Source: Caulochytrium protostelioides (Eukaryota; Chytridiomycota; Caulochytriomycetes; Caulochytriales; Caulochytriaceae). From it: a DNA stretch of 64,000 nt. Shown here one piece after another: positions 1 to 64,000 of this stretch (positions are counted from its first letter, which is position 1; each line of letters opens with the position of its first letter). The stretch covers positions 62,001 through 126,000 of the forward strand of contig ML014144.1 in the NCBI GenBank assembly GCA_003615045.1, read 5' to 3'. The notes under the pieces are model-generated. The model was not told the DNA's origin and searched no databases. It was given only the letters and a program-made list of their open reading frames with translations. Made by a program: the position numbers and the translations under genes.

Positions 1-547
1 TGGCCGGGCGAGCGGCGCGGGAAGCAACCGGTGTCGTGCGGCGAATCGAGAGCGGCAGGGCGTCGACGGGCGCGGCTTCGCCGGCGGGCTGCGCGGCGGC
101 GGCGTCATGGACCTCGAGGAACGAGGAGCCCTTGATCGCCTCGGCAATCACGGTAGCATCAGTCGTGAGCTGCTTCAGGCGGTTGAAGCGGAGCAGCGTG
201 TCAATCGGCACCCACCCCGAAGGGTTGCGCTCAATCTCAGCCTGCAAGAAGGCATCGCGGGGCAGGTTCGCGTCTAATTAACCGTTCAACGAAGTCACCA
301 GGACAGCCAGGGGTATCAAACGCACCATTCCAGAGACATCAGAAGAACCAGAAATATCAGAAACAGAGTGATGGGTGAGCGATGGCCTCATCATCGTGGT
401 GGAGACCGCAGAACCAAACAAAACAGTGAGAGAGGGGTCCAGTCGTCGGCATGGACCCCTATTCACTCGAAGTCTCGATCGCGATGGATTCTTACCGCCA
501 AAGTAGAATTCGACCTGCTTCAGAATCTTTTCGGAAAGAGTGGCCAT
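1..547 (-). CDS. La-motif RNA-binding protein (La/LARP), 5' part, two exons
   Basis: Partial gene leaving the window on the left. Exon 1 runs from the ATG at 547 down to 496 and encodes MATLSEKILKQVEFYFG. The donor reads G|GTAAGA. Intron 495-274 ends TTAATTAG, and exon 2 continues from 273 to the window edge. Splicing rebuilds the La-motif core EFYFGDANLPRDAFL, followed by a winged-helix-like stretch containing GWVPIDTLLRFNRL and ending in a SSFLEV segment. These are hallmark La-motif residues (aromatic and Asp positions that bind 3' oligo-U in genuine La). The family protects RNA polymerase III transcripts and acts in the nucleus, or in LARP paralogues on mRNA. The RRM that would separate genuine La from a LARP lies outside the window, so the paralogue is not settled. 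Family assignment is firm; the splice sites are inferred from homology and GT-AG consensus. Confidence 0.85.
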
Positions 548-1034
548 GGTGGTAGAGATACGATTCGGTCGTGGGGTGAGGGCGGGGAAACGGTGGTCGG
601 AAGTCGGGACGGCCTGCGGGGAGGATGTGTCAGACGAGGAAGAGAATCATGAGATACAAGCTTGAATCACGACATCGAGCAAACGTGGCCAGCGATGGCG
701 ACGAGGGCTGTGTCACACAAGACGAGCATCAGCGGGTTCTCATCATGCGCAGACGTCCGCGATGGCTCCCAGATGACGACGCCGGCGCCCATCCTACGAC
801 TGAGGGAGTCCACCGCCACTGGGCGCCTCGCCGTCGCTTGCCCGTCTCCTCCGTCGGCTCCGGCCGCCGCATCCGAGCTCGCGCTTGCACCCGATGCGCG
901 GGGTGCGTGGCCCACGGTTTCCCGATGCTCCCGGGAGGGCCCGGCCTCACCGGTCGATGCGCGGCCGCCCGTCCCGGCATCCCCGCAGCGAAGGTCTCGC
1001 CATCGTCCGCCTCGGGGGCGAGTCCGACAGCGGT

Positions 1035-1067
<33 letters not shown>

Positions 1068-2505
1068 AGACGTACCGCATCGCATCGCGCCATCGCTGCC
1101 GCCGCTGTCGCTGTCGTCGTAAGTGCGATGGCACCGGCGATGCCAAGTCCGCTGCCACACGGCCAACGGCCGAGCGCTTGGCAAAACGGTGCGCCGCCCC
1201 AAGCCAACGCCGCCGGCCGGCCGGCCGGCCCCCGCCAGGGCCGATGCTTCAGCCGCCACCTCGTCAAAAATCGACGCGGCAAAGGCGTCCCTTGGGCGCG
1301 CATCCCGTGCCGGCACGCCTCCCGTCGACGGCGCAGCCCCTTCGTTGGTGCGTTTTCGCTTTCATGCTCAGGAACCCCCGAACGTCTCTTGCGCGCGCCA
1401 AAGCCGGCCAGCGAGCCAGCCGTCCAGCCAGCCAGCCGTCCAGCCGGAAGAGGACCCGAGGGCCCGAGCATGGCATGCGGTGGTGGGTCGAATCGGCGAC
1501 AGAGCCGCCGCCATCCACGGCGGCTTGGCGCGACCCCGCGGCTCGGTTCAAACCCCGGTCCATACGGCGACGGCTGGAACCCGACCGTGGAGGCGCGGCC
1601 GGCGGCGGCGACCGGCGGAGCAACATCGCCCCACCAGGAAACACAGCGGTGTCCCCGGTGCCGGCGCGTGACCAGCGCCGCCCGCGACGCATCGATTCCG
1701 CTCTCGGCGCCGACGACCGACACCCGTCGAGGAACGCCGCTTGTACGCCCGTCGGCGTCCCCGGGCCCCATGGCCAGCGGGCGGTGGCCCTTCGACGGTG
1801 GTCGTGGGTCGGCGGGCTGCCCCCCACCCACCCCAGGGCCCTGACCATCCAGAGAGCGGCCTCGGAAGCCGAGGAGACCACACCATACTCGGGCTTCGGC
1901 CGCAGTGGCCGCGCACTCGGCGCGCCGCGCCGCGCCGTGGAATCCGCGAGAGAAACGGGCGTGCGGAGCGGGCCGCGCGGCGGCCTGTTGCATCGGAGCG
2001 GGCCGGCTGAATGAGTGCTCGCTCCTCCCGAAGCGGCAACGCACGTGGCCGCCCAGGGGGGATGGTGGGGCCGCGGTGGGGGCGGAGAGGGGCGAGGCGG
2101 GGCGATCCGTGCTGCGTATGCGTCATGCAACGTCACGGAGCACGGCATCCTCCACGCCTGTCGGGATGATGCTGCAGCCTCACAAAGAGAAAAGTCTATA
2201 AAAATGATATAAGCTTCCTGGGACGAGTCAGAACGATTACGTGGATTGATAGTGGCGCGTTTGCCTATCTGTTGATACCTTGGCCATTGATTCCCCGCCT
2301 GTTATCCGACTCCTCCCCATCGGCTTAATTTGCGTCGTCGTCGTTGTCCGTCGTCGTCGCCGCCGTCGCCGCCGCCGCCGCCGTCCCTCCTGTCGCTGTG
2401 GTCGCCTGCGAGTTCCCCACTCTAACTCCGCTTTATACCCGCTCTCAGGCACCCGCCCACTCCCCTCCTTGCTCAGCGCGTCGGCGCTTCTAATTCTCCC
2501 GCACG
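548..2505. other. GC-rich intergenic region with low-complexity repeats
   Basis: Several long overlapping open frames cross this stretch on both strands, but their translations are arginine/proline/alanine-rich in every frame and resemble no family. That is what GC-rich noncoding DNA produces. It contains a GTCGGC hexamer run (about 1033-1065), a GGCC run (about 1213-1230) and a GCCAGCCGTCCA-type run (about 1404-1445). The last 300 bases become less GC-rich, with a TATAAAAA box near 2198 and a CGTCGTCGCCGCC run at 2334-2390. These probably belong to the promoter and 5' leader of the gene at 2506. I see no gene here. Confidence 0.5.
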
Positions 2506-3156
2506 ATGCCGGCCGTCACGGTTGACCGGGAGTTCTTCCCGGACCCCATCAGCGCCACGCTGAATGATATTCTCGAGTTTCTGCGCGGTCAGCGGTTCGC
2601 GCAGCTGGATGACGCTTGGGTCGAGGATCTGTCGTGGAACGGCGATCTTGTGGGGCTACTCCCGACCGAGTGGATCGCCGGCACGATGGACACGACGACG
2701 CTGCTTGAGGAGATCGAGCACCGCTTGATGGAGCAGCAGGACGCTGCGGTGGCACAGTCGCTCGATGAGACCGAAACCCTGCACGGCGGCGACGACAACG
2801 ACGCCGCCACTCACGCCGACGACGAGGCCCTGTGCCGCAAGCTGCAGGAGGCAACGGATGCCAAGGACGCCACGGCCTTGGACGAAAAGAATGCAATGGA
2901 GGCGGCGTGCGAGGCCGACGATGCCGACGAGACGGCGTCGCTGCCGCCGACCTACGCCGACTCGTGCTCGCAGATGGGCGATCACAAGGACATGCTGAAG
3001 CAGGACAAGAAGGCCCACGCCACGCAGGAACAGATCGACCGTATCTGGAGCACCATCGAGGCCATGCAGAACACCCAGCGCCACATTTGCGACATCATCC
3101 AGCTCGAGGCCGAGGCCGCCCACTCTGATCTCGTCCCCTCCAAATCCGACGCCTAA
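2506..3156 (+). CDS. Unrecognised acidic, helical protein (216 aa)
   Basis: A clean ATG-to-TAA frame with strong third-position GC, preceded by a promoter-like segment, so it is very likely a real gene. I do not recognise a family. The N-terminal 60 residues look folded (DPISATLNDILEFLRGQRF, then WVEDLSWNGDLVGLLPTEWI). The middle (about 75-150) is rich in Asp, Glu and Ala (DNDAATHADDEA and similar) and is probably disordered. A PPTY sequence near residue 150 could be a WW-domain ligand. The last 50 residues (EQIDRIWSTIEAMQNTQRHI) are predicted helical. There is no signal peptide or membrane segment. A small soluble adaptor is possible, but that is a guess. Confidence 0.7.
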   Translation: MPAVTVDREFFPDPISATLNDILEFLRGQRFAQLDDAWVEDLSWNGDLVGLLPTEWIAGTMDTTTLLEEIEHRLMEQQDAAVAQSLDETETLHGGDDNDAATHADDEALCRKLQEATDAKDATALDEKNAMEAACEADDADETASLPPTYADSCSQMGDHKDMLKQDKKAHATQEQIDRIWSTIEAMQNTQRHICDIIQLEAEAAHSDLVPSKSDA

Positions 3157-3464
3157 GGCGAACCGAGTAGGTTTGTAGCATTGTCGTGTCATAGAGAAAA
3201 ATAGAACAAAAGTAATGGGGATTCCAGCGTGAGGCGAGGTGGGGGCCGGGATATGGTGGGCCCATGGATACCGACGCGTCGACGCGTCGGAGCTTGTGTG
3301 GCGCAGCTTTTGTTGACCACCGAAGGCAGTCGAGCTCAAGCTCGGCTCGAGCCTTCAGCTTTCTTTTTTCAATGATCGTAAAAGGGGCTCAGTGAATATC
3401 AAATACATGGAACGTATGTATATTGAGTATATTGAGTTTAACGCGGTCGTTGATATACTGACCT

Positions 3465-3524
3465 AATGCGCACACCAATCTTCGGTGGTGACCCCTAGGG
3501 ATCCCCCCGAAGCAGACGCGCATT
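3465..3524 (-). ncRNA. Candidate omega-RNA scaffold, copy A
   Basis: Starting 5 nt after the relic A stop codon, the minus strand can fold into a three-tier hairpin. The outer stem is AATGCGCG (3524-3517) with TGCGCATT (3472-3465). The middle stem is CTTCGGGGG with CCACCGAAG (ends at 3512 and 3480). The apical stem is GATCC-CTAG-GGGTC. The same architecture with different bases occurs behind relics B and C. TnpB and Fanzor elements are known to encode their guide RNA scaffold at the 3' end of the nuclease gene, which makes that identity the leading inference. Expression cannot be judged from sequence. Confidence 0.45.
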
Positions 3525-4026
3525 CGGTTCAGTATCGGATGACTTTGTCGACCTTGGGCTGCAATCTGGATTGCTCCGGGTTGCGGCACAGCGCTATCGG
3601 TCTGTCCGGTAAGGCCAGACAGCGTCGGATGTTCAACGCGGCATTCAGGTCGCGGTTCAAAAACTTGCTATGGATGGCTTCACTGCCGGGGGGCGGCTTC
3701 ATACTACAACAACCCTCGGACCACGGTTCTCTGGCGCCGGTGTGGACTGGGTTGCAGGACCACATGCCTCCGCACCATTGTCCGCTTGGCATCAGAGTGT
3801 CTACGTGATCCCGTCGGGCACCGCCCGTGGAGGCCACGTCGCCAGACGTCAAGGTGGCGCGATGCTCAGCGGACGATCGTCCCGACGCTGGACGTCAGTG
3901 TGTCGACGAGATCTCGCCGTCGAAAAGAACCGAGCGACGCGACCGTGAGGGCGGCCGTCTCGTACCTGCCATTGGGCGTCGCCGGGTCAGCTCTTGAGCA
4001 GTGCAGCCTGCTGAAAGCCTTTAGGT
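3465..4026 (-). mobile_element. Fanzor/TnpB-like element relic A (C-terminal end only)
   Basis: On the minus strand an open stretch ending at a TGA (3531-3529) encodes LNRDLNAALNIRRCLALPDRP. This is the RuvC-III signature of TnpB and its eukaryotic relatives (Fanzor), where the Asp of NRD is a catalytic metal ligand. Upstream there are scattered cysteines and, in another frame, VVLQP and RRQRTVVRG, which match relic B (VLKPGQRRRKGTVLR) and resemble a frameshifted zinc-ribbon region. Homology to relic B continues to about 4026 and stops in both copies at the same GAAAGCCTTT sequence. The N-terminal nuclease and DNA-binding parts are missing. The element is therefore a non-functional tail. Family assignment rests on the NRDLNAALNI motif plus three-copy conservation; the exact ends are uncertain. 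Confidence 0.7.
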
Positions 4027-4113
4027 CAGTATGACTCAAATGGGGAGGGAAAGGGATTGCTTAACGAGAAACTCTTTTCGAGCCAATACCCATATGAAAT
4101 GCATCGATCCACC

Positions 4114-4555
4114 CTAGACAGGAATGGCGGCCGCAAAACGATCAGCAAGACGATCAAATGCATTCGACTTGGCATCCAAGTCGGTGCTGTAAGGGTGCAT
4201 TGGCTCTCGCTGTCGCAACATCTGCTCATACTGCATCATGCTTGCTTCGTCAGGAACAACGCGTTAGCCCTCCGCCTCCGACGTTTCGGCATCGGGATGA
4301 CCGACATTCAGCGCCACAGCCGCAGCGATGGCCAGCAGATCCGCTTCTTCACGAGCGGCCTTCGAGGGACCCATCAGCTCCCCGCAAGCATCACGCAGAA
4401 TGGATGCAGCCGCCATTCGGTCGCCTGCAAGCAACCGGCACAGCGCCTTACCGGTCAGCAGCTTCGGCGCCACGACGCCACGTTGCTTGCCACCAGCTCA
4501 TCATACTCATACGATGCGAACTCGAAGAGTTTCCAGGACGGTATGGAAATGCTGA
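4114..4555 (-). pseudogene. COPE: Epsilon-COP (COPE/SEC28) pseudogene fragment
   Basis: The minus strand encodes the C-terminal half of a TPR-solenoid protein resembling the coatomer epsilon subunit: ASYEYDELVASNV, then APKLLTGKALCRLLAGDRM and AAASILRDA, then VALNVGHPDAE, then the tail MHPYSTDLDAKSNAFDRLADRF. This is the order seen in epsilon-COP, with the conserved HP...K..FDRL tail. It is broken in two ways. A one-base frame change separates the ELVASNV segment from APKLL near 4475, and a TAA at 4266-4264 interrupts the frame before the tail, which ends at TAG 4116-4114. No GT-AG intron explains either break. Sequence upstream of about 4555 is not recognisable. Relic A starts about 90 nt downstream, so mobile-element activity may have helped displace this copy. 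Confidence 0.6.
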
Positions 4556-4866
4556 ACATACGCCTTGTACGCCCGAGATGTCGCAACGGACCGCTCCCTC
4601 CGTCTTTTATCATGGTATCCGAGCAAGACTTTCGATCAGGTGCCAGGTACCCAGGGGGATCTTCCACGCTAGGAATTTCAAGGGAGAAAGGAGAAGGGAA
4701 CTCAACAGGCATTCATCAAGCCCACCGTCATTTTCAGAGCAACATGTGACTTAGCGACCCAACCACGATGATAGCAAACGACATGTTTCTAACCCGTTAA
4801 AAACGATACTATTCACAAATAAAAGGATGAACGGCTCGAACGGCTGCATGTGGGTTAGGAGGAAAT

Positions 4867-7137
4867 CTAGGCGGTTGCGCCCTGACCGTCGGCATCGCCC
4901 TGCTTCGCGTCCTCCGCGTCCTCATCATCGTCCTCACCGTGGTCATCGTTCTCGTCGTTATCGGACCCTTCCGAGTCCTCGGCGTCGCTGACCTCGCTGT
5001 CCGTGAAATCAGCTTCCTCCTCTTCGTCGTCGTCGTTGTCCGTCGCCGCGCCGCCGTCACTGCCAGCCGCACCAGCCGATACGTCATTGTCGCCTTCGCC
5101 ACGCGCAGCTGCACGGCTGTCCGCCAGTTCCTGCGCCAACGACAGCGCGGCTTTGAGAACATCGGCGCCCGACAGCTTCGGGCGACGCTGCTTGCCGCCG
5201 TCCGCGTCGCGGCCCGCGTCGTCCTCGCTGTCTTCGTCACCGCTGTCGCTCTCACTGCCGGCGTTGCCGCGAGCCATGTCCATCAGCGCTTGGCCTAGCA
5301 GCTCAGCATGCAGCTGTGCCGCGGTTGCGGCGTCACCAGCAAGATCGCCTTCGTCCTCGTCGTCCTCGTCGCCATCGCCTTCGTCACCATCGTCCGCAGC
5401 ATCGCCGTCGGCAGGGTCGTCCTCGTCAGCCTTCTTCGCGGCGTCAAGCGACGATTCGTCGTTCCCATTGTCCTCGAGGTCCGAACCGTCGTTCTCGCTG
5501 CTCGCGTCGCTGTCGCCGTCGGCATGGGCCGCGTGGTCACCGAGCTTCTCGTCCTCCGAGCCGAAGCTCGCGTCGTCCTCGTCCGAGTCTTCGTCCGAGC
5601 CGAACTGGAGCCCCGCGATTGTGTCGTCGCCCTGCGGCGGGACGGCGCCCGGAAACAAGTAGCGGTGAGGCGGCAGAAACCGGATCGGCGCGGCATCGGC
5701 GGCCGCAACCGCGGCGTCCGGCGGCGGCGGCGCCGTCGTGCACTGCTGCGGCGAAACGCCTAAGTCCCACCCGAGCCGGCGGCACAGCTCGGCGCAAATG
5801 ACATCGCTCTCCCCGAGCAGCTGGATATCAAAGCCACGCATGTGCGGCAGCGCCTCGCGGTTGATCAGGATCTGCGGCACGTGGTGAGGGATCTTGTCTT
5901 TGACGTCGGCGACCGGGCTGACCTTAAGGCTCGAGCCCATCACGATCAAGAGATCGACCTGCTCACGGTCTTCGCGGAACGCGTGGTCGAACGCGTCGGG
6001 CAGCTTCTCGCCAAAGAAGACGATGTCCGGCTTTATGACGCCGTCGGCCTCCTCGGGGCACTTGGGGCAGAGGGGCACCGTCTTGGCAAAGATATCTTTT
6101 TCCAGCGCGCTGCCGGGCTGGGTATAGCCGCAGACAATGCAGCGCGCGGTGGCGAAGCTGCCGTGGCACTGGACGACGTTCTGGATCCCCGCTTTCTGCT
6201 CGAGCGTGTCGATGTTCTGCGTGTAGTTGCGCAGCAGCTGGCCCTGGCGCTCGAGCAGGTGGATAAAGCGGTGCGAGGGCGAGGGCTGGAAGTTGGACGG
6301 GTAGATTTCGTGCGCAAAGGAGTAAAATGTCTCGGGGCGGATGCGGAAGTAGTGAATATCGAACATTTGCTGTGGGTCTTCCAGCTCAAACTCGTCCAGT
6401 CGCGCATAAATGCCGTTCTTGCTGCGAAAGTCGGGGATCCCGGTCGAGACGCTGATCCCGGCGCCCGTCAGCACCATGATGTGCTTGGCCTTGCGGATCA
6501 GCTCGACCGCATCATCCAGCGTGTTGAGGTCCGCGCGCTTCTGGCGCTTGCCGTACCGGTCAATGAGCATATCCTGGAACCGGCCGTGCATCTCCTTGCG
6601 GAGGAGTGCGACCGCGTCGGGCTCTAACCCGGCCTCGGCCTGGACGGCCTGCAGCTTCAGGTCCATCTCCTGCTCGAACTGGCGGAACTCCGCCAGCTCG
6701 CCGCGCTGCCGGATCGCGTCATACTTCTCGAGCCACGCCTCCACCGGCATGCGGTGGATATCCTCGCGCATCTGACGCTGCACCTCGTCGGGGATGTGGC
6801 GGTCCGGCGGCGGCGAGGCTGCGAAGGCGGTTCCTGCCTTCCGTGACAGCGCCTCTGCCTCTCCATCGGCGTCCGCATCCGCGTCGGCGTCCGTGTGGTG
6901 GAACTCTTGAGTAATGGGCACCGCCGTCGGCGGCGAGTCGGTCGAAGCTGACAGGGCCGATGCCGATGCGGCTGAGACCGCCGATGCCGATGCGGTCGAT
7001 GTCGATACAGGAGCCGCGGCAGATGTCGCCGAGGAGGGCTCGCTCGACTCAGCGCGAGCCTCAGAAGTGCGCAGGCGCTTGGCGGCGCGGTCGGCGTCCT
7101 CCGCGTCGGAGGCCGGCGGGCGGCGATGTGTGCTCAT
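4867..7137 (-). CDS. SIR2: Class I sirtuin, NAD-dependent protein deacylase (SIR2/HST1/SIRT1 type)
   Basis: Removes acetyl groups from lysines of histones and other proteins using NAD+; probably nuclear. I use the ATG at 7137 because the 38 residues encoded upstream look untranslated. The order is: a disordered Ser/Ala region with a DADADADADADG run (to about residue 95); a helical segment (about 115-205); then the catalytic core. NAD-binding GAGISVSTGIPDFRS is near residue 225, TQNID near 306 and the catalytic His in VQCHGSF near 325. Zinc cysteines are CIVC (333-336) and CPKC (357-360), followed by VFFGEKLP and GSSLKV. All expected catalytic residues are present. The last ~240 residues form an unusually long Asp/Glu/Ser-rich tail after a GWDLGV segment. 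The core and upstream helix resemble fungal Sir2/Hst1 and animal SIRT1; the exact paralogue is uncertain. Confidence 0.93.
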   Translation of the reverse strand: MSTHRRPPASDAEDADRAAKRLRTSEARAESSEPSSATSAAAPVSTSTASASAVSAASASALSASTDSPPTAVPITQEFHHTDADADADADGEAEALSRKAGTAFAASPPPDRHIPDEVQRQMREDIHRMPVEAWLEKYDAIRQRGELAEFRQFEQEMDLKLQAVQAEAGLEPDAVALLRKEMHGRFQDMLIDRYGKRQKRADLNTLDDAVELIRKAKHIMVLTGAGISVSTGIPDFRSKNGIYARLDEFELEDPQQMFDIHYFRIRPETFYSFAHEIYPSNFQPSPSHRFIHLLERQGQLLRNYTQNIDTLEQKAGIQNVVQCHGSFATARCIVCGYTQPGSALEKDIFAKTVPLCPKCPEEADGVIKPDIVFFGEKLPDAFDHAFREDREQVDLLIVMGSSLKVSPVADVKDKIPHHVPQILINREALPHMRGFDIQLLGESDVICAELCRRLGWDLGVSPQQCTTAPPPPDAAVAAADAAPIRFLPPHRYLFPGAVPPQGDDTIAGLQFGSDEDSDEDDASFGSEDEKLGDHAAHADGDSDASSENDGSDLEDNGNDESSLDAAKKADEDDPADGDAADDGDEGDGDEDDEDEGDLAGDAATAAQLHAELLGQALMDMARGNAGSESDSGDEDSEDDAGRDADGGKQRRPKLSGADVLKAALSLAQELADSRAAARGEGDNDVSAGAAGSDGGAATDNDDDEEEEADFTDSEVSDAEDSEGSDNDENDDHGEDDDEDAEDAKQGDADGQGATA

Positions 7138-8714
7138 GGCGGTCAATGTCCGTGAGCGATAAAATGTCCAAGCGTCGACGAAACGAAGAACGGAGAGAGA
7201 ACCGAAGTGTCGGTCGTTGGTCGTATCGCCGTCAACAGCGACACAGAGCAACGAAAAGGGGAGCCGCGTCGGTGAGAGCGACGATCGAAATGGCGGATAG
7301 AGCTAACAGCGAAAACTGAAGAGGATAGAGATGAGCAATGCGAAACTTTCGATCATGTACTCTCTTTGCACATTGATTTCTCATCGTCCGAAACCTAAAA
7401 GGTTTGTTCAATCGTGTCATGACACTACCGCGTGAGGGCGCAGCCATCCTTCCGGGGACGCTTGAGGCCCGTCGTAGTCCACGTGCTTGAGCTTCTTCCC
7501 AACTGCAAGCATGGGCCGGCGCCCGTTCCGGCCAGCGGCGCGGTCACCTGATGCTTGTATGACGTGACCGCGCTCTGCGCGGCCGCATTGTCTGCTCTGA
7601 GGCGTGTCGCTGCTGGCATGCCGGCGGCCGCAGCCGCAGGGCCTCGCCATCGGCGCCTCCTAGCGTTGCGAGTGAGACGGTCACCACCGTCAGCCGAGCA
7701 GACCGCGCGGCTCGCCCCCGCTGGCCGAGGAGACAGGGTGCGGCCTCACTCTTGCGACTCGCCATCGCCCCTTCGAGTCGGAGTTTGTGGCTTGGCAGCC
7801 GGAAACGCGCGTCAACCCACTGACACGCCATGCGCATGAAATCACACTGATGGAGATGCCGCAACGGTAGCCCGTTAGTTTCAGTTGAAGAGTTCAGCTA
7901 CCATGCTAGGCCAAGACGTCTTTCACGATGTTCCCAACGCAAGGTTGGTAAGTGCACGTCATGAATGTTTTTCATGAACATATGGTCATATGGTCGATGA
8001 TGGTAAAAAGTCTGGCTTTTTCTCCGCGATCTGGACTTGGCACATGGCGACATAACTGTTCAAAAGAAACTAATCTTATTTCGTTATTGCTAGTTAACAG
8101 TTCTAGTGCTTTAGCATGCCAATGAATACTAACGACATCGGCCGCTGCTTTCCAGTGATGTTGTGTCTCACGTCTAATGAACTTTTTGCCTGGGTTTAAA
8201 AGGATAAGCGCAGCAGGTCATCGGCACACTTTTTTTGTCTAGAAAGTCAGATGAAAGATTTCTGGAATTTGTAACATAAGTCGATCATACCATACCATTC
8301 ATGCCGATCTTCAAGCAATGACGCCGCCGAGCGCATGACCAGGCGGAATAGCGGCGTCTCTTTTCCGCCACATCGTTTATGCGTGGCCTGCAAACCCCTG
8401 TTCTCGCTGAGACGGAAGACGAGCAAGGACAACGTGTGGCGCGTGACAGAAACGCAAAGGAGCACGGGAGAAAACAACAATGTGTTCCATCAAGCAGACC
8501 TACCCTGGCGGCGCTGCATCAAAGCAGCTGCCAAGCATGATATGGTCACGCGCCTCCAAAACGCACGTTTGAATCGCGCTGTCTTCTGTCTGTTGTACGT
8601 AAGGCTTGTTCCGTCAACGCCGTCGTTGCTGCCATCGCCGCCACCGTCGTCCCCCGTCAGCGCCAGCGTGCTTCCCTGACCTGTTGCTCGCGCTTTGTTC
8701 CGCATTTCACCACC
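7138..8714. other. Intergenic: sirtuin upstream region, short unassigned frames, AT-richer segment
   Basis: Between the divergent sirtuin and Mgr2/Romo1 genes. Bases 7138-7400 are probably the sirtuin leader and promoter. Bases 7417-7864 stay open in several minus-strand frames (for example a stretch ending KLKHVDYDGPQASPEGWL and another with ADNAAAQSAVTSYKHQV), but I recognise no family and cannot tell a decayed gene from chance. Bases 7870-8300 are clearly AT-richer than the surroundings, without a coding signal. Bases 8300-8714 lead into the Mgr2/Romo1 start. Confidence 0.4.
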
Positions 8715-9565
8715 ATGCCGCCGGCCGTCTCGCCAACATACCCCAATGCGCCTCAGGCGCCCACCATGTAAGCTGCGCCTGCCCCTCGGATCCCCTCGAC
8801 CCCCGATGGCAGGGTTGCCCGCTGCAGGACGGCAGGTGCGTGCAGTGCCAACCGGCCAAAGATCCCACCAGGAGCGGGCATGGCATCAAGGATGTCTTCT
8901 GCGAGATGCGAAGGGAGGGCCGGCTATCCTCACGGCGACCCTTCGATCCAACTATCCCCTTCGCAACGCGAAGTTTATCGTAGAGGGATGCATCGCATGA
9001 CTGCTGTCTGCAGACCATCTGGGTCTTGCATGCCGTTGTGCCACGAGCCGGCACGCAGCCCCATCGTCTTCATCGAGTATCGCTCTGTCCAGCTTCGAGG
9101 GATCGCCCTCATTCGTCTCAGATCTGAACTACCGGATGGCTAGCTCGCTGATGGTCACTCACCCCCGTTTTCTCGGTTGTTGTTGGTATGAATTTGGTAC
9201 CGGTTCGATGCTTTTTTTCTTTATTAATGCGACACGATAGGTGGGACAAGGCCAAGATGGGTCTGCTGATGGGCGGCGCGACCGGCGCCTCCATCGGGTT
9301 CATCTTCGGCTCGCTGCAGGCGCTCCGCTTTGGCCCCGAGGGCAACAAGGGCTATATGGGAACCATCGGCTCGTACATGATGCAGCATGGCGCCTTCCTC
9401 GGCTTCCTCTTCAGTATCGCGTCGGTGCTGCGTGCGGACCATGACGGCCCGCTGATGCTCGCCGCGGGGCCGGCTGCGGCCACGCCGTTGACCCCCGCGT
9501 CAGGACTCTTTGCCAGGCGGCAGCGTCTTCCCATCACCCTCATGTCGCTGCCCAGCCGTTCGTAG
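8715..9565 (+). CDS. MGR2: Mgr2/Romo1 mitochondrial inner-membrane protein, two exons
   Basis: Small two-helix inner-membrane protein of the family containing yeast Mgr2 (lateral gatekeeper of the TIM23 translocase) and animal ROMO1. Exon 1 is 8715-8767 (MPPAVSPTYPNAPQAPT), followed by donor AT|GTAAGC. The 473-nt intron 8768-9240 ends TTTATTAATGCGACACGATAG. Exon 2 is 9241-9565. Joining gives ...APTM-WDKAKMGLLMGGATGAS and then FIFGSLQALRFG, GTIGSYMMQHGAFLGFLFSI and ASVLR. These are the two glycine-zipper membrane helices and the intervening basic loop of the family. The 125-residue length is close to yeast Mgr2; the ~40-residue tail after the second helix is low complexity and not conserved. 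Splicing is needed to give a conventional ATG and N-terminus. Confidence 0.9.
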
Positions 9566-9663
9566 TCTTCCGGTTCTTGTTTCATGTGCCCCTGCACCCC
9601 GCTCTTTAGTCTTCTCTTTGTTTCTTTCATTCTTATAATCGTTTCTCGTGACCGTGTTCAGAT

Positions 9664-11427
9664 TTAGCTCGACTGCGCCGGCGGCGTCGCGGTCGGCGCG
9701 GTTGGAAGCGCCTTGATTTCTCGCTCTTGGGTCTCGTCGCGGGCTTGCTTGAGGAACGGAATGATCTTGGTCCCGCCGGTCCCCTTGGCCGCGAGGCTCT
9801 GTTGGACGCGACGCTGGCGAATTTCGGCGCTGGTCCCGCCGGTCCCGCCGTCCCCGGCGCCCGCGGGGACGCCTGCCGGCGGCTTGCGCGTGGCTTGGAC
9901 AATGATGTAGGCGCTCACCATGCGGATATGGGCCGAGCGGAACGCCGTCATGGCGCGCACGGCGGCGTTATATGCGTTCACGAGCGCGGCCGTGGCGTCG
10001 GCCTCTGCCGACGCCTGTCCGGAAGCGGCAGCGGCAGCGGAGGCGGCGACGCGCTGCAGCACATATGCGCGCAGACTGGTCTGCGATTCGAGGAAGGCGA
10101 GGAACTTGCGGTGCTGTCCCGGCATGTAGCGGCGCATCTCGGCGATGTGGTTCACGGGCCGACGGGAGGGTGTGGCGGGCGAGCCGGGAACTTCGCCTGC
10201 GCGGGCGTCGTCGCCGGCGCGGTCCCGGCTCGCCGTAGGCGCGGCCCCCGCCGACGGCGGTTCGGGTGTCGGCAGCGGTCCGAGGCGCCGCGCATCGTCT
10301 GGCGTGCGGCTCTCCTGCGCTGGTGTCGCGAGGTCCTGCGGAAGGATGTCAGGAACGGCCTGGGCGTCAGCGCCGCCGAGGGGCAGCTCGTCGGGACGGA
10401 ACGACAGCGTATCGTCGCGCGTCGGGTAGTGCCGCACGTCCAGCGCCACGTCCAGCGCCTGCATCAGCGCGCTTTGGCCGGCACTGCTGCCGGCGGCCTT
10501 GAGCCAGCGGCCGTACCGGACGACGCCGTCCGCCGTCTGATACGTGCACACCCTCGGGTCTTCCCGAGACGGGGCCCCGCGCTCGGCAGGCGAGAGCTCG
10601 TAGAAGAGCCCGTCGGGAAGCTCGAGACTACCTTCCCACCCGGCGAGGTAGACGCGTGTGCGGTGGTAAAAGATGTGCGGGTCGTTGGATTCGATCATGC
10701 GACCCAGCATCGCGCCGAGGGCCGTGATCAGATCGGCGAGCTGGGCGAGCCGCGCCGTGACGGCGGTGCCGTCGTCGCGGGCTGCGGCCTGCTGCGCTTC
10801 CAGAATCAGTCGCGGCGCGCGCCCTCCGCGGGCCTCAATGCCCGCCGAGATCAGGTAGAACCACGCCTCGTCCATGCCCGTGAAGCTGTGCATGATGCCC
10901 ATATTGTCCAACGACCACGGCTGGGCCGGATCGACGATGTGCAGGTTCCATAGCACCGATGCCGCGTACGTCGAGACGGGTGGAAGGCCCAGCTGGGTGG
11001 AGACGCGTTTCCACGGCGTGGCGAGCACGTGGGGTAGCCATCGCGAGGCAGCCTCGTTCTTGGACCATACGTAGCCGTGCGCGATAAACGCGAGCAGCAG
11101 GTACGCACGCTTCCATGCGGCGAGCTCGGCGCGCGTGGCGTGCTCAAAGGGCGGCAAGGCGGAGATCGGGAACGGCGGCAGCGCTGTCTCCACGTGGCGT
11201 CGGAGCTGGCGCACCAGCAGAAACGCTTGCAGCTGGCTCAAAAGCGTTTCCCACGGCGCAAAGTCGGGGTGCAGATCCACCAGGGTCTCGCGCGGCGGCG
11301 GGTCGACATCGAGGAAACCATACTCGCTGTCCAAGCCATACGTGGCCAGTTGCTTCGCAATCGACGCATCGACGGATGCGGAGGATGCCGATTCGGCCGC
11401 TTCCGGGGGCGGCTGCTGGCCCGTCAT
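9664..11427 (-). CDS. BNA2: Indoleamine 2,3-dioxygenase (tryptophan to N-formylkynurenine)
   Basis: Haem dioxygenase that opens the indole ring of tryptophan, the first step of the kynurenine route to NAD+; cytosolic. Start ATG at 11427; the 41 codons open upstream begin only at GTG and are not conserved. Recognisable family segments are SEYGFL near the N-terminus, PWSLDNMG and FTGMDEAWFYLISAGIEARG (helical large domain), IFYHRTRVYLAGW, SAGQSALMQALDVAL, and MRRYMPGQHRKFLAFLE. The proximal haem ligand is predicted to be His500, in FRSAHIRMVSAYI. Between about residues 400 and 445 a Pro/Ala/Arg-rich insert separates the SAGQS helix from MRRYMP, and the last ~90 residues are low complexity, which explains the 587-residue length (fungal IDOs are usually shorter). 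It ends about 100 nt from the convergent Mgr2/Romo1 gene. Confidence 0.93.
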   Translation of the reverse strand: MTGQQPPPEAAESASSASVDASIAKQLATYGLDSEYGFLDVDPPPRETLVDLHPDFAPWETLLSQLQAFLLVRQLRRHVETALPPFPISALPPFEHATRAELAAWKRAYLLLAFIAHGYVWSKNEAASRWLPHVLATPWKRVSTQLGLPPVSTYAASVLWNLHIVDPAQPWSLDNMGIMHSFTGMDEAWFYLISAGIEARGGRAPRLILEAQQAAARDDGTAVTARLAQLADLITALGAMLGRMIESNDPHIFYHRTRVYLAGWEGSLELPDGLFYELSPAERGAPSREDPRVCTYQTADGVVRYGRWLKAAGSSAGQSALMQALDVALDVRHYPTRDDTLSFRPDELPLGGADAQAVPDILPQDLATPAQESRTPDDARRLGPLPTPEPPSAGAAPTASRDRAGDDARAGEVPGSPATPSRRPVNHIAEMRRYMPGQHRKFLAFLESQTSLRAYVLQRVAASAAAAASGQASAEADATAALVNAYNAAVRAMTAFRSAHIRMVSAYIIVQATRKPPAGVPAGAGDGGTGGTSAEIRQRRVQQSLAAKGTGGTKIIPFLKQARDETQEREIKALPTAPTATPPAQSS

Positions 11428-13499
11428 CCTGCAGCAGCAGCAGCGGTTGATCGGAGTGACGGAGACAAAGAAGGGACAAAGACGCGGTTTCCTGAGGATC
11501 ACGACCGACGGCGCTGCGATCTCTCGATCACCAGGGGTTGAGTCGATCACTCATATGCCCTACCGTCTGATGGGCCTACGCGTATACATTCACCATGATC
11601 ATCGGTCTACGTGTGATATCTCCATGCGGCCGTGGGTGTGTCAAGAAACAGACATCCGGCTGCATTCTGCTGTTGCGATGGGCGGCCACCTTGGAGGCTG
11701 GGGCCTGGTGGGGGCCCGTCACGCCATCGGCCCCTTCCGCGCGTGACGGGCATCCCCGTGGATCTAGAGATCGGCGCATCGCCGATGGATGGAACCACGT
11801 GCACGACCACGTGGTTTGACGACGATTGGTGCTGTTCACACATGACCCGGCGTATCGCGGCATCGCCTACTGTGACGGCCAGCAGGCAGACGGATCGCGC
11901 GCCCTGTCGTTGCCCGCGGTGATCGGCGGCTGAGTCGATCTCGCGTCGCGCCGATGTGTGGCTGAGTGACCGCACCCGGTCTCGAGCGACCCGATGCAGG
12001 GCGGAAGGCGACCCTTGAAGGCAACCGGAGCCGGTCGTCTGATATCGCATGCGGGTGCCGCTGCGCTGTCGCATCGTGCTGCGCGCTCGGGGCACCAAGC
12101 ACGAGTGGGCACCCTGTTCCAGCCCACACATGCCATTCCGCCGGGAGGGAGAGTGGTGCATGCTCTGCGCGTCCCGTCCGCGGCTTGCTCGGGGTTCTCG
12201 CGTCGACGTCTATTTCCCGGCTCCGTAGAGGGGGAAGGGAAGGGTGTTCCCGTGCCGTCTGCGAGGGTCTGCGCGTCGCTGCTGCCCGCAAGACAGGGTC
12301 GATGCCCTCGCAGCCGGGCGGGCCCTCGTGGCAGCGGTAGCGGCATTGGCCTGGGCATCCGCCATGACCATCCGCCAGGACCATCCGCCAGGACCATCCG
12401 CCATGGCCATCCGCCATGGCCATCCGCCATGGATATCCGCCATGGATATCTGGATGGCCATCTGGATGGGCATCAGCACGGAGCGTGGCCATGGGCGTGG
12501 CCATGGGTCTAGGCACCCGGAGGAGCGCGGTCTACTCCTTTCGGCGTGCGATGCGGCGCTGGACCCGTCGTGACGCGTGGCGCTCGCGCGAGGCCCCGAG
12601 CCTCCAGCTCCATGGGGCACCCGAAAGAGCAAGGGAAAGAGTGCACCCGCAGCAGTAGCAGCAGCCGCAGCACCCGCAGCAGCAGTAGCAGCAGCAGCAG
12701 CAGCCGCGGGCGCACCGGCCGTACGCCGGCGTCCACGGCCCCGATCCTTGCTCAGCGACGGCGACGGCGACGGCGCCGCCGCCACAAGGACGGGTCGAGG
12801 GCGATCGCCCAGTGATCGCCTGCGCCGAGGATACCCGGCGCCGGGTTGACGTTCGCACCACTGCTGTGGCCATCACGACGGCCATCGCTGCGGCCATCCT
12901 GTACGTGTGCCGGATCGTGTGCGGCCGTGGATGCTGACGGGTCGTGTGCCCATCGAACGGCGCCTCGCGGTCGTTCGCTTGCCGTCGCCACGGCTACCAC
13001 CAAGCGGTACTTCATGCCCTCCTTCCTCCGGCCTGACGTGCGGCTAAGTTCGGGTCCTGCATGCCGCCACGCCTGCCTGCAGCTTGCTCGCCTGCCAGCT
13101 CGCCTGCCAGCTCGCCCTCGGCGTGACGTGCCCGCGTGATATTCGGCGAGGCCTCCAAGTCGTCGCCACCGCCGTCGCTGCAGCCGCTACGCCACGCACG
13201 GGTGCCTTCATTCATGGCCCACAACCGGAGCGCTTGATCTCCCTCCCTCCCGCGGTCGCCGCCTTTCCCGTCGCCGTCGTCCCGCCCGCCCGCTCGCTGG
13301 CAAAAGATCGCACAGACATCTCGACCGCTGCTGGCGATCTCGCTGGTCTTGCCATCGCGAGGCAGCTTCAACGGCGCAGACGACACAATCGCGGGGGCTG
13401 CAGCGGTCTCATATTGCCGTCATCGACATCGGCCAGCGCTGATTTCCACAAGTGGCCTGCTCGGTATCCCCCGCCCCTTCGGGATCTTTGCGAGCCACC
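11428..13499. other. Intergenic region with tandem repeats
   Basis: Divergent spacer between the dioxygenase and the Boi-like gene. No open frame here has recognisable homology or sustained coding character. It contains the CCATCCGCCA-type tandem array at 12360-12470, a GCAGCAGTA/GCAGCC run at 12648-12712, and a CGCCTGCCAGCT direct repeat near 13086-13115. The last 300 bases probably serve as the leader of the gene at 13500. Confidence 0.45.
12360..12470. repeat. Imperfect tandem repeat, CCATCCGCCA(GGA/TGG) units
   Basis: About eight imperfect units of 12-18 bases, first CCATCCGCCAGGA, then CCATCCGCCATGG, and degenerating to CCATGGATAT and CTGGATGG at the right end. It is noncoding as far as I can tell. 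Confidence 0.8.
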
Positions 13500-16400
13500 A
13501 TGATGTCCGGCTGCCCCAACGCGGCCGTCGCCGCGATGGCCGGCCACCTCGCCGCATCCCCTGCCTCCTCCATGGCCTCGGCGCCGAAGCCCTCGTCGAT
13601 CCCCATCGCAATGAACAAGCCCTATCACGGTCAACCGGCGTTTGCAGCCGCGCCCTTCCTCGCCGCCGCGGCGCCGGCGCCGGCGCTTACCAGCGCGATC
13701 CAGGCCGGTGCCGTCAACCCGTACTTCCCGAGCCTCACGCCCGACCAGGACGTCGACGACGACGAGCCCAGCCCGCGGCCGGTCGGCCTCGCCTACCACC
13801 GCGCCGCCAGCGGCTCCCGCATCCCGCTTGGCGTGCCGGCCGTCATGCCGCCCGCGTTTCAGCAGGCAAAATCCGCTTCCGCCACCATGCCGGCCACGGT
13901 GCCGACTACGGTGCCGACTACGGTGCCGACTACGGTGCCGCCGCTGGCAACACCGGCGGCAGCGGCGGCCGCCTCGCTCATGCGGGAGGAAGTCATGACG
14001 ACGCCATCGGTAATGACAACGCCAGCCGTGGCGTCGCCGGCTGCAGCGCTGGACGCTGCAGCCACCCCCGTGACGCCCTCAAAACTGCCAGCGACCGTAT
14101 CTGTAGTGCCAGTGCCGACCACGACGACGACAGTGGCGGCATCGACGGCAACCACGACCACGACCACGACAGCGGCGGCCGCAGCGGCCGCGACACCGTG
14201 CCGCGATGTCTCGGCGCCGGCGACGTTCGACTGGGAGCACCAGGCGCCGCCGTTTATCGTGTACGGGAAGCACCGCTTCACGGCCGAAGAGGTCGACGAG
14301 ATCCAATTCGATGTCGGCGAGCCGATCTGCGTGCTCGAACGGGACGACCTCTTCATGGACGGCTGGTACCGCGGGTACGTCGCCGGCCAGCCCGCGGGCC
14401 TCTTCCCCAAGATCTTTGTCACCGGCGAGAACGTCGCCGGCCGCAGCGTCCGCGAAGTCTGCGAGCTGATGGCCCGCAGCCACGCGCTCGTCGCCGCGGC
14501 GGCGGCAGCGGCGGCCGCCGCCCCCGGCGCCGCGGTGGGATCGACGTCGCCGGCCTCGCACAGTCTCACCACCGCCTCGCATGACTCCCTCCACGCGGCG
14601 TCGGGACACCGCCGGTCGGCCTTACAGCTCGACTTGCCGCTGCCGCCGCCCATGTCCGAGACGATGATGCCGGCGCTGATGCCGACGATGGGCGTCGTGA
14701 CGCCCACGACGATACCGGGGCTCCGGTCGGCCCCCGCCGCGGCGGCGTCGGCGGCAGGTGGGCCCCGTGAGGGCGCGCCCGTTATCACGACGTCGTGGGT
14801 CAGCACGCCGCCGCACTGGACGCCGGACTACATGAGCGACATGATTGACACACCGTCGTCGTTCTCGCCGCGCGGCGCCACGACGATGAGGCCCGAGAGC
14901 TTCGAGGCGAAGCACGACGCGCGGCTGCTGGGCCCGGCGAAGCACGCCTCGCCGCCCGCGACCGCCGACGCCGACGGCAGCTCGCTGGTACACCTGACGC
15001 CGACTGCGCAGCTCGCCGCCGCGTATCCGGCACACGACCATCCCGACGGCCATGGCCGCGTTCAAAGCCGCTACAGCCACGGCGCGCGGCACGGGCGGGA
15101 CGCCGCCATGGGCGCGCTCGTCTCGCCGGCTGCCGAACTGCCGGCCGGCTCGGGCTTGTTTCGCGGCGACCACGACGCTACCGCGGCGGCCAGCGACGAC
15201 GGCGTGCCGGCCTCCCCTGTCTCGTACGTCGGGCTGTCGGCCGCCACCGCGCCTGCCGCGGCCATCTCCGATGCCGCGGGCGACCCGTTGGTAGCAGGGC
15301 CAGCGGCGACGCCGCTCATGCAGCACTGGGACCCGGCGCAAGTCCACGGGTGGGCGCTGCAGCACGGCTTCCACCTGGCGGCGACGGCCTTCTTTGCCCA
15401 CGGCGTGACGGGGGAGCACCTCGTCCGCATGGACCTCGCGCGGCTGCGCGAAGCGGGGATCGTCAGTCTCCAGCACCGCATCGAACTGCTGCAGGCGATC
15501 CATTCGCACCGCCAGGACGAGCGCCTGCGCGAGCGCCCGCTCGAGGCCAAGCGGCCGCTTACGATCCGGAACCCGGATCCGGCGACCACCGCGACGGCGG
15601 CGATGGCGGCGCCGTCGACGCCAAAGACCGCTGCGGGCGCTGCACGCGCCTCGCTTCACAGCCGTCGGCAGAGTGCAGCCCACCACGGGGTGCTGCACGA
15701 CCTGAACATCGTGGTGACGACGCCCGTCTTGCCGCTCGACTACAGCGCCGCGTCCTCGCCCGCTCTCGGTGTCGAAGGCCCCGCGACGGCCTCGACGTGG
15801 ATCTACGCGGACGACGCACATCCCGCGAGCGCGCATCTGGAGCACGGCCTGCGGACCGCGCTGATGGACGGCCCCGACGGCGCGCCCATGGCGTTTGTGC
15901 CCATCTCCCTCCGCAGCTCTCCGAACGTACACCACGCGGCCACCTCCCATCTCGCCGACCTGACTGACTCTCAGCAGGACCACCCCCACGCCGGCGGTGA
16001 CGGCGACGGCGCCAACGAGAGCGCCGCGGCGGCGGAGCGACCGGCGCCACCCCCGACGATGGGTCCGCTGCCGCCGCCTATCACGACCGCCGCGCGGTCG
16101 GTCCTTTTCCCGGCGGGGATCATGTTGGACGACCTGTCGCAGTCGACGTCCGCCGAGACGGTGGCGTCGCCGCCATCCTCGAGCGACGTGCTGTCCGAAT
16201 CCTCGTCGCGCGACGACGACGTGCGGTGGCCGCCGATGGCGGCGTGCTTGGCGTTCACAGGCCCGCGCCACGCCGCGCCGACGCCCGACCGGGTCGACGG
16301 GTCTGCGGGGGCGTCGCCGGCGCGGTCCCATGCCGAGCGCGCCGTTACGAGACCAGCCGTGCCGCGCTCGCCGACGGCGACGGCGCGGGACGCGGCGTCC

Positions 16401-17099
16401 GTCTCTGCGTCCCATGACACCCCGGCGGCAGCGCCGTCGCCGGCTCACTCCAGCGGCGCCGATGCGGCTACGGAGGCCGCCGAGATGGTAGCGCGGGCCG
16501 GGATGATGCCGCACACGACGATCCGTCCCGTGGTTGACGCCTCGATGCGCGCCACGAGCGGCCCGGCGTCCGGGGTGCCGGCGTCCAGCACGTCGCTGAC
16601 GGCGTCGACGTCGCCGGCTACGTCGCCCCGAGGGACCTCGTCGCCGACGCAGGATCGCGCCTCGGCTGCGGGCCCCTCTGAGCCGGACGACACGACGGTC
16701 GACCAGACGAGTTTAAGCCACGCGTCGGTCGACAGCCGCCGCGGCGCCGCGGCGCACAGCGAGACGGCGCTGGAACGACCGCCGCTGACCTCCACGCGGT
16801 GGACGGCGCCGCATGCGGTACGGCCCGGCGCCCGTCAGGGCGGTGGCAGCGGCGGCAGCGGCGGCCTCCCGATGGCCCACGGGCCGCCATGGGCCCCTCA
16901 TCCGCATGCCGCGGCCGCCCATCCCGACAGCCGTGAGAGCATGCTTATGCACCCACCGCCCGCGGGGCCGCCGCGGGCTTCATCGGACGATCCGGTCGTG
17001 TATAGCCATGCATACCCCGGTGCTTATGCGCCTGGGCAAACCCACCAGCCGATTTCGTCAATGGTGGGTGTGGGTGCCGTGGCGACGGCGGCGGCGGCG

Positions 17100-17137
<38 letters not shown>

Positions 17138-18308
17138 CGTGCCCAGCGGCGCTGCGAAACCCACGCAGCGCCACGTGCGCCTGATGCGAATCGGCAAAAC
17201 GTTGAGTCGCGCCGCCAACCGCGTCAGTCTCGCGCTGACGGGCAACCGCGGGATGGCGGACGGCGCCGTCGGCTCGTCGGCCGCCGCGGGCGAAAGCAGC
17301 CGCGCCGCCAAAGCCCCGAGCTGCGACATGCGCTATGTCGAGCGCGTACTGCTGCAGCAGGAGGAGATGGAGCGCTCGCTCGAACCGATTGTGACGCACT
17401 CACCGCCATCGCACGCGGCCGACCATCTGCACGGTCTGGCGGGCGGCGCCGCGCCCCGCGCCCTGCGGCACCGCCGGACCGTGCTGCTGCGCCACGCACT
17501 GCCGGACCCGGACCACGTGAAGCATGCGGGCTGGCTGACGCTGCAGGAGCTGTGGGAAGTGGCGCCGCCGCCCGGCAGCCGCCGATCCGACCGCAGTCCC
17601 ATGCCGACGCGGCCCGCGTCGCCCGTTGCCGCCGTCGCTGGCGCCGCTCCCGCTCCTGCCACCGCCGTCGACGAGACGACTATCGCGCACCGGCCGGCGC
17701 CGGTGCTGGAGCTCGTGGCTGCGGCGCCCGTCCGGCGATACGTCATGCTCGCCGACGGCATGCTCTACATCCTCACGGGCCCGCCGCCGCCGCCGCCGGC
17801 GATGCCGCCGCTGCCGCTCGGCCTGCCGGGCTGCGCGGCCGCCGCGTCATCGACCTCGCTCGCGTCGTCGGTCTCGCCCGCGGCGTCAGTGTCGCCGTCA
17901 CCGTCCGTGTCCCCGCGTCGCGGGAGCCCACAGCGGCCGAACAGCGCCCGCGCCGCGCCGCCCGCCGAATCGCAGCTGCTGCGCGTGATCTGTCTCGGCC
18001 CGCAGTGGGCGGTCTTGCCTGGCTCGCAGCACGCGGCGTGCCACGAGCAGGATGCAGCGGCGTCCGCGGCAGCGCTGCCGATGTTCGCGTTCATGTTGCG
18101 CGACATCTCGCCGCCGTCGGCGCCGCACCACGGCATCGTGCGGCCGCGGCTGACGCTGCGCGTCGAGACGCCGTCGCAGGCGGCCGTGCTGACTTGGATC
18201 GATGTCATTGTGCGCACGAGCCGTCTCCGCGCCGGCCCCGAGCCCGCCCGCGAGCCCGTCCGCCACCTGATTTCGCTGCGCGGCCACGGCGCCGGTGTCT
18301 CCGTCTAG
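13500..18308 (+). CDS. BOI1/2: Boi1/Boi2-like polarity scaffold: SH3, SAM and PH domains
   Basis: Likely a cortical scaffold linking Cdc42/Rho polarity signalling to exocytosis, as budding-yeast Boi1/Boi2 and fission-yeast Pob1 do. ATG at 13500 (MMSGCPN); the open frame upstream begins only at GTG. Domain order: disordered N-terminus; SH3 at about residues 245-315 (FIVYGKHRFTAEEVDEIQF..., DGWYRGYVAGQPAGLFPKIFV); SAM at about 605-675 (WDPAQVHGWALQHGFHLAATA, LRMDL-type core with LREAGI); a long disordered Ala/Ser/Pro region; and a C-terminal PH domain at about 1340-1580 starting HVKHAGWLTLQEL and ending VLTWIDVIVRTSRLR, interrupted by Pro- and Ser-rich loops. The SH3-SAM-PH order is diagnostic of Boi proteins. 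At 1602 residues it is much longer than yeast Boi1 because of low-complexity linkers, including (VPTT)n and poly-Ala encoded by GCG/GGC runs. Confidence 0.88.
13897..13938 (+). repeat. 12-bp coding tandem repeat (GTGCCGACTACG)n
   Basis: About three and a half perfect copies of a 12-base unit inside the Boi-like gene, translating to Val-Pro-Thr-Thr repeats in the disordered N-terminus. The near-perfect nucleotide identity suggests recent slippage. Confidence 0.85.
17085..17140 (+). repeat. Coding GGC/GCG trinucleotide run encoding poly-alanine
   Basis: A nearly uninterrupted GGC-type run inside the Boi-like gene gives an alanine tract of about 13 preceded by shorter ones (AAAATAAAA...). It lies in the linker between the SAM and PH domains. 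Confidence 0.85.
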
Positions 18309-18507
18309 CGGTTGGAAGCGGCGTTCTGCCCCATCCCGAGCCTCATTGCCGTATTCCCGTCTCCGTCCCCGTGCGCGACCGTCTTTCGCGACCGTCTCTT
18401 TAGCTATCCGATTATATACGACGTATCCGCTGACACCCCTCCCTCGGTTCTTCTTTTATTTGCTTCTGAAAGCGCGGCGGCGACGGCGGCGGCCCTCATG
18501 CTCGACG

Positions 18508-20256
18508 CTACAGACGTTTCCGCAACGATGGGGACGATGGCGCGGCGGCGGCGGCGGCAGCCACGGGCGCGCCGGTCTGCGAGGCAGCCGGCGGCAGCGG
18601 CATCGCGGGCTGCTGTGCCAGGGCATGCCGCAGCTGCTTCAGGTCGCGGCGCAGCGTCACGGTATCGCGGCGCTCGGCCTCGCCGCGCGCCAGGGCCTCG
18701 ACCGTCTTCAGGACAAAGTAGAGGATCGTGCCGCCGAGGAAGGTATTCCATGCGAGGCCGACGAGGGCGCCGAGCGAGAAAGGGTTGTCGCCGATGGCCG
18801 CCGTGGCGGCGGCGGTGGCGGCGGCCGGGTCTGCGGCGGTAGCGGCGGCGGCGGCGCCCGTGAGTCGTGAGGATTGGGACATCTTGTGAAGCTGCTTGTC
18901 GAGGAAAGGAGAGATCCATCGGTGTAGCTGCGGTGCGTGGTGAGCGAGCCATGGAAGCGCGAGTTCCTTGACTTCCTCGCTGAGCACGAGGGCGACAAAG
19001 ACGCTCTGGATACTTGTCTTGACAATGGCTTTGCCAATGAACGTGGCGCCAAAGAACGTCGAGAACGGGACGAGGAAGTGACCGCACATGATGCCCGCGA
19101 GGTCAAAGAGCGGGTTCGGGATGGACGCGCACAGCAGAATGCCCCAGAACCCGAGACGCTGCATCATGTGATACATGGTGACCTGGAGGCGCTCTCCATA
19201 CGTCAACTGCGACCATGGCCGCTCCAGCAGCAATCCGATCTGCACGAGTTCACCGGGTGCGGCCGCGCCGTCCAGACTCGCGCCGGACTCGCCCATCGCA
19301 TCCGATCCGAGCAGCGCCAGCGTCGGCGCATTGGTATCGATGCCGGCCACGCGCAGTGCCGTCTCGAACGCCTCGCCTTGATCAGGCGATGGCGACGGTG
19401 ATGGTGCCGGCGATGTCGATGCCACCACCGCAGGCGGCATCGGCAGGTCCTTGACGATCTTGACGGGGGCCGCGGGGGCCGAAGGAAGCGTCGGCATGCC
19501 CGTGCCGGCGACGGCGGTCGAGGGCGTGCGCGGGCTCATGGCGGCAAGCGCCGCCGTGCGGGCAACAAAGTATGGCGGGAGCTCACCGAGCGCTGTGCCG
19601 GTGCCCCACCAGAAGGCCTCCCAGCGGACCTTCAGCAGGATCTGGTACAGCGTGACGGGCGCGGCGACTGCGACAACCGCCGAAGGGCAGACGAAGGCGT
19701 TCTCGCCGCGCGTCGGGAACGCGGTGGTGCCGCAGGCGTACGCGGTCACGGTCGTTGTGGCGATATGCGGCGCGAGGAACAGCACGAAGGTATGCAGCCC
19801 CGTGCCGAGGCCGATCGAGGACATGACGCCGAGCAGCGTCCAGTAGGCATACCACAGCACGGCGCTGTAGACGCGCTGCAAGGGCCGGACGTGCGGCCCG
19901 TCGACGGCGAGGGTGGCGGCGACGAGGCCGCCGACGGCGACGAGCAGCAGCGCGAGGTGGAGGCCGTGACGGCGCAGCCGCGCCAGGATCCGCGTGCGGA
20001 ACACGTGCAGCAGGTAGGACCCGAAGTACCGCGCGATCGCACGCGGCGTCCCGAGGAGTGAGAGCGACGCGCGGCGCTGCCAGAGGACGCGGCGGCGTGC
20101 GGCCCACGTCGCCAAGCTTGCCTCGACCGTCATGGGCGCCGACGACACGGACGGCGGTTTCGATGGAAACGGCGCTAGCGAGGCCGTTGGCGACGGCGAC
20201 GGCGAGGCGTCGCGCCATGCTGAGGCCGAGGCCGGCACGGCCAGTGCGGCGGACAT
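18508..20256 (-). CDS. VMP1: VMP1 autophagy/ER lipid scramblase (VTT/DedA family)
   Basis: Multispanning ER membrane protein needed for autophagosome formation and ER contact-site dynamics; members act as phospholipid scramblases with TMEM41B. I place the start at ATG 20256 (MSAALAVPAS), because the open frame above it translates tandem-repeat DNA (SLHPCIPASLHP). Family signatures: a first hydrophobic helix (HLALLLVAVGGLVAATLA); YWTLLGVMSSIGLGTGLHTFV; the VTT-domain motif FWWGTGTALGELPPYFVARTA; GFWGILLCASIPNPLFDLAGI then MCGHFLVPFSTFFGATF; IGKAIVKTSIQSVFV; and a last membrane helix near GLAWNTFLGGTILYFV. A Pro/Ala/Ser-rich insert of ~80 residues separates ELPPYF from the IPNPLFD part. Its length of 582 residues exceeds that of animal VMP1 because of this insert and the N-terminal extension. 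It converges with the Boi-like gene, with 200 nt between stop codons. Confidence 0.92.
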   Translation of the reverse strand: MSAALAVPASASAWRDASPSPSPTASLAPFPSKPPSVSSAPMTVEASLATWAARRRVLWQRRASLSLLGTPRAIARYFGSYLLHVFRTRILARLRRHGLHLALLLVAVGGLVAATLAVDGPHVRPLQRVYSAVLWYAYWTLLGVMSSIGLGTGLHTFVLFLAPHIATTTVTAYACGTTAFPTRGENAFVCPSAVVAVAAPVTLYQILLKVRWEAFWWGTGTALGELPPYFVARTAALAAMSPRTPSTAVAGTGMPTLPSAPAAPVKIVKDLPMPPAVVASTSPAPSPSPSPDQGEAFETALRVAGIDTNAPTLALLGSDAMGESGASLDGAAAPGELVQIGLLLERPWSQLTYGERLQVTMYHMMQRLGFWGILLCASIPNPLFDLAGIMCGHFLVPFSTFFGATFIGKAIVKTSIQSVFVALVLSEEVKELALPWLAHHAPQLHRWISPFLDKQLHKMSQSSRLTGAAAAATAADPAAATAAATAAIGDNPFSLGALVGLAWNTFLGGTILYFVLKTVEALARGEAERRDTVTLRRDLKQLRHALAQQPAMPLPPAASQTGAPVAAAAAAAPSSPSLRKRL

Positions 20257-21361
20257 GAGGGTCCACGTGGCCGCGGCGCTGGGGTCGGAGGCCGGCGTGA
20301 CAGCGAGACGACGAGGCACGGTAACACAGCGATGCTGGCCAGCAAGGGTCCTGTGCGGGCGGCGGCTCTTAGTATCGCATGCGGTGCTGATGCCAGATCG
20401 GGGATGGGCGTCGCCGAGCGCGTTAGCCACGCGAGCGTCTCCTGCCAAGAACGGAGCGGGCCGGGTATCGAAAGTGGGAGCGGCGTTGGCGACGCGTTTG
20501 AAAGCGTGCATGCAGGAAGCGGATCGCGGCTCAGGGATGCCCTCTGAAGGGATGCCCTCTGAAGGAATGCAAGGATGCAAGGATGCAGGGATGCGAGGAT
20601 GCAGGGATGCAGGGATGCAGGGATGCAAGGATATACCGGTAGTCGTGGCGAGAAAGAACCGCAGGCATGCGCAGGCTTGCATGAAGGGGCGCACACGCAC
20701 CCGGGGTGGTGGTGATAGCGTGGCGATGAAGGCAGCGCGAGATAACGTGGAGTCGGTCACAGAGCCGCCGTTGACGATGGGTGCGATGTGTGAGCGCACC
20801 GCCGGCGCGGCTGTGGGCGGCAGCGGCGGCAGTTGTAGGTGGCGGGTCGGGGCAGTCGGGTCTACTGGCAAAGGGGTGGCGTACCCGTCCGCCTCGAGCT
20901 GGGCACGCCAGAAAGCAGTGCGATCCGTCGAAGCAGCAAAGGCGTCTATCGATTCCCCATGGTCTCACCAACTTTCACGACCGGCTGATCGAGCCAGGAG
21001 ACCACGTGCCGGAGCCACGTGCCACGTGGGTCTGGCCGATCAGGTCGATTTGGTTGGCGCCTGCTGCCGATGTTGTCTCTCATCACTCTTGCGATGAGTA
21101 TCAACCACGGCGATCATTGCAGCGTCTTATGCATCGTCTGCGCTGTTTCAGCGCCATCCATCTCGATGTTTCACCACGGAAACGCGCGATCATGCCCAAC
21201 CTCGATCTCCAACGAAATCAAAGAAACATACGAGTTAGGTACGCGCGAATAGAGAAACCAAAAGAATTACACAAAAAAGGGAGCGAGAAGAGCGGTCGTA
21301 CGCGCCCGATGCATCGACCTGTTTCCGGCCAAGTACAGGGCCACGCACAGGGCATCCCCAT
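20257..21361. other. Intergenic: VMP1 upstream region with tandem repeats, then LC8 3' flank
   Basis: Bases 20257-20530 are probably VMP1 leader and promoter. The repeat block at 20533-20632 follows. Bases 20640-21360 show no supported coding region and become less GC-rich after about 21060, consistent with the 3' flank of the LC8 gene. Confidence 0.4.
20533..20632. repeat. Two adjacent tandem arrays: GGATGCCCTCTGAAG and GGATGCAG units
   Basis: The first part has two to three copies of a ~15-base GGATGCCCTCTGAAG unit. It passes directly into about nine copies of an 8-base GGATGCAG/GGATGCAA unit. On the minus strand this keeps the VMP1 frame open (HPCIPASLHP), which artificially extends that frame upstream of the real start. 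Confidence 0.9.
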
Positions 21362-21631
21362 TTAGCCGGTCTTGAAGAGCAAAATAGCGATCTGGCCGAG
21401 GTAGAAGTAGATGAAGTGCTTCGTCTCGTGGGTCACGTAGCTGCCGAAGTTGCGGCCGACGATGCAGTGCCAGGTGGGCGCGTACTTTTTGTCGAACTCG
21501 CGCTTGATGAAGGCAGCAATGTCCTTCTCGAGGTTGTATTTCTCCGAGGCGGTGGTAGCACAGTCGAGGGCATCCTGCTGCATGTCCTCGGCCATGTCCG
21601 CATTCTTGATGACGGCCTTCTTCTCGGACAT
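21362..21631 (-). CDS. DYNLL1: Dynein light chain LC8
   Basis: Homodimeric hub protein that binds short linear motifs in dynein intermediate chain and many other partners; also an axonemal component in flagellated cells. The 89-residue length is exact for the family. It contains [17 protein letters not shown], the helix [19 protein letters not shown] and the nearly invariant [20 protein letters not shown] followed by [14 protein letters not shown] at 21631 gives the canonical N-terminus [13 protein letters not shown]. No intron. It carries no paralogue-specific feature; in flagellated fungi LC8 serves both cytoplasmic and axonemal dynein. Confidence 0.98.
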
Positions 21632-22681
21632 CGTGGCGATTCGTACGCTGTCAAGTCCGATCCGGGGCGATCAGGAACAGCACGGGAACAGATAAGAGAC
21701 ATCACGTGCCACATTCAGGGATAACACGTGCGAGAGATCAGGGATCATCACAACATAAACAAAAAGGTGAGTATCCTGTGAGAGATCAGAAATCTTCGTA
21801 GGCGGATTATCACAGGACGACGGGGGAAGCGAAAGAGATCAGAAGAGAAAGGGAAATGCGATTCCAGAGGAGTCCATCGCATCATGGAAGGGCTGAGATC
21901 ATGGGAGGTTCAGGCAATGACTTCGAATAGCGGATCGCGCCGCATGAAGGCCAATCGTTGCTTGGTCCCCGCGATCCCAAAAACGCGGTGGCCGTGATCG
22001 ACGGCTTCGACGGGCGATCGGATGCACGGTCCTGCCCGAATCGCGATTGCGAGTCCCGCGAGGTCTTGCTGTATTGACCCCATGGTCTGCGCGACGCGAC
22101 GCGGTGACCGGCTCGCACGCGCGATGGATCGAAAAGAAGAGAGAGGAAGCAAAAGGCACGTGCGCGCCGCACGCGATGAAAGAACGCCGCGCGGCGCGCC
22201 GTATGGAAAAGAAACGTCGGGCATCCGGCATGCAGGACGAGACGACGACCATGGCGACGACGAGGCTCAAGGGCCAACCTTACAGGGTGGTGGGTTGGGG
22301 AAAACGGGGTTGACGATGTCAGGTCTGCGGGGCAACGGACCACCGAAACGTAGCGGCCACGAGCATTCGACGCGGATCACACGCCTTCCCGAACCATACT
22401 CGTGATCGCCGTACCGTCGCCACGTTCTGTCGATGGCCCACGGCGTTTCGTCGGCGCCCCGGGCCATTATAAGCAGCGAAAGGCTGGGGCGACCGCGTCA
22501 CGCATCGCCGTGGTCGCCGCGGGCGCCGTCCCTAGCATGGCTCATGGCTCATGGCGCCTGGCGCATGGCTCGAGCGCGACCCTCCTCAAGCATCGTGCCG
22601 GGTCACCCCGGCGGGACGGTCGCCGCCGCCGCCGCCGCCGTGATGGCGCTCGAGCGCGTTTGACCCGCCGCGCCGGCCGTG

Positions 22682-22691
22682 GACATCGCTA

Positions 22692-22736
<45 letters not shown>
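22682..22736. repeat. (GCC)n trinucleotide microsatellite
   Basis: About 15 uninterrupted GCC units in noncoding sequence, ending at a TCCCATGGG site. Confidence 0.95.
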
Positions 22737-24407
22737 GTCCCATGGGTTCTTTCGCTTTCTCGTGCTGCGGCTGCTGCAGGTGTTCCAGCGGTGGCCTGCC
22801 ACCGCCGCCACCGCCGCCGCCGTGAGCGAAGAGGAGAGGCCATGGATGCGAATGCGGATGCGGATGCTGGGGCGGCGGAGCGGCGGCGGGCGCCCATGCC
22901 CCACGCCCTCGCCGAGGCCCACGGCCCCCCACGACGACTCGAGCCGCCGCTGCTGATGCTGCTGCTGCTGCTGCTGCTGAGGCCGGTCACACAGATCACG
23001 GTGGCCTCAGCCGCAGATCTCGCCCGCGGCACCGTATGGCTGTGCTTTCACGCGCGTGGAGGATGCCATTCACGATTCGGTCCCCTGGCGGGTGAGGGTA
23101 CGACCCATACGCTGGGGTCGGCATGTCGTGAACCTCGCCGGCGTGCCGATCTTTGGGAGACGCTGGACCGGGGAATTGCGTTGTCTGCGACCGCTTCAGA
23201 TGTCATAAAGAGCGTTTCCGCAGAGCCATGTCTGGTCCGTCCTGTTTGATTGGCCGTTGCTGCTTATACGCCAGACTGTGACCTACCATGCGGTGGCTCT
23301 TTTGCCTTCTTTGCTTTGTTTTGCTTGGCTTACGCGTCTATATGCCTTTCTTGGATTCCGAGATGGATGTCACGGAAGCGGAAAGAGGTCAAAGAATTGC
23401 ATGGGCCACTTCGAAGCGCCAAGAGCATCGCACATCCCGCGCATGAGTATGACGATGTCTGACGCGGCGCATGGCCATCGCCTAAATCTCGAAACGCAGG
23501 GTGCCACGGGTTGGGGAACGACGTGGGTTTTCATGATGCAATGGAAACGACATGTCATTACCCCTAACACAACCCATGACGCATGCAGGTTTCGCCTATT
23601 TCGTGCGCCGCTGTGCGCGCCATTGCTGCGCTTGCCAGATGCGGTTTCCGTCGCTCCCAGCGCCTGGTGCCGACCACAATCGCTCATCGTGAACAATTTT
23701 CATACTTCGGACTCCGATGGCGTCGCCTGAAGCCATGGCGATCCACGAGACTGTCGCTGCGATGACACCCGGAAAAAAAGGAAAGAACTGCGCACGCCAC
23801 ATACACGCGGTGGTCCGTGGTCAGCAGCGGACGGCGAACACGGTGCGGCCAGCAGCGTGTGAGGAGCGGCCGCCTGGTTTCGCCAAGCCGCCGCCATGCG
23901 CGACGCTCCGCTCGGGCCGACGGGGCAGCCGTCGGCCTTGTGCAGCCACTCACCCGTCTCCGACGAAGGCTGCCACGACCGCCGTCGCCATTACTGTTTC
24001 GCCGCCGCTATTGCTATCGTTGTTTCGCCGCCCCCGCTGCATCGTCCTACACGTTCAACATGGACGCGGACGCTGCGCTAGGACCGTGGACGCCGGGTTC
24101 TTGTCGTTCCGCACGATCGAGAGCTTTGATCGACATATGCCGACGCGTCCGGGTGCGGTGGAGTGCTCGCTAAGCCACCTGCCGCTTCCCCCCTCCCCGG
24201 TATCGACCGGAGCGACATCAACCGGTGAGCGTGACGATCGACGCGCTGTTGTCGCCTGCGGTCTTCTGTATGCTCCTCGACTTTGTCTGGGATCGCCGAC
24301 ACCAGCTGCCTTCTTCCGAGACCGTTGCCCTCGCCGTTGCTCGCTGTTGCTCGTCATTGTCGTACCGCGACGGTCACGACAGGATCGGCTGCCGTTGCCC
24401 CGTCCGC

Positions 24408-24412
<5 letters not shown>

Positions 24413-24450
<38 letters not shown>
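24413..24450 (+). repeat. (GCC)n run abutting the GT31 start codon
   Basis: About 12 GCC units end exactly at the ATG of the glycosyltransferase gene. The run is in frame with the gene and would encode poly-Ala if translation began upstream at a non-ATG codon. Confidence 0.9.
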
Positions 24451-24451
<1 letters not shown>

Positions 24452-25938
24452 TGGGCGTCTTCGGGGCCACCGCCGCGGGCCGCAGCCTGCTCAGCCCGAT
24501 CGGCTCTAGCGAAGCGCAGGAGCTCGGCCTGATGGACCACAGGGCCTTGCCATCCAGTTACCGCCGCCGCGCGCGGGCTCGATGGTTCACGCCGGGCCGC
24601 ATCTGCGCCGCCATGCTCCTGCTGACGCTGACGATCGTGCTCGCCGGCCACGCACACACGCAGTACCGCCAGGGCCAGGCGGACGCGATGGCGTACCGCG
24701 CCAAGATGGCGGGCCGCCGGCCGCCGGTCCGCGCGCCGCTCGCGCCGTCCGCCGTCGCTGAGCACGATCCCGTCGGCATCGCGATAGCGGACGCGGCGGG
24801 GATGGGCAAGATGATGGCAGGCCGCGACGCAAGCCCCTCGCCGCACGAGAAGGACACCGGCGACGCCGCGTCGCCGGCGGATGCCGAGACGAAGCAGGAA
24901 GCCATGGCGGCGGCGGCGCCGCCGCCATCACGGCCCCTCGCCGAGGCCGGGCGTGAGCCAGCGTCGCCGCGGCCGCCATTGACGCCTTTGACGACGATGC
25001 TCGCATCCCCCACGCCGACGCCGCCGACGTCCGAAGCGTCGCGTCTTGGCCTGCCGCGCACCGAAGAGAAGCGCGAGCCGGCGTCGCGGGACGACACGCT
25101 GACACCTGAGCATGCGCTCGTGCTCTCGCATCACATGGACCCGCGGTGGGCCCCCGGCACCACGTCACGCGAGCCGCTGCTCGGCTATGTTGGTATCTTC
25201 TCGACCGCTAGCCGGTTTCTGCGGCGCTCGCTGATCCGGGCGACCTACATGCAGATGCACCCGCCGTCGATCATGGCGCGCTTCGTCATCTGCGCCCCCA
25301 ACGACGCGCATACGCAGCGCCTCGTCAAGCTGGAGCAGGACGCGTACCGCGATCTGCTGGTGCTCTCGTGCCGCGAGAACATGGACGACGGCAAGAGCCT
25401 CTTCTATATGCGGGCGATGGCGTTCCTGTTCGCGGAGAAACAGAGTTTGGCGAGTATGCAGCCGCGGCTGGTGATGAAGGCCGACGACGACACGTATGTG
25501 CACCTGGGCAATCTGGCGACGCGGTTCGCCACCCTGCCCCACGCGGGCGTCTACTTTGGCCGCGATTACGAGCGCCAGTTCATGACGGGGATGGGCTACG
25601 CTGTGTCCTGGGACATCGTGGCGCAGCTCGGCAGTCTGCTCGGCGATACGCGCTCCATCAAGGCAGTGGGCGGCGTGGCCGGCCAGGAGGATATTGTCAT
25701 GGCGCGATGGGTCCGCCATACCAATCGACTGCGCCACTGGATCAGCGAGGAACGCGAGTTCTATGACGACCCGAGTTTTGCAGGCCAGGGCTGGGCCCAC
25801 CCATACACGCCGGGTACGCTTCTCATCCACCGCCTGAAGCTCGATGACCCATTCGTGACGGCGGCCACCCATTTCGCGGCGGCTGCGTCGGCGGCCGAGA
25901 AGGAGCAGCGCGCTGATCGCAGCGCCCTGTCGCCATAG
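24451..25938 (+). CDS. GT31-family glycosyltransferase (beta-1,3-galactosyltransferase-like), type II membrane protein
   Basis: Golgi enzyme predicted to transfer a sugar in beta-1,3 linkage from a UDP-sugar. ATG at 24451 (MGVFGATAAG), directly after a GCC run. Topology is typical of Golgi transferases: ~50 cytosolic residues with a basic RRRARAR stretch, one membrane anchor (about 51-68, ICAAMLLLTLTIVLAGHA), a long Pro/Ala/Ser stem (to about 245), then the catalytic domain. This contains GIFSTASRFLRRSLIRATYM (family RR.AIR.TW-like helix), RFVICAPN, LVMKADDDTYVHL (metal-binding DDD at 345-347), GYAVSWDIV, and GQEDIVMARWV, the conserved ED motif. The acceptor cannot be predicted. C-terminal residues after about 470 are Ala-rich and variable. 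Confidence 0.85.
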
Positions 25939-26468
25939 CAACACTCGATCGAACTGTCTATAACAGCTCTTGATCCATCCATCTACTTATACCTATATCT
26001 GCCTACATGACTTGTAAATAAATGACAAACCACGGGTCCACATATGGGCCCCATAAGAGATGTGCACGATCGGCCGGCTGAGCTTAATTGCTTTTCACCC
26101 TGGCTAAGCCACGCGACGAGGGCTAGCCGCGTGGGGAAGGGCGGTGTGGCGACGGCGTCGCGTGTGGCGGCGGCGCAGGCTGGGCGCGTCGTGCTCTTCC
26201 GCTGGATCGGTGGGCCAAGCGGGCATCGCTTACGGGGCCGTCCAGGCGGGGTTTCGCCCGGGCCGCGTCGCCGCCGCGGCATCGCTCCGACCACCTCGGT
26301 ACTGGCGTCCAGAAAGCTTCTTATGGCATCGTTGTGGATGCAACACTTCTCCGCTCTCGCCTCTCCTCTCGCCTGTCCACTCGCTCGCCGCCTCGCTCGC
26401 CGTCACGTCGTATCGTCGCGCCGTCTCGATCGCAGCCGCCGTCGGCGCCGTCGCGGCGCCCACGCAGG
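25939..26468. other. Intergenic spacer, GT31 3' flank and HEATR6-like 5' leader
   Basis: Bases 25939-26100 are AT-richer 3' flanking sequence. Bases 26100-26468 are GC-rich leader. The downstream frame is open from a GTG at 26334, but no homology supports translation above ATG 26469. Confidence 0.45.
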
Positions 26469-29400
26469 ATGATGCTGTCACCGGCCGCGCAGGCGGCCCT
26501 GTGCCGCATGCTCAGCGCGTCTTCCGGCTCAGCGTCCGGCTCAGCATCCGCCTCAGCGGCCGTGCCCGTTGACGGACCCGTTGACGCACCTGTCGACGTC
26601 GCCGAGGCGCTCGAGCAGCTGTCGACGGCTGTGCGGTATCCCTCCGCCGCCATCGACGCCCGCGATGCGCTCGCCGTGCTCGAGTCGGCGAGCATCTGCG
26701 GCGGCGCCGACCCGTCCAAGGGAACCCCGCCGGCGGACCGACGGGAAACCGAGACGCATCGCCGCCGAGGCGCCCGCGCGCTGCATCAGTGGATCTATAC
26801 GCTCTTCCGGCAGCATCAGGTCGATCTGTGGCCGGCGCGCGACGCCGCGCTCATCACCACGGCCGCCGTCCATAGCCTGCTCGGCATGCTCGAGGCGCCG
26901 CCGTCGCCATCGCCATCGCCGTCGCCGCTGTCCAGCTCGAGCGCGACGACTCCGCTACCAACGCGGCGTGCCGCCGCCATGGATCTCCCGCCACGCGGAT
27001 CGGAAGCCTCCCGACCCCACACCGCGGCCACCGCTACCGCTGCCGCCGCCGCCGTGCCCGCGACGCCGCTCGCGGCGCCCGAGCGGCCCTCGTCGCCGCC
27101 TGTCCCGGCGGCGCGGGTGCTCAAGTCACTGGCGACCGTCGTTTACGAACGCGGCGCCCTTCTCTCACCCGCGGCGCGCCAGCGTCTGCTAGCGACGCTC
27201 CGTCCCATCGCTCAGGGCGTGTTGCCGACGGCAGCCACGGAGCGGCAACTGGACGCCGCCGCCGCTGCTGCTGCCGACGGCGGGCATCGCCTGAACGACC
27301 GTGACGAGGGCCAGCGTGCCGCGATTGCCGCGCTCGGCAACGCCTGCGTCCACGTTGCGTCGCCGACGTTCACCGCCGACGTCGTGCGCTTACTCGTCGG
27401 CGTCCTCACGGCCGACGACCGGCTCCCGCCCGACGTCCCGCGGCGCGCGCGGCTGCTCGTCGCCGTCTGCCAGAGCCTCTTGCTCTGCCTGAACGAGTGC
27501 CGCTCCGCTGTCACGCCACATCTCACGACGCTGCTCCAGCACGTCCGCGGGCCGGCGCTCGGCGCCCTGCGTGCGGGCTCGGCGCCGGGCGGCGGGACCT
27601 CCGGATGCGAGAGCCCTGCGCCCTCCACGGCGGGATCCATGGCCTCGATGGGCGCCGCCGCCTCGGCCGCCGCCGCGCACGGCACGGGATCCGCACGTTG
27701 GTCCGAGTCCGACGGATCCGAGTGGACGGACCGCGGACGCCGCGGCTCAGCGCTGCTCAGCCACGGCGCGGCGAGCGGCGCCCGCGGGAGCCACGGCCGC
27801 CTGCAAAGTGTCGCGCTGACGCTCGCAACGCAGCTCGTCCGCGCGCACGGGAAAGCCGTGTATGCCGCGTGGTCGAGCTGGGTCGTCGCGCCGTCGGCGC
27901 CGCCGCGCCGCGGACTCAGCCTCATGACCCTCCTGCACCAGCAGCTTCAGCGCGTCCGGCCGGGCCAGCCGCTGCACGTCCCTTCGCCGCTCGAGCTGAC
28001 GGTCCATCCCTGTCTACAGGCCTGGCTGGATGCCGCCGCCGTGTTCCTGGCGGTCGCGGTGCCCAAGGCGCCGGCGGACGCGCGTCGTGCCGCCTTCACG
28101 CCGCTGAGTCAGCGCGTCGGCGATGATCTGCTCAGTCTCCACGACGTCCTGCTGCGTCTCGTGAGCCAGTGGGTACCGTCCACGTCGGCGGCCGCGACGA
28201 CGTCCGCGCCTAGGGCTCATCCGGCCGACGGCCACGACGCCGGCGTGGACGGCGCGGACGGCGACGACGGCGACGACGGCGCGTCCGTCGCGACGCGGCA
28301 CCGCGGTCCGGCGGTGGCCGTCACGACGGCGACGCTCTGGGAGGCCGTGACCGCGATGCGTCTTAAATCGCTCACCGCGTTCATGACTGCGACGCCCTAT
28401 GCGCGGATCATCGCCGCCGACGCGAGTCGCGTCAGCCGCGTGCTGCTGGCCGTCAGTGCCCATGCGGCCGCCGTTCCGGCCCCCGCCCACGTCGCCACCG
28501 CCGCCCCCGCTCCCGTCGCCGACGCCGCCCTCGCCGCCCTCGCCGTCTTGGTCGACGCCCTCCATCTGCCGGATACCGCTGCGCCCGCGCTCACCGTGGC
28601 GCAGCAGCGGCTCCGCACAGAAGTCTATCCGGCCGTCTTCCGCGACGTGCTCGATCATGCTGTGGGCCTTCTCGCCCGCCCGACGGAAGCCGCAGCATCC
28701 GTGTCGGCCGCGCCGCCGGCGCCCGCGGGGACGCCGGCGCGGCAGAAGGCTTGCTGGCAGCTGCTGACGGCGCTGGCGCGTCGCGCGCCGGAACTCGTCA
28801 CGGCGCCGGCGCCGTGGCGCGTCCTGACGGCGCGTCTGAAGTCGCTCTTTATCGAAGACGCCGCGGACGCCGTCTCGATGACCGAGGAAGCGCTGCTCGG
28901 CGTGCGGGCGGCGGCGCTCGGGTTTCTCGAGCAGACGCTGCGCAGCCGCCGCGACGGCATGAGCCCCGCCGTCGCGCCGGAGGCTGAGCAGGACGGCGAG
29001 GGGCCGACGGTTGTGGCAGCCGCCGCACCAGCTGCCCCTGTGTCCGCCGACGAACTCGCGTGGTGGCAGACATGCTTCGCGGAGCTGGTGCATCCGATCC
29101 TGCATCGCAGTATGATGCCTGAGGCTGCGCCGGAGGCCGTACCGCGGCAGGACGGCATGGACGGCGCGGGGTCCCCGTACCTGTCGCCCGAGGCGTTCGC
29201 CATGGCCGCCGACTGCCTCGCCACGTGGCCCGGCCCCGTGCTGGAACAACTGCCGTCGCGCGTGCGGCAGCACAATGTCGTGCTGGCGCTGACGCTGCTG
29301 TCAATGCTGCAGACGGCGTCTGTCACGGCCCAGGGCCATGGCGACGGCGGCGGCGCCGACGGGGACGATCCAACGCCGCGGCCGGCGTCGATGGCGAACG

Positions 29401-30488
29401 CTCCATCGTCGTCGCCCAAAACCGCGGCGCCCTCGGCGATGGTTGTCGCTGGCGCGATCGCCGCTTGCCGCGTCTGCGGCACTTACGCGCAGCTGCCGGG
29501 TTTCCAAGCCGACGGCGCTTTTCTGATCGATGTGGTGGCCCACGTGCTCCCGCTCGTGTGCCACGGCGGCGGCGGCGGGCTTCCTCTGCGCATGCGCGCG
29601 GGGTGGACGCTCGGTAATGTCTGCCATGCGCTCGTGATCCAGCAGAGCCATGCGGCGCCGGCAGCAACGGCGCCGGAGACGGCGACGGAAGCATCCGAGG
29701 CGACGGCGGCGGCGACGGCGGCGGCGCCAGGACCGGATGCCGACCCGGCGACGTATGCGGTGGACGCGGCGGCGTGGCTGGCGCCCAGCGCGCCGCGGGA
29801 AGACGGCCCGATCGTGCTGATGCCACCGGTGCCCGCGGCGGCCGAGAGCTTCCCGCTAAGCGGCGACGGGCTCACAGCGGCGCTGGCGACGCAGGTCTGG
29901 GACGCTGGGCTGCATGCGTCGCGGGACCACGACAAGTGCCGTGCGAACGGCGCCCGCATCGTCGGCAGCCTGCTGCGCGTCGCGCCTGCCGCCTTCGTGG
30001 CCGCCGCGGCCGCGCGGCTCGACATGACCGTCCAGGTGCTCTGCCGCAATGTGGGCACGGGGTCCGTCAAGACGCGGTGGAACGCGTGTTACGCTTTGCA
30101 GGCGATCCTCAACGTGCCGGCGGTGGGGCACCTGATGGCGGCGCCCGAGTGTCCGTGGCGCGGGCTCGTATGGGAGACGCTGCTGCACGCCATCGAGGCG
30201 TCGACCAACTACAAGGTCCGCATTGCGGCGCTGTCGGCGCTGCTGGCGCCCGTATCCTCCGGCGCGTACGGCACGCCGCAGCAGCGGGCGCAGATAGCCG
30301 GCCGGCTCGAGCACCTGCTGCGCCCCTCCGCGTTGCCCGTCTCATCCGCCGCGTCGGCGTCCTCGTCGTCGGCGCCGCCACCGGCTTCGACGGCGACGAC
30401 CGCCTATGTGGACGTTCGCTACATCAAGCAGTTCCACGACTTGCTGAGTCGCGCGATGCGCTACATGACGAGTCTCCTCTCGGAGTGA
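26469..30488 (+). CDS. HEATR6: HEATR6-like HEAT-repeat protein
   Basis: Large alpha-solenoid protein similar to animal HEATR6, whose function is poorly known. ATG at 26469 (MMLSPAAQAALCRML). The N-terminal part has the DUF4042-like helical segments ALHQWIYTLFRQHQVDLW, LKSLATVVYERGALL and LLVAVCQSLLLCLNECRSA. The C-terminal part holds the best-conserved repeats: NACYALQAILN preceded by VKTRW, and then WETLLHAIEASTNYKVRIAAL. Between them are HEAT-like helical pairs (RVCGTYAQLPGF, VLPLVCHGGGGGLPLRMRAGW, LGNVCHAL) separated by Ala/Pro/Gly-rich linkers. 1339 residues, somewhat longer than the animal protein (about 1180). No catalytic residues are expected. A CT microsatellite follows the stop codon immediately. 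Confidence 0.82.
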   Translation: MMLSPAAQAALCRMLSASSGSASGSASASAAVPVDGPVDAPVDVAEALEQLSTAVRYPSAAIDARDALAVLESASICGGADPSKGTPPADRRETETHRRRGARALHQWIYTLFRQHQVDLWPARDAALITTAAVHSLLGMLEAPPSPSPSPSPLSSSSATTPLPTRRAAAMDLPPRGSEASRPHTAATATAAAAAVPATPLAAPERPSSPPVPAARVLKSLATVVYERGALLSPAARQRLLATLRPIAQGVLPTAATERQLDAAAAAAADGGHRLNDRDEGQRAAIAALGNACVHVASPTFTADVVRLLVGVLTADDRLPPDVPRRARLLVAVCQSLLLCLNECRSAVTPHLTTLLQHVRGPALGALRAGSAPGGGTSGCESPAPSTAGSMASMGAAASAAAAHGTGSARWSESDGSEWTDRGRRGSALLSHGAASGARGSHGRLQSVALTLATQLVRAHGKAVYAAWSSWVVAPSAPPRRGLSLMTLLHQQLQRVRPGQPLHVPSPLELTVHPCLQAWLDAAAVFLAVAVPKAPADARRAAFTPLSQRVGDDLLSLHDVLLRLVSQWVPSTSAAATTSAPRAHPADGHDAGVDGADGDDGDDGASVATRHRGPAVAVTTATLWEAVTAMRLKSLTAFMTATPYARIIAADASRVSRVLLAVSAHAAAVPAPAHVATAAPAPVADAALAALAVLVDALHLPDTAAPALTVAQQRLRTEVYPAVFRDVLDHAVGLLARPTEAAASVSAAPPAPAGTPARQKACWQLLTALARRAPELVTAPAPWRVLTARLKSLFIEDAADAVSMTEEALLGVRAAALGFLEQTLRSRRDGMSPAVAPEAEQDGEGPTVVAAAAPAAPVSADELAWWQTCFAELVHPILHRSMMPEAAPEAVPRQDGMDGAGSPYLSPEAFAMAADCLATWPGPVLEQLPSRVRQHNVVLALTLLSMLQTASVTAQGHGDGGGADGDDPTPRPASMANAPSSSPKTAAPSAMVVAGAIAACRVCGTYAQLPGFQADGAFLIDVVAHVLPLVCHGGGGGLPLRMRAGWTLGNVCHALVIQQSHAAPAATAPETATEASEATAAATAAAPGPDADPATYAVDAAAWLAPSAPREDGPIVLMPPVPAAAESFPLSGDGLTAALATQVWDAGLHASRDHDKCRANGARIVGSLLRVAPAAFVAAAAARLDMTVQVLCRNVGTGSVKTRWNACYALQAILNVPAVGHLMAAPECPWRGLVWETLLHAIEASTNYKVRIAALSALLAPVSSGAYGTPQQRAQIAGRLEHLLRPSALPVSSAASASSSSAPPPASTATTAYVDVRYIKQFHDLLSRAMRYMTSLLSE

Positions 30489-30491
30489 TTG

Positions 30492-30520
30492 CTCTCTCTC
30501 TCTCTCTCTCTCTCTCTCTC
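30492..30520. repeat. (CT)n dinucleotide microsatellite
   Basis: About 14 CT units beginning 4 nt after the HEATR6-like stop codon, in the shared 3' flank with the convergent RCE1 gene. Confidence 0.95.
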
Positions 30521-30594
30521 GAGGGATTGATCCATGTTAATGTGACTGGTTATCCTGCTGATGAATCGTGATTGATATCGATTGATACAGCGCA

Positions 30595-31632
30595 TTACGG
30601 TGCGGCGTAGCCCCAGTAGATCGAGCGGAAGAGCCGCGGGCTGGTGAGGGTCCAGACGGTGCGGAGGAAGCCGACAAAACCGGCGACGTGGACGACCACC
30701 AGCATGCGGCGCTTAGGGTGCTCCGCCACCTCGTCAGCATCCGGGAAGCCCATGGCGTTGCAGAAGGCATGGACGACAATGGTGGCCCAGACGCTGTTGG
30801 TGCGCAGCAGCACAAACGTGGCCATCCACCCAAAGACCGTCGTGTACGCGAACTGGAACAGCATACTGCGGACGGCGATGCGGACGGCGTCGGCGGTGCG
30901 GCCGTACTGCCGGTACAGCGCATAGCCCTGGTGGAGATGGGCGATGCCAAAGAAAAGCGGCTGGATCAGGACGATCGTGCCGCGGGCATACCCGCTCGCC
31001 CACAGCAGCGGCGTCATGCACGCGCGGAAGACGATTTCCTCGGCGATCGGGCCGACGACGAGGTCGCGCCAGACGATGAGTGACCGGAACTGCGCCGCGA
31101 CCTGCGCGGCCGGGAAGTCGGCCTGGAAGGGGAGCAAGTCGTCCAGCGCTAGCAGCAGCAACGGGCCAAGAAAGAGGAGCACGAATGCGAGCAACGGACC
31201 AACCGTCGCCGGCAGCAGCGTGTCGGTCCGGAAGCTGATCCAGGCCCAGAATGGGGTCGAAGCGCTCGCGCCGTGGCCGTGGGGCTGGACCTGGGTATGG
31301 CCGCGGCCGTGCGCAAGGCCATGGGTATGGGTATGGGCGGCCGTCGGCAGGCCAGGGCTGTGCGTGGCGTTCGCACTTCCCGCGCTTCCCGTGGCGGCGT
31401 GGCCGAGCAGCGCGTGGCGCCGGTGCAGCACCACGTAAACAAACAGGGGGCAAGCGACGCAGGCGACGCCGACAGCCATAAAGCGGCGCCAGATGACGCT
31501 GGGGTGGTTGCGGTTGAGCGAGAGCGCGCCCGGGAAGACGTAGAGGCTGCCGACAAACAGCAGCGTCAGCACCGCGCAGTACAGGGGCCCTTCGAGGGCG
31601 CCCAGCACGTGCGCGGGGGCGATGGCCGGCAT
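30595..31632 (-). CDS. RCE1: CAAX prenyl protease 2 (type II CAAX endopeptidase, RCE1)
   Basis: ER membrane glutamate protease that removes the -AAX tripeptide from prenylated Ras, Rho and other CAAX proteins. ATG at 31632 (MPAIAPAHVLGALEGP); the frame is open above it only through the 3' end of the neighbouring gene. Family core: WRDLVVGPIAEEIVFRACM, with the catalytic EExxxR near residue 197; QPLFFGIAHLHQGY, with the FFxxxH histidine; and VHAFCNAMGFPD, with the third-motif His and Asn. Several hydrophobic helices flank these. A His/Gly-rich loop (HTHTHGLAHGRGHTQ, about residues 105-130) between the first membrane segments is unusual for the family. The start lies 13 nt after the stop codon of the JTB-like gene on the same strand. 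Confidence 0.93.
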   Translation of the reverse strand: MPAIAPAHVLGALEGPLYCAVLTLLFVGSLYVFPGALSLNRNHPSVIWRRFMAVGVACVACPLFVYVVLHRRHALLGHAATGSAGSANATHSPGLPTAAHTHTHGLAHGRGHTQVQPHGHGASASTPFWAWISFRTDTLLPATVGPLLAFVLLFLGPLLLLALDDLLPFQADFPAAQVAAQFRSLIVWRDLVVGPIAEEIVFRACMTPLLWASGYARGTIVLIQPLFFGIAHLHQGYALYRQYGRTADAVRIAVRSMLFQFAYTTVFGWMATFVLLRTNSVWATIVVHAFCNAMGFPDADEVAEHPKRRMLVVVHVAGFVGFLRTVWTLTSPRLFRSIYWGYAAP

Positions 31633-31645
31633 CCTGGCGTCGCCG

Positions 31646-32314
31646 CTAGGCCGAGCCGATGCGGCGGGAGAGCCGTTCGTAGGCGATCTGCGCGTTCTGC
31701 CGCTGCCGCCGCACGACAACGAGCGAGGCCGAGGCGGTCAACACGAGGTTCCACAGCCAGAAGGCGACGAATGCGCCCGCAGTATGTTCGGCGGGGCCCG
31801 CGCACGGCCGCCACTGCGGCAACAGGGCGGCGCCGTCGTTGGTGTCGAACCACGCGTCGTCCGGGTCCAGCGGCGCGTCGCTCCCAGGCGCTCCGTCCTG
31901 CGCAGCAGGGCGCGCCGTGGACCGTGTAAGCGTCTGGACGACGGCGAGCGGCGGGAGCGTAAAGTGCGCGGCGTCGTACGCACGCGGGTCGGTGCACCGG
32001 ATCGCTTGCTTGTAGCCCGTGAGGCCGCAGATGCCGCCAAGTCGCGCGTGTTCAGCCGACGTGCACGGGGTGCAGGCGGAAGCGGCGGCGGCAGCCGCGG
32101 CGGGGTAGATCGCGCACGTCCAGGCCGTCAGGTTGCGCGCGTGCGGGCCCAGCTGGAACAGCGTGAACGGGTGCGTCGCCGTGAGGAGGCGTGTCGCATC
32201 CAGCTCGGCGGTGATGTCGTCGGCGCGGCGTTCAAGGCGCGGCGCTAAGAGCGGCTCGGTCAGCTGATCCGTCGCGGTCGCCGCGGCGGCGTTTCCGGGC
32301 GCGAAGCCCACCGC

Positions 32315-32350
<36 letters not shown>

Positions 32351-32452
32351 GAATGAAGAGGCGCTGGCCGCTGGAAACAAAGGCGCGAGGGGGCGGCGGC
32401 GGCGGCAGCGGCGCAAGCAGCGGCAGCAGGCCTTGCGTGCCGCGCCAGACAT
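31646..32452 (-). CDS. JTB: JTB-family single-pass membrane protein
   Basis: Resembles JTB (jumping translocation breakpoint), a type I membrane protein linked to cytokinesis and apoptosis in animals; fungal function unknown. ATG at 32452 (MSGAARKACCRC). The signal-peptide hydrophobic core is a pure leucine run (FLLLLLLLLLLLLAVGF) encoded by CTG repeats. The ectodomain has the JTB cysteine signature ACTPCTSAEHARLGGICGLT-GY..AIRC, then CAGPAEHTAGAFVAFW leading into the membrane helix (AFWLWNLVLTASASLVVV). The cytosolic tail RRQRQNAQIAYERLSRRI matches the family's basic end. An extra segment of about 60 residues between the cysteine module and the membrane helix makes it 268 residues, larger than the human protein (146). 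It lies directly upstream of RCE1. Confidence 0.8.
32308..32350. repeat. (GCA)n coding trinucleotide repeat
   Basis: About 13 GCA units on the plus strand, read as CTG on the minus strand. They encode the poly-leucine core of the JTB-like signal peptide. Confidence 0.95.
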
Positions 32453-33539
32453 GGGCCTGAACGGCCGGGAGGGGGTCCCGCGCGTGGAGGCGCTTTGTCG
32501 AACAATCGCTGGCGGTGGTGCGAGCCGAGCGACCAAGAACTCGTCAAAACCCCGACCGATGGAGAGCGGCTGGATCGAGGCTGCGGAGGTGGCAGGCCGC
32601 GGCGAGAGCGATGCCCGATCTGGCCGTCGATCGAGAGCACCGCGAAAGCCGGTGCCTTTGTCAAACTTTGTCAAACTTTGTCAACGAGCGCGGTCGCCGT
32701 CGGGCGCTCCGACCGGCCGCTTGCACGCGCCTCGGAGCCGCGGCGACGATCCCCGCCCTCGACAACGGTGATATGATGCGAGCGACAGCCGCCGCCGTCG
32801 CGTTCGATGGGGTTGCGGTGGTGTCGCGGGATAGGCGACGCTCGGCCGAGCGATGGAGGTGTGCCAGCGCCATGGGCGCGCGCGGCGCCGCCGCCGCCGC
32901 CGCCAGCGTCCGAGGGCGGCTGCGCCACACGAGCGCGGCGATGGGGCGTCCGGGCGGCATCGTCGGCGTCCTTCATTGAAAGGGCCACGCCGCTCGGTCG
33001 CGCACCCGGCGATGGCGATGGCGGGACCACGCGGATCGCGCCGCATCCACCCGGCGCGATGCCGAAGGGGTGGGCCGGACCCTTGCTGGCGACACGTGCG
33101 GGGTTCATTTTCCACGTGGCAGGTGGCCTCACCCGCGCGTCGCTGTTGCCGTAGCTAACGCTCGTGTGCTGGCTCTGGTGCCTGCGAGACCGCCCGCTCT
33201 TGCTCCGATCGGACCAGACGGCGATGTGAAACCCCTATTCGTTTCTTCCATGAACGCCGTCAACATCGCCGCAACTTAGCCAGATTCATAGTCACTGACA
33301 TCGTGTTTACAAGCCGGTCCGGCTCGGATCGCCCTCCTCCATCGCCACCTGAGGCTATTTGACTCCCCCGCCACTTACCAGCGTGGGTGGGCGACCATCA
33401 CGCGTGTGCGTCCCCAGCACCGGACTTGAGTGCCGTGATCGCCAAACCGGGCTGTCCAGTTTAAATTCCATCGTTTGGATCCCTGTACAAGTCCCTGAAA
33501 ACTCTCTCCCCCCTGCGCCACGAGTGTGCTTGAGGCACG
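32453..33539. other. Divergent intergenic region between JTB-like and PP4 genes
   Basis: Contains a threefold 10-base repeat ACTTTGTCAA at 32656-32684 and several GC-rich short frames without homology. The last 300 bases before 33540 are more balanced in composition and probably hold the PP4 promoter and leader. No gene seen. Confidence 0.45.
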
Positions 33540-34457
33540 ATGGGGTCCGATCTGGACCGCCAGATCGAGCAGCTGCGCCACTGCGAGATCCTCAAGGAGT
33601 CCGAGGTGCGCGAGCTCTGCCACAAGGCGCGTGAGATCCTCGTCGAAGAGTCGAATGTGCAGCGCGTCGATGCGCCCGTGACGATCTGCGGAGATATCCA
33701 CGGCCAGTTCTATGACTTGATGGAACTCTTCAAGGTCGGCGGCCCGTGTCCCGATACCAACTACCTGCTGATGGGCGACTTCGTGGACCGCGGCTTCTAC
33801 TCGGTCGAGACGTTCCTGCTGCTGCTCGCGTTGAAAGTCCGCTACCCGGACCGCATCACGCTGATCCGCGGCAACCACGAGTCCCGGCAGATTACCCAGG
33901 TCTACGGGTTCTACGACGAATGCTTGCGCAAGTACGGTTCCGTCAATGTGTGGCGCTACTGCTGCGAAGTCTTTGACTACCTCAGCCTCTCAGCGATCAT
34001 CGACGACCGCATCTTCTGCGTCCACGGTGGCCTCTCGCCCACCATCAACACCCTGGATCAGATCCGTACGATCGACCGTAAGCTGGAAGTGCCTCACGAC
34101 GGCGCCATGTGCGATCTACTCTGGTCCGATCCAGACGACGTCCAGGGCTGGGCCGTATCCCCGCGCGGCGCCGGGTTTCTCTTTGGCGCCGACATTGTCG
34201 AGGCCTTTGTGCATACCAACCACATCGAGCTCATTGCCCGCGCTCACCAGCTCGTCATGGACGGCTATAAACTCATGTTCAAGAACCAGGTCGTCACCGT
34301 TTGGTCGGCCCCCAACTACTGTTACCGCTGCGGCAACGTCGCCGCCATCCTCGAGCTCGACGAGCACCTCAACCGGAATTACCGGATTTTTGATGCCGCG
34401 CCGCAGGGCTCCCGGGGCCTACCGACCAAGAAGCCGGCGCCCGACTATTTCTTGTGA
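33540..34457 (+). CDS. PPP4C: Protein phosphatase 4 catalytic subunit (PP4C/Pph3)
   Basis: Metal-dependent Ser/Thr phosphatase of the PP2A subgroup that dephosphorylates gamma-H2A and other DNA-damage and signalling targets with its R2/R3 regulatory subunits. The full 305 residues align end to end with PP4C: opening [25 protein letters not shown] (51-55), GDFVDRG (79-85), GNHE (111-114), [11 protein letters not shown], and the carboxyl-methylation tail DYFL. PP4 rather than PP2A or PP6 is indicated by the N-terminus and by the [21 protein letters not shown] region before the tail. ATG at 33540 gives the exact family start. No intron or abnormality. Confidence 0.97.
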
Positions 34458-34660
34458 GGCACAATGAAACACTAAGCAATCGAGTCTCCAGCGGCCGTTT
34501 TGCGGACTGAACTGTAGGCCGTACCAAAACTGATACAAAATCGGACGACTTCTCAGTTCGAGAAACGTTTTTGTCTACTGACCAGCTGACGATGTCTTCC
34601 CCCCTTCTTCGCATATATAAAATAAATAGGTCGTTATAAGGTTTTTACGCGGGGTCGAGT

Positions 34661-34957
34661 TTAGGGTTTCACGCCGTAGGTGGCCTTAATGTTGCTAAAG
34701 GATCCGGCGTTCTTTTCCTGGTGGTTCGCAATGACCTGGGCGCGGAGTTTGGCCATATCGAGCTGGGCCTGGGGCTGGGCCTGAGAGAGATCGACGCCGG
34801 GGTGCTGCCGACCCCAGCGTATATCTTTCTCGCTGGCGACGTTCGTGAATAGCGGGTCGGAGTCCCATAGGTCCTCGTCGTCATTGCCATTGCCGCGGGA
34901 CACCGGCGCGGCAGCGGGCACCGCATGGCCTGCGGCGGCTTTCCAAGCCTGCGACAT
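34661..34957 (-). CDS. Cortactin N-terminus-like small protein (98 aa), predicted Arp2/3 binder
   Basis: The first 60 residues match the start of animal cortactin/HS1: AWKAAAGHAV, an acidic DDEDLWDSDPLFTN stretch (the Arp2/3-binding DDW-type motif), then VASEKDIRWG. The following region (DLSQAQPQ..., MAKLRAQVIANHQEK) corresponds to the helical segment before the first cortactin repeat. The C-terminal FSNIKATYGVKP may be the stub of one F-actin-binding repeat. The actin repeats and SH3 domain are absent. The TAA at 34663-34661 is genuine and I see no donor site that would add a downstream exon. It converges with PP4, leaving 203 nt between stop codons. By analogy it may bind Arp2/3 at actin branches; this is inferred from the motif only. 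Confidence 0.72.
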   Translation of the reverse strand: MSQAWKAAAGHAVPAAAPVSRGNGNDDEDLWDSDPLFTNVASEKDIRWGRQHPGVDLSQAQPQAQLDMAKLRAQVIANHQEKNAGSFSNIKATYGVKP

Positions 34958-35917
34958 GATCCGTCGGCGGCCGAGTCAGTAGCACAAAGTTCAAGTAGCG
35001 GCGAAAGCGGTGGGCTCGTGAGTTATGCGGATGGGGTGCTCATGTGCCCCGGTAAACGGAGTCCCGAAACCGGTCTGGGAGAGCCGCTGGGGATCACACG
35101 GATATGGGCGATGCCGTCAGCATTCGCATCAAGGGCGATCCACGCTCGGGTCAGATGGCCCCCGCGAGCTGCCCATTGATGGGCGCGTGATAAGCATCCG
35201 CCCTTCTCATCTCTGCCCTTCTTCTGCCCTCTCTGCCCTTCTGCCCTCGTCCCATCTCACCTATGTCTCCATTGCCATTCATGGATCGGCTTATTGATCA
35301 ATGGGCAGACCATGTGTGATGCGCGTGATCTCAGGTGCCAGTGCTTGAGTCCCGCGACATCCCTCCCCCGGCCGGCTCTCCCCAGGATCGCCGCCGGGGC
35401 ATGCGCCCACGTCGCTCTCGGGGGCGGGCGGGGGCGTTTATACCATGTTTTCTTTGGTTCTGACGGGAGAACACATGGCGGACCGCGATGGCGATCTGGG
35501 TCGGTCATCCGTCGAGCAGGACGGGCTGTGCAACCACGCGGTGGATCTTTCAGGCACGAGCGCCGGGCCGGAGCTCCGTCGAGCACGCCTCGCGGGCCGC
35601 GCCGTGGCCCGAGGAGGCGGAGCCGCGGCGGGGACGTGCCGTATGCGCCTGAAGGCCCCTCCTTCGCGATCGCGATCGCCGCGGCCGGAGGGCCCGCGTC
35701 GGCGTCCACAACATCATGACACGCGCGCGCGTGGGTGTGTGGCTCCTGCCCGCACACGCGGGTGGACGCACCTCGACACGGACGTGGGCGGCCGCTCGTG
35801 GCTGGCCTTCCTGCTGGCACCCATCGGCATCGCCACGCACCCATGGCACGCACGCCTGACACGCGGCCCATGGCCCGTGGCGGGCATCGCACCGATGCTT
35901 CTCGAAGGCCTCACGGC

Positions 35918-35961
35918 GCTCTGCCTGGCTCTGCCTGGCTCTGCCTGGCTCTGCCTGGCTC
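35918..35961. repeat. 10-bp tandem repeat CTCTGCCTGG x4
   Basis: Four perfect consecutive copies followed by a degenerate CTCGGCCCGG unit, in noncoding sequence. Confidence 0.9.
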
Positions 35962-36401
35962 GGCCCGGCGCCCTCCGCCCATCGGACGCGCCGGGTCCAG
36001 CGGTTGGGCGTCACGAAGGCGAAGGCGACGCGAAGCGAAGCGAAGGCCGCGGTGCGCGCTAGTGAGGTGACAAACCGACCCCATCACAGCGATCGACCAC
36101 GATGCGCCATCCGACGGTCCCCTGATGCGCCTGCCGCCCCCCGCGAGAGCGCGTCCGCGAGACAGCCGTCGCGGCATGGACGAAAATTGATGGTGTTCGC
36201 GATCGTTCTGGAGGCGCATCATCTGGCGTCCGAACGGCGCCGGCCGCGATCTCGAAGGCGGCTTCGGGAGGCGGCGGCGGCGGCGGCGGCGGCGGCGGCC
36301 GGCCGCCCCCAGCAGGCGCCGTGTCATCACGCCGCGGCTGCCATCGCTTGACGAGGGGCGGCCGGCGCCGCGCCTGCCCCTTCTGAGGGCGCCTGCCACG
36401 C

Positions 36402-36402
36402 C

Positions 36403-36443
<41 letters not shown>
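36402..36443. repeat. (GGC)n trinucleotide microsatellite
   Basis: About 14 uninterrupted GGC units in noncoding sequence; a shorter GGC run lies at 36271-36300. Confidence 0.95.
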
Positions 36444-36446
<3 letters not shown>

Positions 36447-38198
36447 TGATCGGCAGACAGACGGGGCGACTGCCCTCCCGGCACGCCGCCGCCGCCGGCC
36501 CCTTGGGCGCGCATGGGCGCCTCCCGCCGCCGCCGTCGGCACGGCGATGGGCAGCATCGCGGAAAGCACACGATCCTCACCCCACCGGTTCGCGGGGGTC
36601 ATCACCCTTCGCGGAGCGTCTCACCCCGCACAGGCGCTAAACGGGTGGGCGGCCACGAGCGCGCAACCTCGCGTCGAAGCAAGACAGACAGCAGACGCCA
36701 GCACGGCTGCAGAGATACGGACAGACAGGGAGGAGATGTCTTGGCAGGCGCTCCACAGGGCGCGAGGGAAGCGCACTCACGCTCGTCGGACTCGTGGTGC
36801 GCCCATACCGGTGGTCATCCCCACGGGTGTTCTGCGCCATGCACGATCAAAGTGGTCCGACGTCGCTCTTGTCGTCGTGGTCGTCGTCGGCCCATGTGCG
36901 TCCGTCCATGTCGATGTCGATGCCAGCGTTTGCTGCCGCTCTGTCGTAGGCTCTGGCCGTGCTCGCCGCCCTGGTTCCGTAACTGGCCATGTGCCACCAC
37001 CATTTAGAGAAAGAACGGACGGGCGCCGAAACACACACATCGCCTCTCGTATACCCCCTCTGATCCGCCGTCCGAGCCGCTGCGGGTCCTGGCCCGCGAC
37101 ACGAGCACGAGCAGGTCGTTATCCAGATCGTGTCTGGCCAAGGACCCTCGCCATACCCACCGGCCATCGCCCCACGGCCCCGGGCCACATCTTGCTTGCA
37201 TCTTGCCTACATTGATGTCCACGAGCGACGGCTGCCGCTTTGCTCGACACGGTGATTTGTATTCTTGGGCTTGACCGGATCGCCATCTTGGTGCCTCGGG
37301 CATCGCCATCGCCACCGCCATCGTCGTGCTTCACTGTTCGTGTCGCCATCGCCACCGTCATCGTCGTCGCCTCCGCCGCCAAATCGTTCTTTCACGCCGG
37401 CTGCGTGACCCGGGTATCACGTCCTGCATTGCCGACCCGCGCGCTTCCGTTACTGGGGGAGCACCGCGTTCCTCGGCCATCAATCGCAGCGACGACGAAC
37501 GGCACGCGCATCTGGCAGCAGTGTGCCTTGATTCCGGCGAACGGAAGGCCCTTGTGGGTGTGGCGCCCGCAACGACGGCATCCATCGTCTGTGCCGTCGT
37601 CGCCGTTGATACTGCCCATCGGCGGCCCTTGTGAGACGCGAGCTACCGCTGCTGCGGCTCCTGGTGCCGCCCCCCGTCCTTCCCCCCCTTAGCCGCCCGC
37701 CCGCCCGCCCGCCGCGCGGCGCCATTCTACCGATCGCACGTGGCCGTCCGCCACGCCAGTCGTGTCCCGTGTCAACGACGGTTACGCCCCCTTTCCGACT
37801 CCGACTCCGACTCCGACGCCAGCGCTGAGCCGCTGAGCCGAGTCGCGGACTTGTGCGCGTCGGGCCCGCCGCCCGCGAAGGCCCGCGCTGCGTCTTCTGT
37901 CACCCCTCAGTCCACCGCCTCCGTCCGCCCGTGATCGCCGTCGTCCTCGCTGCATACGTGCCGGTGAGCCGGAAGGGTCCCCCCGGTCTCTCGGGGCGAC
38001 GGGCGTCGGCGTCGTGACCGCGGGCGCGGGGCGCAGGTCACCGTGGGCAGCCCTTGGACCCGCCGATCAGACGCGCCGCTCGCGGGTGACGGCGTCGGCA
38101 GCCGGTGTGGACGTGGCGGCGACGGCGGCCGCGGCGGCAGCAGCCCTCTTGCTCCGCGCGGCTCCGGCCCTGTGCGCCGAGCCGGCTCGGTGGGTGGC

Positions 38199-41100
38199 AT
38201 GGCGTCGGCCGACAGCCGGAGTACGGTGGACTCGGGGATCGCGAAACTCACCCAGACATCTAGCAAGGACAGCGTCCTGGCGCTGCCCGCCATGGAGGCC
38301 GACACCTCGGCCCGCTCGCTGCACGGCGCGGCGGGCGCCGCCGCGCCCTCCCGCCGCTCCGAGGTCCCGCTCCCCGACGCCAAGAGCGGCTTCACCGCGC
38401 GCATCAAGCGCCCCGGGTTCTTAGGCAAAAGCGACGCGTCCTTTTTGACCGCCAACAACAGCACTGCGGCGCTGTTTGCGACGCCGCCCTCCTCACAGCC
38501 CATCCTGCAATGGTCGCACCCGCACTCGGGTCCAGGACCCGGGCCCGGGCCAGGCGCCTTGGCGTATGTCTCGGGAAACAGCTCGAACGGCGGCATCTCG
38601 CTGGGCTCGCCGCCGCCCCAGCCGGCGGCCGAGCCGAACCTCGTGATGAACCGGTCGTCGGCGCTCCTCGGCGCGAAACACGGCTCCATCGAGTCGCTGC
38701 AATCGGTCACCGCGCCCGATACCGATGCCACGTCGATCTACAGCTTCAGCAAGCGGCCGACCGTCGGCGATGGGATCAGCCGCTTTTTCCGCAAAACGAT
38801 GGCGCTCTCGCGCAACCACACCGAGTGGCACGCTTCGCACGCACACGCGCACGCCAGCCAGGGCCTCGGCGGCCACGGCCACTCCGTCTCGCAGGCCCAC
38901 CTCCCCACGGGCACCGCCCTGCTCCAGTCCGGCGACGACCCGTCGCCCGTGACCTCTGCGCGCAACTCGATGCTCTACAGCCGGCAGCCCGTCAGCGCCC
39001 CCGAGGGCTCGCTGAGCATCACTACCCAGGCTGATCTGCCGGCGGCCGGCAACGCGCCGCTCACGGGCGCGCCGCCCCCGAGCGCCGCCTCGACGGCCGG
39101 CTCGACGTTCTCGGAGCGCGCCGCGTTCCGCACCAGCCCCTCGCGGCAGCTGCCCAACGGCATGCGCCGCCAGTTCTCGAACGGCAACATGCCGCTGCCG
39201 CCGCCATCCGCAACGTCTTCCGCGGCGTCCAAGTGGCGCGGTACGATGTCCAAAGCCATCAGCCAGGCCTTCCGCAGCGATATTCCGATGGATCCGATGG
39301 CGCTCGAGCGAAGTTGCGCTGACATGTCGATGGTGCTGGCCCTACCTGGCGAGTATGACACGATTGACGAGTCCGTGAGCTTTTCGACGCTCCCGGGCGG
39401 CGGCAGCGTGTACCGCCAGATGATGCAGTTTAATGTCATCTGGGGCACGCGTGCCCTCGTGATTCGCTTGCCCGCGGACGTCGTGGTGAGCGCGGCGATC
39501 CGCACCGTCATGACCGACTTTGTTAACACGTATGGTGATGAGGTCGCCGAAGCCGAGCGCGTGCTGGCCGAGGCCCATGTGGCGCAACACACGCTCTTCC
39601 GCAACATTGGCACCAGCTCGGTCGTGTACTATGTGCCGATCGCGCCGTCGGCGGTGCTCGCGCAATGCGAAATCTGCCAGGGTGACACGTTGCATTTGAT
39701 CAACCTCGAAGACGTCGCGACGCTCAGCATCGTGGTGCTGCCGTCGATGGAGCGCATGGCCATCGAATATGCGTACGACACGCTTGTCTCGGAGGTTACC
39801 GCCGCACTGGAGCAGCGCAGCGCCCCACCGTCGGTGACCTACGCGCTGTACCACTCGAAGCTGAGCCACTGGCTCGTCCCCGACCGCTCCCTGATGGCGT
39901 ATCGTTTTGCGCCCGACACGGTCCTGGAGTGGCGGCCGAAGAGCCCCGAGATCCTCATCCGTGTGGAGCTCGAAGAGCAGCAGCAGAAGATCGCGTTCAA
40001 GGTGCTCAGTAGCCAAACGGTCGCGGACCTGCTGGAGCTCGTGCTGTTCCAGATGGGCAACCGCAGCTTGAAGCCGCAGGTCAGCAACGGCGTGTACGGT
40101 CTCTGGTCGTCGCGCCACGGCCGCTGGATGACCAACTCGGCCGTGCTCGCGGAGGTGCCGGACCTGCACAACGACACGCTCGTCTACCGTGTGCACTGGC
40201 AGTCGATCCAGGTCAAATGGTTCTACGGCAACGACGATCCCCTGACCGTGCTCGCCGACCAGGGCATGACCGTCGCAGGTCTGCGTCACCTCTGCTGCCA
40301 ACTGCGCCACACCGCGTGGCACGCGTCCTACAACCTATACACCCGCTGGCTGGCCCCGCTGGACCCCGACCAGTCGATCTGGACCCTCGCCTCCGACATC
40401 GGCGGCACCGACAACTTCTGGTTCCGCGACACGCCGCAGCCGCTGACGATCACGTGCTCTGACAACAGCCACGCCCAGACCGTGCCGTGGTCCTACGGGA
40501 TCCCGCTCCGCTTGACGCTGCCGTTCATCTGCCGCCGGCTCGGCGTTCCCGCGCACATGTACGACACGCTGTGGCTCGTCCAGAACTGCGGCACGGCCGC
40601 CGAAAAGCCAGCCGCCTCCGCCGCCGCACCAGCAGCGCCGGTCGCGGCAGCGCTGGAGCTCGCGACCGCCGAGACAGCGTCCGGCAACGGCACGCCCGTG
40701 GGCACCTCGCACCGCTTGTTGGACCTGGACGCGAGCCTGACCGAGCAGCATGTGGCGCCCGGCGCGACGGTGATGCTGCGTCTCAAGCGGCTCCTCACGG
40801 AACCCCCGTCGCCGGACGACCTTTGGGCCGAGCTGCGGTCAGGGCAGACGCTCGACCCGACGCCCTGGGAGCAGACCCACAAGCCCGCGAGCGGGTCCTC
40901 GCTCAACCGGCTCATCGAGCGTCTGACCGATGAGATCAGCGAAGGCTCGTCGCTCTATCTGGACTTTGTCAAGAACTTCTTGTTGACGTACTCGTCCTTC
41001 AGCGACGCAAACACGATCATGAGCAAGCTGATGGACCGTTACAACGTGCCGAACCTGCCCGAGGCTAGCGTCGCGCAAAACGAACTCTCGCGCAAGACCA

Positions 41101-42086
41101 TCCAACTGCGCGTGTGCAACGTGTTGCTGCAGTGGGTGAAGCGGTTTCGCACCGACTTTATCGACGAGACCCGCGGCCCGCGGCTGCAGGAGCAGCTGCT
41201 CGCCTTTGCCGAGAATGTGGTGGTCTATGACCATCCGGCCATGACGAAGCAGCTGCGCCGCGCAACGATCAAGATGCGCGACGACATGGTCCTCCGCCCC
41301 GGCGCGATCCTCAACCGGCTCCGGGGGCCAGGTCAAGCCGTTTTGACCAATGTGTCGCTCTTCCAGCGCGCTCCGGAGGAAATTGCGCAGCAGATGACCT
41401 TGATCGAACAGCAGTTGTTTGCGGCGATCACGCCGAACGAGCTGCTGTGCCAGTCGTGGGCGCAGCGGGACGCGGCGACGCGCGCGCCCAACATCACGCA
41501 GCTGACGTCGCACTTCAACGCGCTGGCGCTGTGGACTGTCAAGAGCGTCGTTGAGCCCGCGACCGTCAAGCAGCGCGCGAAGCGGCTCAGCTTCCTCGTG
41601 GACGTCGCCGAGCAGCTCCGCGAGATGGGCAACTACAGCACGCTCATGGCCATCATCGCAGGTCTCAACAAGGCCTCGGTTTTGCGGCTGAAGCTCACGC
41701 TCAAGGAGTGCGGGCCCAAGTGCCTGCGCAAGATGTCCGAGCTCGAGACCCTCATGTCGGCCGACGGCGCATACCGTAATTACCGTACGGTCGTCAAGTC
41801 GTCGATCCTGCCCTGCATTCCCTACATCGGCGTAGTGTTGCTCGACCTGACCTTCATGGAGGACGGCAATCAGGACCGCATCGGCGACCACATCAACTTT
41901 GTTAAGCGCCAGATGATCGCCGAGGTCATCCGCGACTTGGAGCTCAAGCAGACCACCGCATACCCGTTCAAGTGGAACGACGAGGTTGCTCGCTCCTTTG
42001 TCCTGCTGCCGCGCGCTTCCGTCGAGTACGAGAGCCAGCTCTGGGCCGAGTCGAAGCGCAAGGAATCGTCACAGCCTGCGCAGTAG
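38199..42086 (+). CDS. Ras-family guanine nucleotide exchange factor (RasGEF_N + CDC25 domain)
   Basis: Activates Ras/Rap-type GTPases by promoting GDP release. ATG at 38199 (MASADSRSTVDSG); the open frame above starts at GTG only. Residues 1 to about 400 are disordered, with Ser/Ala/Pro. About 400-870 hold several consecutive beta-grasp-like modules, each ending in a strand pattern like TNSAVLAEVPDLHNDTLVYR or LLDLDASLTEQHVAPGATVM. RasGEF_N is at about 900-1020 (LNRLIERLTDEIS, YLDFVKNFLLTYSSF). The catalytic CDC25 domain (about 1055-1277) contains LIEQQLFAAITPNELL, NALALWTVKSVV, FLVDVAEQLREMGNYSTLMA with IIAGLN, and CIPYIGVVLLDLTFMEDGN. 1295 residues. The substrate GTPase is not evident. It resembles fungal Cdc25/Ste6 only in the catalytic part. 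Fanzor relic B lies 127 nt downstream. Confidence 0.9.
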   Translation: MASADSRSTVDSGIAKLTQTSSKDSVLALPAMEADTSARSLHGAAGAAAPSRRSEVPLPDAKSGFTARIKRPGFLGKSDASFLTANNSTAALFATPPSSQPILQWSHPHSGPGPGPGPGALAYVSGNSSNGGISLGSPPPQPAAEPNLVMNRSSALLGAKHGSIESLQSVTAPDTDATSIYSFSKRPTVGDGISRFFRKTMALSRNHTEWHASHAHAHASQGLGGHGHSVSQAHLPTGTALLQSGDDPSPVTSARNSMLYSRQPVSAPEGSLSITTQADLPAAGNAPLTGAPPPSAASTAGSTFSERAAFRTSPSRQLPNGMRRQFSNGNMPLPPPSATSSAASKWRGTMSKAISQAFRSDIPMDPMALERSCADMSMVLALPGEYDTIDESVSFSTLPGGGSVYRQMMQFNVIWGTRALVIRLPADVVVSAAIRTVMTDFVNTYGDEVAEAERVLAEAHVAQHTLFRNIGTSSVVYYVPIAPSAVLAQCEICQGDTLHLINLEDVATLSIVVLPSMERMAIEYAYDTLVSEVTAALEQRSAPPSVTYALYHSKLSHWLVPDRSLMAYRFAPDTVLEWRPKSPEILIRVELEEQQQKIAFKVLSSQTVADLLELVLFQMGNRSLKPQVSNGVYGLWSSRHGRWMTNSAVLAEVPDLHNDTLVYRVHWQSIQVKWFYGNDDPLTVLADQGMTVAGLRHLCCQLRHTAWHASYNLYTRWLAPLDPDQSIWTLASDIGGTDNFWFRDTPQPLTITCSDNSHAQTVPWSYGIPLRLTLPFICRRLGVPAHMYDTLWLVQNCGTAAEKPAASAAAPAAPVAAALELATAETASGNGTPVGTSHRLLDLDASLTEQHVAPGATVMLRLKRLLTEPPSPDDLWAELRSGQTLDPTPWEQTHKPASGSSLNRLIERLTDEISEGSSLYLDFVKNFLLTYSSFSDANTIMSKLMDRYNVPNLPEASVAQNELSRKTIQLRVCNVLLQWVKRFRTDFIDETRGPRLQEQLLAFAENVVVYDHPAMTKQLRRATIKMRDDMVLRPGAILNRLRGPGQAVLTNVSLFQRAPEEIAQQMTLIEQQLFAAITPNELLCQSWAQRDAATRAPNITQLTSHFNALALWTVKSVVEPATVKQRAKRLSFLVDVAEQLREMGNYSTLMAIIAGLNKASVLRLKLTLKECGPKCLRKMSELETLMSADGAYRNYRTVVKSSILPCIPYIGVVLLDLTFMEDGNQDRIGDHINFVKRQMIAEVIRDLELKQTTAYPFKWNDEVARSFVLLPRASVEYESQLWAESKRKESSQPAQ

Positions 42087-42212
42087 TCCGCTCGGGGTCG
42101 TTCCGCGGGGGTTCTAGGCCTTTTTTGTCGGTGGCCGTAGACGTTGTGTGGCCGGTCCATCTATTCTTCATCTTCTGGATATATTTGATTTACAGATACC
42201 TTAGGACAGCGC

Positions 42213-42273
42213 AACACAACGCCATACCCTCCATGGTGCCTCTGGGAGGTTCCCCACGGGGGCAGTCCGCATT
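42213..42273 (-). ncRNA. Candidate omega-RNA scaffold, copy B
   Basis: Begins 4 nt after the relic B stop. Minus-strand pairing: outer stem AATGCG (42273-42268) with TGTGTT (42218-42213), all six positions pairable when wobbles are counted; middle stem CCCCCGTGG with CCATGGAGG (ends 42262 and 42228), eight of nine paired; apical CCTC-CCA-GAGG. Same architecture as copies A and C with different bases. Identity as a guide RNA scaffold is inferred from position and co-variation. Confidence 0.45.
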
Positions 42274-42663
42274 ACGTTCATTGCCGGATGAGCTTCTCGA
42301 CCACGGGCTGCAGTGGGGCTTGCCCGGGGAAGCGGCACAGTGTCGCAGATCTGACAGATGAGGCCAGGCAGCGTCGGATGTTCAACGCGGCATTGAGATC
42401 GCGGTTCACAAACCTGCCGTTGGTAGAATCGCACCAAAGTTAACTTCGGAGCACGGTCCCCTTGCGCCGGCGTTGCCCTGGTTTCAGGACCGCATTCGTC
42501 GTGGCATACGCCTGGATCGTGCGGACCCGGTTGACCGGCGTCGGCTGAGTCGAGAGGGCGTCTGCATCAACACTCGCTGAGCTGCGCCCTTGTGGGACTA
42601 CCAGATCAGCGTCTCTGAGCGGTCGATTCGGAGACGCTGACGACGCTGAAAGCCTTTTGGGTG
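42213..42663 (-). mobile_element. Fanzor/TnpB-like element relic B (C-terminal end only)
   Basis: On the minus strand the best-preserved tail reads NAVLKPGQRRRKGTVLRS, then a TAA, then LWCDSTNGRFVNRDLNAALN and IRRCLASSV, ending ...VVEKLIRQ and TGA (42280-42278). This fits the end of a TnpB/Fanzor nuclease: zinc-ribbon remnant with a basic loop, then the RuvC-III motif NRDLNAALNI. It has an in-frame stop, lacks most ribbon cysteines and has no N-terminal two-thirds, so it is dead. It is colinear with relic A up to the shared GAAAGCCTTT boundary near 42650-42663. The upstream ORFan stop codon lies only 22 nt beyond that boundary. RasGEF ends 127 nt from its other end. Confidence 0.72.
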
Positions 42664-42685
42664 ATGAAAGGTTATGCGCGCAGGG

Positions 42686-44599
42686 TCACTTAGCAGATTT
42701 AAGACCGGATTTTAAGAGGTGTAGTTGCTCTCTCAACGATTTAAAGTCCGGGACAAAGGATTCCGTGGTCAAACCATAACCAGAAGATGCTGAGGCCAAA
42801 TCGGTGGGTGGCTCGAGGTGAAATTTGATTGGGTAGCCGCTATTGCGGATAACGGCGTTGGTCATGTCGGATCTAGATTTATAGAGTTCCTGGAGCCAGT
42901 TGTCAGATTCTGGTGACTCTTTCACGGGGTCGTGCAGAAGCGTTTGGGTGTCGCGATCGACAATGATGCCGTTTTCGGCAGCCATTATGCCAGCCGCGGT
43001 GAACGCTGCCTCACGAACTCTGTTGCGAAATATCCATAGATCATTGACGTCCCTTTCAAGATCGTTCAGAAAGACTGCTTCTGCTCGGTACGTGCTAAGC
43101 TTCAGGAAAACTGCATCTGCATCAGAGAGTAACCCGTTAGCTAGTTGCCATTTCTTGAAGGCTTTGGTGATTGCCATGTAAACGTCATCCCTTGCAGAAT
43201 TCATTTCCGCTGAGTCGGGTGAATTGTCCGCCGATGTCATCAGGCTCACAATGTTGTCTAAATACCGTGTATCCGGCTTCTTCGGTATCTTCTTCCAAGT
43301 CGCGAGGAATCTGACGGATCTGATCGCACGGTAAATGTTACGTTTGATGTTGTGGTCCAGATTGAAGTACTCGGCTATCATTTCACCCACGACCGTTTGG
43401 TAGCTCTTGATCGCCCCTAGCTGATACTCATGCACCCGGACACTCGCATCGATGGCCAGGGCGTGGAGTATGCGTTTTTGTCGGAGGTCTGAAAATCGAC
43501 CCCTTGCTTCATTCCAGTGGGTTGGTATCACTTTGTTTGTCACGAGGGACACAAGTTTGTGGGAAAACTGCTTATAGGCAGAGTCCAGTAAGTGCTTTTG
43601 TTTCTCGACATCAAGCACTCTCAAAAACTCTTTGACTGTGGTATCGGCCTTCTTGCTAGTGGTCTTGTCAGATTCTTCGTCCCCGGCCTCGAAGTCCCTC
43701 TCTTCAGAACCTAGAACTGTCACTATGTCCTTTTTCTTTCCCAAGAGCTTGTTCTGTTCCAGAATGTCATCTTCGTCCGCTAACGAGTAAGCCTTCAAGA
43801 ATTCCGCCGCTTGAGTTGCGAGTTGCGAGTTAGACGATTCCATCTCAAGAAGTTTCGTCGCTGTGTCGAATTTACGCGCGAGGGTTCCGAGGCTAATCTG
43901 AAGCATGGATAATAGCGAGTCTTTTTGCAAGAGCGCTGCAGAGTGCACGGCGAAGCCTTGTCTCAGCGAAAGGCGTATCTGTGCAGGAGCCCATCTGCGT
44001 AGCATATTGCAGTAAAGCGAGTCGGCTGTAGCCAACATCTCGTCGACGTTCGAATCACCAGCGAATGGTGGTTTCCACTCACGGTACGCACTCTGGAGGG
44101 ATACGAGTTCATCATGGTCATTGGTAAATTTTGAACCAATCCGCAAGAACACGAGTTGCTCTCTTTGATTTTTCAAATCCTTTTGGCGCTCAGCGAGTCC
44201 GGTGATCTCATCGTTAATTCGTTCTATGATTTTGGAAGGATCTTTCGGCGTATTGTCTGCGGCAGATTGATCATTGGTCTGCGCCCTCGGCGGACCGCCT
44301 CGTTTCCGTGAGTCATATGACCTTGATTCTGGGGCGACCCCGGCCTCAACTGCAGTACGTTTCTTTGGTTTTTCGTTGACGACTGCTGTTGACGAGGGAT
44401 TAACGGTAACGCTGTGATCAAGACCCGTGCCCTGCACTTTCGCAGTGGCCTCCGGCTGGAAGCTGACCAAGTACTTCGCGTGCTCTTCGGGAGTCATCTT
44501 TTTAAGTGGTTTGTCAGGTAGTACTTTACGACTCTTGGCCCTTGTCGGGATAATCGATCCAGCAGCATTCGAGCCGGTAATGGATAGGCCGGACGACAT
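42686..44599 (-). CDS. ORFan, 637-aa charged helical protein of atypical (low-GC) composition
   Basis: Unrecognised protein. First ATG at 44599 (MSSGLSITGSNAAG); the frame opens at GTG 44617 but is closed by TGA at 44641-44639. Codon use is strikingly unlike the rest of the window: A/T third positions are common and Ala tracts are absent. Residues 1-120 are basic and disordered, with KPKKRTAVEAG and SRKRGGPPRAQ (possible nuclear signals). From about 125 (KIIERINDEITGLAERQKDL) the protein is predicted mostly helical to about 560. An acidic insert lies near 295-315, and there is a conserved-looking core NIKRNIYRAIRSVRFLATWK. No membrane segment, zinc motif or nuclease motif is visible. It sits between outward-facing Fanzor relics B and C and ends 22 nt from relic B. 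It may be mobile-element cargo or a captured viral or foreign gene; sequence alone does not decide. Confidence 0.75.
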   Translation of the reverse strand: MSSGLSITGSNAAGSIIPTRAKSRKVLPDKPLKKMTPEEHAKYLVSFQPEATAKVQGTGLDHSVTVNPSSTAVVNEKPKKRTAVEAGVAPESRSYDSRKRGGPPRAQTNDQSAADNTPKDPSKIIERINDEITGLAERQKDLKNQREQLVFLRIGSKFTNDHDELVSLQSAYREWKPPFAGDSNVDEMLATADSLYCNMLRRWAPAQIRLSLRQGFAVHSAALLQKDSLLSMLQISLGTLARKFDTATKLLEMESSNSQLATQAAEFLKAYSLADEDDILEQNKLLGKKKDIVTVLGSEERDFEAGDEESDKTTSKKADTTVKEFLRVLDVEKQKHLLDSAYKQFSHKLVSLVTNKVIPTHWNEARGRFSDLRQKRILHALAIDASVRVHEYQLGAIKSYQTVVGEMIAEYFNLDHNIKRNIYRAIRSVRFLATWKKIPKKPDTRYLDNIVSLMTSADNSPDSAEMNSARDDVYMAITKAFKKWQLANGLLSDADAVFLKLSTYRAEAVFLNDLERDVNDLWIFRNRVREAAFTAAGIMAAENGIIVDRDTQTLLHDPVKESPESDNWLQELYKSRSDMTNAVIRNSGYPIKFHLEPPTDLASASSGYGLTTESFVPDFKSLREQLHLLKSGLKSAK

Positions 44600-44745
44600 G
44601 TCGTCCTGCTGTTCCACCGGAAACGGCGACGCCGAGGTTCATGTGGCCGCACAGATAGTCAGGGCGACCATAATGGCCAACGATTGGCCGACAAACAGCA
44701 TCATGATGCTGGAGCCACGCAACAGCGGGGCGAGCGAGATAGCAA

Positions 44746-44748
<3 letters not shown>

Positions 44749-44810
<62 letters not shown>
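44749..44810. repeat. (GA)31 dinucleotide microsatellite
   Basis: A perfect 62-base GA run, the longest simple repeat in the window, located 150 nt upstream of the ORFan start. Confidence 0.98.
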
Positions 44811-44814
<4 letters not shown>

Positions 44815-45073
44815 GTAAAGCAGACTGTGGTATGATACCACCAACGGCACACGCGGATCCACGTAGATCCACGCAAAGGTGGGGAGAACGAGATGGCAAA
44901 CAGGAAGACAGCGAGCTAGCCAACAGAGAGAGCGAGGAAAGTAGGGTGAGCGTAGAAGGCAAGGGGCTGCCCAGGAGGAGAGGCAGAACTTAGGCGAACC
45001 TGTGCTGCGGTCTTCATACCCAACAGGAGCGAGCGCGGCATGAAGCGCCTTGTGAAGGTTGTCACCGTTGTTC

Positions 45074-45125
45074 GATCCCTCCATCCCTCCATCCCTCCAT
45101 CCCTCCATCCCTCCATCCCCCCATC
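45074..45125. repeat. 8-bp tandem repeat ATCCCTCC x6
   Basis: About six near-perfect copies in noncoding sequence inside the island bounded by the Fanzor relics. Confidence 0.92.
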
Positions 45126-45859
45126 CGGGTGATGGTACAGCGCCATGCTATCCCGCTATCTCGCTCCCCCTGTTGACACCTCGTCTGGTTGTTAAAGGAG
45201 CCGCCCGGAAGTCAGTCAGCTTAGAAACTCCGCTCGACCATGCCGCTAGCCGCGAAAGCTTGCTGCATGTATGACATGCGCAGGGCCCCCGGTGAGCCCC
45301 CGGCTTGGAGCCCGCGGCAAGACGAGCGCCCGTCGCCCCGGCGAGGGTGGTCCGCCTTATTGGACCGACTCGGCGAAGAGCGAGGGCGCGCCACGATCCA
45401 GATGCTTCGACATGTCTTGTATTTCGCGCTTGCTTCAAAAGCCACACCGGCGCAGGCTATTCCTCCAGCCATTAATATTTTTCGATGCGGGCACTGTTTG
45501 AGCGGAGGAGGGTTTGGGGTCTATAGTCGAAGCTGCGAGCGGCCGGTGCACGGCTGATGGGATCTTGCCCCGCTGTCTGCTTGAGTCGAAAAAAGGAAAG
45601 ACTGGGGGATGGGGTAGGGGTGGAGTGGGCGGCTAAAGCGGATCAGGATGAACAGTCACCTTGCCAATGAGGACGGCGAGCGACTCCGCATCCTTCAAAG
45701 TCGAATTCTCGCCGAGCGGAGTGGCACCCGAAAGAAATGCTGTGCGTCTGTCTGGCATTTGCCTGAAGGAAGGAGCCAAAAAAGTTTTTCAAAAGAAGAA
45801 ATTCAAAGAAATTCAAGAATGCAGGTCAAGTCGCAAAACTGAATGATCTAGCGCCGTCA

Positions 45860-46130
45860 ACATCAGCGTCCCTCGGTAACTGAAGACAGCTGCACTGCCG
45901 GCTTATAAGGGGCATGTTTGTGAACCGCGATCTCAATGCCGCGTTGAACATCCGACGTTGTCTGGGCTGATCCGCCAGACATGAGACGCTGTGCCGCAAC
46001 CCCGGGCAAGACCCCCGGCAGCCCAGGGTAGGCAAGTTCATTGGGAGATGAGCCAAATGGGCCAATTGCGCTACTGCCTCGGTGGGAGGGCACCCTCGGG
46101 GGGCACCACGGAGGGGATGGCGAGCGCATT
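45860..46130 (+). mobile_element. Fanzor/TnpB-like element relic C (C-terminal end only)
   Basis: Plus-strand copy of the same tail: LHCRLIRGMFVNRDLNAALN, then IRRCLG and a TGA. The reading frame is broken, but a colinear stretch (ETLCRNPGQDPRQPRVGKFI, ending at TGA 46049-46051) matches the C-terminus of relic A (ALCRNPEQSRLQPKVDKVIR). Homology upstream of NRDLNAALNI is limited to about 40 nt, less than in relics A and B. It is in inverted orientation relative to B, with its 3' end about 40 nt from the stop codon of the mevalonate kinase gene. Confidence 0.68.
46065..46130 (+). ncRNA. Candidate omega-RNA scaffold, copy C
   Basis: Begins 13 nt after the relic C stop. Outer stem ATTGCGCT (46065-46072) with AGCGCATT (46123-46130), seven of eight paired. 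Middle stem CCTCGGTGG (46077-46085) with CCACGGAGG (46106-46114), eight of nine paired. Apical stem GAGG-GCAC-CCTC (46086-46097). The fold matches copies A and B despite base changes in both arms. Confidence 0.45.
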
Positions 46131-46169
46131 GGATCAGGATGGGCCTATATACACGAGTGGGTTCGGTCG

Positions 46170-47600
46170 TTACAGAGAATCATGAAGACAGACGCCGATA
46201 TCACCGACCACCGCCTGCTGGATCGTCATGCCCGGATGGGAGGCGCGAATCACGGCATGGAGCTCCGCGACGTGGGCCGCGCCTTCCTCGGGGGACAACC
46301 CGGGCGGCGCCGCATGGTAGATGAGCGCGCAGCCGCCGCCGCCCGCACCAGTCATCTTGGCGGCAAGCCCGCGAGCACGCGCAAGATCCACGAGGGCGTC
46401 GAGCGACGGATGCGAGACGCCGAGGGCTTGCAGCAGGAGGTGGTTGGTCGTAATGGCCTCGCGCAAAAAGGCCACCGGATCGGTCTTGCCTGACGGCGAA
46501 ATCGCCACCGACATGGACGGCGACAGGAGGGGCGACGGCAGCGGATCGGCCGCCGTGGGCGCCGCCGTGGGCGCCGGGATGGACGGTGTGATGGATACTG
46601 ACGCCGGCGGCGCGGACGACGTCGCTATCACCGTTGGTCGAGCGGCACCGTCAGCATCATCGACAAAGACCTGCTCAAAGGCGAGACCCAGGGCGTGGAT
46701 ACTCTCGAGCAGCGGCTGGTAGACGCCTGGCCAGCGGTCGAGGCGCTCGCGCACCAGGGTGAGCTGGTGCTGGGTGTCCTTGGGCACCCCCGTGTCCACG
46801 AGCGTGAACGCGTGACCCGTAAGCGGTGGGAGCCGCCGCATGTTCTGGGGCGTGTAGAGGCAGATGCCGCCGTAGGTGCTGAGCGTGTTGTCGAGGCCGG
46901 ACGGCGTCCCGTGCATCACGCGCTCGCCCTCGAGCGCGATCGCGTTGATCCGGGCCAGATCTGCCGCGTGCCACGTGCGCCTGGCACCCGGCGAGTCCGC
47001 CGTGTGGTGGGGCTCGCCGTCGCTCAGCAGCCCAAAGACACGGCTCCAAACAGCGGCCGTCACGACATTGAAAGCGGCCGAGGAGCCCAGTCCGGCGCCG
47101 ACCGGCAGCGCCGACGCATACTCGAGGGAGAAGCCGCCGGCGGGCAGCCGCGCGGCGGCCTCGGCAGGCGGTGTGACAGCCTGCGCGGCGGCAAGCCGGG
47201 CGATCGTGCAAAAGGCATGGAACGCGCGACGCGCCTGCTCGGTCGTGACGACAGTGGCAGCCGCCGACGCCAGCAGCGATGCGTGGCATTGGCTCGCGTC
47301 CCAAACGGCTTCCCACCGACACGTCGGATCGAGCAGCCGCGCGCCGTCAATGACCCACTCGAGGCCCATTGTCGCGACTACCAGCGGCGCTGTCACCCCG
47401 TCGGGGGCGGCGACGGCCGCCGGACGCGTGAACTGAGCGGTCGTGCGCAGACCGATGCTCGCGGCCACGGCTTGGTGGCCATAAACGACCGCGTGCTCGC
47501 CGAGTAAAATGGTCTTTCCAGGCGCCGAGATGGTGAACCGCGATGGCAGCGGGGGCAGGGGTGACGCCGCCATCGAGGCCGGCGTGAATGTCGACGACAT
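46170..47600 (-). CDS. ERG12: Mevalonate kinase (ERG12)
   Basis: GHMP-family kinase that phosphorylates mevalonate with ATP in the sterol and isoprenoid pathway. ATG at 47600 (MSSTFTPASMAAS); the longer frame starts at TTG. Motifs: APGKTILLGEHAVVYGHQAV (motif 1, residues about 28-48), the ATP-binding loop PVGAGLGSSAAFNVV, GTPSGLDNTLSTYGG, and motif 3 KMTGAGGGGCALIYH. The catalytic Asp is expected in SGLDN and the Lys in APGK. A Pro/Ser/Ala-rich insert (about 325-378) precedes FLREAITTNHLLLQALGVSH and accounts for the 476-residue length against ~440 in yeast. The stop codon lies ~40 nt from the end of Fanzor relic C, whose insertion therefore lies in the 3' flank. Confidence 0.95.
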   Translation of the reverse strand: MSSTFTPASMAASPLPPLPSRFTISAPGKTILLGEHAVVYGHQAVAASIGLRTTAQFTRPAAVAAPDGVTAPLVVATMGLEWVIDGARLLDPTCRWEAVWDASQCHASLLASAAATVVTTEQARRAFHAFCTIARLAAAQAVTPPAEAAARLPAGGFSLEYASALPVGAGLGSSAAFNVVTAAVWSRVFGLLSDGEPHHTADSPGARRTWHAADLARINAIALEGERVMHGTPSGLDNTLSTYGGICLYTPQNMRRLPPLTGHAFTLVDTGVPKDTQHQLTLVRERLDRWPGVYQPLLESIHALGLAFEQVFVDDADGAARPTVIATSSAPPASVSITPSIPAPTAAPTAADPLPSPLLSPSMSVAISPSGKTDPVAFLREAITTNHLLLQALGVSHPSLDALVDLARARGLAAKMTGAGGGGCALIYHAAPPGLSPEEGAAHVAELHAVIRASHPGMTIQQAVVGDIGVCLHDSL

Positions 47601-48659
47601 GTTGATTTGTAAAATGATCAATCGCAGCTACGATTCGCCAATTTCAAAGCAGGACGATCAGCAAGAGGTCAACGTATCGTCGCCTACGGGGGGTCGAAGA
47701 TCAGTGTGGAGAAAATGCGGCGGTGTGTCCGTCGCGTGGGTCGACCGGGCAGCGCAGAGGAGAGTCATCCATCCCTGCGATGTCAATTGACAAATGGGTG
47801 GTAGGCAATGCGGAAAAGTTACAGACCCCGAGAGGCCGGGTTGATTGTTGTTCTGAGCCGACCGTGATTGCTTGTCGTCGTTCTAGAGAGACCACTGTGT
47901 GCTGGCGATGCTGGCGATGATGCGGGCGTAGGGCATAGGGCCATGGCGAGTATGGCGCTAGGGCATAGTCACGCACCGAGCAGTCGATCAGACGGCACAC
48001 TCTTCCGCGGGTACGAGCCGTCGGCCCTACGTGCAGTCTTGTTGTGCTATGTCATGTTTCGCTATTGTTTTGTATTTGTGTAGATGGTTTGCTTTGATCA
48101 GCGACCGCCTTCAGGCGTGCTTGGCCCTGTCCCCCTCGGCACTGTTTGAAGCGGTTCCCGGCCGCGCCGCAGCTGCTGAAATGCACCCCTACAGGATCCG
48201 TGGCGTGGTGACTGCGCCAGGGAACGACTGCGCCCCTCCATGACTGCGCCACCGGGAAGGCGACGCTAGACCGCCAGCACCCCGTGTCGGAGTCGGAACG
48301 CTTCAGGCTGAGTGGCGACCGGCGATCTCCGAGTATCTCCGAGCACGGCGGACCACCGACGTGGGGTGACTGTCGTCAATCCTGACGCGAGGCCCATCTT
48401 CGGACGCATCGCCCGACCGCTCGATCGCGTGGTGATGGATCGGTGCTCGCATGCGTTTCTGAAGTCCACCGGCGCCGGCTCGTTCTCTCGTCGCCCACGT
48501 TCTCCCGTCGCCATCTACGGACTCGCCGCCGCAGGATTGGGCTCTGCCTGCCTGCCCGCTAGCCTGCCTGCTAGCCTGGCGCTACGCTGACGGCCCCCCT
48601 CACCTCCTGCGCCGTGCGGCGTCTGTTGCGGCGTGATCCTCGCGTTCTGATCCATCAGA
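47601..48659. other. Divergent intergenic region between ERG12 and FANCI
   Basis: About 1.06 kb presumably holding both promoters. No homologous frame, no long repeat; a short GCCTGCCTGCTAGC-type repeat occurs near 48548-48575. Confidence 0.45.
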
Positions 48660-51600
48660 ATGGCCTCCGGCTCACGGACGGCCGAGGCTGCAGACGCGTC
48701 TGTGGACGCTGCGTCGACGCCGGCGACGCCAACCACGCCGCTGGCGGCCTGGCCCAAGCGCCTGGCTGCGGCCCTTGACGCGCTGTCTGGCGGCGCTACC
48801 CTGGATGCGGACACGGACGCGGACACGGAGATGGCCGCGGACGCCGCCGCTGTGGCCGACGTGATCTCGGCGTTCTGCGCCGCGCTGCAGTCGTCATCGC
48901 CGCGTCGAGACGACGCGGCGTCGGCGGCGCCAGCGCATCCCGACGACGCCGACGCGCAGGCGGTCGCGGCCGCCGTCGCGGTGCTACAGCGCCACAGCGA
49001 CCGGCTTCCCGTGGCGGCGCTGCAGTCGCTGGCGAACGCGTGGCTCAGTCGGATGCTGCGGCAGCACCCGGTGGCGGTGCCGCTGACGGCGCTGCTGCCG
49101 CTGCTGCTGACGCGGCTGACGCTCGATCAGCACGGCCACACGGCCGACGGCGAGGTCGAGGGGCTCGCGTGGCGCCGGCAGTTCCTGGCGTCGCTACACG
49201 CGCTCGACTGGTCGATGCCGCTGACCCGCCAGATCCACGCGGAGACGGGCGACGGCCTCGTGCTGTCGGACGCCGAGCACTCGCGCTTCCTCACCCGGTT
49301 TCTCGATGAGGCATGCACGTGGCCCCCCGCGGACCGCGCGCCGTTCCTCACGGCGGTGCTGGCTCGGTGCACGACGCCCGAGCGGACCGAGACCGCGGCA
49401 GTCTGGCTGCGCCACCACTTCGACGCGCTCGATGAAGCGCCTGACGAACGACGCCGACCGCGGGACCGCGAGCCGAGCCGGCGTCTGCGCCACGTGCGTG
49501 CCCACGTGCTGCGGGACTGGTCGGCCGTGCTGCGTCGGCAGCCCACGTGGGTCCAGCAGGCCCTCAAGCAGCAGCGCCGCGCGCTGGCGGCGGCAGACCC
49601 TCCCCAGGACCCCGAGCCGGAGTCGCCCCCGCCATCCGCGGGCCGCGAGGACGCGGCGGCGGAGGCGATTCCGTCGATGCGGTATACGGTCTTTGACGCC
49701 GCGTGCTTGTTTGCGATGATGGCCTTGCCCGAGCACCGCGGCGCCGCCCACCGTCTGGCCCGTGCCGTCGTGGAGCGTCTCTGCCACATGAGGTCCATCC
49801 AAGCCAGCGCGCCATGGATCGGCGAGTGGATGGGCCGCGTCCGCCCGTGCCAGACCTTCGTCGACGCGACCGATGGCCTGCTGACGCTGCTGCACGCGGA
49901 GCCATCGCACGCGCTGCTCGAGCCGATCCAGCAATGGGCGCTTGCGCTGATGGCGCCGTCCCCGCGGGCCGCGAGCGGCGCCGCCACAGCCACAGCCGCC
50001 GCCGCCGCGTCGGCGGCATCGTCGACGGCGTCGCTCCCCAACGCCGCCCGTGCGCCCATCACCGGCTGCTGCATCGCCGCCCACCGGTGGCGCGACGGCC
50101 ATCTCGCCTGTGGCGTCGCGCGGCTCGCCGCCGGGCTGACGCTGCGACTCTACCGCGAGTTCCCGGCCGTACGGCCGGCGCTCGTTGATGCCGCCGTCGC
50201 GGCCTGGATGCAGGTGCCCGCGGCCGACGCCGCGGCGACGAGTAGCGGCGGCGGCAGCAGCGGCAGCCTGAGGTCGATCGCTGGCCCTGACGGCAGCGGC
50301 GGCGGCGGCGGCACCACGGCGCATCTGATGTGGTTCTTTGCCCATGCCATGACGACGCGTACCGTGGCGGCCCCAGCACGGATCCCGTGGCTGCCGACCT
50401 TTGTCGTGCTGGCGCCCGTGGTCACCGGCCTCGATCTCACCGGGGCCCGCGACCCGGGGGATGGCGAGGCGGCGTTGTCGTCGTCAGGACGCATCGCACA
50501 GCAGCGGCTGTCACCGTACCTGGGCCTGTTGACCCACCTGCCGTATGCGAAGGCCGTCCAGCTCATGGCGCTCACGGTGCCGGTCATGGGCCCCGCCATC
50601 GTGGACGGGCTACTGATCCAGCTGCGCAAAGCACTGTACGCGACCGAACCCGCCGAGAAGCGAAAGGCGGTCGATGGCTGTTTACTGCTCTTGACGCAGT
50701 GGCACAGCATGCCGACAGCCACCTGGATGGAGCTGCTCCAACTCATTCGGCGGATGCTCCGTGGTCGACTCGAGATCAAGCTCGCGCTGTATGCCGCCAT
50801 GCATGAGTTGCTGCGGTCAATTGTGCCCCTCGCGACGCGCCACGGGACCGCCGCCTCCCCGCCGCCCGCGCGTCGGGGCGGCGCCGACCCGCAGCCCCTG
50901 CTGGAACAGCTGTTGGCGCACTTCATGGAGCCGCTGGAGGGGTTGCTGGAGATGGAGGCCGAGACCAAGACTCTGATGGATCTGGCGAGCAGCGCCCAGG
51001 CGATGGCCGCTGCCGACGGCGCCGCGGCCGCGACCGCGCTGCGTCTCCGCTTCGACGCCTGCTACAGCGGGCCCGCCGACGCGCTCACCCTCACCGAGTC
51101 ACCGGCCGATCTGATGCAAGTCATTCTGCATTTGCTCGCTTGTCTCGACCGCGACCCGCGGGCGCCGTCCGCCGCCGCGTGGACGCCGCATGCCGTCACA
51201 ATGCGCCGCGTCGTGCTGCATCTCGCGCATGCCTCGCCGTCGACCTACCGCATCCACGACGCGCTCACGCCGTCGGCGAACCCGTCCGCGGCCGCGGCCG
51301 CCGGGGGCACGCCCCACGGCGCCGATGCCGCCCTCCTGACGGCGTTCCTGCTGCTCGGCTGCTACCAGTCTGCCGCGCTGGCCCTCGTCGACTGGTCGCC
51401 GTCCTCCGATCCGGTCGCGCTGCTGCCACTGGCCAACCAGGCGCTCGACCACTTGGCGGCGCTGACAGCGCTGCTGAGGACGAAGCAGCCGCGCCCGCCG
51501 CCGAACGGACGGCACCGTCTGGCCTTCGCGCGGCACACGGTACAGCTCGCGACGGCCGCGGCGCCCATGGCGAACAGCGCCCCGGCCGTGCTGCGCCTCG

Positions 51601-53429
51601 AGCCGCCCGTGCCGTCGCGCGATGCGCTGGTGCGGCGGCTCGCCGCCATGGCGCAGCGGCCGCACGGCGCCGTCGACGCCGCCTGGGCCCATCCGGTGCT
51701 CGCGGCGTGGCTGCTCGACAGTACGATCCGCCAGCTCGCGCAGCGCGCCGCGACGGACTATGCGGTCGCCGATCCTCACGGGTTGCGACCGATGGTGCAC
51801 GTCCTGTCGCGAGCCTTGCTCGACGGTTGGCTCGCCGTGGACAGCGGCAGCGGCGGTCGTGGCCCGGCGTCGACGCCGGCGTCGACGGCGATGGCGGTCA
51901 CGGCGCAGGCCACCTACCGGCCCGCCGTCACCCTCTTGGGGCAGTGCCTGCTCGTCGCGATGGCCGGCGGTCTACCAACCCTGCTGCCGTGGCTCCGACG
52001 GCTCGATCGGGGCTCGCAAAAGCGTCGCACGCGTCACGACGATCCAGACGACGCGGACACGGCGGACGAAGACGATGTGCCCGAGGGTCACCTGAGCGGC
52101 CAGGACGATGACGACGACGAGGTCGACGGCGACGGCGGCGATGAAGACATGAGGGATGACCTCGACGGCGTTCCGTCGCGTGGCCGTGATCCTCGCCGCC
52201 GGTTGACGAGGCGCGCGCTGCGCCAGCTGGATGGCGGGATCGAGCAGCTGCTCCGACTCGCGCGGCGCGGGCTAGCGCGCCATGCCCACCAGCCCGCCAG
52301 TGTGCTGCCGCTCCTGCACGGCCTCGTGGCGCTGCTCCCGCTGCGCGCCGGATGCCCGGGCACCGTCCGCCACCACGAGGCGCTGGCGGTCCTGGCGGAG
52401 ATGGCGCCCGTCGACGATGCAGCCGTCAATGCGCTCCTGGGTGACGTGCTGTGGCTCGTGCTGAACCAGCTCCCCTCGGGGGCCGCGCACCCCTTCGTCG
52501 CGCTGCTCGCCGACAACCTCGCGGCGCTCAGCGGCCCCGTGCACGCGCGCCCGGCCGCCGCCGACGGCGCGGCCGGCGACAACGACGCGGTCCTGCGCTC
52601 GCCGCCGCCGCCGGCGCGCCGTCTGGCGTGCGTGACGCCCGCCACCCTGAGCCGCTGGACGGTCGGGCTCTTGGAGTATCTCGCGCGGCAGCTCGACCAC
52701 GCGACGTGGCTTGCGCGCTACGTGGTCGTCTCGAGGCCTGCGGCGTCTGCGGCGTCGCCGTCGGCGGCGGGCCTCGCGCTGGCCGTCGCGGCGCCGTGCC
52801 GCCTCGAGTCGCTCTGCGACCATGCGGCGCAGTGGATTACGCCGCTGTGCGCGATGCTGGCGTCCCGCCTCCGCTCGGACGCCGCGGACGCGGTCTACGC
52901 CACGCTCACGACGGCGTTCCGCTTCGCCGAGGCCGTCGTGCTCCGGCAGCACCAGCTCTGGCTCCGCACCGCGACCGCCGTCGGCCCGTCGTTCTGCGCG
53001 CTGCTGAAGCGGCTCGGCCTCGATCTGCTGGCGGGCGTCTGGCAGTTCCTCAGCTACGTGCAGCAGCGGGCGGCGCTGTTGGCGAGCGGTGGCGGCGGCG
53101 AGGACGCGGCGGAGGACAGGGACGAGGACAGGGACGCCGACGACGACGACGACGGCTGTCGGCCACGCAAAAAGCGGGGCCGATCGGGCGGGCCGAAGGC
53201 CAAGCGCGCCAAGGCCGGTGACGCCGCGGGGCCCGGCGAGGGCTATCGCGTGCGCCGCGTGAAGCAGAGCCGCCAGTCGGCGGAGCTCATCAAAGCGATC
53301 GAAGTGTTCCGCGGCGCCGTGCATACCTTGGGCGCTACAGGCACCATCCACGTCGCGACCTACCTCCGCCGCAGCACTAGCTATGATTTCAAGATCCATG
53401 TGCGGGACCTGCAGCCGCCGTCCGCGTAA
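48660..53429 (+). CDS. FANCI: FANCI-like Fanconi anaemia protein
   Basis: Predicted partner of FANCD2 in the ID clamp that is monoubiquitinated at DNA interstrand crosslinks. 1589-residue alpha-solenoid, with ATG at 48660. Matches are LPYAKAVQLMALTVPVMGPA, then LLIQLRKALYATEPAEKRKA and VDGCLLLL (FANCI helical domain before the mono-ubiquitin site), FMEPLEGLLEMEAETKTLMD, and especially the C-terminus: SAELIKAIEVFRGAVHTLG, then HVATYLRRSTSYDFKIHVRD, equivalent to the FANCI S-T-S-R-DFKI end. An acidic block (about 1125-1165, DDDDDEVDGDGGDED) and a basic KKRGRSGGPKAKRAK (about 1505) lie before the tail. Overall similarity is low, as usual in fungi. The ubiquitin-acceptor lysine cannot be fixed by eye. 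FANCI is patchily kept in fungi, so its presence here is informative. Confidence 0.78.
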   Translation: MASGSRTAEAADASVDAASTPATPTTPLAAWPKRLAAALDALSGGATLDADTDADTEMAADAAAVADVISAFCAALQSSSPRRDDAASAAPAHPDDADAQAVAAAVAVLQRHSDRLPVAALQSLANAWLSRMLRQHPVAVPLTALLPLLLTRLTLDQHGHTADGEVEGLAWRRQFLASLHALDWSMPLTRQIHAETGDGLVLSDAEHSRFLTRFLDEACTWPPADRAPFLTAVLARCTTPERTETAAVWLRHHFDALDEAPDERRRPRDREPSRRLRHVRAHVLRDWSAVLRRQPTWVQQALKQQRRALAAADPPQDPEPESPPPSAGREDAAAEAIPSMRYTVFDAACLFAMMALPEHRGAAHRLARAVVERLCHMRSIQASAPWIGEWMGRVRPCQTFVDATDGLLTLLHAEPSHALLEPIQQWALALMAPSPRAASGAATATAAAAASAASSTASLPNAARAPITGCCIAAHRWRDGHLACGVARLAAGLTLRLYREFPAVRPALVDAAVAAWMQVPAADAAATSSGGGSSGSLRSIAGPDGSGGGGGTTAHLMWFFAHAMTTRTVAAPARIPWLPTFVVLAPVVTGLDLTGARDPGDGEAALSSSGRIAQQRLSPYLGLLTHLPYAKAVQLMALTVPVMGPAIVDGLLIQLRKALYATEPAEKRKAVDGCLLLLTQWHSMPTATWMELLQLIRRMLRGRLEIKLALYAAMHELLRSIVPLATRHGTAASPPPARRGGADPQPLLEQLLAHFMEPLEGLLEMEAETKTLMDLASSAQAMAAADGAAAATALRLRFDACYSGPADALTLTESPADLMQVILHLLACLDRDPRAPSAAAWTPHAVTMRRVVLHLAHASPSTYRIHDALTPSANPSAAAAAGGTPHGADAALLTAFLLLGCYQSAALALVDWSPSSDPVALLPLANQALDHLAALTALLRTKQPRPPPNGRHRLAFARHTVQLATAAAPMANSAPAVLRLEPPVPSRDALVRRLAAMAQRPHGAVDAAWAHPVLAAWLLDSTIRQLAQRAATDYAVADPHGLRPMVHVLSRALLDGWLAVDSGSGGRGPASTPASTAMAVTAQATYRPAVTLLGQCLLVAMAGGLPTLLPWLRRLDRGSQKRRTRHDDPDDADTADEDDVPEGHLSGQDDDDDEVDGDGGDEDMRDDLDGVPSRGRDPRRRLTRRALRQLDGGIEQLLRLARRGLARHAHQPASVLPLLHGLVALLPLRAGCPGTVRHHEALAVLAEMAPVDDAAVNALLGDVLWLVLNQLPSGAAHPFVALLADNLAALSGPVHARPAAADGAAGDNDAVLRSPPPPARRLACVTPATLSRWTVGLLEYLARQLDHATWLARYVVVSRPAASAASPSAAGLALAVAAPCRLESLCDHAAQWITPLCAMLASRLRSDAADAVYATLTTAFRFAEAVVLRQHQLWLRTATAVGPSFCALLKRLGLDLLAGVWQFLSYVQQRAALLASGGGGEDAAEDRDEDRDADDDDDGCRPRKKRGRSGGPKAKRAKAGDAAGPGEGYRVRRVKQSRQSAELIKAIEVFRGAVHTLGATGTIHVATYLRRSTSYDFKIHVRDLQPPSA

Positions 53430-53829
53430 GGCCCCTCTTCCCGGTCCCTTCCTCCTCCCCCTGCGGCCGACAGACCACGGGGGGTGGATGGAGGCGCCGT
53501 ATCATGTATCGTCGGGTATCATGGCTTCATTGCTATTATCACATGTCGACGTGGCGCCGATGGGATGGCCGCGATGACCGCCGTCGCGTGCTTTCCGTAT
53601 GCCCGCGTCGGGAGGCCGGGGCAGCAATGCCGCGATCGGCAGGGGCGAGGGCGCCGACGAGGCGGGCCGATCGCCGTCGATGACGCCCTTCGGGACTGGC
53701 CAAGAGAAAACCAACAAAGGACACCCGCCTCGAGCTGGCGCGGGCGTCCATCGTCCGGCCGCGGCCGCCGTCGCGGGCGGACGGAGGGGCGGCCGCGGGC
53801 TTGGCTAGAAGACGAGCGCCGACCACGAT

Positions 53830-53876
<47 letters not shown>

Positions 53877-54142
53877 TCCTGCGCCGACGGCGGCCGCAGC
53901 ACGCGGATACCCGCGGACCCATGCGATGCCACGCGGTCCAGCGCTAGGGACGCGCTCGCTCGCCCTTCACGCAGCCGCCACGCCGCAGGACCATAACAAA
54001 GCGGCCGCCGGTGTCTCTCGTCGGCCGCCCGTCGCCGCCTCCCCCACTGACCCCCCCATCAGCGCCGGCCGCCGCCGCCGCCATCGCCGCCGTCGCCGCC
54101 ACCGCCAGCGCCGCCGCCTTCACCATTCTTGAGTGCCGCCGC

Positions 54143-54173
<31 letters not shown>

Positions 54174-54859
54174 CCTATCGCGCGGTATCATCGGCGTCGT
54201 GCGCTTCACGGCCCGCCGGACCATCGCCGCCGCCGCCACCCGTCCTCGTCACGCGTGCAGGCCACGCATCGACCGGCGCGCCCTCCTACGCAAACAAGGC
54301 CACGCCGCCCTGACGGCCGCGGCCTCAGCAGCCCACGCGTCCGCCACCGCCCGCCCGCGTGGGCCTTCGGCCGTCGCGCCCTCTTCCTCGCGGCACTCTC
54401 CGCATCGTGTGCGCCGTCGCCATCACTGCGTCGTCGTCGTCGTCGTCGCCGTCATCGCCGTCGCCATTGCCCGCGCTCGCCGCGCTGCACCGTATCGGTC
54501 TTCTCGGTCTTCCGCGCGATCGCTTGTTTCCGTCGCTCTCCCGTCCGGTGCCGACGCCCGCCGCTTCCCGTCGCGCGATCCTTCCGCCTGCCACCGCCGG
54601 TCTCCGCGGACGCGGCGGCGGCCGCCACCAGGCCTCCTCGTCCGCCCAACCGCCCATCGCGGTTGGCACCCGTGGCGCCACCGACCAGTGCCCCCCGACC
54701 CCTCACTATGTGAAGCAGCCGCGCCGGCCGCTGATACTGCGACGACGACGCCCCCAGCTGCGTCTGCGCCGGCCACGCGCCGCCCGCCACCCGGCCCTTG
54801 CCGCCGCCGCCATCGCCGCTGCTGCTGCGGCGGTCGCTACGCCGGCCTCGGGCGTCAGC
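53430..54859. other. Intergenic region and RhoGEF leader with two GCC runs
   Basis: Contains GCC microsatellites at 53829-53873 and 54130-54172. From 54359 the RhoGEF frame is open without an ATG until 54860; the translation over that stretch (Ser/Pro/Arg-rich) shows no homology and is treated as leader. No other gene seen. Confidence 0.45.
53829..53873. repeat. (GCC)n trinucleotide microsatellite
   Basis: About 14 nearly uninterrupted GCC units in noncoding sequence; a second, less perfect run lies at 54130-54172. Confidence 0.95.
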
Positions 54860-57800
54860 ATGGGCCCGACGCAGGGAGCTTCGGCACCTGCGTCGCTGGC
54901 CCCGCCGGCGCCCGCCGCGCCATCCCTCCCGCCATCGCCGGGATCTTCGGCCCGGCCGCTGCTGGACGCCGCGACGGACGCCGCGGCCGCCGGCGATGGC
55001 GCTGGTCCCTCGCCCTGGCTGCCCCCGGTGGCGGCCGATGCCAGCCTCGTCGGGGACGATGAAGCGGCGGGCCTGCTGAGTCCGTTCGGGCGGTCGCGCG
55101 CCGCTTCGACGGGCTCGGCGACGGCCGCGACGCCGTCACACGCCCAGACGCCCGTCGCCATGGCCACGCCGTGCGGCGACGACCGCCCGCCCACCGACGC
55201 GACCGCCTCCAGCCTCCTGCTCGAGCACGCGAGCGCTTACGCGACGCCATTCGACTCGCGCGACCTGATCGTGGCGAGCGCGCTCGTGATGCCGAACCAG
55301 CCCGTCAACGACGACGGCGGCAGCAGCAGCAGCAGCAGTAGTGTGAAAGCCACGGCCGCGCCGCCAGCCGCGGCTCTGCTCTCCGTATCAACGGCCGTCA
55401 CGCCAGCGCCGGACGCGACGACGGCCGGCGCCCACGGCCGCTCGGCAGTGCGAACGGGCATGCTGTTTTTGACGCCGTCGGGCGCCGCCTTGCCCGACGA
55501 TTTGACGTCGCAGGCCGACTCAGATGTCGCCGACGCCGTGGAGCCCGTGCATGCGACGCCAAGCCTCTCGCTCCGGACCGGCGACGGCGGCCGCAACCCC
55601 GACGCCACGAACGACAGCGACAACAGCAACGATGGCAGCCATGCGGCGCCACGCGACGGCGTCGACGCGCCGCGATCGGGCATGTCGACGCCGGATGGCC
55701 CCTTCTCGGCTGTGACCGCGCTCTCCGCGTCGTCCCTGGCGCCCTGGGCCGGCACGGATGTAGTGGCCACGGCGCCGCCCTCGATCCCGCTGCCCTCGCC
55801 CGTGGCTGCGCCACCGTCCGTGGCTGCGCCACCGCTCGTGACGGCGCTGCCGTCCACGCCGCCGTCCGCCACGCACTCGCGGGCCGTCTCCGACCATGAC
55901 TCGGCCTTTGAGTCCGACGCGTCCTTCAGCGACGCCGTCTCGGAGCCCACGGCCGTCCCCGCGCGCAGCGCGGCGGTGGCGGCGGCCGGCGTGGCCGCGT
56001 CCCTGACGGCGTCCGATCTGCTGATGGCGATGCTGCCGGTCGTCGTCGACGACGCGGCCGACCGCGCGCCGCCGCCCCCGGGCACGCTGACGGTCTCTGC
56101 CAGCACCTCCCGCTTCTTCGCCCTTTCCCAGGCGCCACCGCCCCCGCGGCGGCAGCCCAGCGCCGCCTGCCGGCTCCCGCCACGCCTTCAGAGTTTGAAC
56201 CCCCGCACGCGTCCTCTCGCCGCCACGGGCGCCGCGGCAGGCGGCGGCAGCGCCGACCCGTCGACCTCCTCCCGCCCCCGCCGCCGTACGGCCGATGGCG
56301 CCACGGACGACGGCGGCTCCCGCGCGGCTGCGGCGGATGATCGTCGCAGCACCGACACCACGGGGGTGGCGGCCCCAGCGGCCGCTCACGCCACGTCCTC
56401 ACACTGCGACGCTTCACCCGCGAGCCCGCCGCCCTTGTCAGGGCCCGTTGATGCCGGTGCACTGTCGAGTCGCGCGGCGCGGCCGAAGGCATTGACCGCT
56501 GCGGCATCAGCATCAGCCGGGCCGGCCTCGGCCTCGGCGCCCGCGGCGCCCGTGCACGCCAACGGCGAAGGCGACGCTCTGGCGGCTCCCCGGTCGGCGC
56601 TCGCCACGGCTGCGGCGGACGGCGCCGAGGTCGGCAGTGTCACGAGCCTGCTGTCCCTGCCGTCGATTGAAGGCTCGTCGACCTGGCTCAAATCTGAAAC
56701 GCTCAATCGCAGCCCAGACCTGCATCTGGAGTTTCATATGTCGCCGGCGGCGTCGACGGATCAGCTGGGGCCGGCGTCGTCAGCGGCAACCGTCAGCGCC
56801 GCCACCGCCGCCGCCGGGAAGCATGCGGACGGGCGTGGCCCCGCTCAGTCGGCGCCGGGATCCGTCCGCAAGAAGGCCTCCAAAAAGACAGATATGGCCT
56901 GGAGGTGCGAGGAGACGTCCTCGTCCACCATCGCCTCGACCGCCACGGCCGCGTCAACGGCGTCGCCGGCCGCCGCGCACGCTCCGGCGGCATCCGCCGC
57001 AAACGCGACGGCCACAACGGCGTCGACTGCCAAGAACAGCAAGCCGAGCAAACGCAGCGCGAGCCGCGGCAGCACATCCGGCACTAAATGGTTTGGCCGG
57101 CCCTCCAGGCGTCCGTCTGTGCCGTCCGTGACGGCTGACACCGCTGACGGCCGGCTGTCTTCGGCCCCGCCGCCGCCGCAGTCCCTGGTGGGCGGCGACC
57201 CGCTGCTCGGCGTGCCCTACGTCGACGAACCTGACGCCACCGCGACGTCCGACGCCGCCGCCATGGCGCTGCCGGTACCACTGACGCGGTCCTTCTCGGG
57301 GGCGCCCGATGTTGCGTTCGACGCCGCCAACGCCAGCAGCAGCAGCAGCAGCACCGTGGCACCCCAAAGCCAGCGTCGCGCCTCTCTGGGCCTGCTCGGC
57401 GCCTCGCGCAGCGACCCGCTCGGCTTGGGGCTGGGGCGGGGCCCCAGCCGGAGCCCTCATTTCGCAGGGATCACCGCGACCTCCGATGCATCGCTGTCGG
57501 ACACGGCGTCGGCGGCGTCGACGGCGTCGGCCGCGGCGCATGCTTTCGAGAGCCATGCGGGGCTGGCGCGCCAGCTGTCGAAATCGAACCGGCGGCGGCA
57601 CGAAGCGGACGCGTCGATTATCCCGATCCACGAGCACGAGGCGCTGGAGACCGACGCGCTGGCCGTCGCGCCATCGCCGTTCTCGGGCCTGCGCAGCGCG
57701 TCGCCCCTCCCGCGGCATGACACGGTACGCTCGGCCCCGGGCCGCGACGAGAACGATGGCGCCGCCGACGGCGCGGGTGGCGCGTCGCTGCTTGCCGCTC

Positions 57801-60800
57801 ATCATAGCCGCCCGATCCGCGGCGGCGACGGCAGCGGCGGCGGCGGCGGCGCCGACAGCGTCTCGCTCCGCAACGGCTCGCTGTCGGATGTGCTGTCGCA
57901 GCATCACGGCGAGAGCGAGTTCGACAGCGAGGAGGCGCGGCTGCAGCGCGAGCGCATCCGCCGCGATCAGCAGCTCGACGAACTGCTCACCACCGAGCGG
58001 AACTACGTCGGCGACCTGCAGATCCTCGTGGACCACGGCTTCTCGCGACTGAACCGCGCCGCGCCGCTCTGGATCCCCGCCGAGAAGCGCGCGGGCTTTA
58101 TCCGCAACGGCCTCGAGCTGCTGCAGTTTCAGACCCAGTTTCTCGAGTGGCTTGAGACCGCGCGGGCCGCCGATCTCGCTACCGACGGCCCCGGCGCGTT
58201 CCGCCACGTGGCACAGCTCTTTGTCGACCAGCAGGAGGCCTTCGAGGTGTATATCGTGTTCTGCACGCAACACGACACGGCCTTGCGGATCCTGGCGGAG
58301 TACGAGCGCAAGTCAGAGATGCAGACGTTCGCATCGGAGTTCCGCAAGCTCGCCGCCACGAAGCTCGATCTGCGCGACTACCTCATCAAGCCCATCCAAC
58401 GCATCTGCCGGTATCCGCTGATCTTGCGGGAGCTCGTGAAGCATGCCGACGCGTCGCACCCCGATTACGCCGTCCTGTCCTCCGCCCTGGCCGCGGCGCA
58501 GGCGAGTGCGCTCAAGATCGACTCGGCGAAGGGGTTCATGGAGAATCTGCAGCGCACCGACCGTTTCTTCTCGCGTCTCGAGAACCCACAGGGCGTCGAT
58601 GTGCCGCCACGCGCCGTGCTCGGTGAAATGATGATCCTGGCGAGCGCGCTGCTCGTCTGCAACCACGACCACCTCCCGAGCAAGATCCAGTTCCGCGGCG
58701 TGTTTCTCTTTCCCAACTACCTCTTCGTCGTCAAGACGAAACGCTCGATGATCCATCTGAAACTCTGTTTGCGGCTGTCGGCCTGCGACCTCATCCTCAG
58801 TACCGGACGCCAGACGGGCGGGTCCATGTCGCCGCCGGCGTCTCAGTCTGTCCATGCGGCTCGCCCCGCCACCTCGATGACGACCCCGGCTGCTGCTGCC
58901 GCCGCCGCTGCCGCCACCCATACAACTGCAACGGCGGCGCTAACGGCGTCGGCCACTCCGTCGACGGCCGCGACCTCGACGCTGAAACCCGCGGGCGGCG
59001 CCGGTCTCGACGACGCCGTCAGCTCGCCGGCCAAGCCTCGCATCGCGGAAAAGAATACCCGGCCCTTCAGCCGCGAAGCGAGCAGCCTGCCCGTGACCGC
59101 GGCGGCCCCGGCGGCCTATGGCGCGACGAGTGCCGCCACAGCGCCGTCGACGGCGGCCCCCATGGGCTCGCAGACGTCGTTGTCGGATGCGGCGTCGTCG
59201 ACGGGCGCCCCCGAACCGCCGTCGCTCTTCTGGCGGCTGCGCGTCCGCTCAACAGGTCACTACTACGACTTTATTGCCAAGAACGAACGCGAGCGCACCG
59301 TTTGGCTCGAGACCCTTCAGAAGCTGCCGACCGATGTCGACGTGGCGGCCGAGGGCGATGACGCGGACGTCGACGCCGCGGAACTCATGCGCAGCGGCCG
59401 CAGTCACGGCGACGACGAACTGCTCATCCGCCCGACAATGAAGTCGCGGCGGTCGTCGACCCGCTCGTCCATGTCGTCGGGCACGCCGCGGCTGCCGTCC
59501 ACCAAGCTGACGCCCCACGGTGATATGGCCCTCAGTCCCAGGTTGACGCCCAAGTCTCGTGTCAATAGCACAGGCAACCTGATGGCGCACCTCTCGGAGC
59601 TCGCCAGCCACATCGATCCGACAGACTCTTCGGCGACGCACCACGGCGCGAGCCGCCCTTTGTTCAAGTCCAAGTCCCACTCGAGCCGCGGCAGTTTGGA
59701 GAATCCCGAGTATACCATCATCTCGCTCGGTTTCGGCGGCACGAGTTTCTTTTTCCCGCAGAGCAGCAACGACGATCTCTTCCTCGGCCACCGCGACGAG
59801 CCCACCGAGATGGCCGCGCTTGGTGGATTGGGTTCCGGCGGCGCTGGCGGCACAAGCGACTCCCGCGGCCTTCTGTTGGGCTCTACCCAGACGGCCACCG
59901 ACGACGACAGCGCCGCCCACGCCACAGGCGTCTCGACCGCCGCCGGCACCGCCGGCCCCACGACGGCCCCCTTGCTGCCGCCTCTGCCGCCCGGCGCGAT
60001 CCCGCAGCGCGCCTCGCCCGCGCCGAGTCCCACGCCTCTGCCTACGCAGCGCCAGCGCGAGGTTGCACCCATGCGGCGGCAGCCCAGCACGACGGGCTCG
60101 CTCGGCGGTGACGCGCCGTCCTCGTCGGCGCTCACGGTGCCGTCGGTCCCGACGGCCGTCTCGGCCTCCGGATCGCCGTCCATGATGGCCACGTCGCTCG
60201 TCGTCACTTCCGGCGCGGCGCCTTCCGCGGCTTCAGCGTCCGGTAGCACGGTGACGGCCACGGCGCCGCCGCTGACGGCGGCGCCTCGTGGGCGGGAAGG
60301 CAAGTCGACCGGCTCGCTGTTCTGGCGCGGCGCGTCGTCGTCCTCGTCGGCCACGGCAGCCTCCTACGCGGCGTCGCATGCCGGCGGCGCCGCGAAACCG
60401 ATGACGCGCGCTGCGGCGTCTCACGCGTCGGCTGACATGCTGACGGCCGCCCACAGCCGCGCCGCCACCCGCACGGGCCTGGACTTCCAGTGGAGCAAGA
60501 ACCAGGACGTGCGACTGCTGCGGACACCGAGCGTCGAGGCGAAACTCTCGGATGTTGTGACGCCGATGCAGGACGGCGTGCCCATTCTCAGCACGACGCT
60601 CGTGCAGCGCATCGCCGCCGAGTCGTCGCTCCACCACGCCAAGAGCGGCGCCAGAGGCCACCATGGTCACGGCAGCGGCCACGGCGGCAAGAACAAGCGG
60701 TCGTCGGTGCTCCAAATCTTTGGCGCCGCACCGTACTCGGCCCTGGCGACCGCGGTGGCGTGCTCGTCGTCCTCTGTCGGGGGAACGCCGGCGGCCGAGG

Positions 60801-62578
60801 TATCGCCGCCGCTGCTCAGCGGCCCCGCTTCCGCCACCACCGCGCACGGCAAGCCGCGGTCGTCAGGGAAACGCAATCGTCTCCAGATCTTTACGCGAAT
60901 CGGGTCTGAGCCGGTGCTCTCGGCGCTCGGTGACCCGCCCGCCTCCGTCGAGCCCTCGACCGGCTCGACGGGGCCGCTGCATCAGGCGCTGGCCAAAGCC
61001 ACGAAGCCCGCGACGGCGGCGGCGGCGGCGACAACGACGACGATCACCGTCTCGCCGTCGCTCGGTGCCCTGAACACGGACTCGCCGCCGCCTCGCATTG
61101 GCAGTCTCGCGTCCAGCGTCCAGGGCAACGACATCGCCGCCGTGCTCGAGCGCACGCTCAACAACACGATCGCGCCGCTCTTCCAGTCCCAAGCCACCCT
61201 CATCCGCAGTCTCACCACATCGCAATCGCTTCCGGTCCCGGTGAGTTCAGCGTCCGTGGGCTCGACCTCTTTCCCTTCCCCTGCAGCGGCGGCGATCACG
61301 ACGGTCACCCCGGCGACGACGGCGACGGCGGCGGCAGCGGCGGCGGCAGCGGCGGCGACGGCGGCGGCGACGGCGGCGCGTCTCGTCCAGGAGGACGCGG
61401 CGACGGCGGCATCGGTCGCCCACAGCTCGACGCCCTCGGCGCCCTCGCCGCAACTCGTGCCACACCGCCAAGCTTCGCGCCACCACAGCCAGCGGCACCC
61501 CTTCTACGCGCACGCCTTCGGCTCGCTCTCCTCGCCGGTCCTCGGGACCCTGGACAAGGCCGGCAGCAGTGCCGACGAGGCGGAGGCGCGCTGCGGCGGG
61601 ATCGTCGGCAGTCGAAGCGAGGGCATGGATCTGCTCAATTCGCTCTTTACCCATACCGATGCGCCGTATGGCAGTGGCCGCGGCGACGACGGCAACGGCA
61701 ATGACTCCGGCGAGGGCGAGGGCGAGAATGGCGCGACCGACCGCGACGGCAGCGCTGATGGCGATGACGATGAAACGGCCGCGGGCGTCCGTGGCTCGTC
61801 GTCGCGTCTGCATCCGTCGACGGCCGAGACCGCGCCGCCCGGCTCGCCGCAGTCGTTCCATGCCGCCCCCATGAGTCGGTCGCCCTCGGGCCCGGTGCTC
61901 GCCGCGCCGCAGGCGGGCGGCGCCCGCGCCACCTTCACGCCGGCCGGCGCCGTCGCCACGCATTCGAGCACGAGCGCCGCGTCGCCGCTCGTGCTCCCGT
62001 CCGCGGTCAGCCCCGCGCCGTCGTCTTCGTCGTCGGCCGCCGCGACCACCGGCTCGAGCGCAAGCGGACCGCCGCTGTCGACGGCGAGCGCCACGTCGAC
62101 GGCCACGACGGCGAGCGCCGCCTCGACCTCTCACGGCGTCCCGTTGCTCTCCCGCATGACGGCGTCGATTGCGCGGCACCGCGTGCGCGCCCTGCAGAGC
62201 GGCAGCGGCAGCGGCGCGAGCGGGCCCGACGAAAGCCCTGCGATGCCAAGCCGCCTCTCGCCCCCGTCGGAGAGCAGCCCGCGGCCGCGCAGCCTCCGAA
62301 GTCTCGAGCCGTCGGCTGCGGATGCTGACGCCGCCCAGGGCGCGCCGGTGGTGCCCGCTGTGTCCGCCGACGGCACGCCGGACACGGCCGAGACGGCCGC
62401 GCGGAGCGGGCCTGGCAGCGGCGTGTCCTCGTCGGCCGTCTCGGTGACGGGGTCCGTTTCGTCGAAGCGCGAGAAGTCGAAGGACAAAGAGAAGAGCTCG
62501 AGTCCGTTCGGCCATTACCTGGCGCGCAAGCTGGTGGGCAAGCGGGGCCAACAGCAACCCTCGCTGCCCTCATCCTAA
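54860..62578 (+). CDS. Giant RhoGEF: DH domain with a split PH domain, 2572 aa
   Basis: Exchange factor for Rho/Cdc42-type GTPases. First in-frame ATG at 54860 (MGPTQGASAP). Residues 1 to about 1030 are disordered (Ala/Ser/Thr/Pro). The DH domain (about 1035-1235) reads QLDELLTTERNYVGDLQILV (CR1), FASEFRKLAATKLDLRDYLI then KPIQRICRYPLILRELVKHA (CR3, the exchange surface), and KGFMENLQRTDRFFSRLENP. The PH domain starts LGEMMILASALLVCNHDHLP then QFRGVFLFPNYLFVVKTKRS (about 1250-1320). It is interrupted by a ~130-residue Ala/Thr-rich insert and resumes with LFWRLRVRSTGHYYDFIAKN then ERERTVWLETLQKLP (about 1455-1490). The remaining ~1080 residues are low complexity with small basic motifs such as KRSSVLQIFG and KRNRLQIFTRIG. 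No SH3 or CNH domain is seen. The order resembles fungal Rom/Scd1-like GEFs only in the DH-PH core. Confidence 0.88.
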   Translation: MGPTQGASAPASLAPPAPAAPSLPPSPGSSARPLLDAATDAAAAGDGAGPSPWLPPVAADASLVGDDEAAGLLSPFGRSRAASTGSATAATPSHAQTPVAMATPCGDDRPPTDATASSLLLEHASAYATPFDSRDLIVASALVMPNQPVNDDGGSSSSSSSVKATAAPPAAALLSVSTAVTPAPDATTAGAHGRSAVRTGMLFLTPSGAALPDDLTSQADSDVADAVEPVHATPSLSLRTGDGGRNPDATNDSDNSNDGSHAAPRDGVDAPRSGMSTPDGPFSAVTALSASSLAPWAGTDVVATAPPSIPLPSPVAAPPSVAAPPLVTALPSTPPSATHSRAVSDHDSAFESDASFSDAVSEPTAVPARSAAVAAAGVAASLTASDLLMAMLPVVVDDAADRAPPPPGTLTVSASTSRFFALSQAPPPPRRQPSAACRLPPRLQSLNPRTRPLAATGAAAGGGSADPSTSSRPRRRTADGATDDGGSRAAAADDRRSTDTTGVAAPAAAHATSSHCDASPASPPPLSGPVDAGALSSRAARPKALTAAASASAGPASASAPAAPVHANGEGDALAAPRSALATAAADGAEVGSVTSLLSLPSIEGSSTWLKSETLNRSPDLHLEFHMSPAASTDQLGPASSAATVSAATAAAGKHADGRGPAQSAPGSVRKKASKKTDMAWRCEETSSSTIASTATAASTASPAAAHAPAASAANATATTASTAKNSKPSKRSASRGSTSGTKWFGRPSRRPSVPSVTADTADGRLSSAPPPPQSLVGGDPLLGVPYVDEPDATATSDAAAMALPVPLTRSFSGAPDVAFDAANASSSSSSTVAPQSQRRASLGLLGASRSDPLGLGLGRGPSRSPHFAGITATSDASLSDTASAASTASAAAHAFESHAGLARQLSKSNRRRHEADASIIPIHEHEALETDALAVAPSPFSGLRSASPLPRHDTVRSAPGRDENDGAADGAGGASLLAAHHSRPIRGGDGSGGGGGADSVSLRNGSLSDVLSQHHGESEFDSEEARLQRERIRRDQQLDELLTTERNYVGDLQILVDHGFSRLNRAAPLWIPAEKRAGFIRNGLELLQFQTQFLEWLETARAADLATDGPGAFRHVAQLFVDQQEAFEVYIVFCTQHDTALRILAEYERKSEMQTFASEFRKLAATKLDLRDYLIKPIQRICRYPLILRELVKHADASHPDYAVLSSALAAAQASALKIDSAKGFMENLQRTDRFFSRLENPQGVDVPPRAVLGEMMILASALLVCNHDHLPSKIQFRGVFLFPNYLFVVKTKRSMIHLKLCLRLSACDLILSTGRQTGGSMSPPASQSVHAARPATSMTTPAAAAAAAAATHTTATAALTASATPSTAATSTLKPAGGAGLDDAVSSPAKPRIAEKNTRPFSREASSLPVTAAAPAAYGATSAATAPSTAAPMGSQTSLSDAASSTGAPEPPSLFWRLRVRSTGHYYDFIAKNERERTVWLETLQKLPTDVDVAAEGDDADVDAAELMRSGRSHGDDELLIRPTMKSRRSSTRSSMSSGTPRLPSTKLTPHGDMALSPRLTPKSRVNSTGNLMAHLSELASHIDPTDSSATHHGASRPLFKSKSHSSRGSLENPEYTIISLGFGGTSFFFPQSSNDDLFLGHRDEPTEMAALGGLGSGGAGGTSDSRGLLLGSTQTATDDDSAAHATGVSTAAGTAGPTTAPLLPPLPPGAIPQRASPAPSPTPLPTQRQREVAPMRRQPSTTGSLGGDAPSSSALTVPSVPTAVSASGSPSMMATSLVVTSGAAPSAASASGSTVTATAPPLTAAPRGREGKSTGSLFWRGASSSSSATAASYAASHAGGAAKPMTRAAASHASADMLTAAHSRAATRTGLDFQWSKNQDVRLLRTPSVEAKLSDVVTPMQDGVPILSTTLVQRIAAESSLHHAKSGARGHHGHGSGHGGKNKRSSVLQIFGAAPYSALATAVACSSSSVGGTPAAEVSPPLLSGPASATTAHGKPRSSGKRNRLQIFTRIGSEPVLSALGDPPASVEPSTGSTGPLHQALAKATKPATAAAAATTTTITVSPSLGALNTDSPPPRIGSLASSVQGNDIAAVLERTLNNTIAPLFQSQATLIRSLTTSQSLPVPVSSASVGSTSFPSPAAAAITTVTPATTATAAAAAAAAAATAAATAARLVQEDAATAASVAHSSTPSAPSPQLVPHRQASRHHSQRHPFYAHAFGSLSSPVLGTLDKAGSSADEAEARCGGIVGSRSEGMDLLNSLFTHTDAPYGSGRGDDGNGNDSGEGEGENGATDRDGSADGDDDETAAGVRGSSSRLHPSTAETAPPGSPQSFHAAPMSRSPSGPVLAAPQAGGARATFTPAGAVATHSSTSAASPLVLPSAVSPAPSSSSSAAATTGSSASGPPLSTASATSTATTASAASTSHGVPLLSRMTASIARHRVRALQSGSGSGASGPDESPAMPSRLSPPSESSPRPRSLRSLEPSAADADAAQGAPVVPAVSADGTPDTAETAARSGPGSGVSSSAVSVTGSVSSKREKSKDKEKSSSPFGHYLARKLVGKRGQQQPSLPSS

Positions 62579-62881
62579 GGGTGGCCAGAGAGCCGCCCGA
62601 CGGTCGGCGTTTTTTTTGTTGTATCGTTCATCGTCGCCCCGCTGCGCAGCAGTACTCGATGATCATGTAGAGATGGTTCAATCAAGAATTCATAGAAAGG
62701 AAAAAAATAAGAAGCAGGACAGAGCGAAAGCGAGCGTAAGCGAGAAGGCGTTAACAGCAATAGTCAAAAAAAAAGATGGTGTTGGCCGGATTGGAGTCGG
62801 CCCACCACGACATCGCAACGGAGAGAGAAAAAGGGATAGGTGGAAAAGGGAGCTGTGGTCCAGCGAGGCGAGAGAGCCATG

Positions 62882-64000
62882 TTAGTTCGGCGGCTGAGTC
62901 GTGGACTGTGTCAGATGGTTGGGCGAATCATGGAACAGACTCTGCCACATAAACGCTTCGGCGAGCAGCAACTCAATGTCCTTCTCCTCCCACCCGGCGG
63001 TCGGCAGCGACTGCAAAAACATGAGAATCTCCTGGAACTCCATCTCGCGCAGGCGGTCGCTCCACTTGACCAGGAACGCGGCGCACACGTAGAGATGGAA
63101 CTCGGAGAAGCCGAGGTCGCCTTCGGCGAGGTACGTATCCCACATGCGGATGATGCGGCGGAGCGAGATTTCGCGCATCAGCAGACAGTTCATCCAGCGG
63201 AACGCAAACTGCAAGAACTGGACGTTCTCGGCCACCAGGTGCGCGTGCAGCGGCGCATCAATGCGGTGGATCAGCTCCTGCAGCCGCGTGATCTGGCGCT
63301 GGATGCCCGGCTGGGCCGCGGTATAGTTGTCCTGGATGCCGTCGAGCAGCTTGCCGAGGCACCAGAAGCTGTCGGCCTCGACTTCGACGAGCACGGCCGG
63401 GGGGATCGCGTCGACGGCCATCGTCTCGACATCGCGAATGTTGGGCGTGACGCTGGCCGCGAGGAACACCTGGAAAAAGGGCGTCAGCAGGTCGTTGATG
63501 CCCTGGACATAGCCGCTCGCGGGGCGTCGGATCGCCCAGCAGTAGAGCACGCGCTCGAGCGCCTGCTGGATACGGGGGTGCTGGTAGAGCGGGATGGAGG
63601 GGTTTGTGCGTTGCACGTCGATGTGGATCTGGTGGTACAGGCCCTGGTCGAGCGTCTCGACGCCCTTGCCGAACGTCTGCTGGACGTAGTCCTCATACTC
63701 AGAGCGCTTGCGCGCGAGCGTCGCGTCGCGCCGCGCCGAGTTTGCCGGCAGGTACCCCATCAGCAGCTTCCACACGAGATGGCGGATCTCCTCGGGAATC
63801 CCGTTCCACGAAAGCTTGCGCAACATGTCCAGGTCCACCGTCGGGCTCTCCAGCAGCGCCTTGAACTTCGTGAACCGGATCGACAGGCTGTTCAGGGTCG
63901 CCAGCTCGCCGAGCATCTTGCTCTCGTCGCGGTTGAGCGCCGCCTCAGGGCTCGCATCCCGCGTCGGGCTCCCGGGCGGCGGGACCGACGCCGGCAGCTC
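62882..64000 (-). CDS. GYP1: TBC-domain Rab GTPase-activating protein (Gyp1/TBC1D22 type), 5' end outside window
   Basis: GAP that stimulates GTP hydrolysis by Rab GTPases (Ypt1 and others for Gyp1) at the Golgi. The frame is open through the right edge (28 codons above the first in-window Met at 63916, including GSPTRDASPEAALNRDESKM), so the N-terminus is missing. The TBC domain runs LRKLSWNGIPEEIRHLVWKL then LMGYLPANSARRD; the arginine finger lies in HIDVQRTNPSIPLY and the glutamine finger in ASGYVQGINDLLTPF. Later segments, ADSFWCLGKLLDGIQDNYT, FAFRWMNCLLMREISLRRII then RMWDTYLAEG, and FHLYVCAAFLVKW, complete the fold. The extra QPGIQRQITRLQELIHRID and the tail favour the Gyp1/TBC1D22 subgroup. 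Both catalytic residues are present. Its 3' end converges on the RhoGEF gene. Confidence 0.92.
   Translation of the reverse strand, partial: ELPASVPPPGSPTRDASPEAALNRDESKMLGELATLNSLSIRFTKFKALLESPTVDLDMLRKLSWNGIPEEIRHLVWKLLMGYLPANSARRDATLARKRSEYEDYVQQTFGKGVETLDQGLYHQIHIDVQRTNPSIPLYQHPRIQQALERVLYCWAIRRPASGYVQGINDLLTPFFQVFLAASVTPNIRDVETMAVDAIPPAVLVEVEADSFWCLGKLLDGIQDNYTAAQPGIQRQITRLQELIHRIDAPLHAHLVAENVQFLQFAFRWMNCLLMREISLRRIIRMWDTYLAEGDLGFSEFHLYVCAAFLVKWSDRLREMEFQEILMFLQSLPTAGWEEKDIELLLAEAFMWQSLFHDSPNHLTQSTTQPPN

Follow-up and report, generated by a model that had tools for sequence, protein, structure and literature searches.

Fanzor1 proteins with solved structures are encoded by elements that have a 3′ interval between the stop codon and the right end (PMC10432273). 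In SpuFz1 this interval contains a 75-nt scaffold, which is combined with a 14–15-nt guide (PMC10432273), and the RNA of GtFz1 is 150 nt long (PMC11423790). The DPG motif of RuvC-I and a RuvC-II glutamate shifted to a few residues ahead of the zinc-finger site are regarded as fingerprints of Fanzors (PMC10711439), and a C4 zinc finger is part of the stricter motif definition of Fanzor1 (PMC3627910). Repeats with these genes are known from several genomes. CRe-1 to CRe-3 of Chlamydomonas are Helitron2 elements that carry Fanzor1 and are 5′-truncated through one-ended transposition, CMe-1A of Cyanidioschyzon has about 150 copies that are about 80% identical to their consensus (PMC3627910), and in Auxenochlorella a Fanzor is the repeat with the highest abundance (PMC12636532).

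Here we analyse a family of Fanzor1-like sequences from Caulochytrium protostelioides, starting from a 64,000-nt stretch of contig ML014144.1 (the window). The family resembles SpuFz1, GtFz1, and PpFz1 in the profile of its RuvC half, the DPG motif or its equivalent, the shifted glutamate, and RuvC-III, and shares with the Fanzor1s of solved structure an interval on the 3′ side that extends from the stop codon to the right end (PMC10432273). It differs from the three proteins in that the C4 zinc finger is absent, and the copies examined are all broken. The likeness to the repeats of algae is one of description: CRe-1, CRe-2, and CRe-3 also have many 5′-truncated copies with constant 3′ ends, but in their case clear duplications frequently follow T-rich sites (PMC3627910), whereas duplications are not in general excess here; CMe-1A and the Auxenochlorella repeat are likewise abundant Fanzors of unknown class in small genomes, although their hosts differ (PMC3627910, PMC12636532).

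Three copies in the window

The window contains three copies, each composed of a coding relic recognised by its profile match, a TGA codon that closes a short protein-tail piece of the NRDLNAALNIRRC type, and a hairpin evaluated by folding against shuffled sequences. Copy A lies on the minus strand. Its coding relic, the C-terminal end of a Fanzor1-like protein, occupies positions 3529–3658 (TGA at 3529–3531), the hairpin 3465–3524, and the tail 3429–3464. The outer boundary of the tail, position 3429, is the right end, recognised by an abrupt drop of conservation across nine copies. Copy B, also on the minus strand, consists of a coding relic at 42278–42407 (TGA at 42278–42280) and a hairpin at 42213–42273. 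Analysis of 5′ limits extends the upstream similarity to about 3771–3777 in copy A and about 42564–42607 in copy B. Copy C lies on the plus strand and is 5′-truncated, with the coding relic at 45890–46051 (TGA at 46049–46051), similarity starting at about 45909, the hairpin at 46065–46130, and a tail at 46131–46182, the end of which was placed using the flanking repeat. This repeat, TGAAGACAG, is present at 45881–45889 and 46183–46191 on the plus strand and may represent a 9-bp target-site duplication. The hairpins begin 4, 4, and 13 nt after the TGA codons of A, B, and C, as the first-pass annotation of the window had placed them (4–13 nt past the relic stops).

Copies B and C are located, in outward orientation, within an island of lower GC content (42100–46170; 0.53–0.55, compared to about 0.65–0.75 in the surroundings), which is flanked by genes for a RasGEF and a GHMP kinase. 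Together with a SAM-domain protein, the RasGEF may point to a host among the relatives of amoebae, fungi, and animals. The island also contains a 643-residue open reading frame on the minus strand (42686–44617) without a match in Pfam, a perfect run of 31 GA copies (44749–44810), and an array of 6.5 copies of ATCCCTCC (45075–45126). The possibility that B and C terminate a single 4-kb element in inverted orientation, with the 643-residue frame between them, was considered and rejected. The identity of B to C (0.78) does not stand out from that of cross pairs (mean 0.74, standard deviation 0.05, maximum 0.81), and duplication in their flanks is not above the null; therefore, we treat B and C as two insertions.

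Relationship to Fanzor1 nucleases

A protein search yielded 27 relatives, 24 of which are on contigs shorter than 4 kb, and 22 of them were used for an alignment (A3) and a profile. The profile matches the solved Fanzor1 proteins PpFz1 (3.1e-12), SpuFz1 (1.4e-6), and GtFz1 (5.1e-4); a single broken copy used as a lone query has no match. Motifs corresponding to RuvC-I (DPGRTN), RuvC-II (VDEFRTT), and RuvC-III (NRDLNAALNI) can be read in the upstream parts of the copies. DPGRTN is present in loci L042 and L046 and in the alignment of relatives, and some decayed copies have DPD in place of DPG. The shifted RuvC-II glutamate is invariant and is embedded in DEFR[TS][TS] in most of the aligned relatives, with VDEFRTS in L046. 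The RuvC-III aspartate is found in its RD-N-A-A-N-I context, of which R199, D200, and N202 are invariant in all 22 sequences. Thus, the profile matches and RuvC motifs bear out the initial identification of the three places as relics of a Fanzor-type nuclease.

The region between RuvC-II and RuvC-III, where the C4 zinc finger would be expected, contains no cysteine in L046, and alignment A3 has no conserved CxxC pair. The family therefore fails the published Fanzor1 motif (PMC3627910) and is named Fanzor1-like here; the spacing from glutamate to finger has no reference point, because the finger is absent. The match to Pfam family PF07282 (0.041) is below the cut-off, and the genome search with it gave no match, with four candidates. 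Among distant relatives outside alignment A3, P0026 matches PF07282 at 1.1e-12 and P0027 falls marginally below the cut-off. The NCBIfam search with four proteins gave a weak TnpB match for P0013 as its sole match, and none of 25 pattern stretches was confirmed as a viral relative. Among the titles found in the literature searched, none concerns a Fanzor1 branch that lacks the zinc finger, which is not proof of novelty. The suggestion that the family may be undescribed holds in that we found no description of it, but abundant Fanzor repeats and 5′-truncated Fanzor1 repeats have already been published (PMC3627910, PMC12636532).

Many copies contain an additional repeat-like stretch of the RAGASPAKPTPATPVGKTRV type between RuvC-II and RuvC-III, for example L012:1200–1520, where Tandem Repeats Finder reports no array. 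The stretch is missing from L046 and P0001.

Copy number and decay

With at most three mismatches allowed, a 24-base signature taken from the 3′ end of the coding region occurs at 457 places in the genome (20,945,662 bases in 337 contigs), 233 in forward and 224 in reverse orientation, while the backwards control gives none. A protein query for the upstream half produced 514 candidates, and the 150 scored gave 151 matches. Further copies elsewhere in the genome had been anticipated, and with 457 places in 21 Mb the Fanzor1-like family has left an extensive fossil record, which allows the spread, right end, and death of such an RNA-guided nuclease element to be traced.

The state of the copies was surveyed in 90 sources, namely the window and 89 loci, of which 20 are limited to 651 bases and six were chosen for reverse transcriptase. 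In two sources, L042 (526 residues) and L046 (287 residues), a single open frame joins the three RuvC motifs, and no N-terminal half is recognisable by eye in either frame. The frames are broken in the copies examined, and the fragments in the window are most likely without function now. The expectation that intact copies probably exist elsewhere is not borne out among the 90 sources; about 370 of the 457 signature places lie outside the survey and may hold some.

Diversity in the last 42 codons of 94 copies is 0.231 at first, 0.250 at second, and 0.255 at third codon positions (p 0.30), which is the pattern expected for neutral drift. In the same comparison, diversity is 0.306 in the hairpin, 0.444 in the stretch 3′ of it, and 0.614 in the tail, so that the hairpin is more variable than the coding end (0.23–0.26). 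The copies have a common 3′ end and scattered 5′ limits, which in 43 3′-anchored copies lie between -1145 and +94 relative to the anchor. By a second method, the limits range from -1509 to -13 in 64 copies, 18 of which run to the edge of the sequence examined. A cluster of 5′ limits at -150 to -200 may arise where a variable stretch interrupts the profile chain.

Right end of the element

Nine copies of the subfamily of copy A agree up to TTAAACTCAATAT, and their agreement drops to the background level from the next base. This places the right end of copy A 100 nt from the stop codon and 36 nt beyond the hairpin. Because the nine copies were selected by a motif at that end, their agreement in the final bases ahead of the edge is in part a product of the selection, whereas the drop past the edge and the agreement further upstream are not. 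A conserved interval from stop to right end, followed by variable sequence, is a feature of omega-RNA loci and is present in these nine copies. In a second subfamily, represented by eight copies, the right edge is not sharp and fades through an A-rich run. A terminal stem immediately before the right end was suspected from a palindrome seen by eye in several copies, and was rejected in a blind test of the terminal 52 nt of 92 copies (4.67 compared to 4.44 in shuffled sequences, p 0.18), in which stems of at least 6 were found in 15 copies compared to 17 in the flank.

Hairpin folding and covariation

Folded within the limits given by the first-pass annotation, the hairpin of copy A has a z of -4.06 (0 of 200 shuffles as good), whereas B and C reach -1.65 (14 of 200) and -1.43 (15 of 200). 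The values for A, B, and C are -4.44, -2.15, and -1.13 with some flank included, and -3.05, -2.15, and -2.17 within the alignment limits. Copy A alone is thus clearly beyond chance, and B and C are weak. The mean z of the family is -1.35 (87 of 89 copies), which is better than that of coding sequence (-0.66, 79 copies; p 8e-5) and of downstream flank (0.01, 78 copies; p 1e-12). The hairpin of the family is real, modest, and inherited. In their minimum-free-energy folds, 46 of the 87 copies retain at least four pairs of the middle stem, 29 retain as many of the outer stem, and 18 do so for both stems. Rfam gives no match for the window at the gathering score and one chance-level match for ten loci. 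L046, which has the most complete RuvC frame, lacks a hairpin at the site (z +2.55; 200 of 200 shuffles fold as well).

The structure proposed from the three copies alone was described as three stems that covary. In the middle stem, the letters are correct, including the U-A pair at position 2 in A that is C-G in B and C, but the stem contains one mismatch in every copy. The outer stem AATGCGC/GCGCATT is perfect in A and has one mismatch in C, but B forms another stem. The apical stems, said to differ in sequence yet all close, are not homologous between B and C: in alignment A1, read by eye, C pairs columns 66–69 with 74–77, and B pairs columns 73–76 with 85–88, so the comparison is between different stems.

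Covariation was evaluated in an alignment of 37 copies, which includes B and C and excludes A, and in a set of 89 copies, which includes A and its subfamily. For the 37 copies, RNAalifold predicts three pairs at -0.26 kcal/mol with no compensatory change. The proposed structure has 87.3% of its cells paired, compared to 86.0% in shuffled alignments (7 of 500 as high) and 44–56% when slid along the 37 rows, and the inverted repeat is therefore inherited. Two-sided change affects four pairs compared to 4.9 expected, and the covariation score is 0.157 compared to 0.143 (43 of 500 shuffles as high). The 89 copies were tested with a tree-aware null written for this analysis in place of R-scape. The 40 best column pairs include no proposed stem pair, and no column pair of whatever kind reaches significance (lowest E 5). 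Among the 23 proposed pairs, two-sided change gives a p value of 0.007 for the middle-stem centre and one of 0.077 for position 2, and the share paired has p values of 0.020 and 0.037 at two other pairs. None survives correction over the 23 pairs, and the four positions are suggestive but not significant. Covariation of the stems is thus not confirmed in either set, and the sequences do not demonstrate selection on the hairpin, although the test has low power either way because the copies drift neutrally. When a hairpin is common to three relics and one or two of its bases look compensated, this does not yet count as evidence of a selected RNA, and such claims need the comparison of more copies first.

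Origin of the hairpin

The explanation that we favour, and find somewhat more likely than not, is that one abundant transposon family encoded a zinc-finger-less Fanzor1-like RNA-guided nuclease, that the three places in the window are its dead, 5′-truncated copies, and that the hairpin would be the fossil of an omega-RNA scaffold located between stop and right end. It draws on the observed protein homology, copy number, common 3′ end, varied 5′ limits, broken frames of the copies examined, neutral codon pattern, and right end of one subfamily, and on the hairpin folding better than its controls. The omega-RNA role of the hairpin is probable from its position and from homology. The distance of about 100 nt from the stop to the right end corresponds to the interval that holds the SpuFz1 scaffold, which we count in favour; the covariation null, the variability of the hairpin, its absence from L046, the fading edge of the second subfamily, and the selection of the nine copies by motif count against. 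The original designation of the hairpins as omega-RNA scaffolds accordingly agrees with their position and length, up to an end sharp to one base in the subfamily of copy A, and not with the covariation results.

Alternatively, the hairpin and A-rich tail could be a 3′ signal for reverse transcription, by which LINEs retropose the copies in trans. This is unlikely, although it would produce 5′ truncation with a constant 3′ end, as the scattered 5′ limits suggest, and is compatible with an omega-RNA role. The genome contains a LINE with endonuclease and reverse transcriptase (L092) and another in which the endonuclease match is marginally below the cut-off (L090), but neither has a match to the Fanzor ends. 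Copy C is enclosed by TGAAGACAG, which occurs twice on the plus strand of the window, and one subfamily has A- and AT-rich tails of varied lengths; against this, target-site duplications are not in general excess (mean score 5.28 compared to 5.29 in 78 copies, with 3 compared to 0.7 at scores of at least 9; 3 compared to 1.2 in a test of 73 copies). A hairpin end that served both as scaffold and as LINE tag, in a zinc-finger-less Fanzor1 branch that reached several hundred copies by 3′-end retroposition, appears markedly less plausible. Between these two in likelihood is the view that the hairpin is a structure at the terminus of a DNA transposon, for example Helitron2, read from the 3′ end, with one-ended transposition truncating the 5′ side. 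The anatomy is that of CRe-1, with 5′-truncated and 3′-overabundant Fanzor1 copies, and Helitrons carry 3′ terminal hairpins (PMC3627910), but the hairpin stops 36 nt short of the right end in A and the terminal 52 nt show no excess of stems in the blind test. A search for the replicase PF14214 gave no match, which does not show its absence, as control genomes were equally silent. Least probable of all, we consider, is a functionless GC-rich inverted repeat inherited by chance: neutral divergence, the covariation null, the loss in L046, and the fact that two of the three window hairpins are within reach of shuffled sequence fit this, whereas the family mean fold is better than both the coding and flank controls, and the hairpin sits where Fanzor1s keep their scaffold (PMC10432273).

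Arrangement of neighbouring copies

A list of 155 places shows no orientation bias within 4 kb (3, 3, and 3), and the arms of head-to-head pairs are not specially alike. Close neighbour pairs among the 89 loci and the window comprise nine in outward (head-to-head) orientation, one inward, and two in tandem. The outward pairs are located in L021, L022, L023, L031, L035, L036, L045, L050, and the window (42192–46154). At L093:980–2724, a Fanzor copy is in two parts with a reverse-transcriptase piece between them, as though the piece had inserted there.
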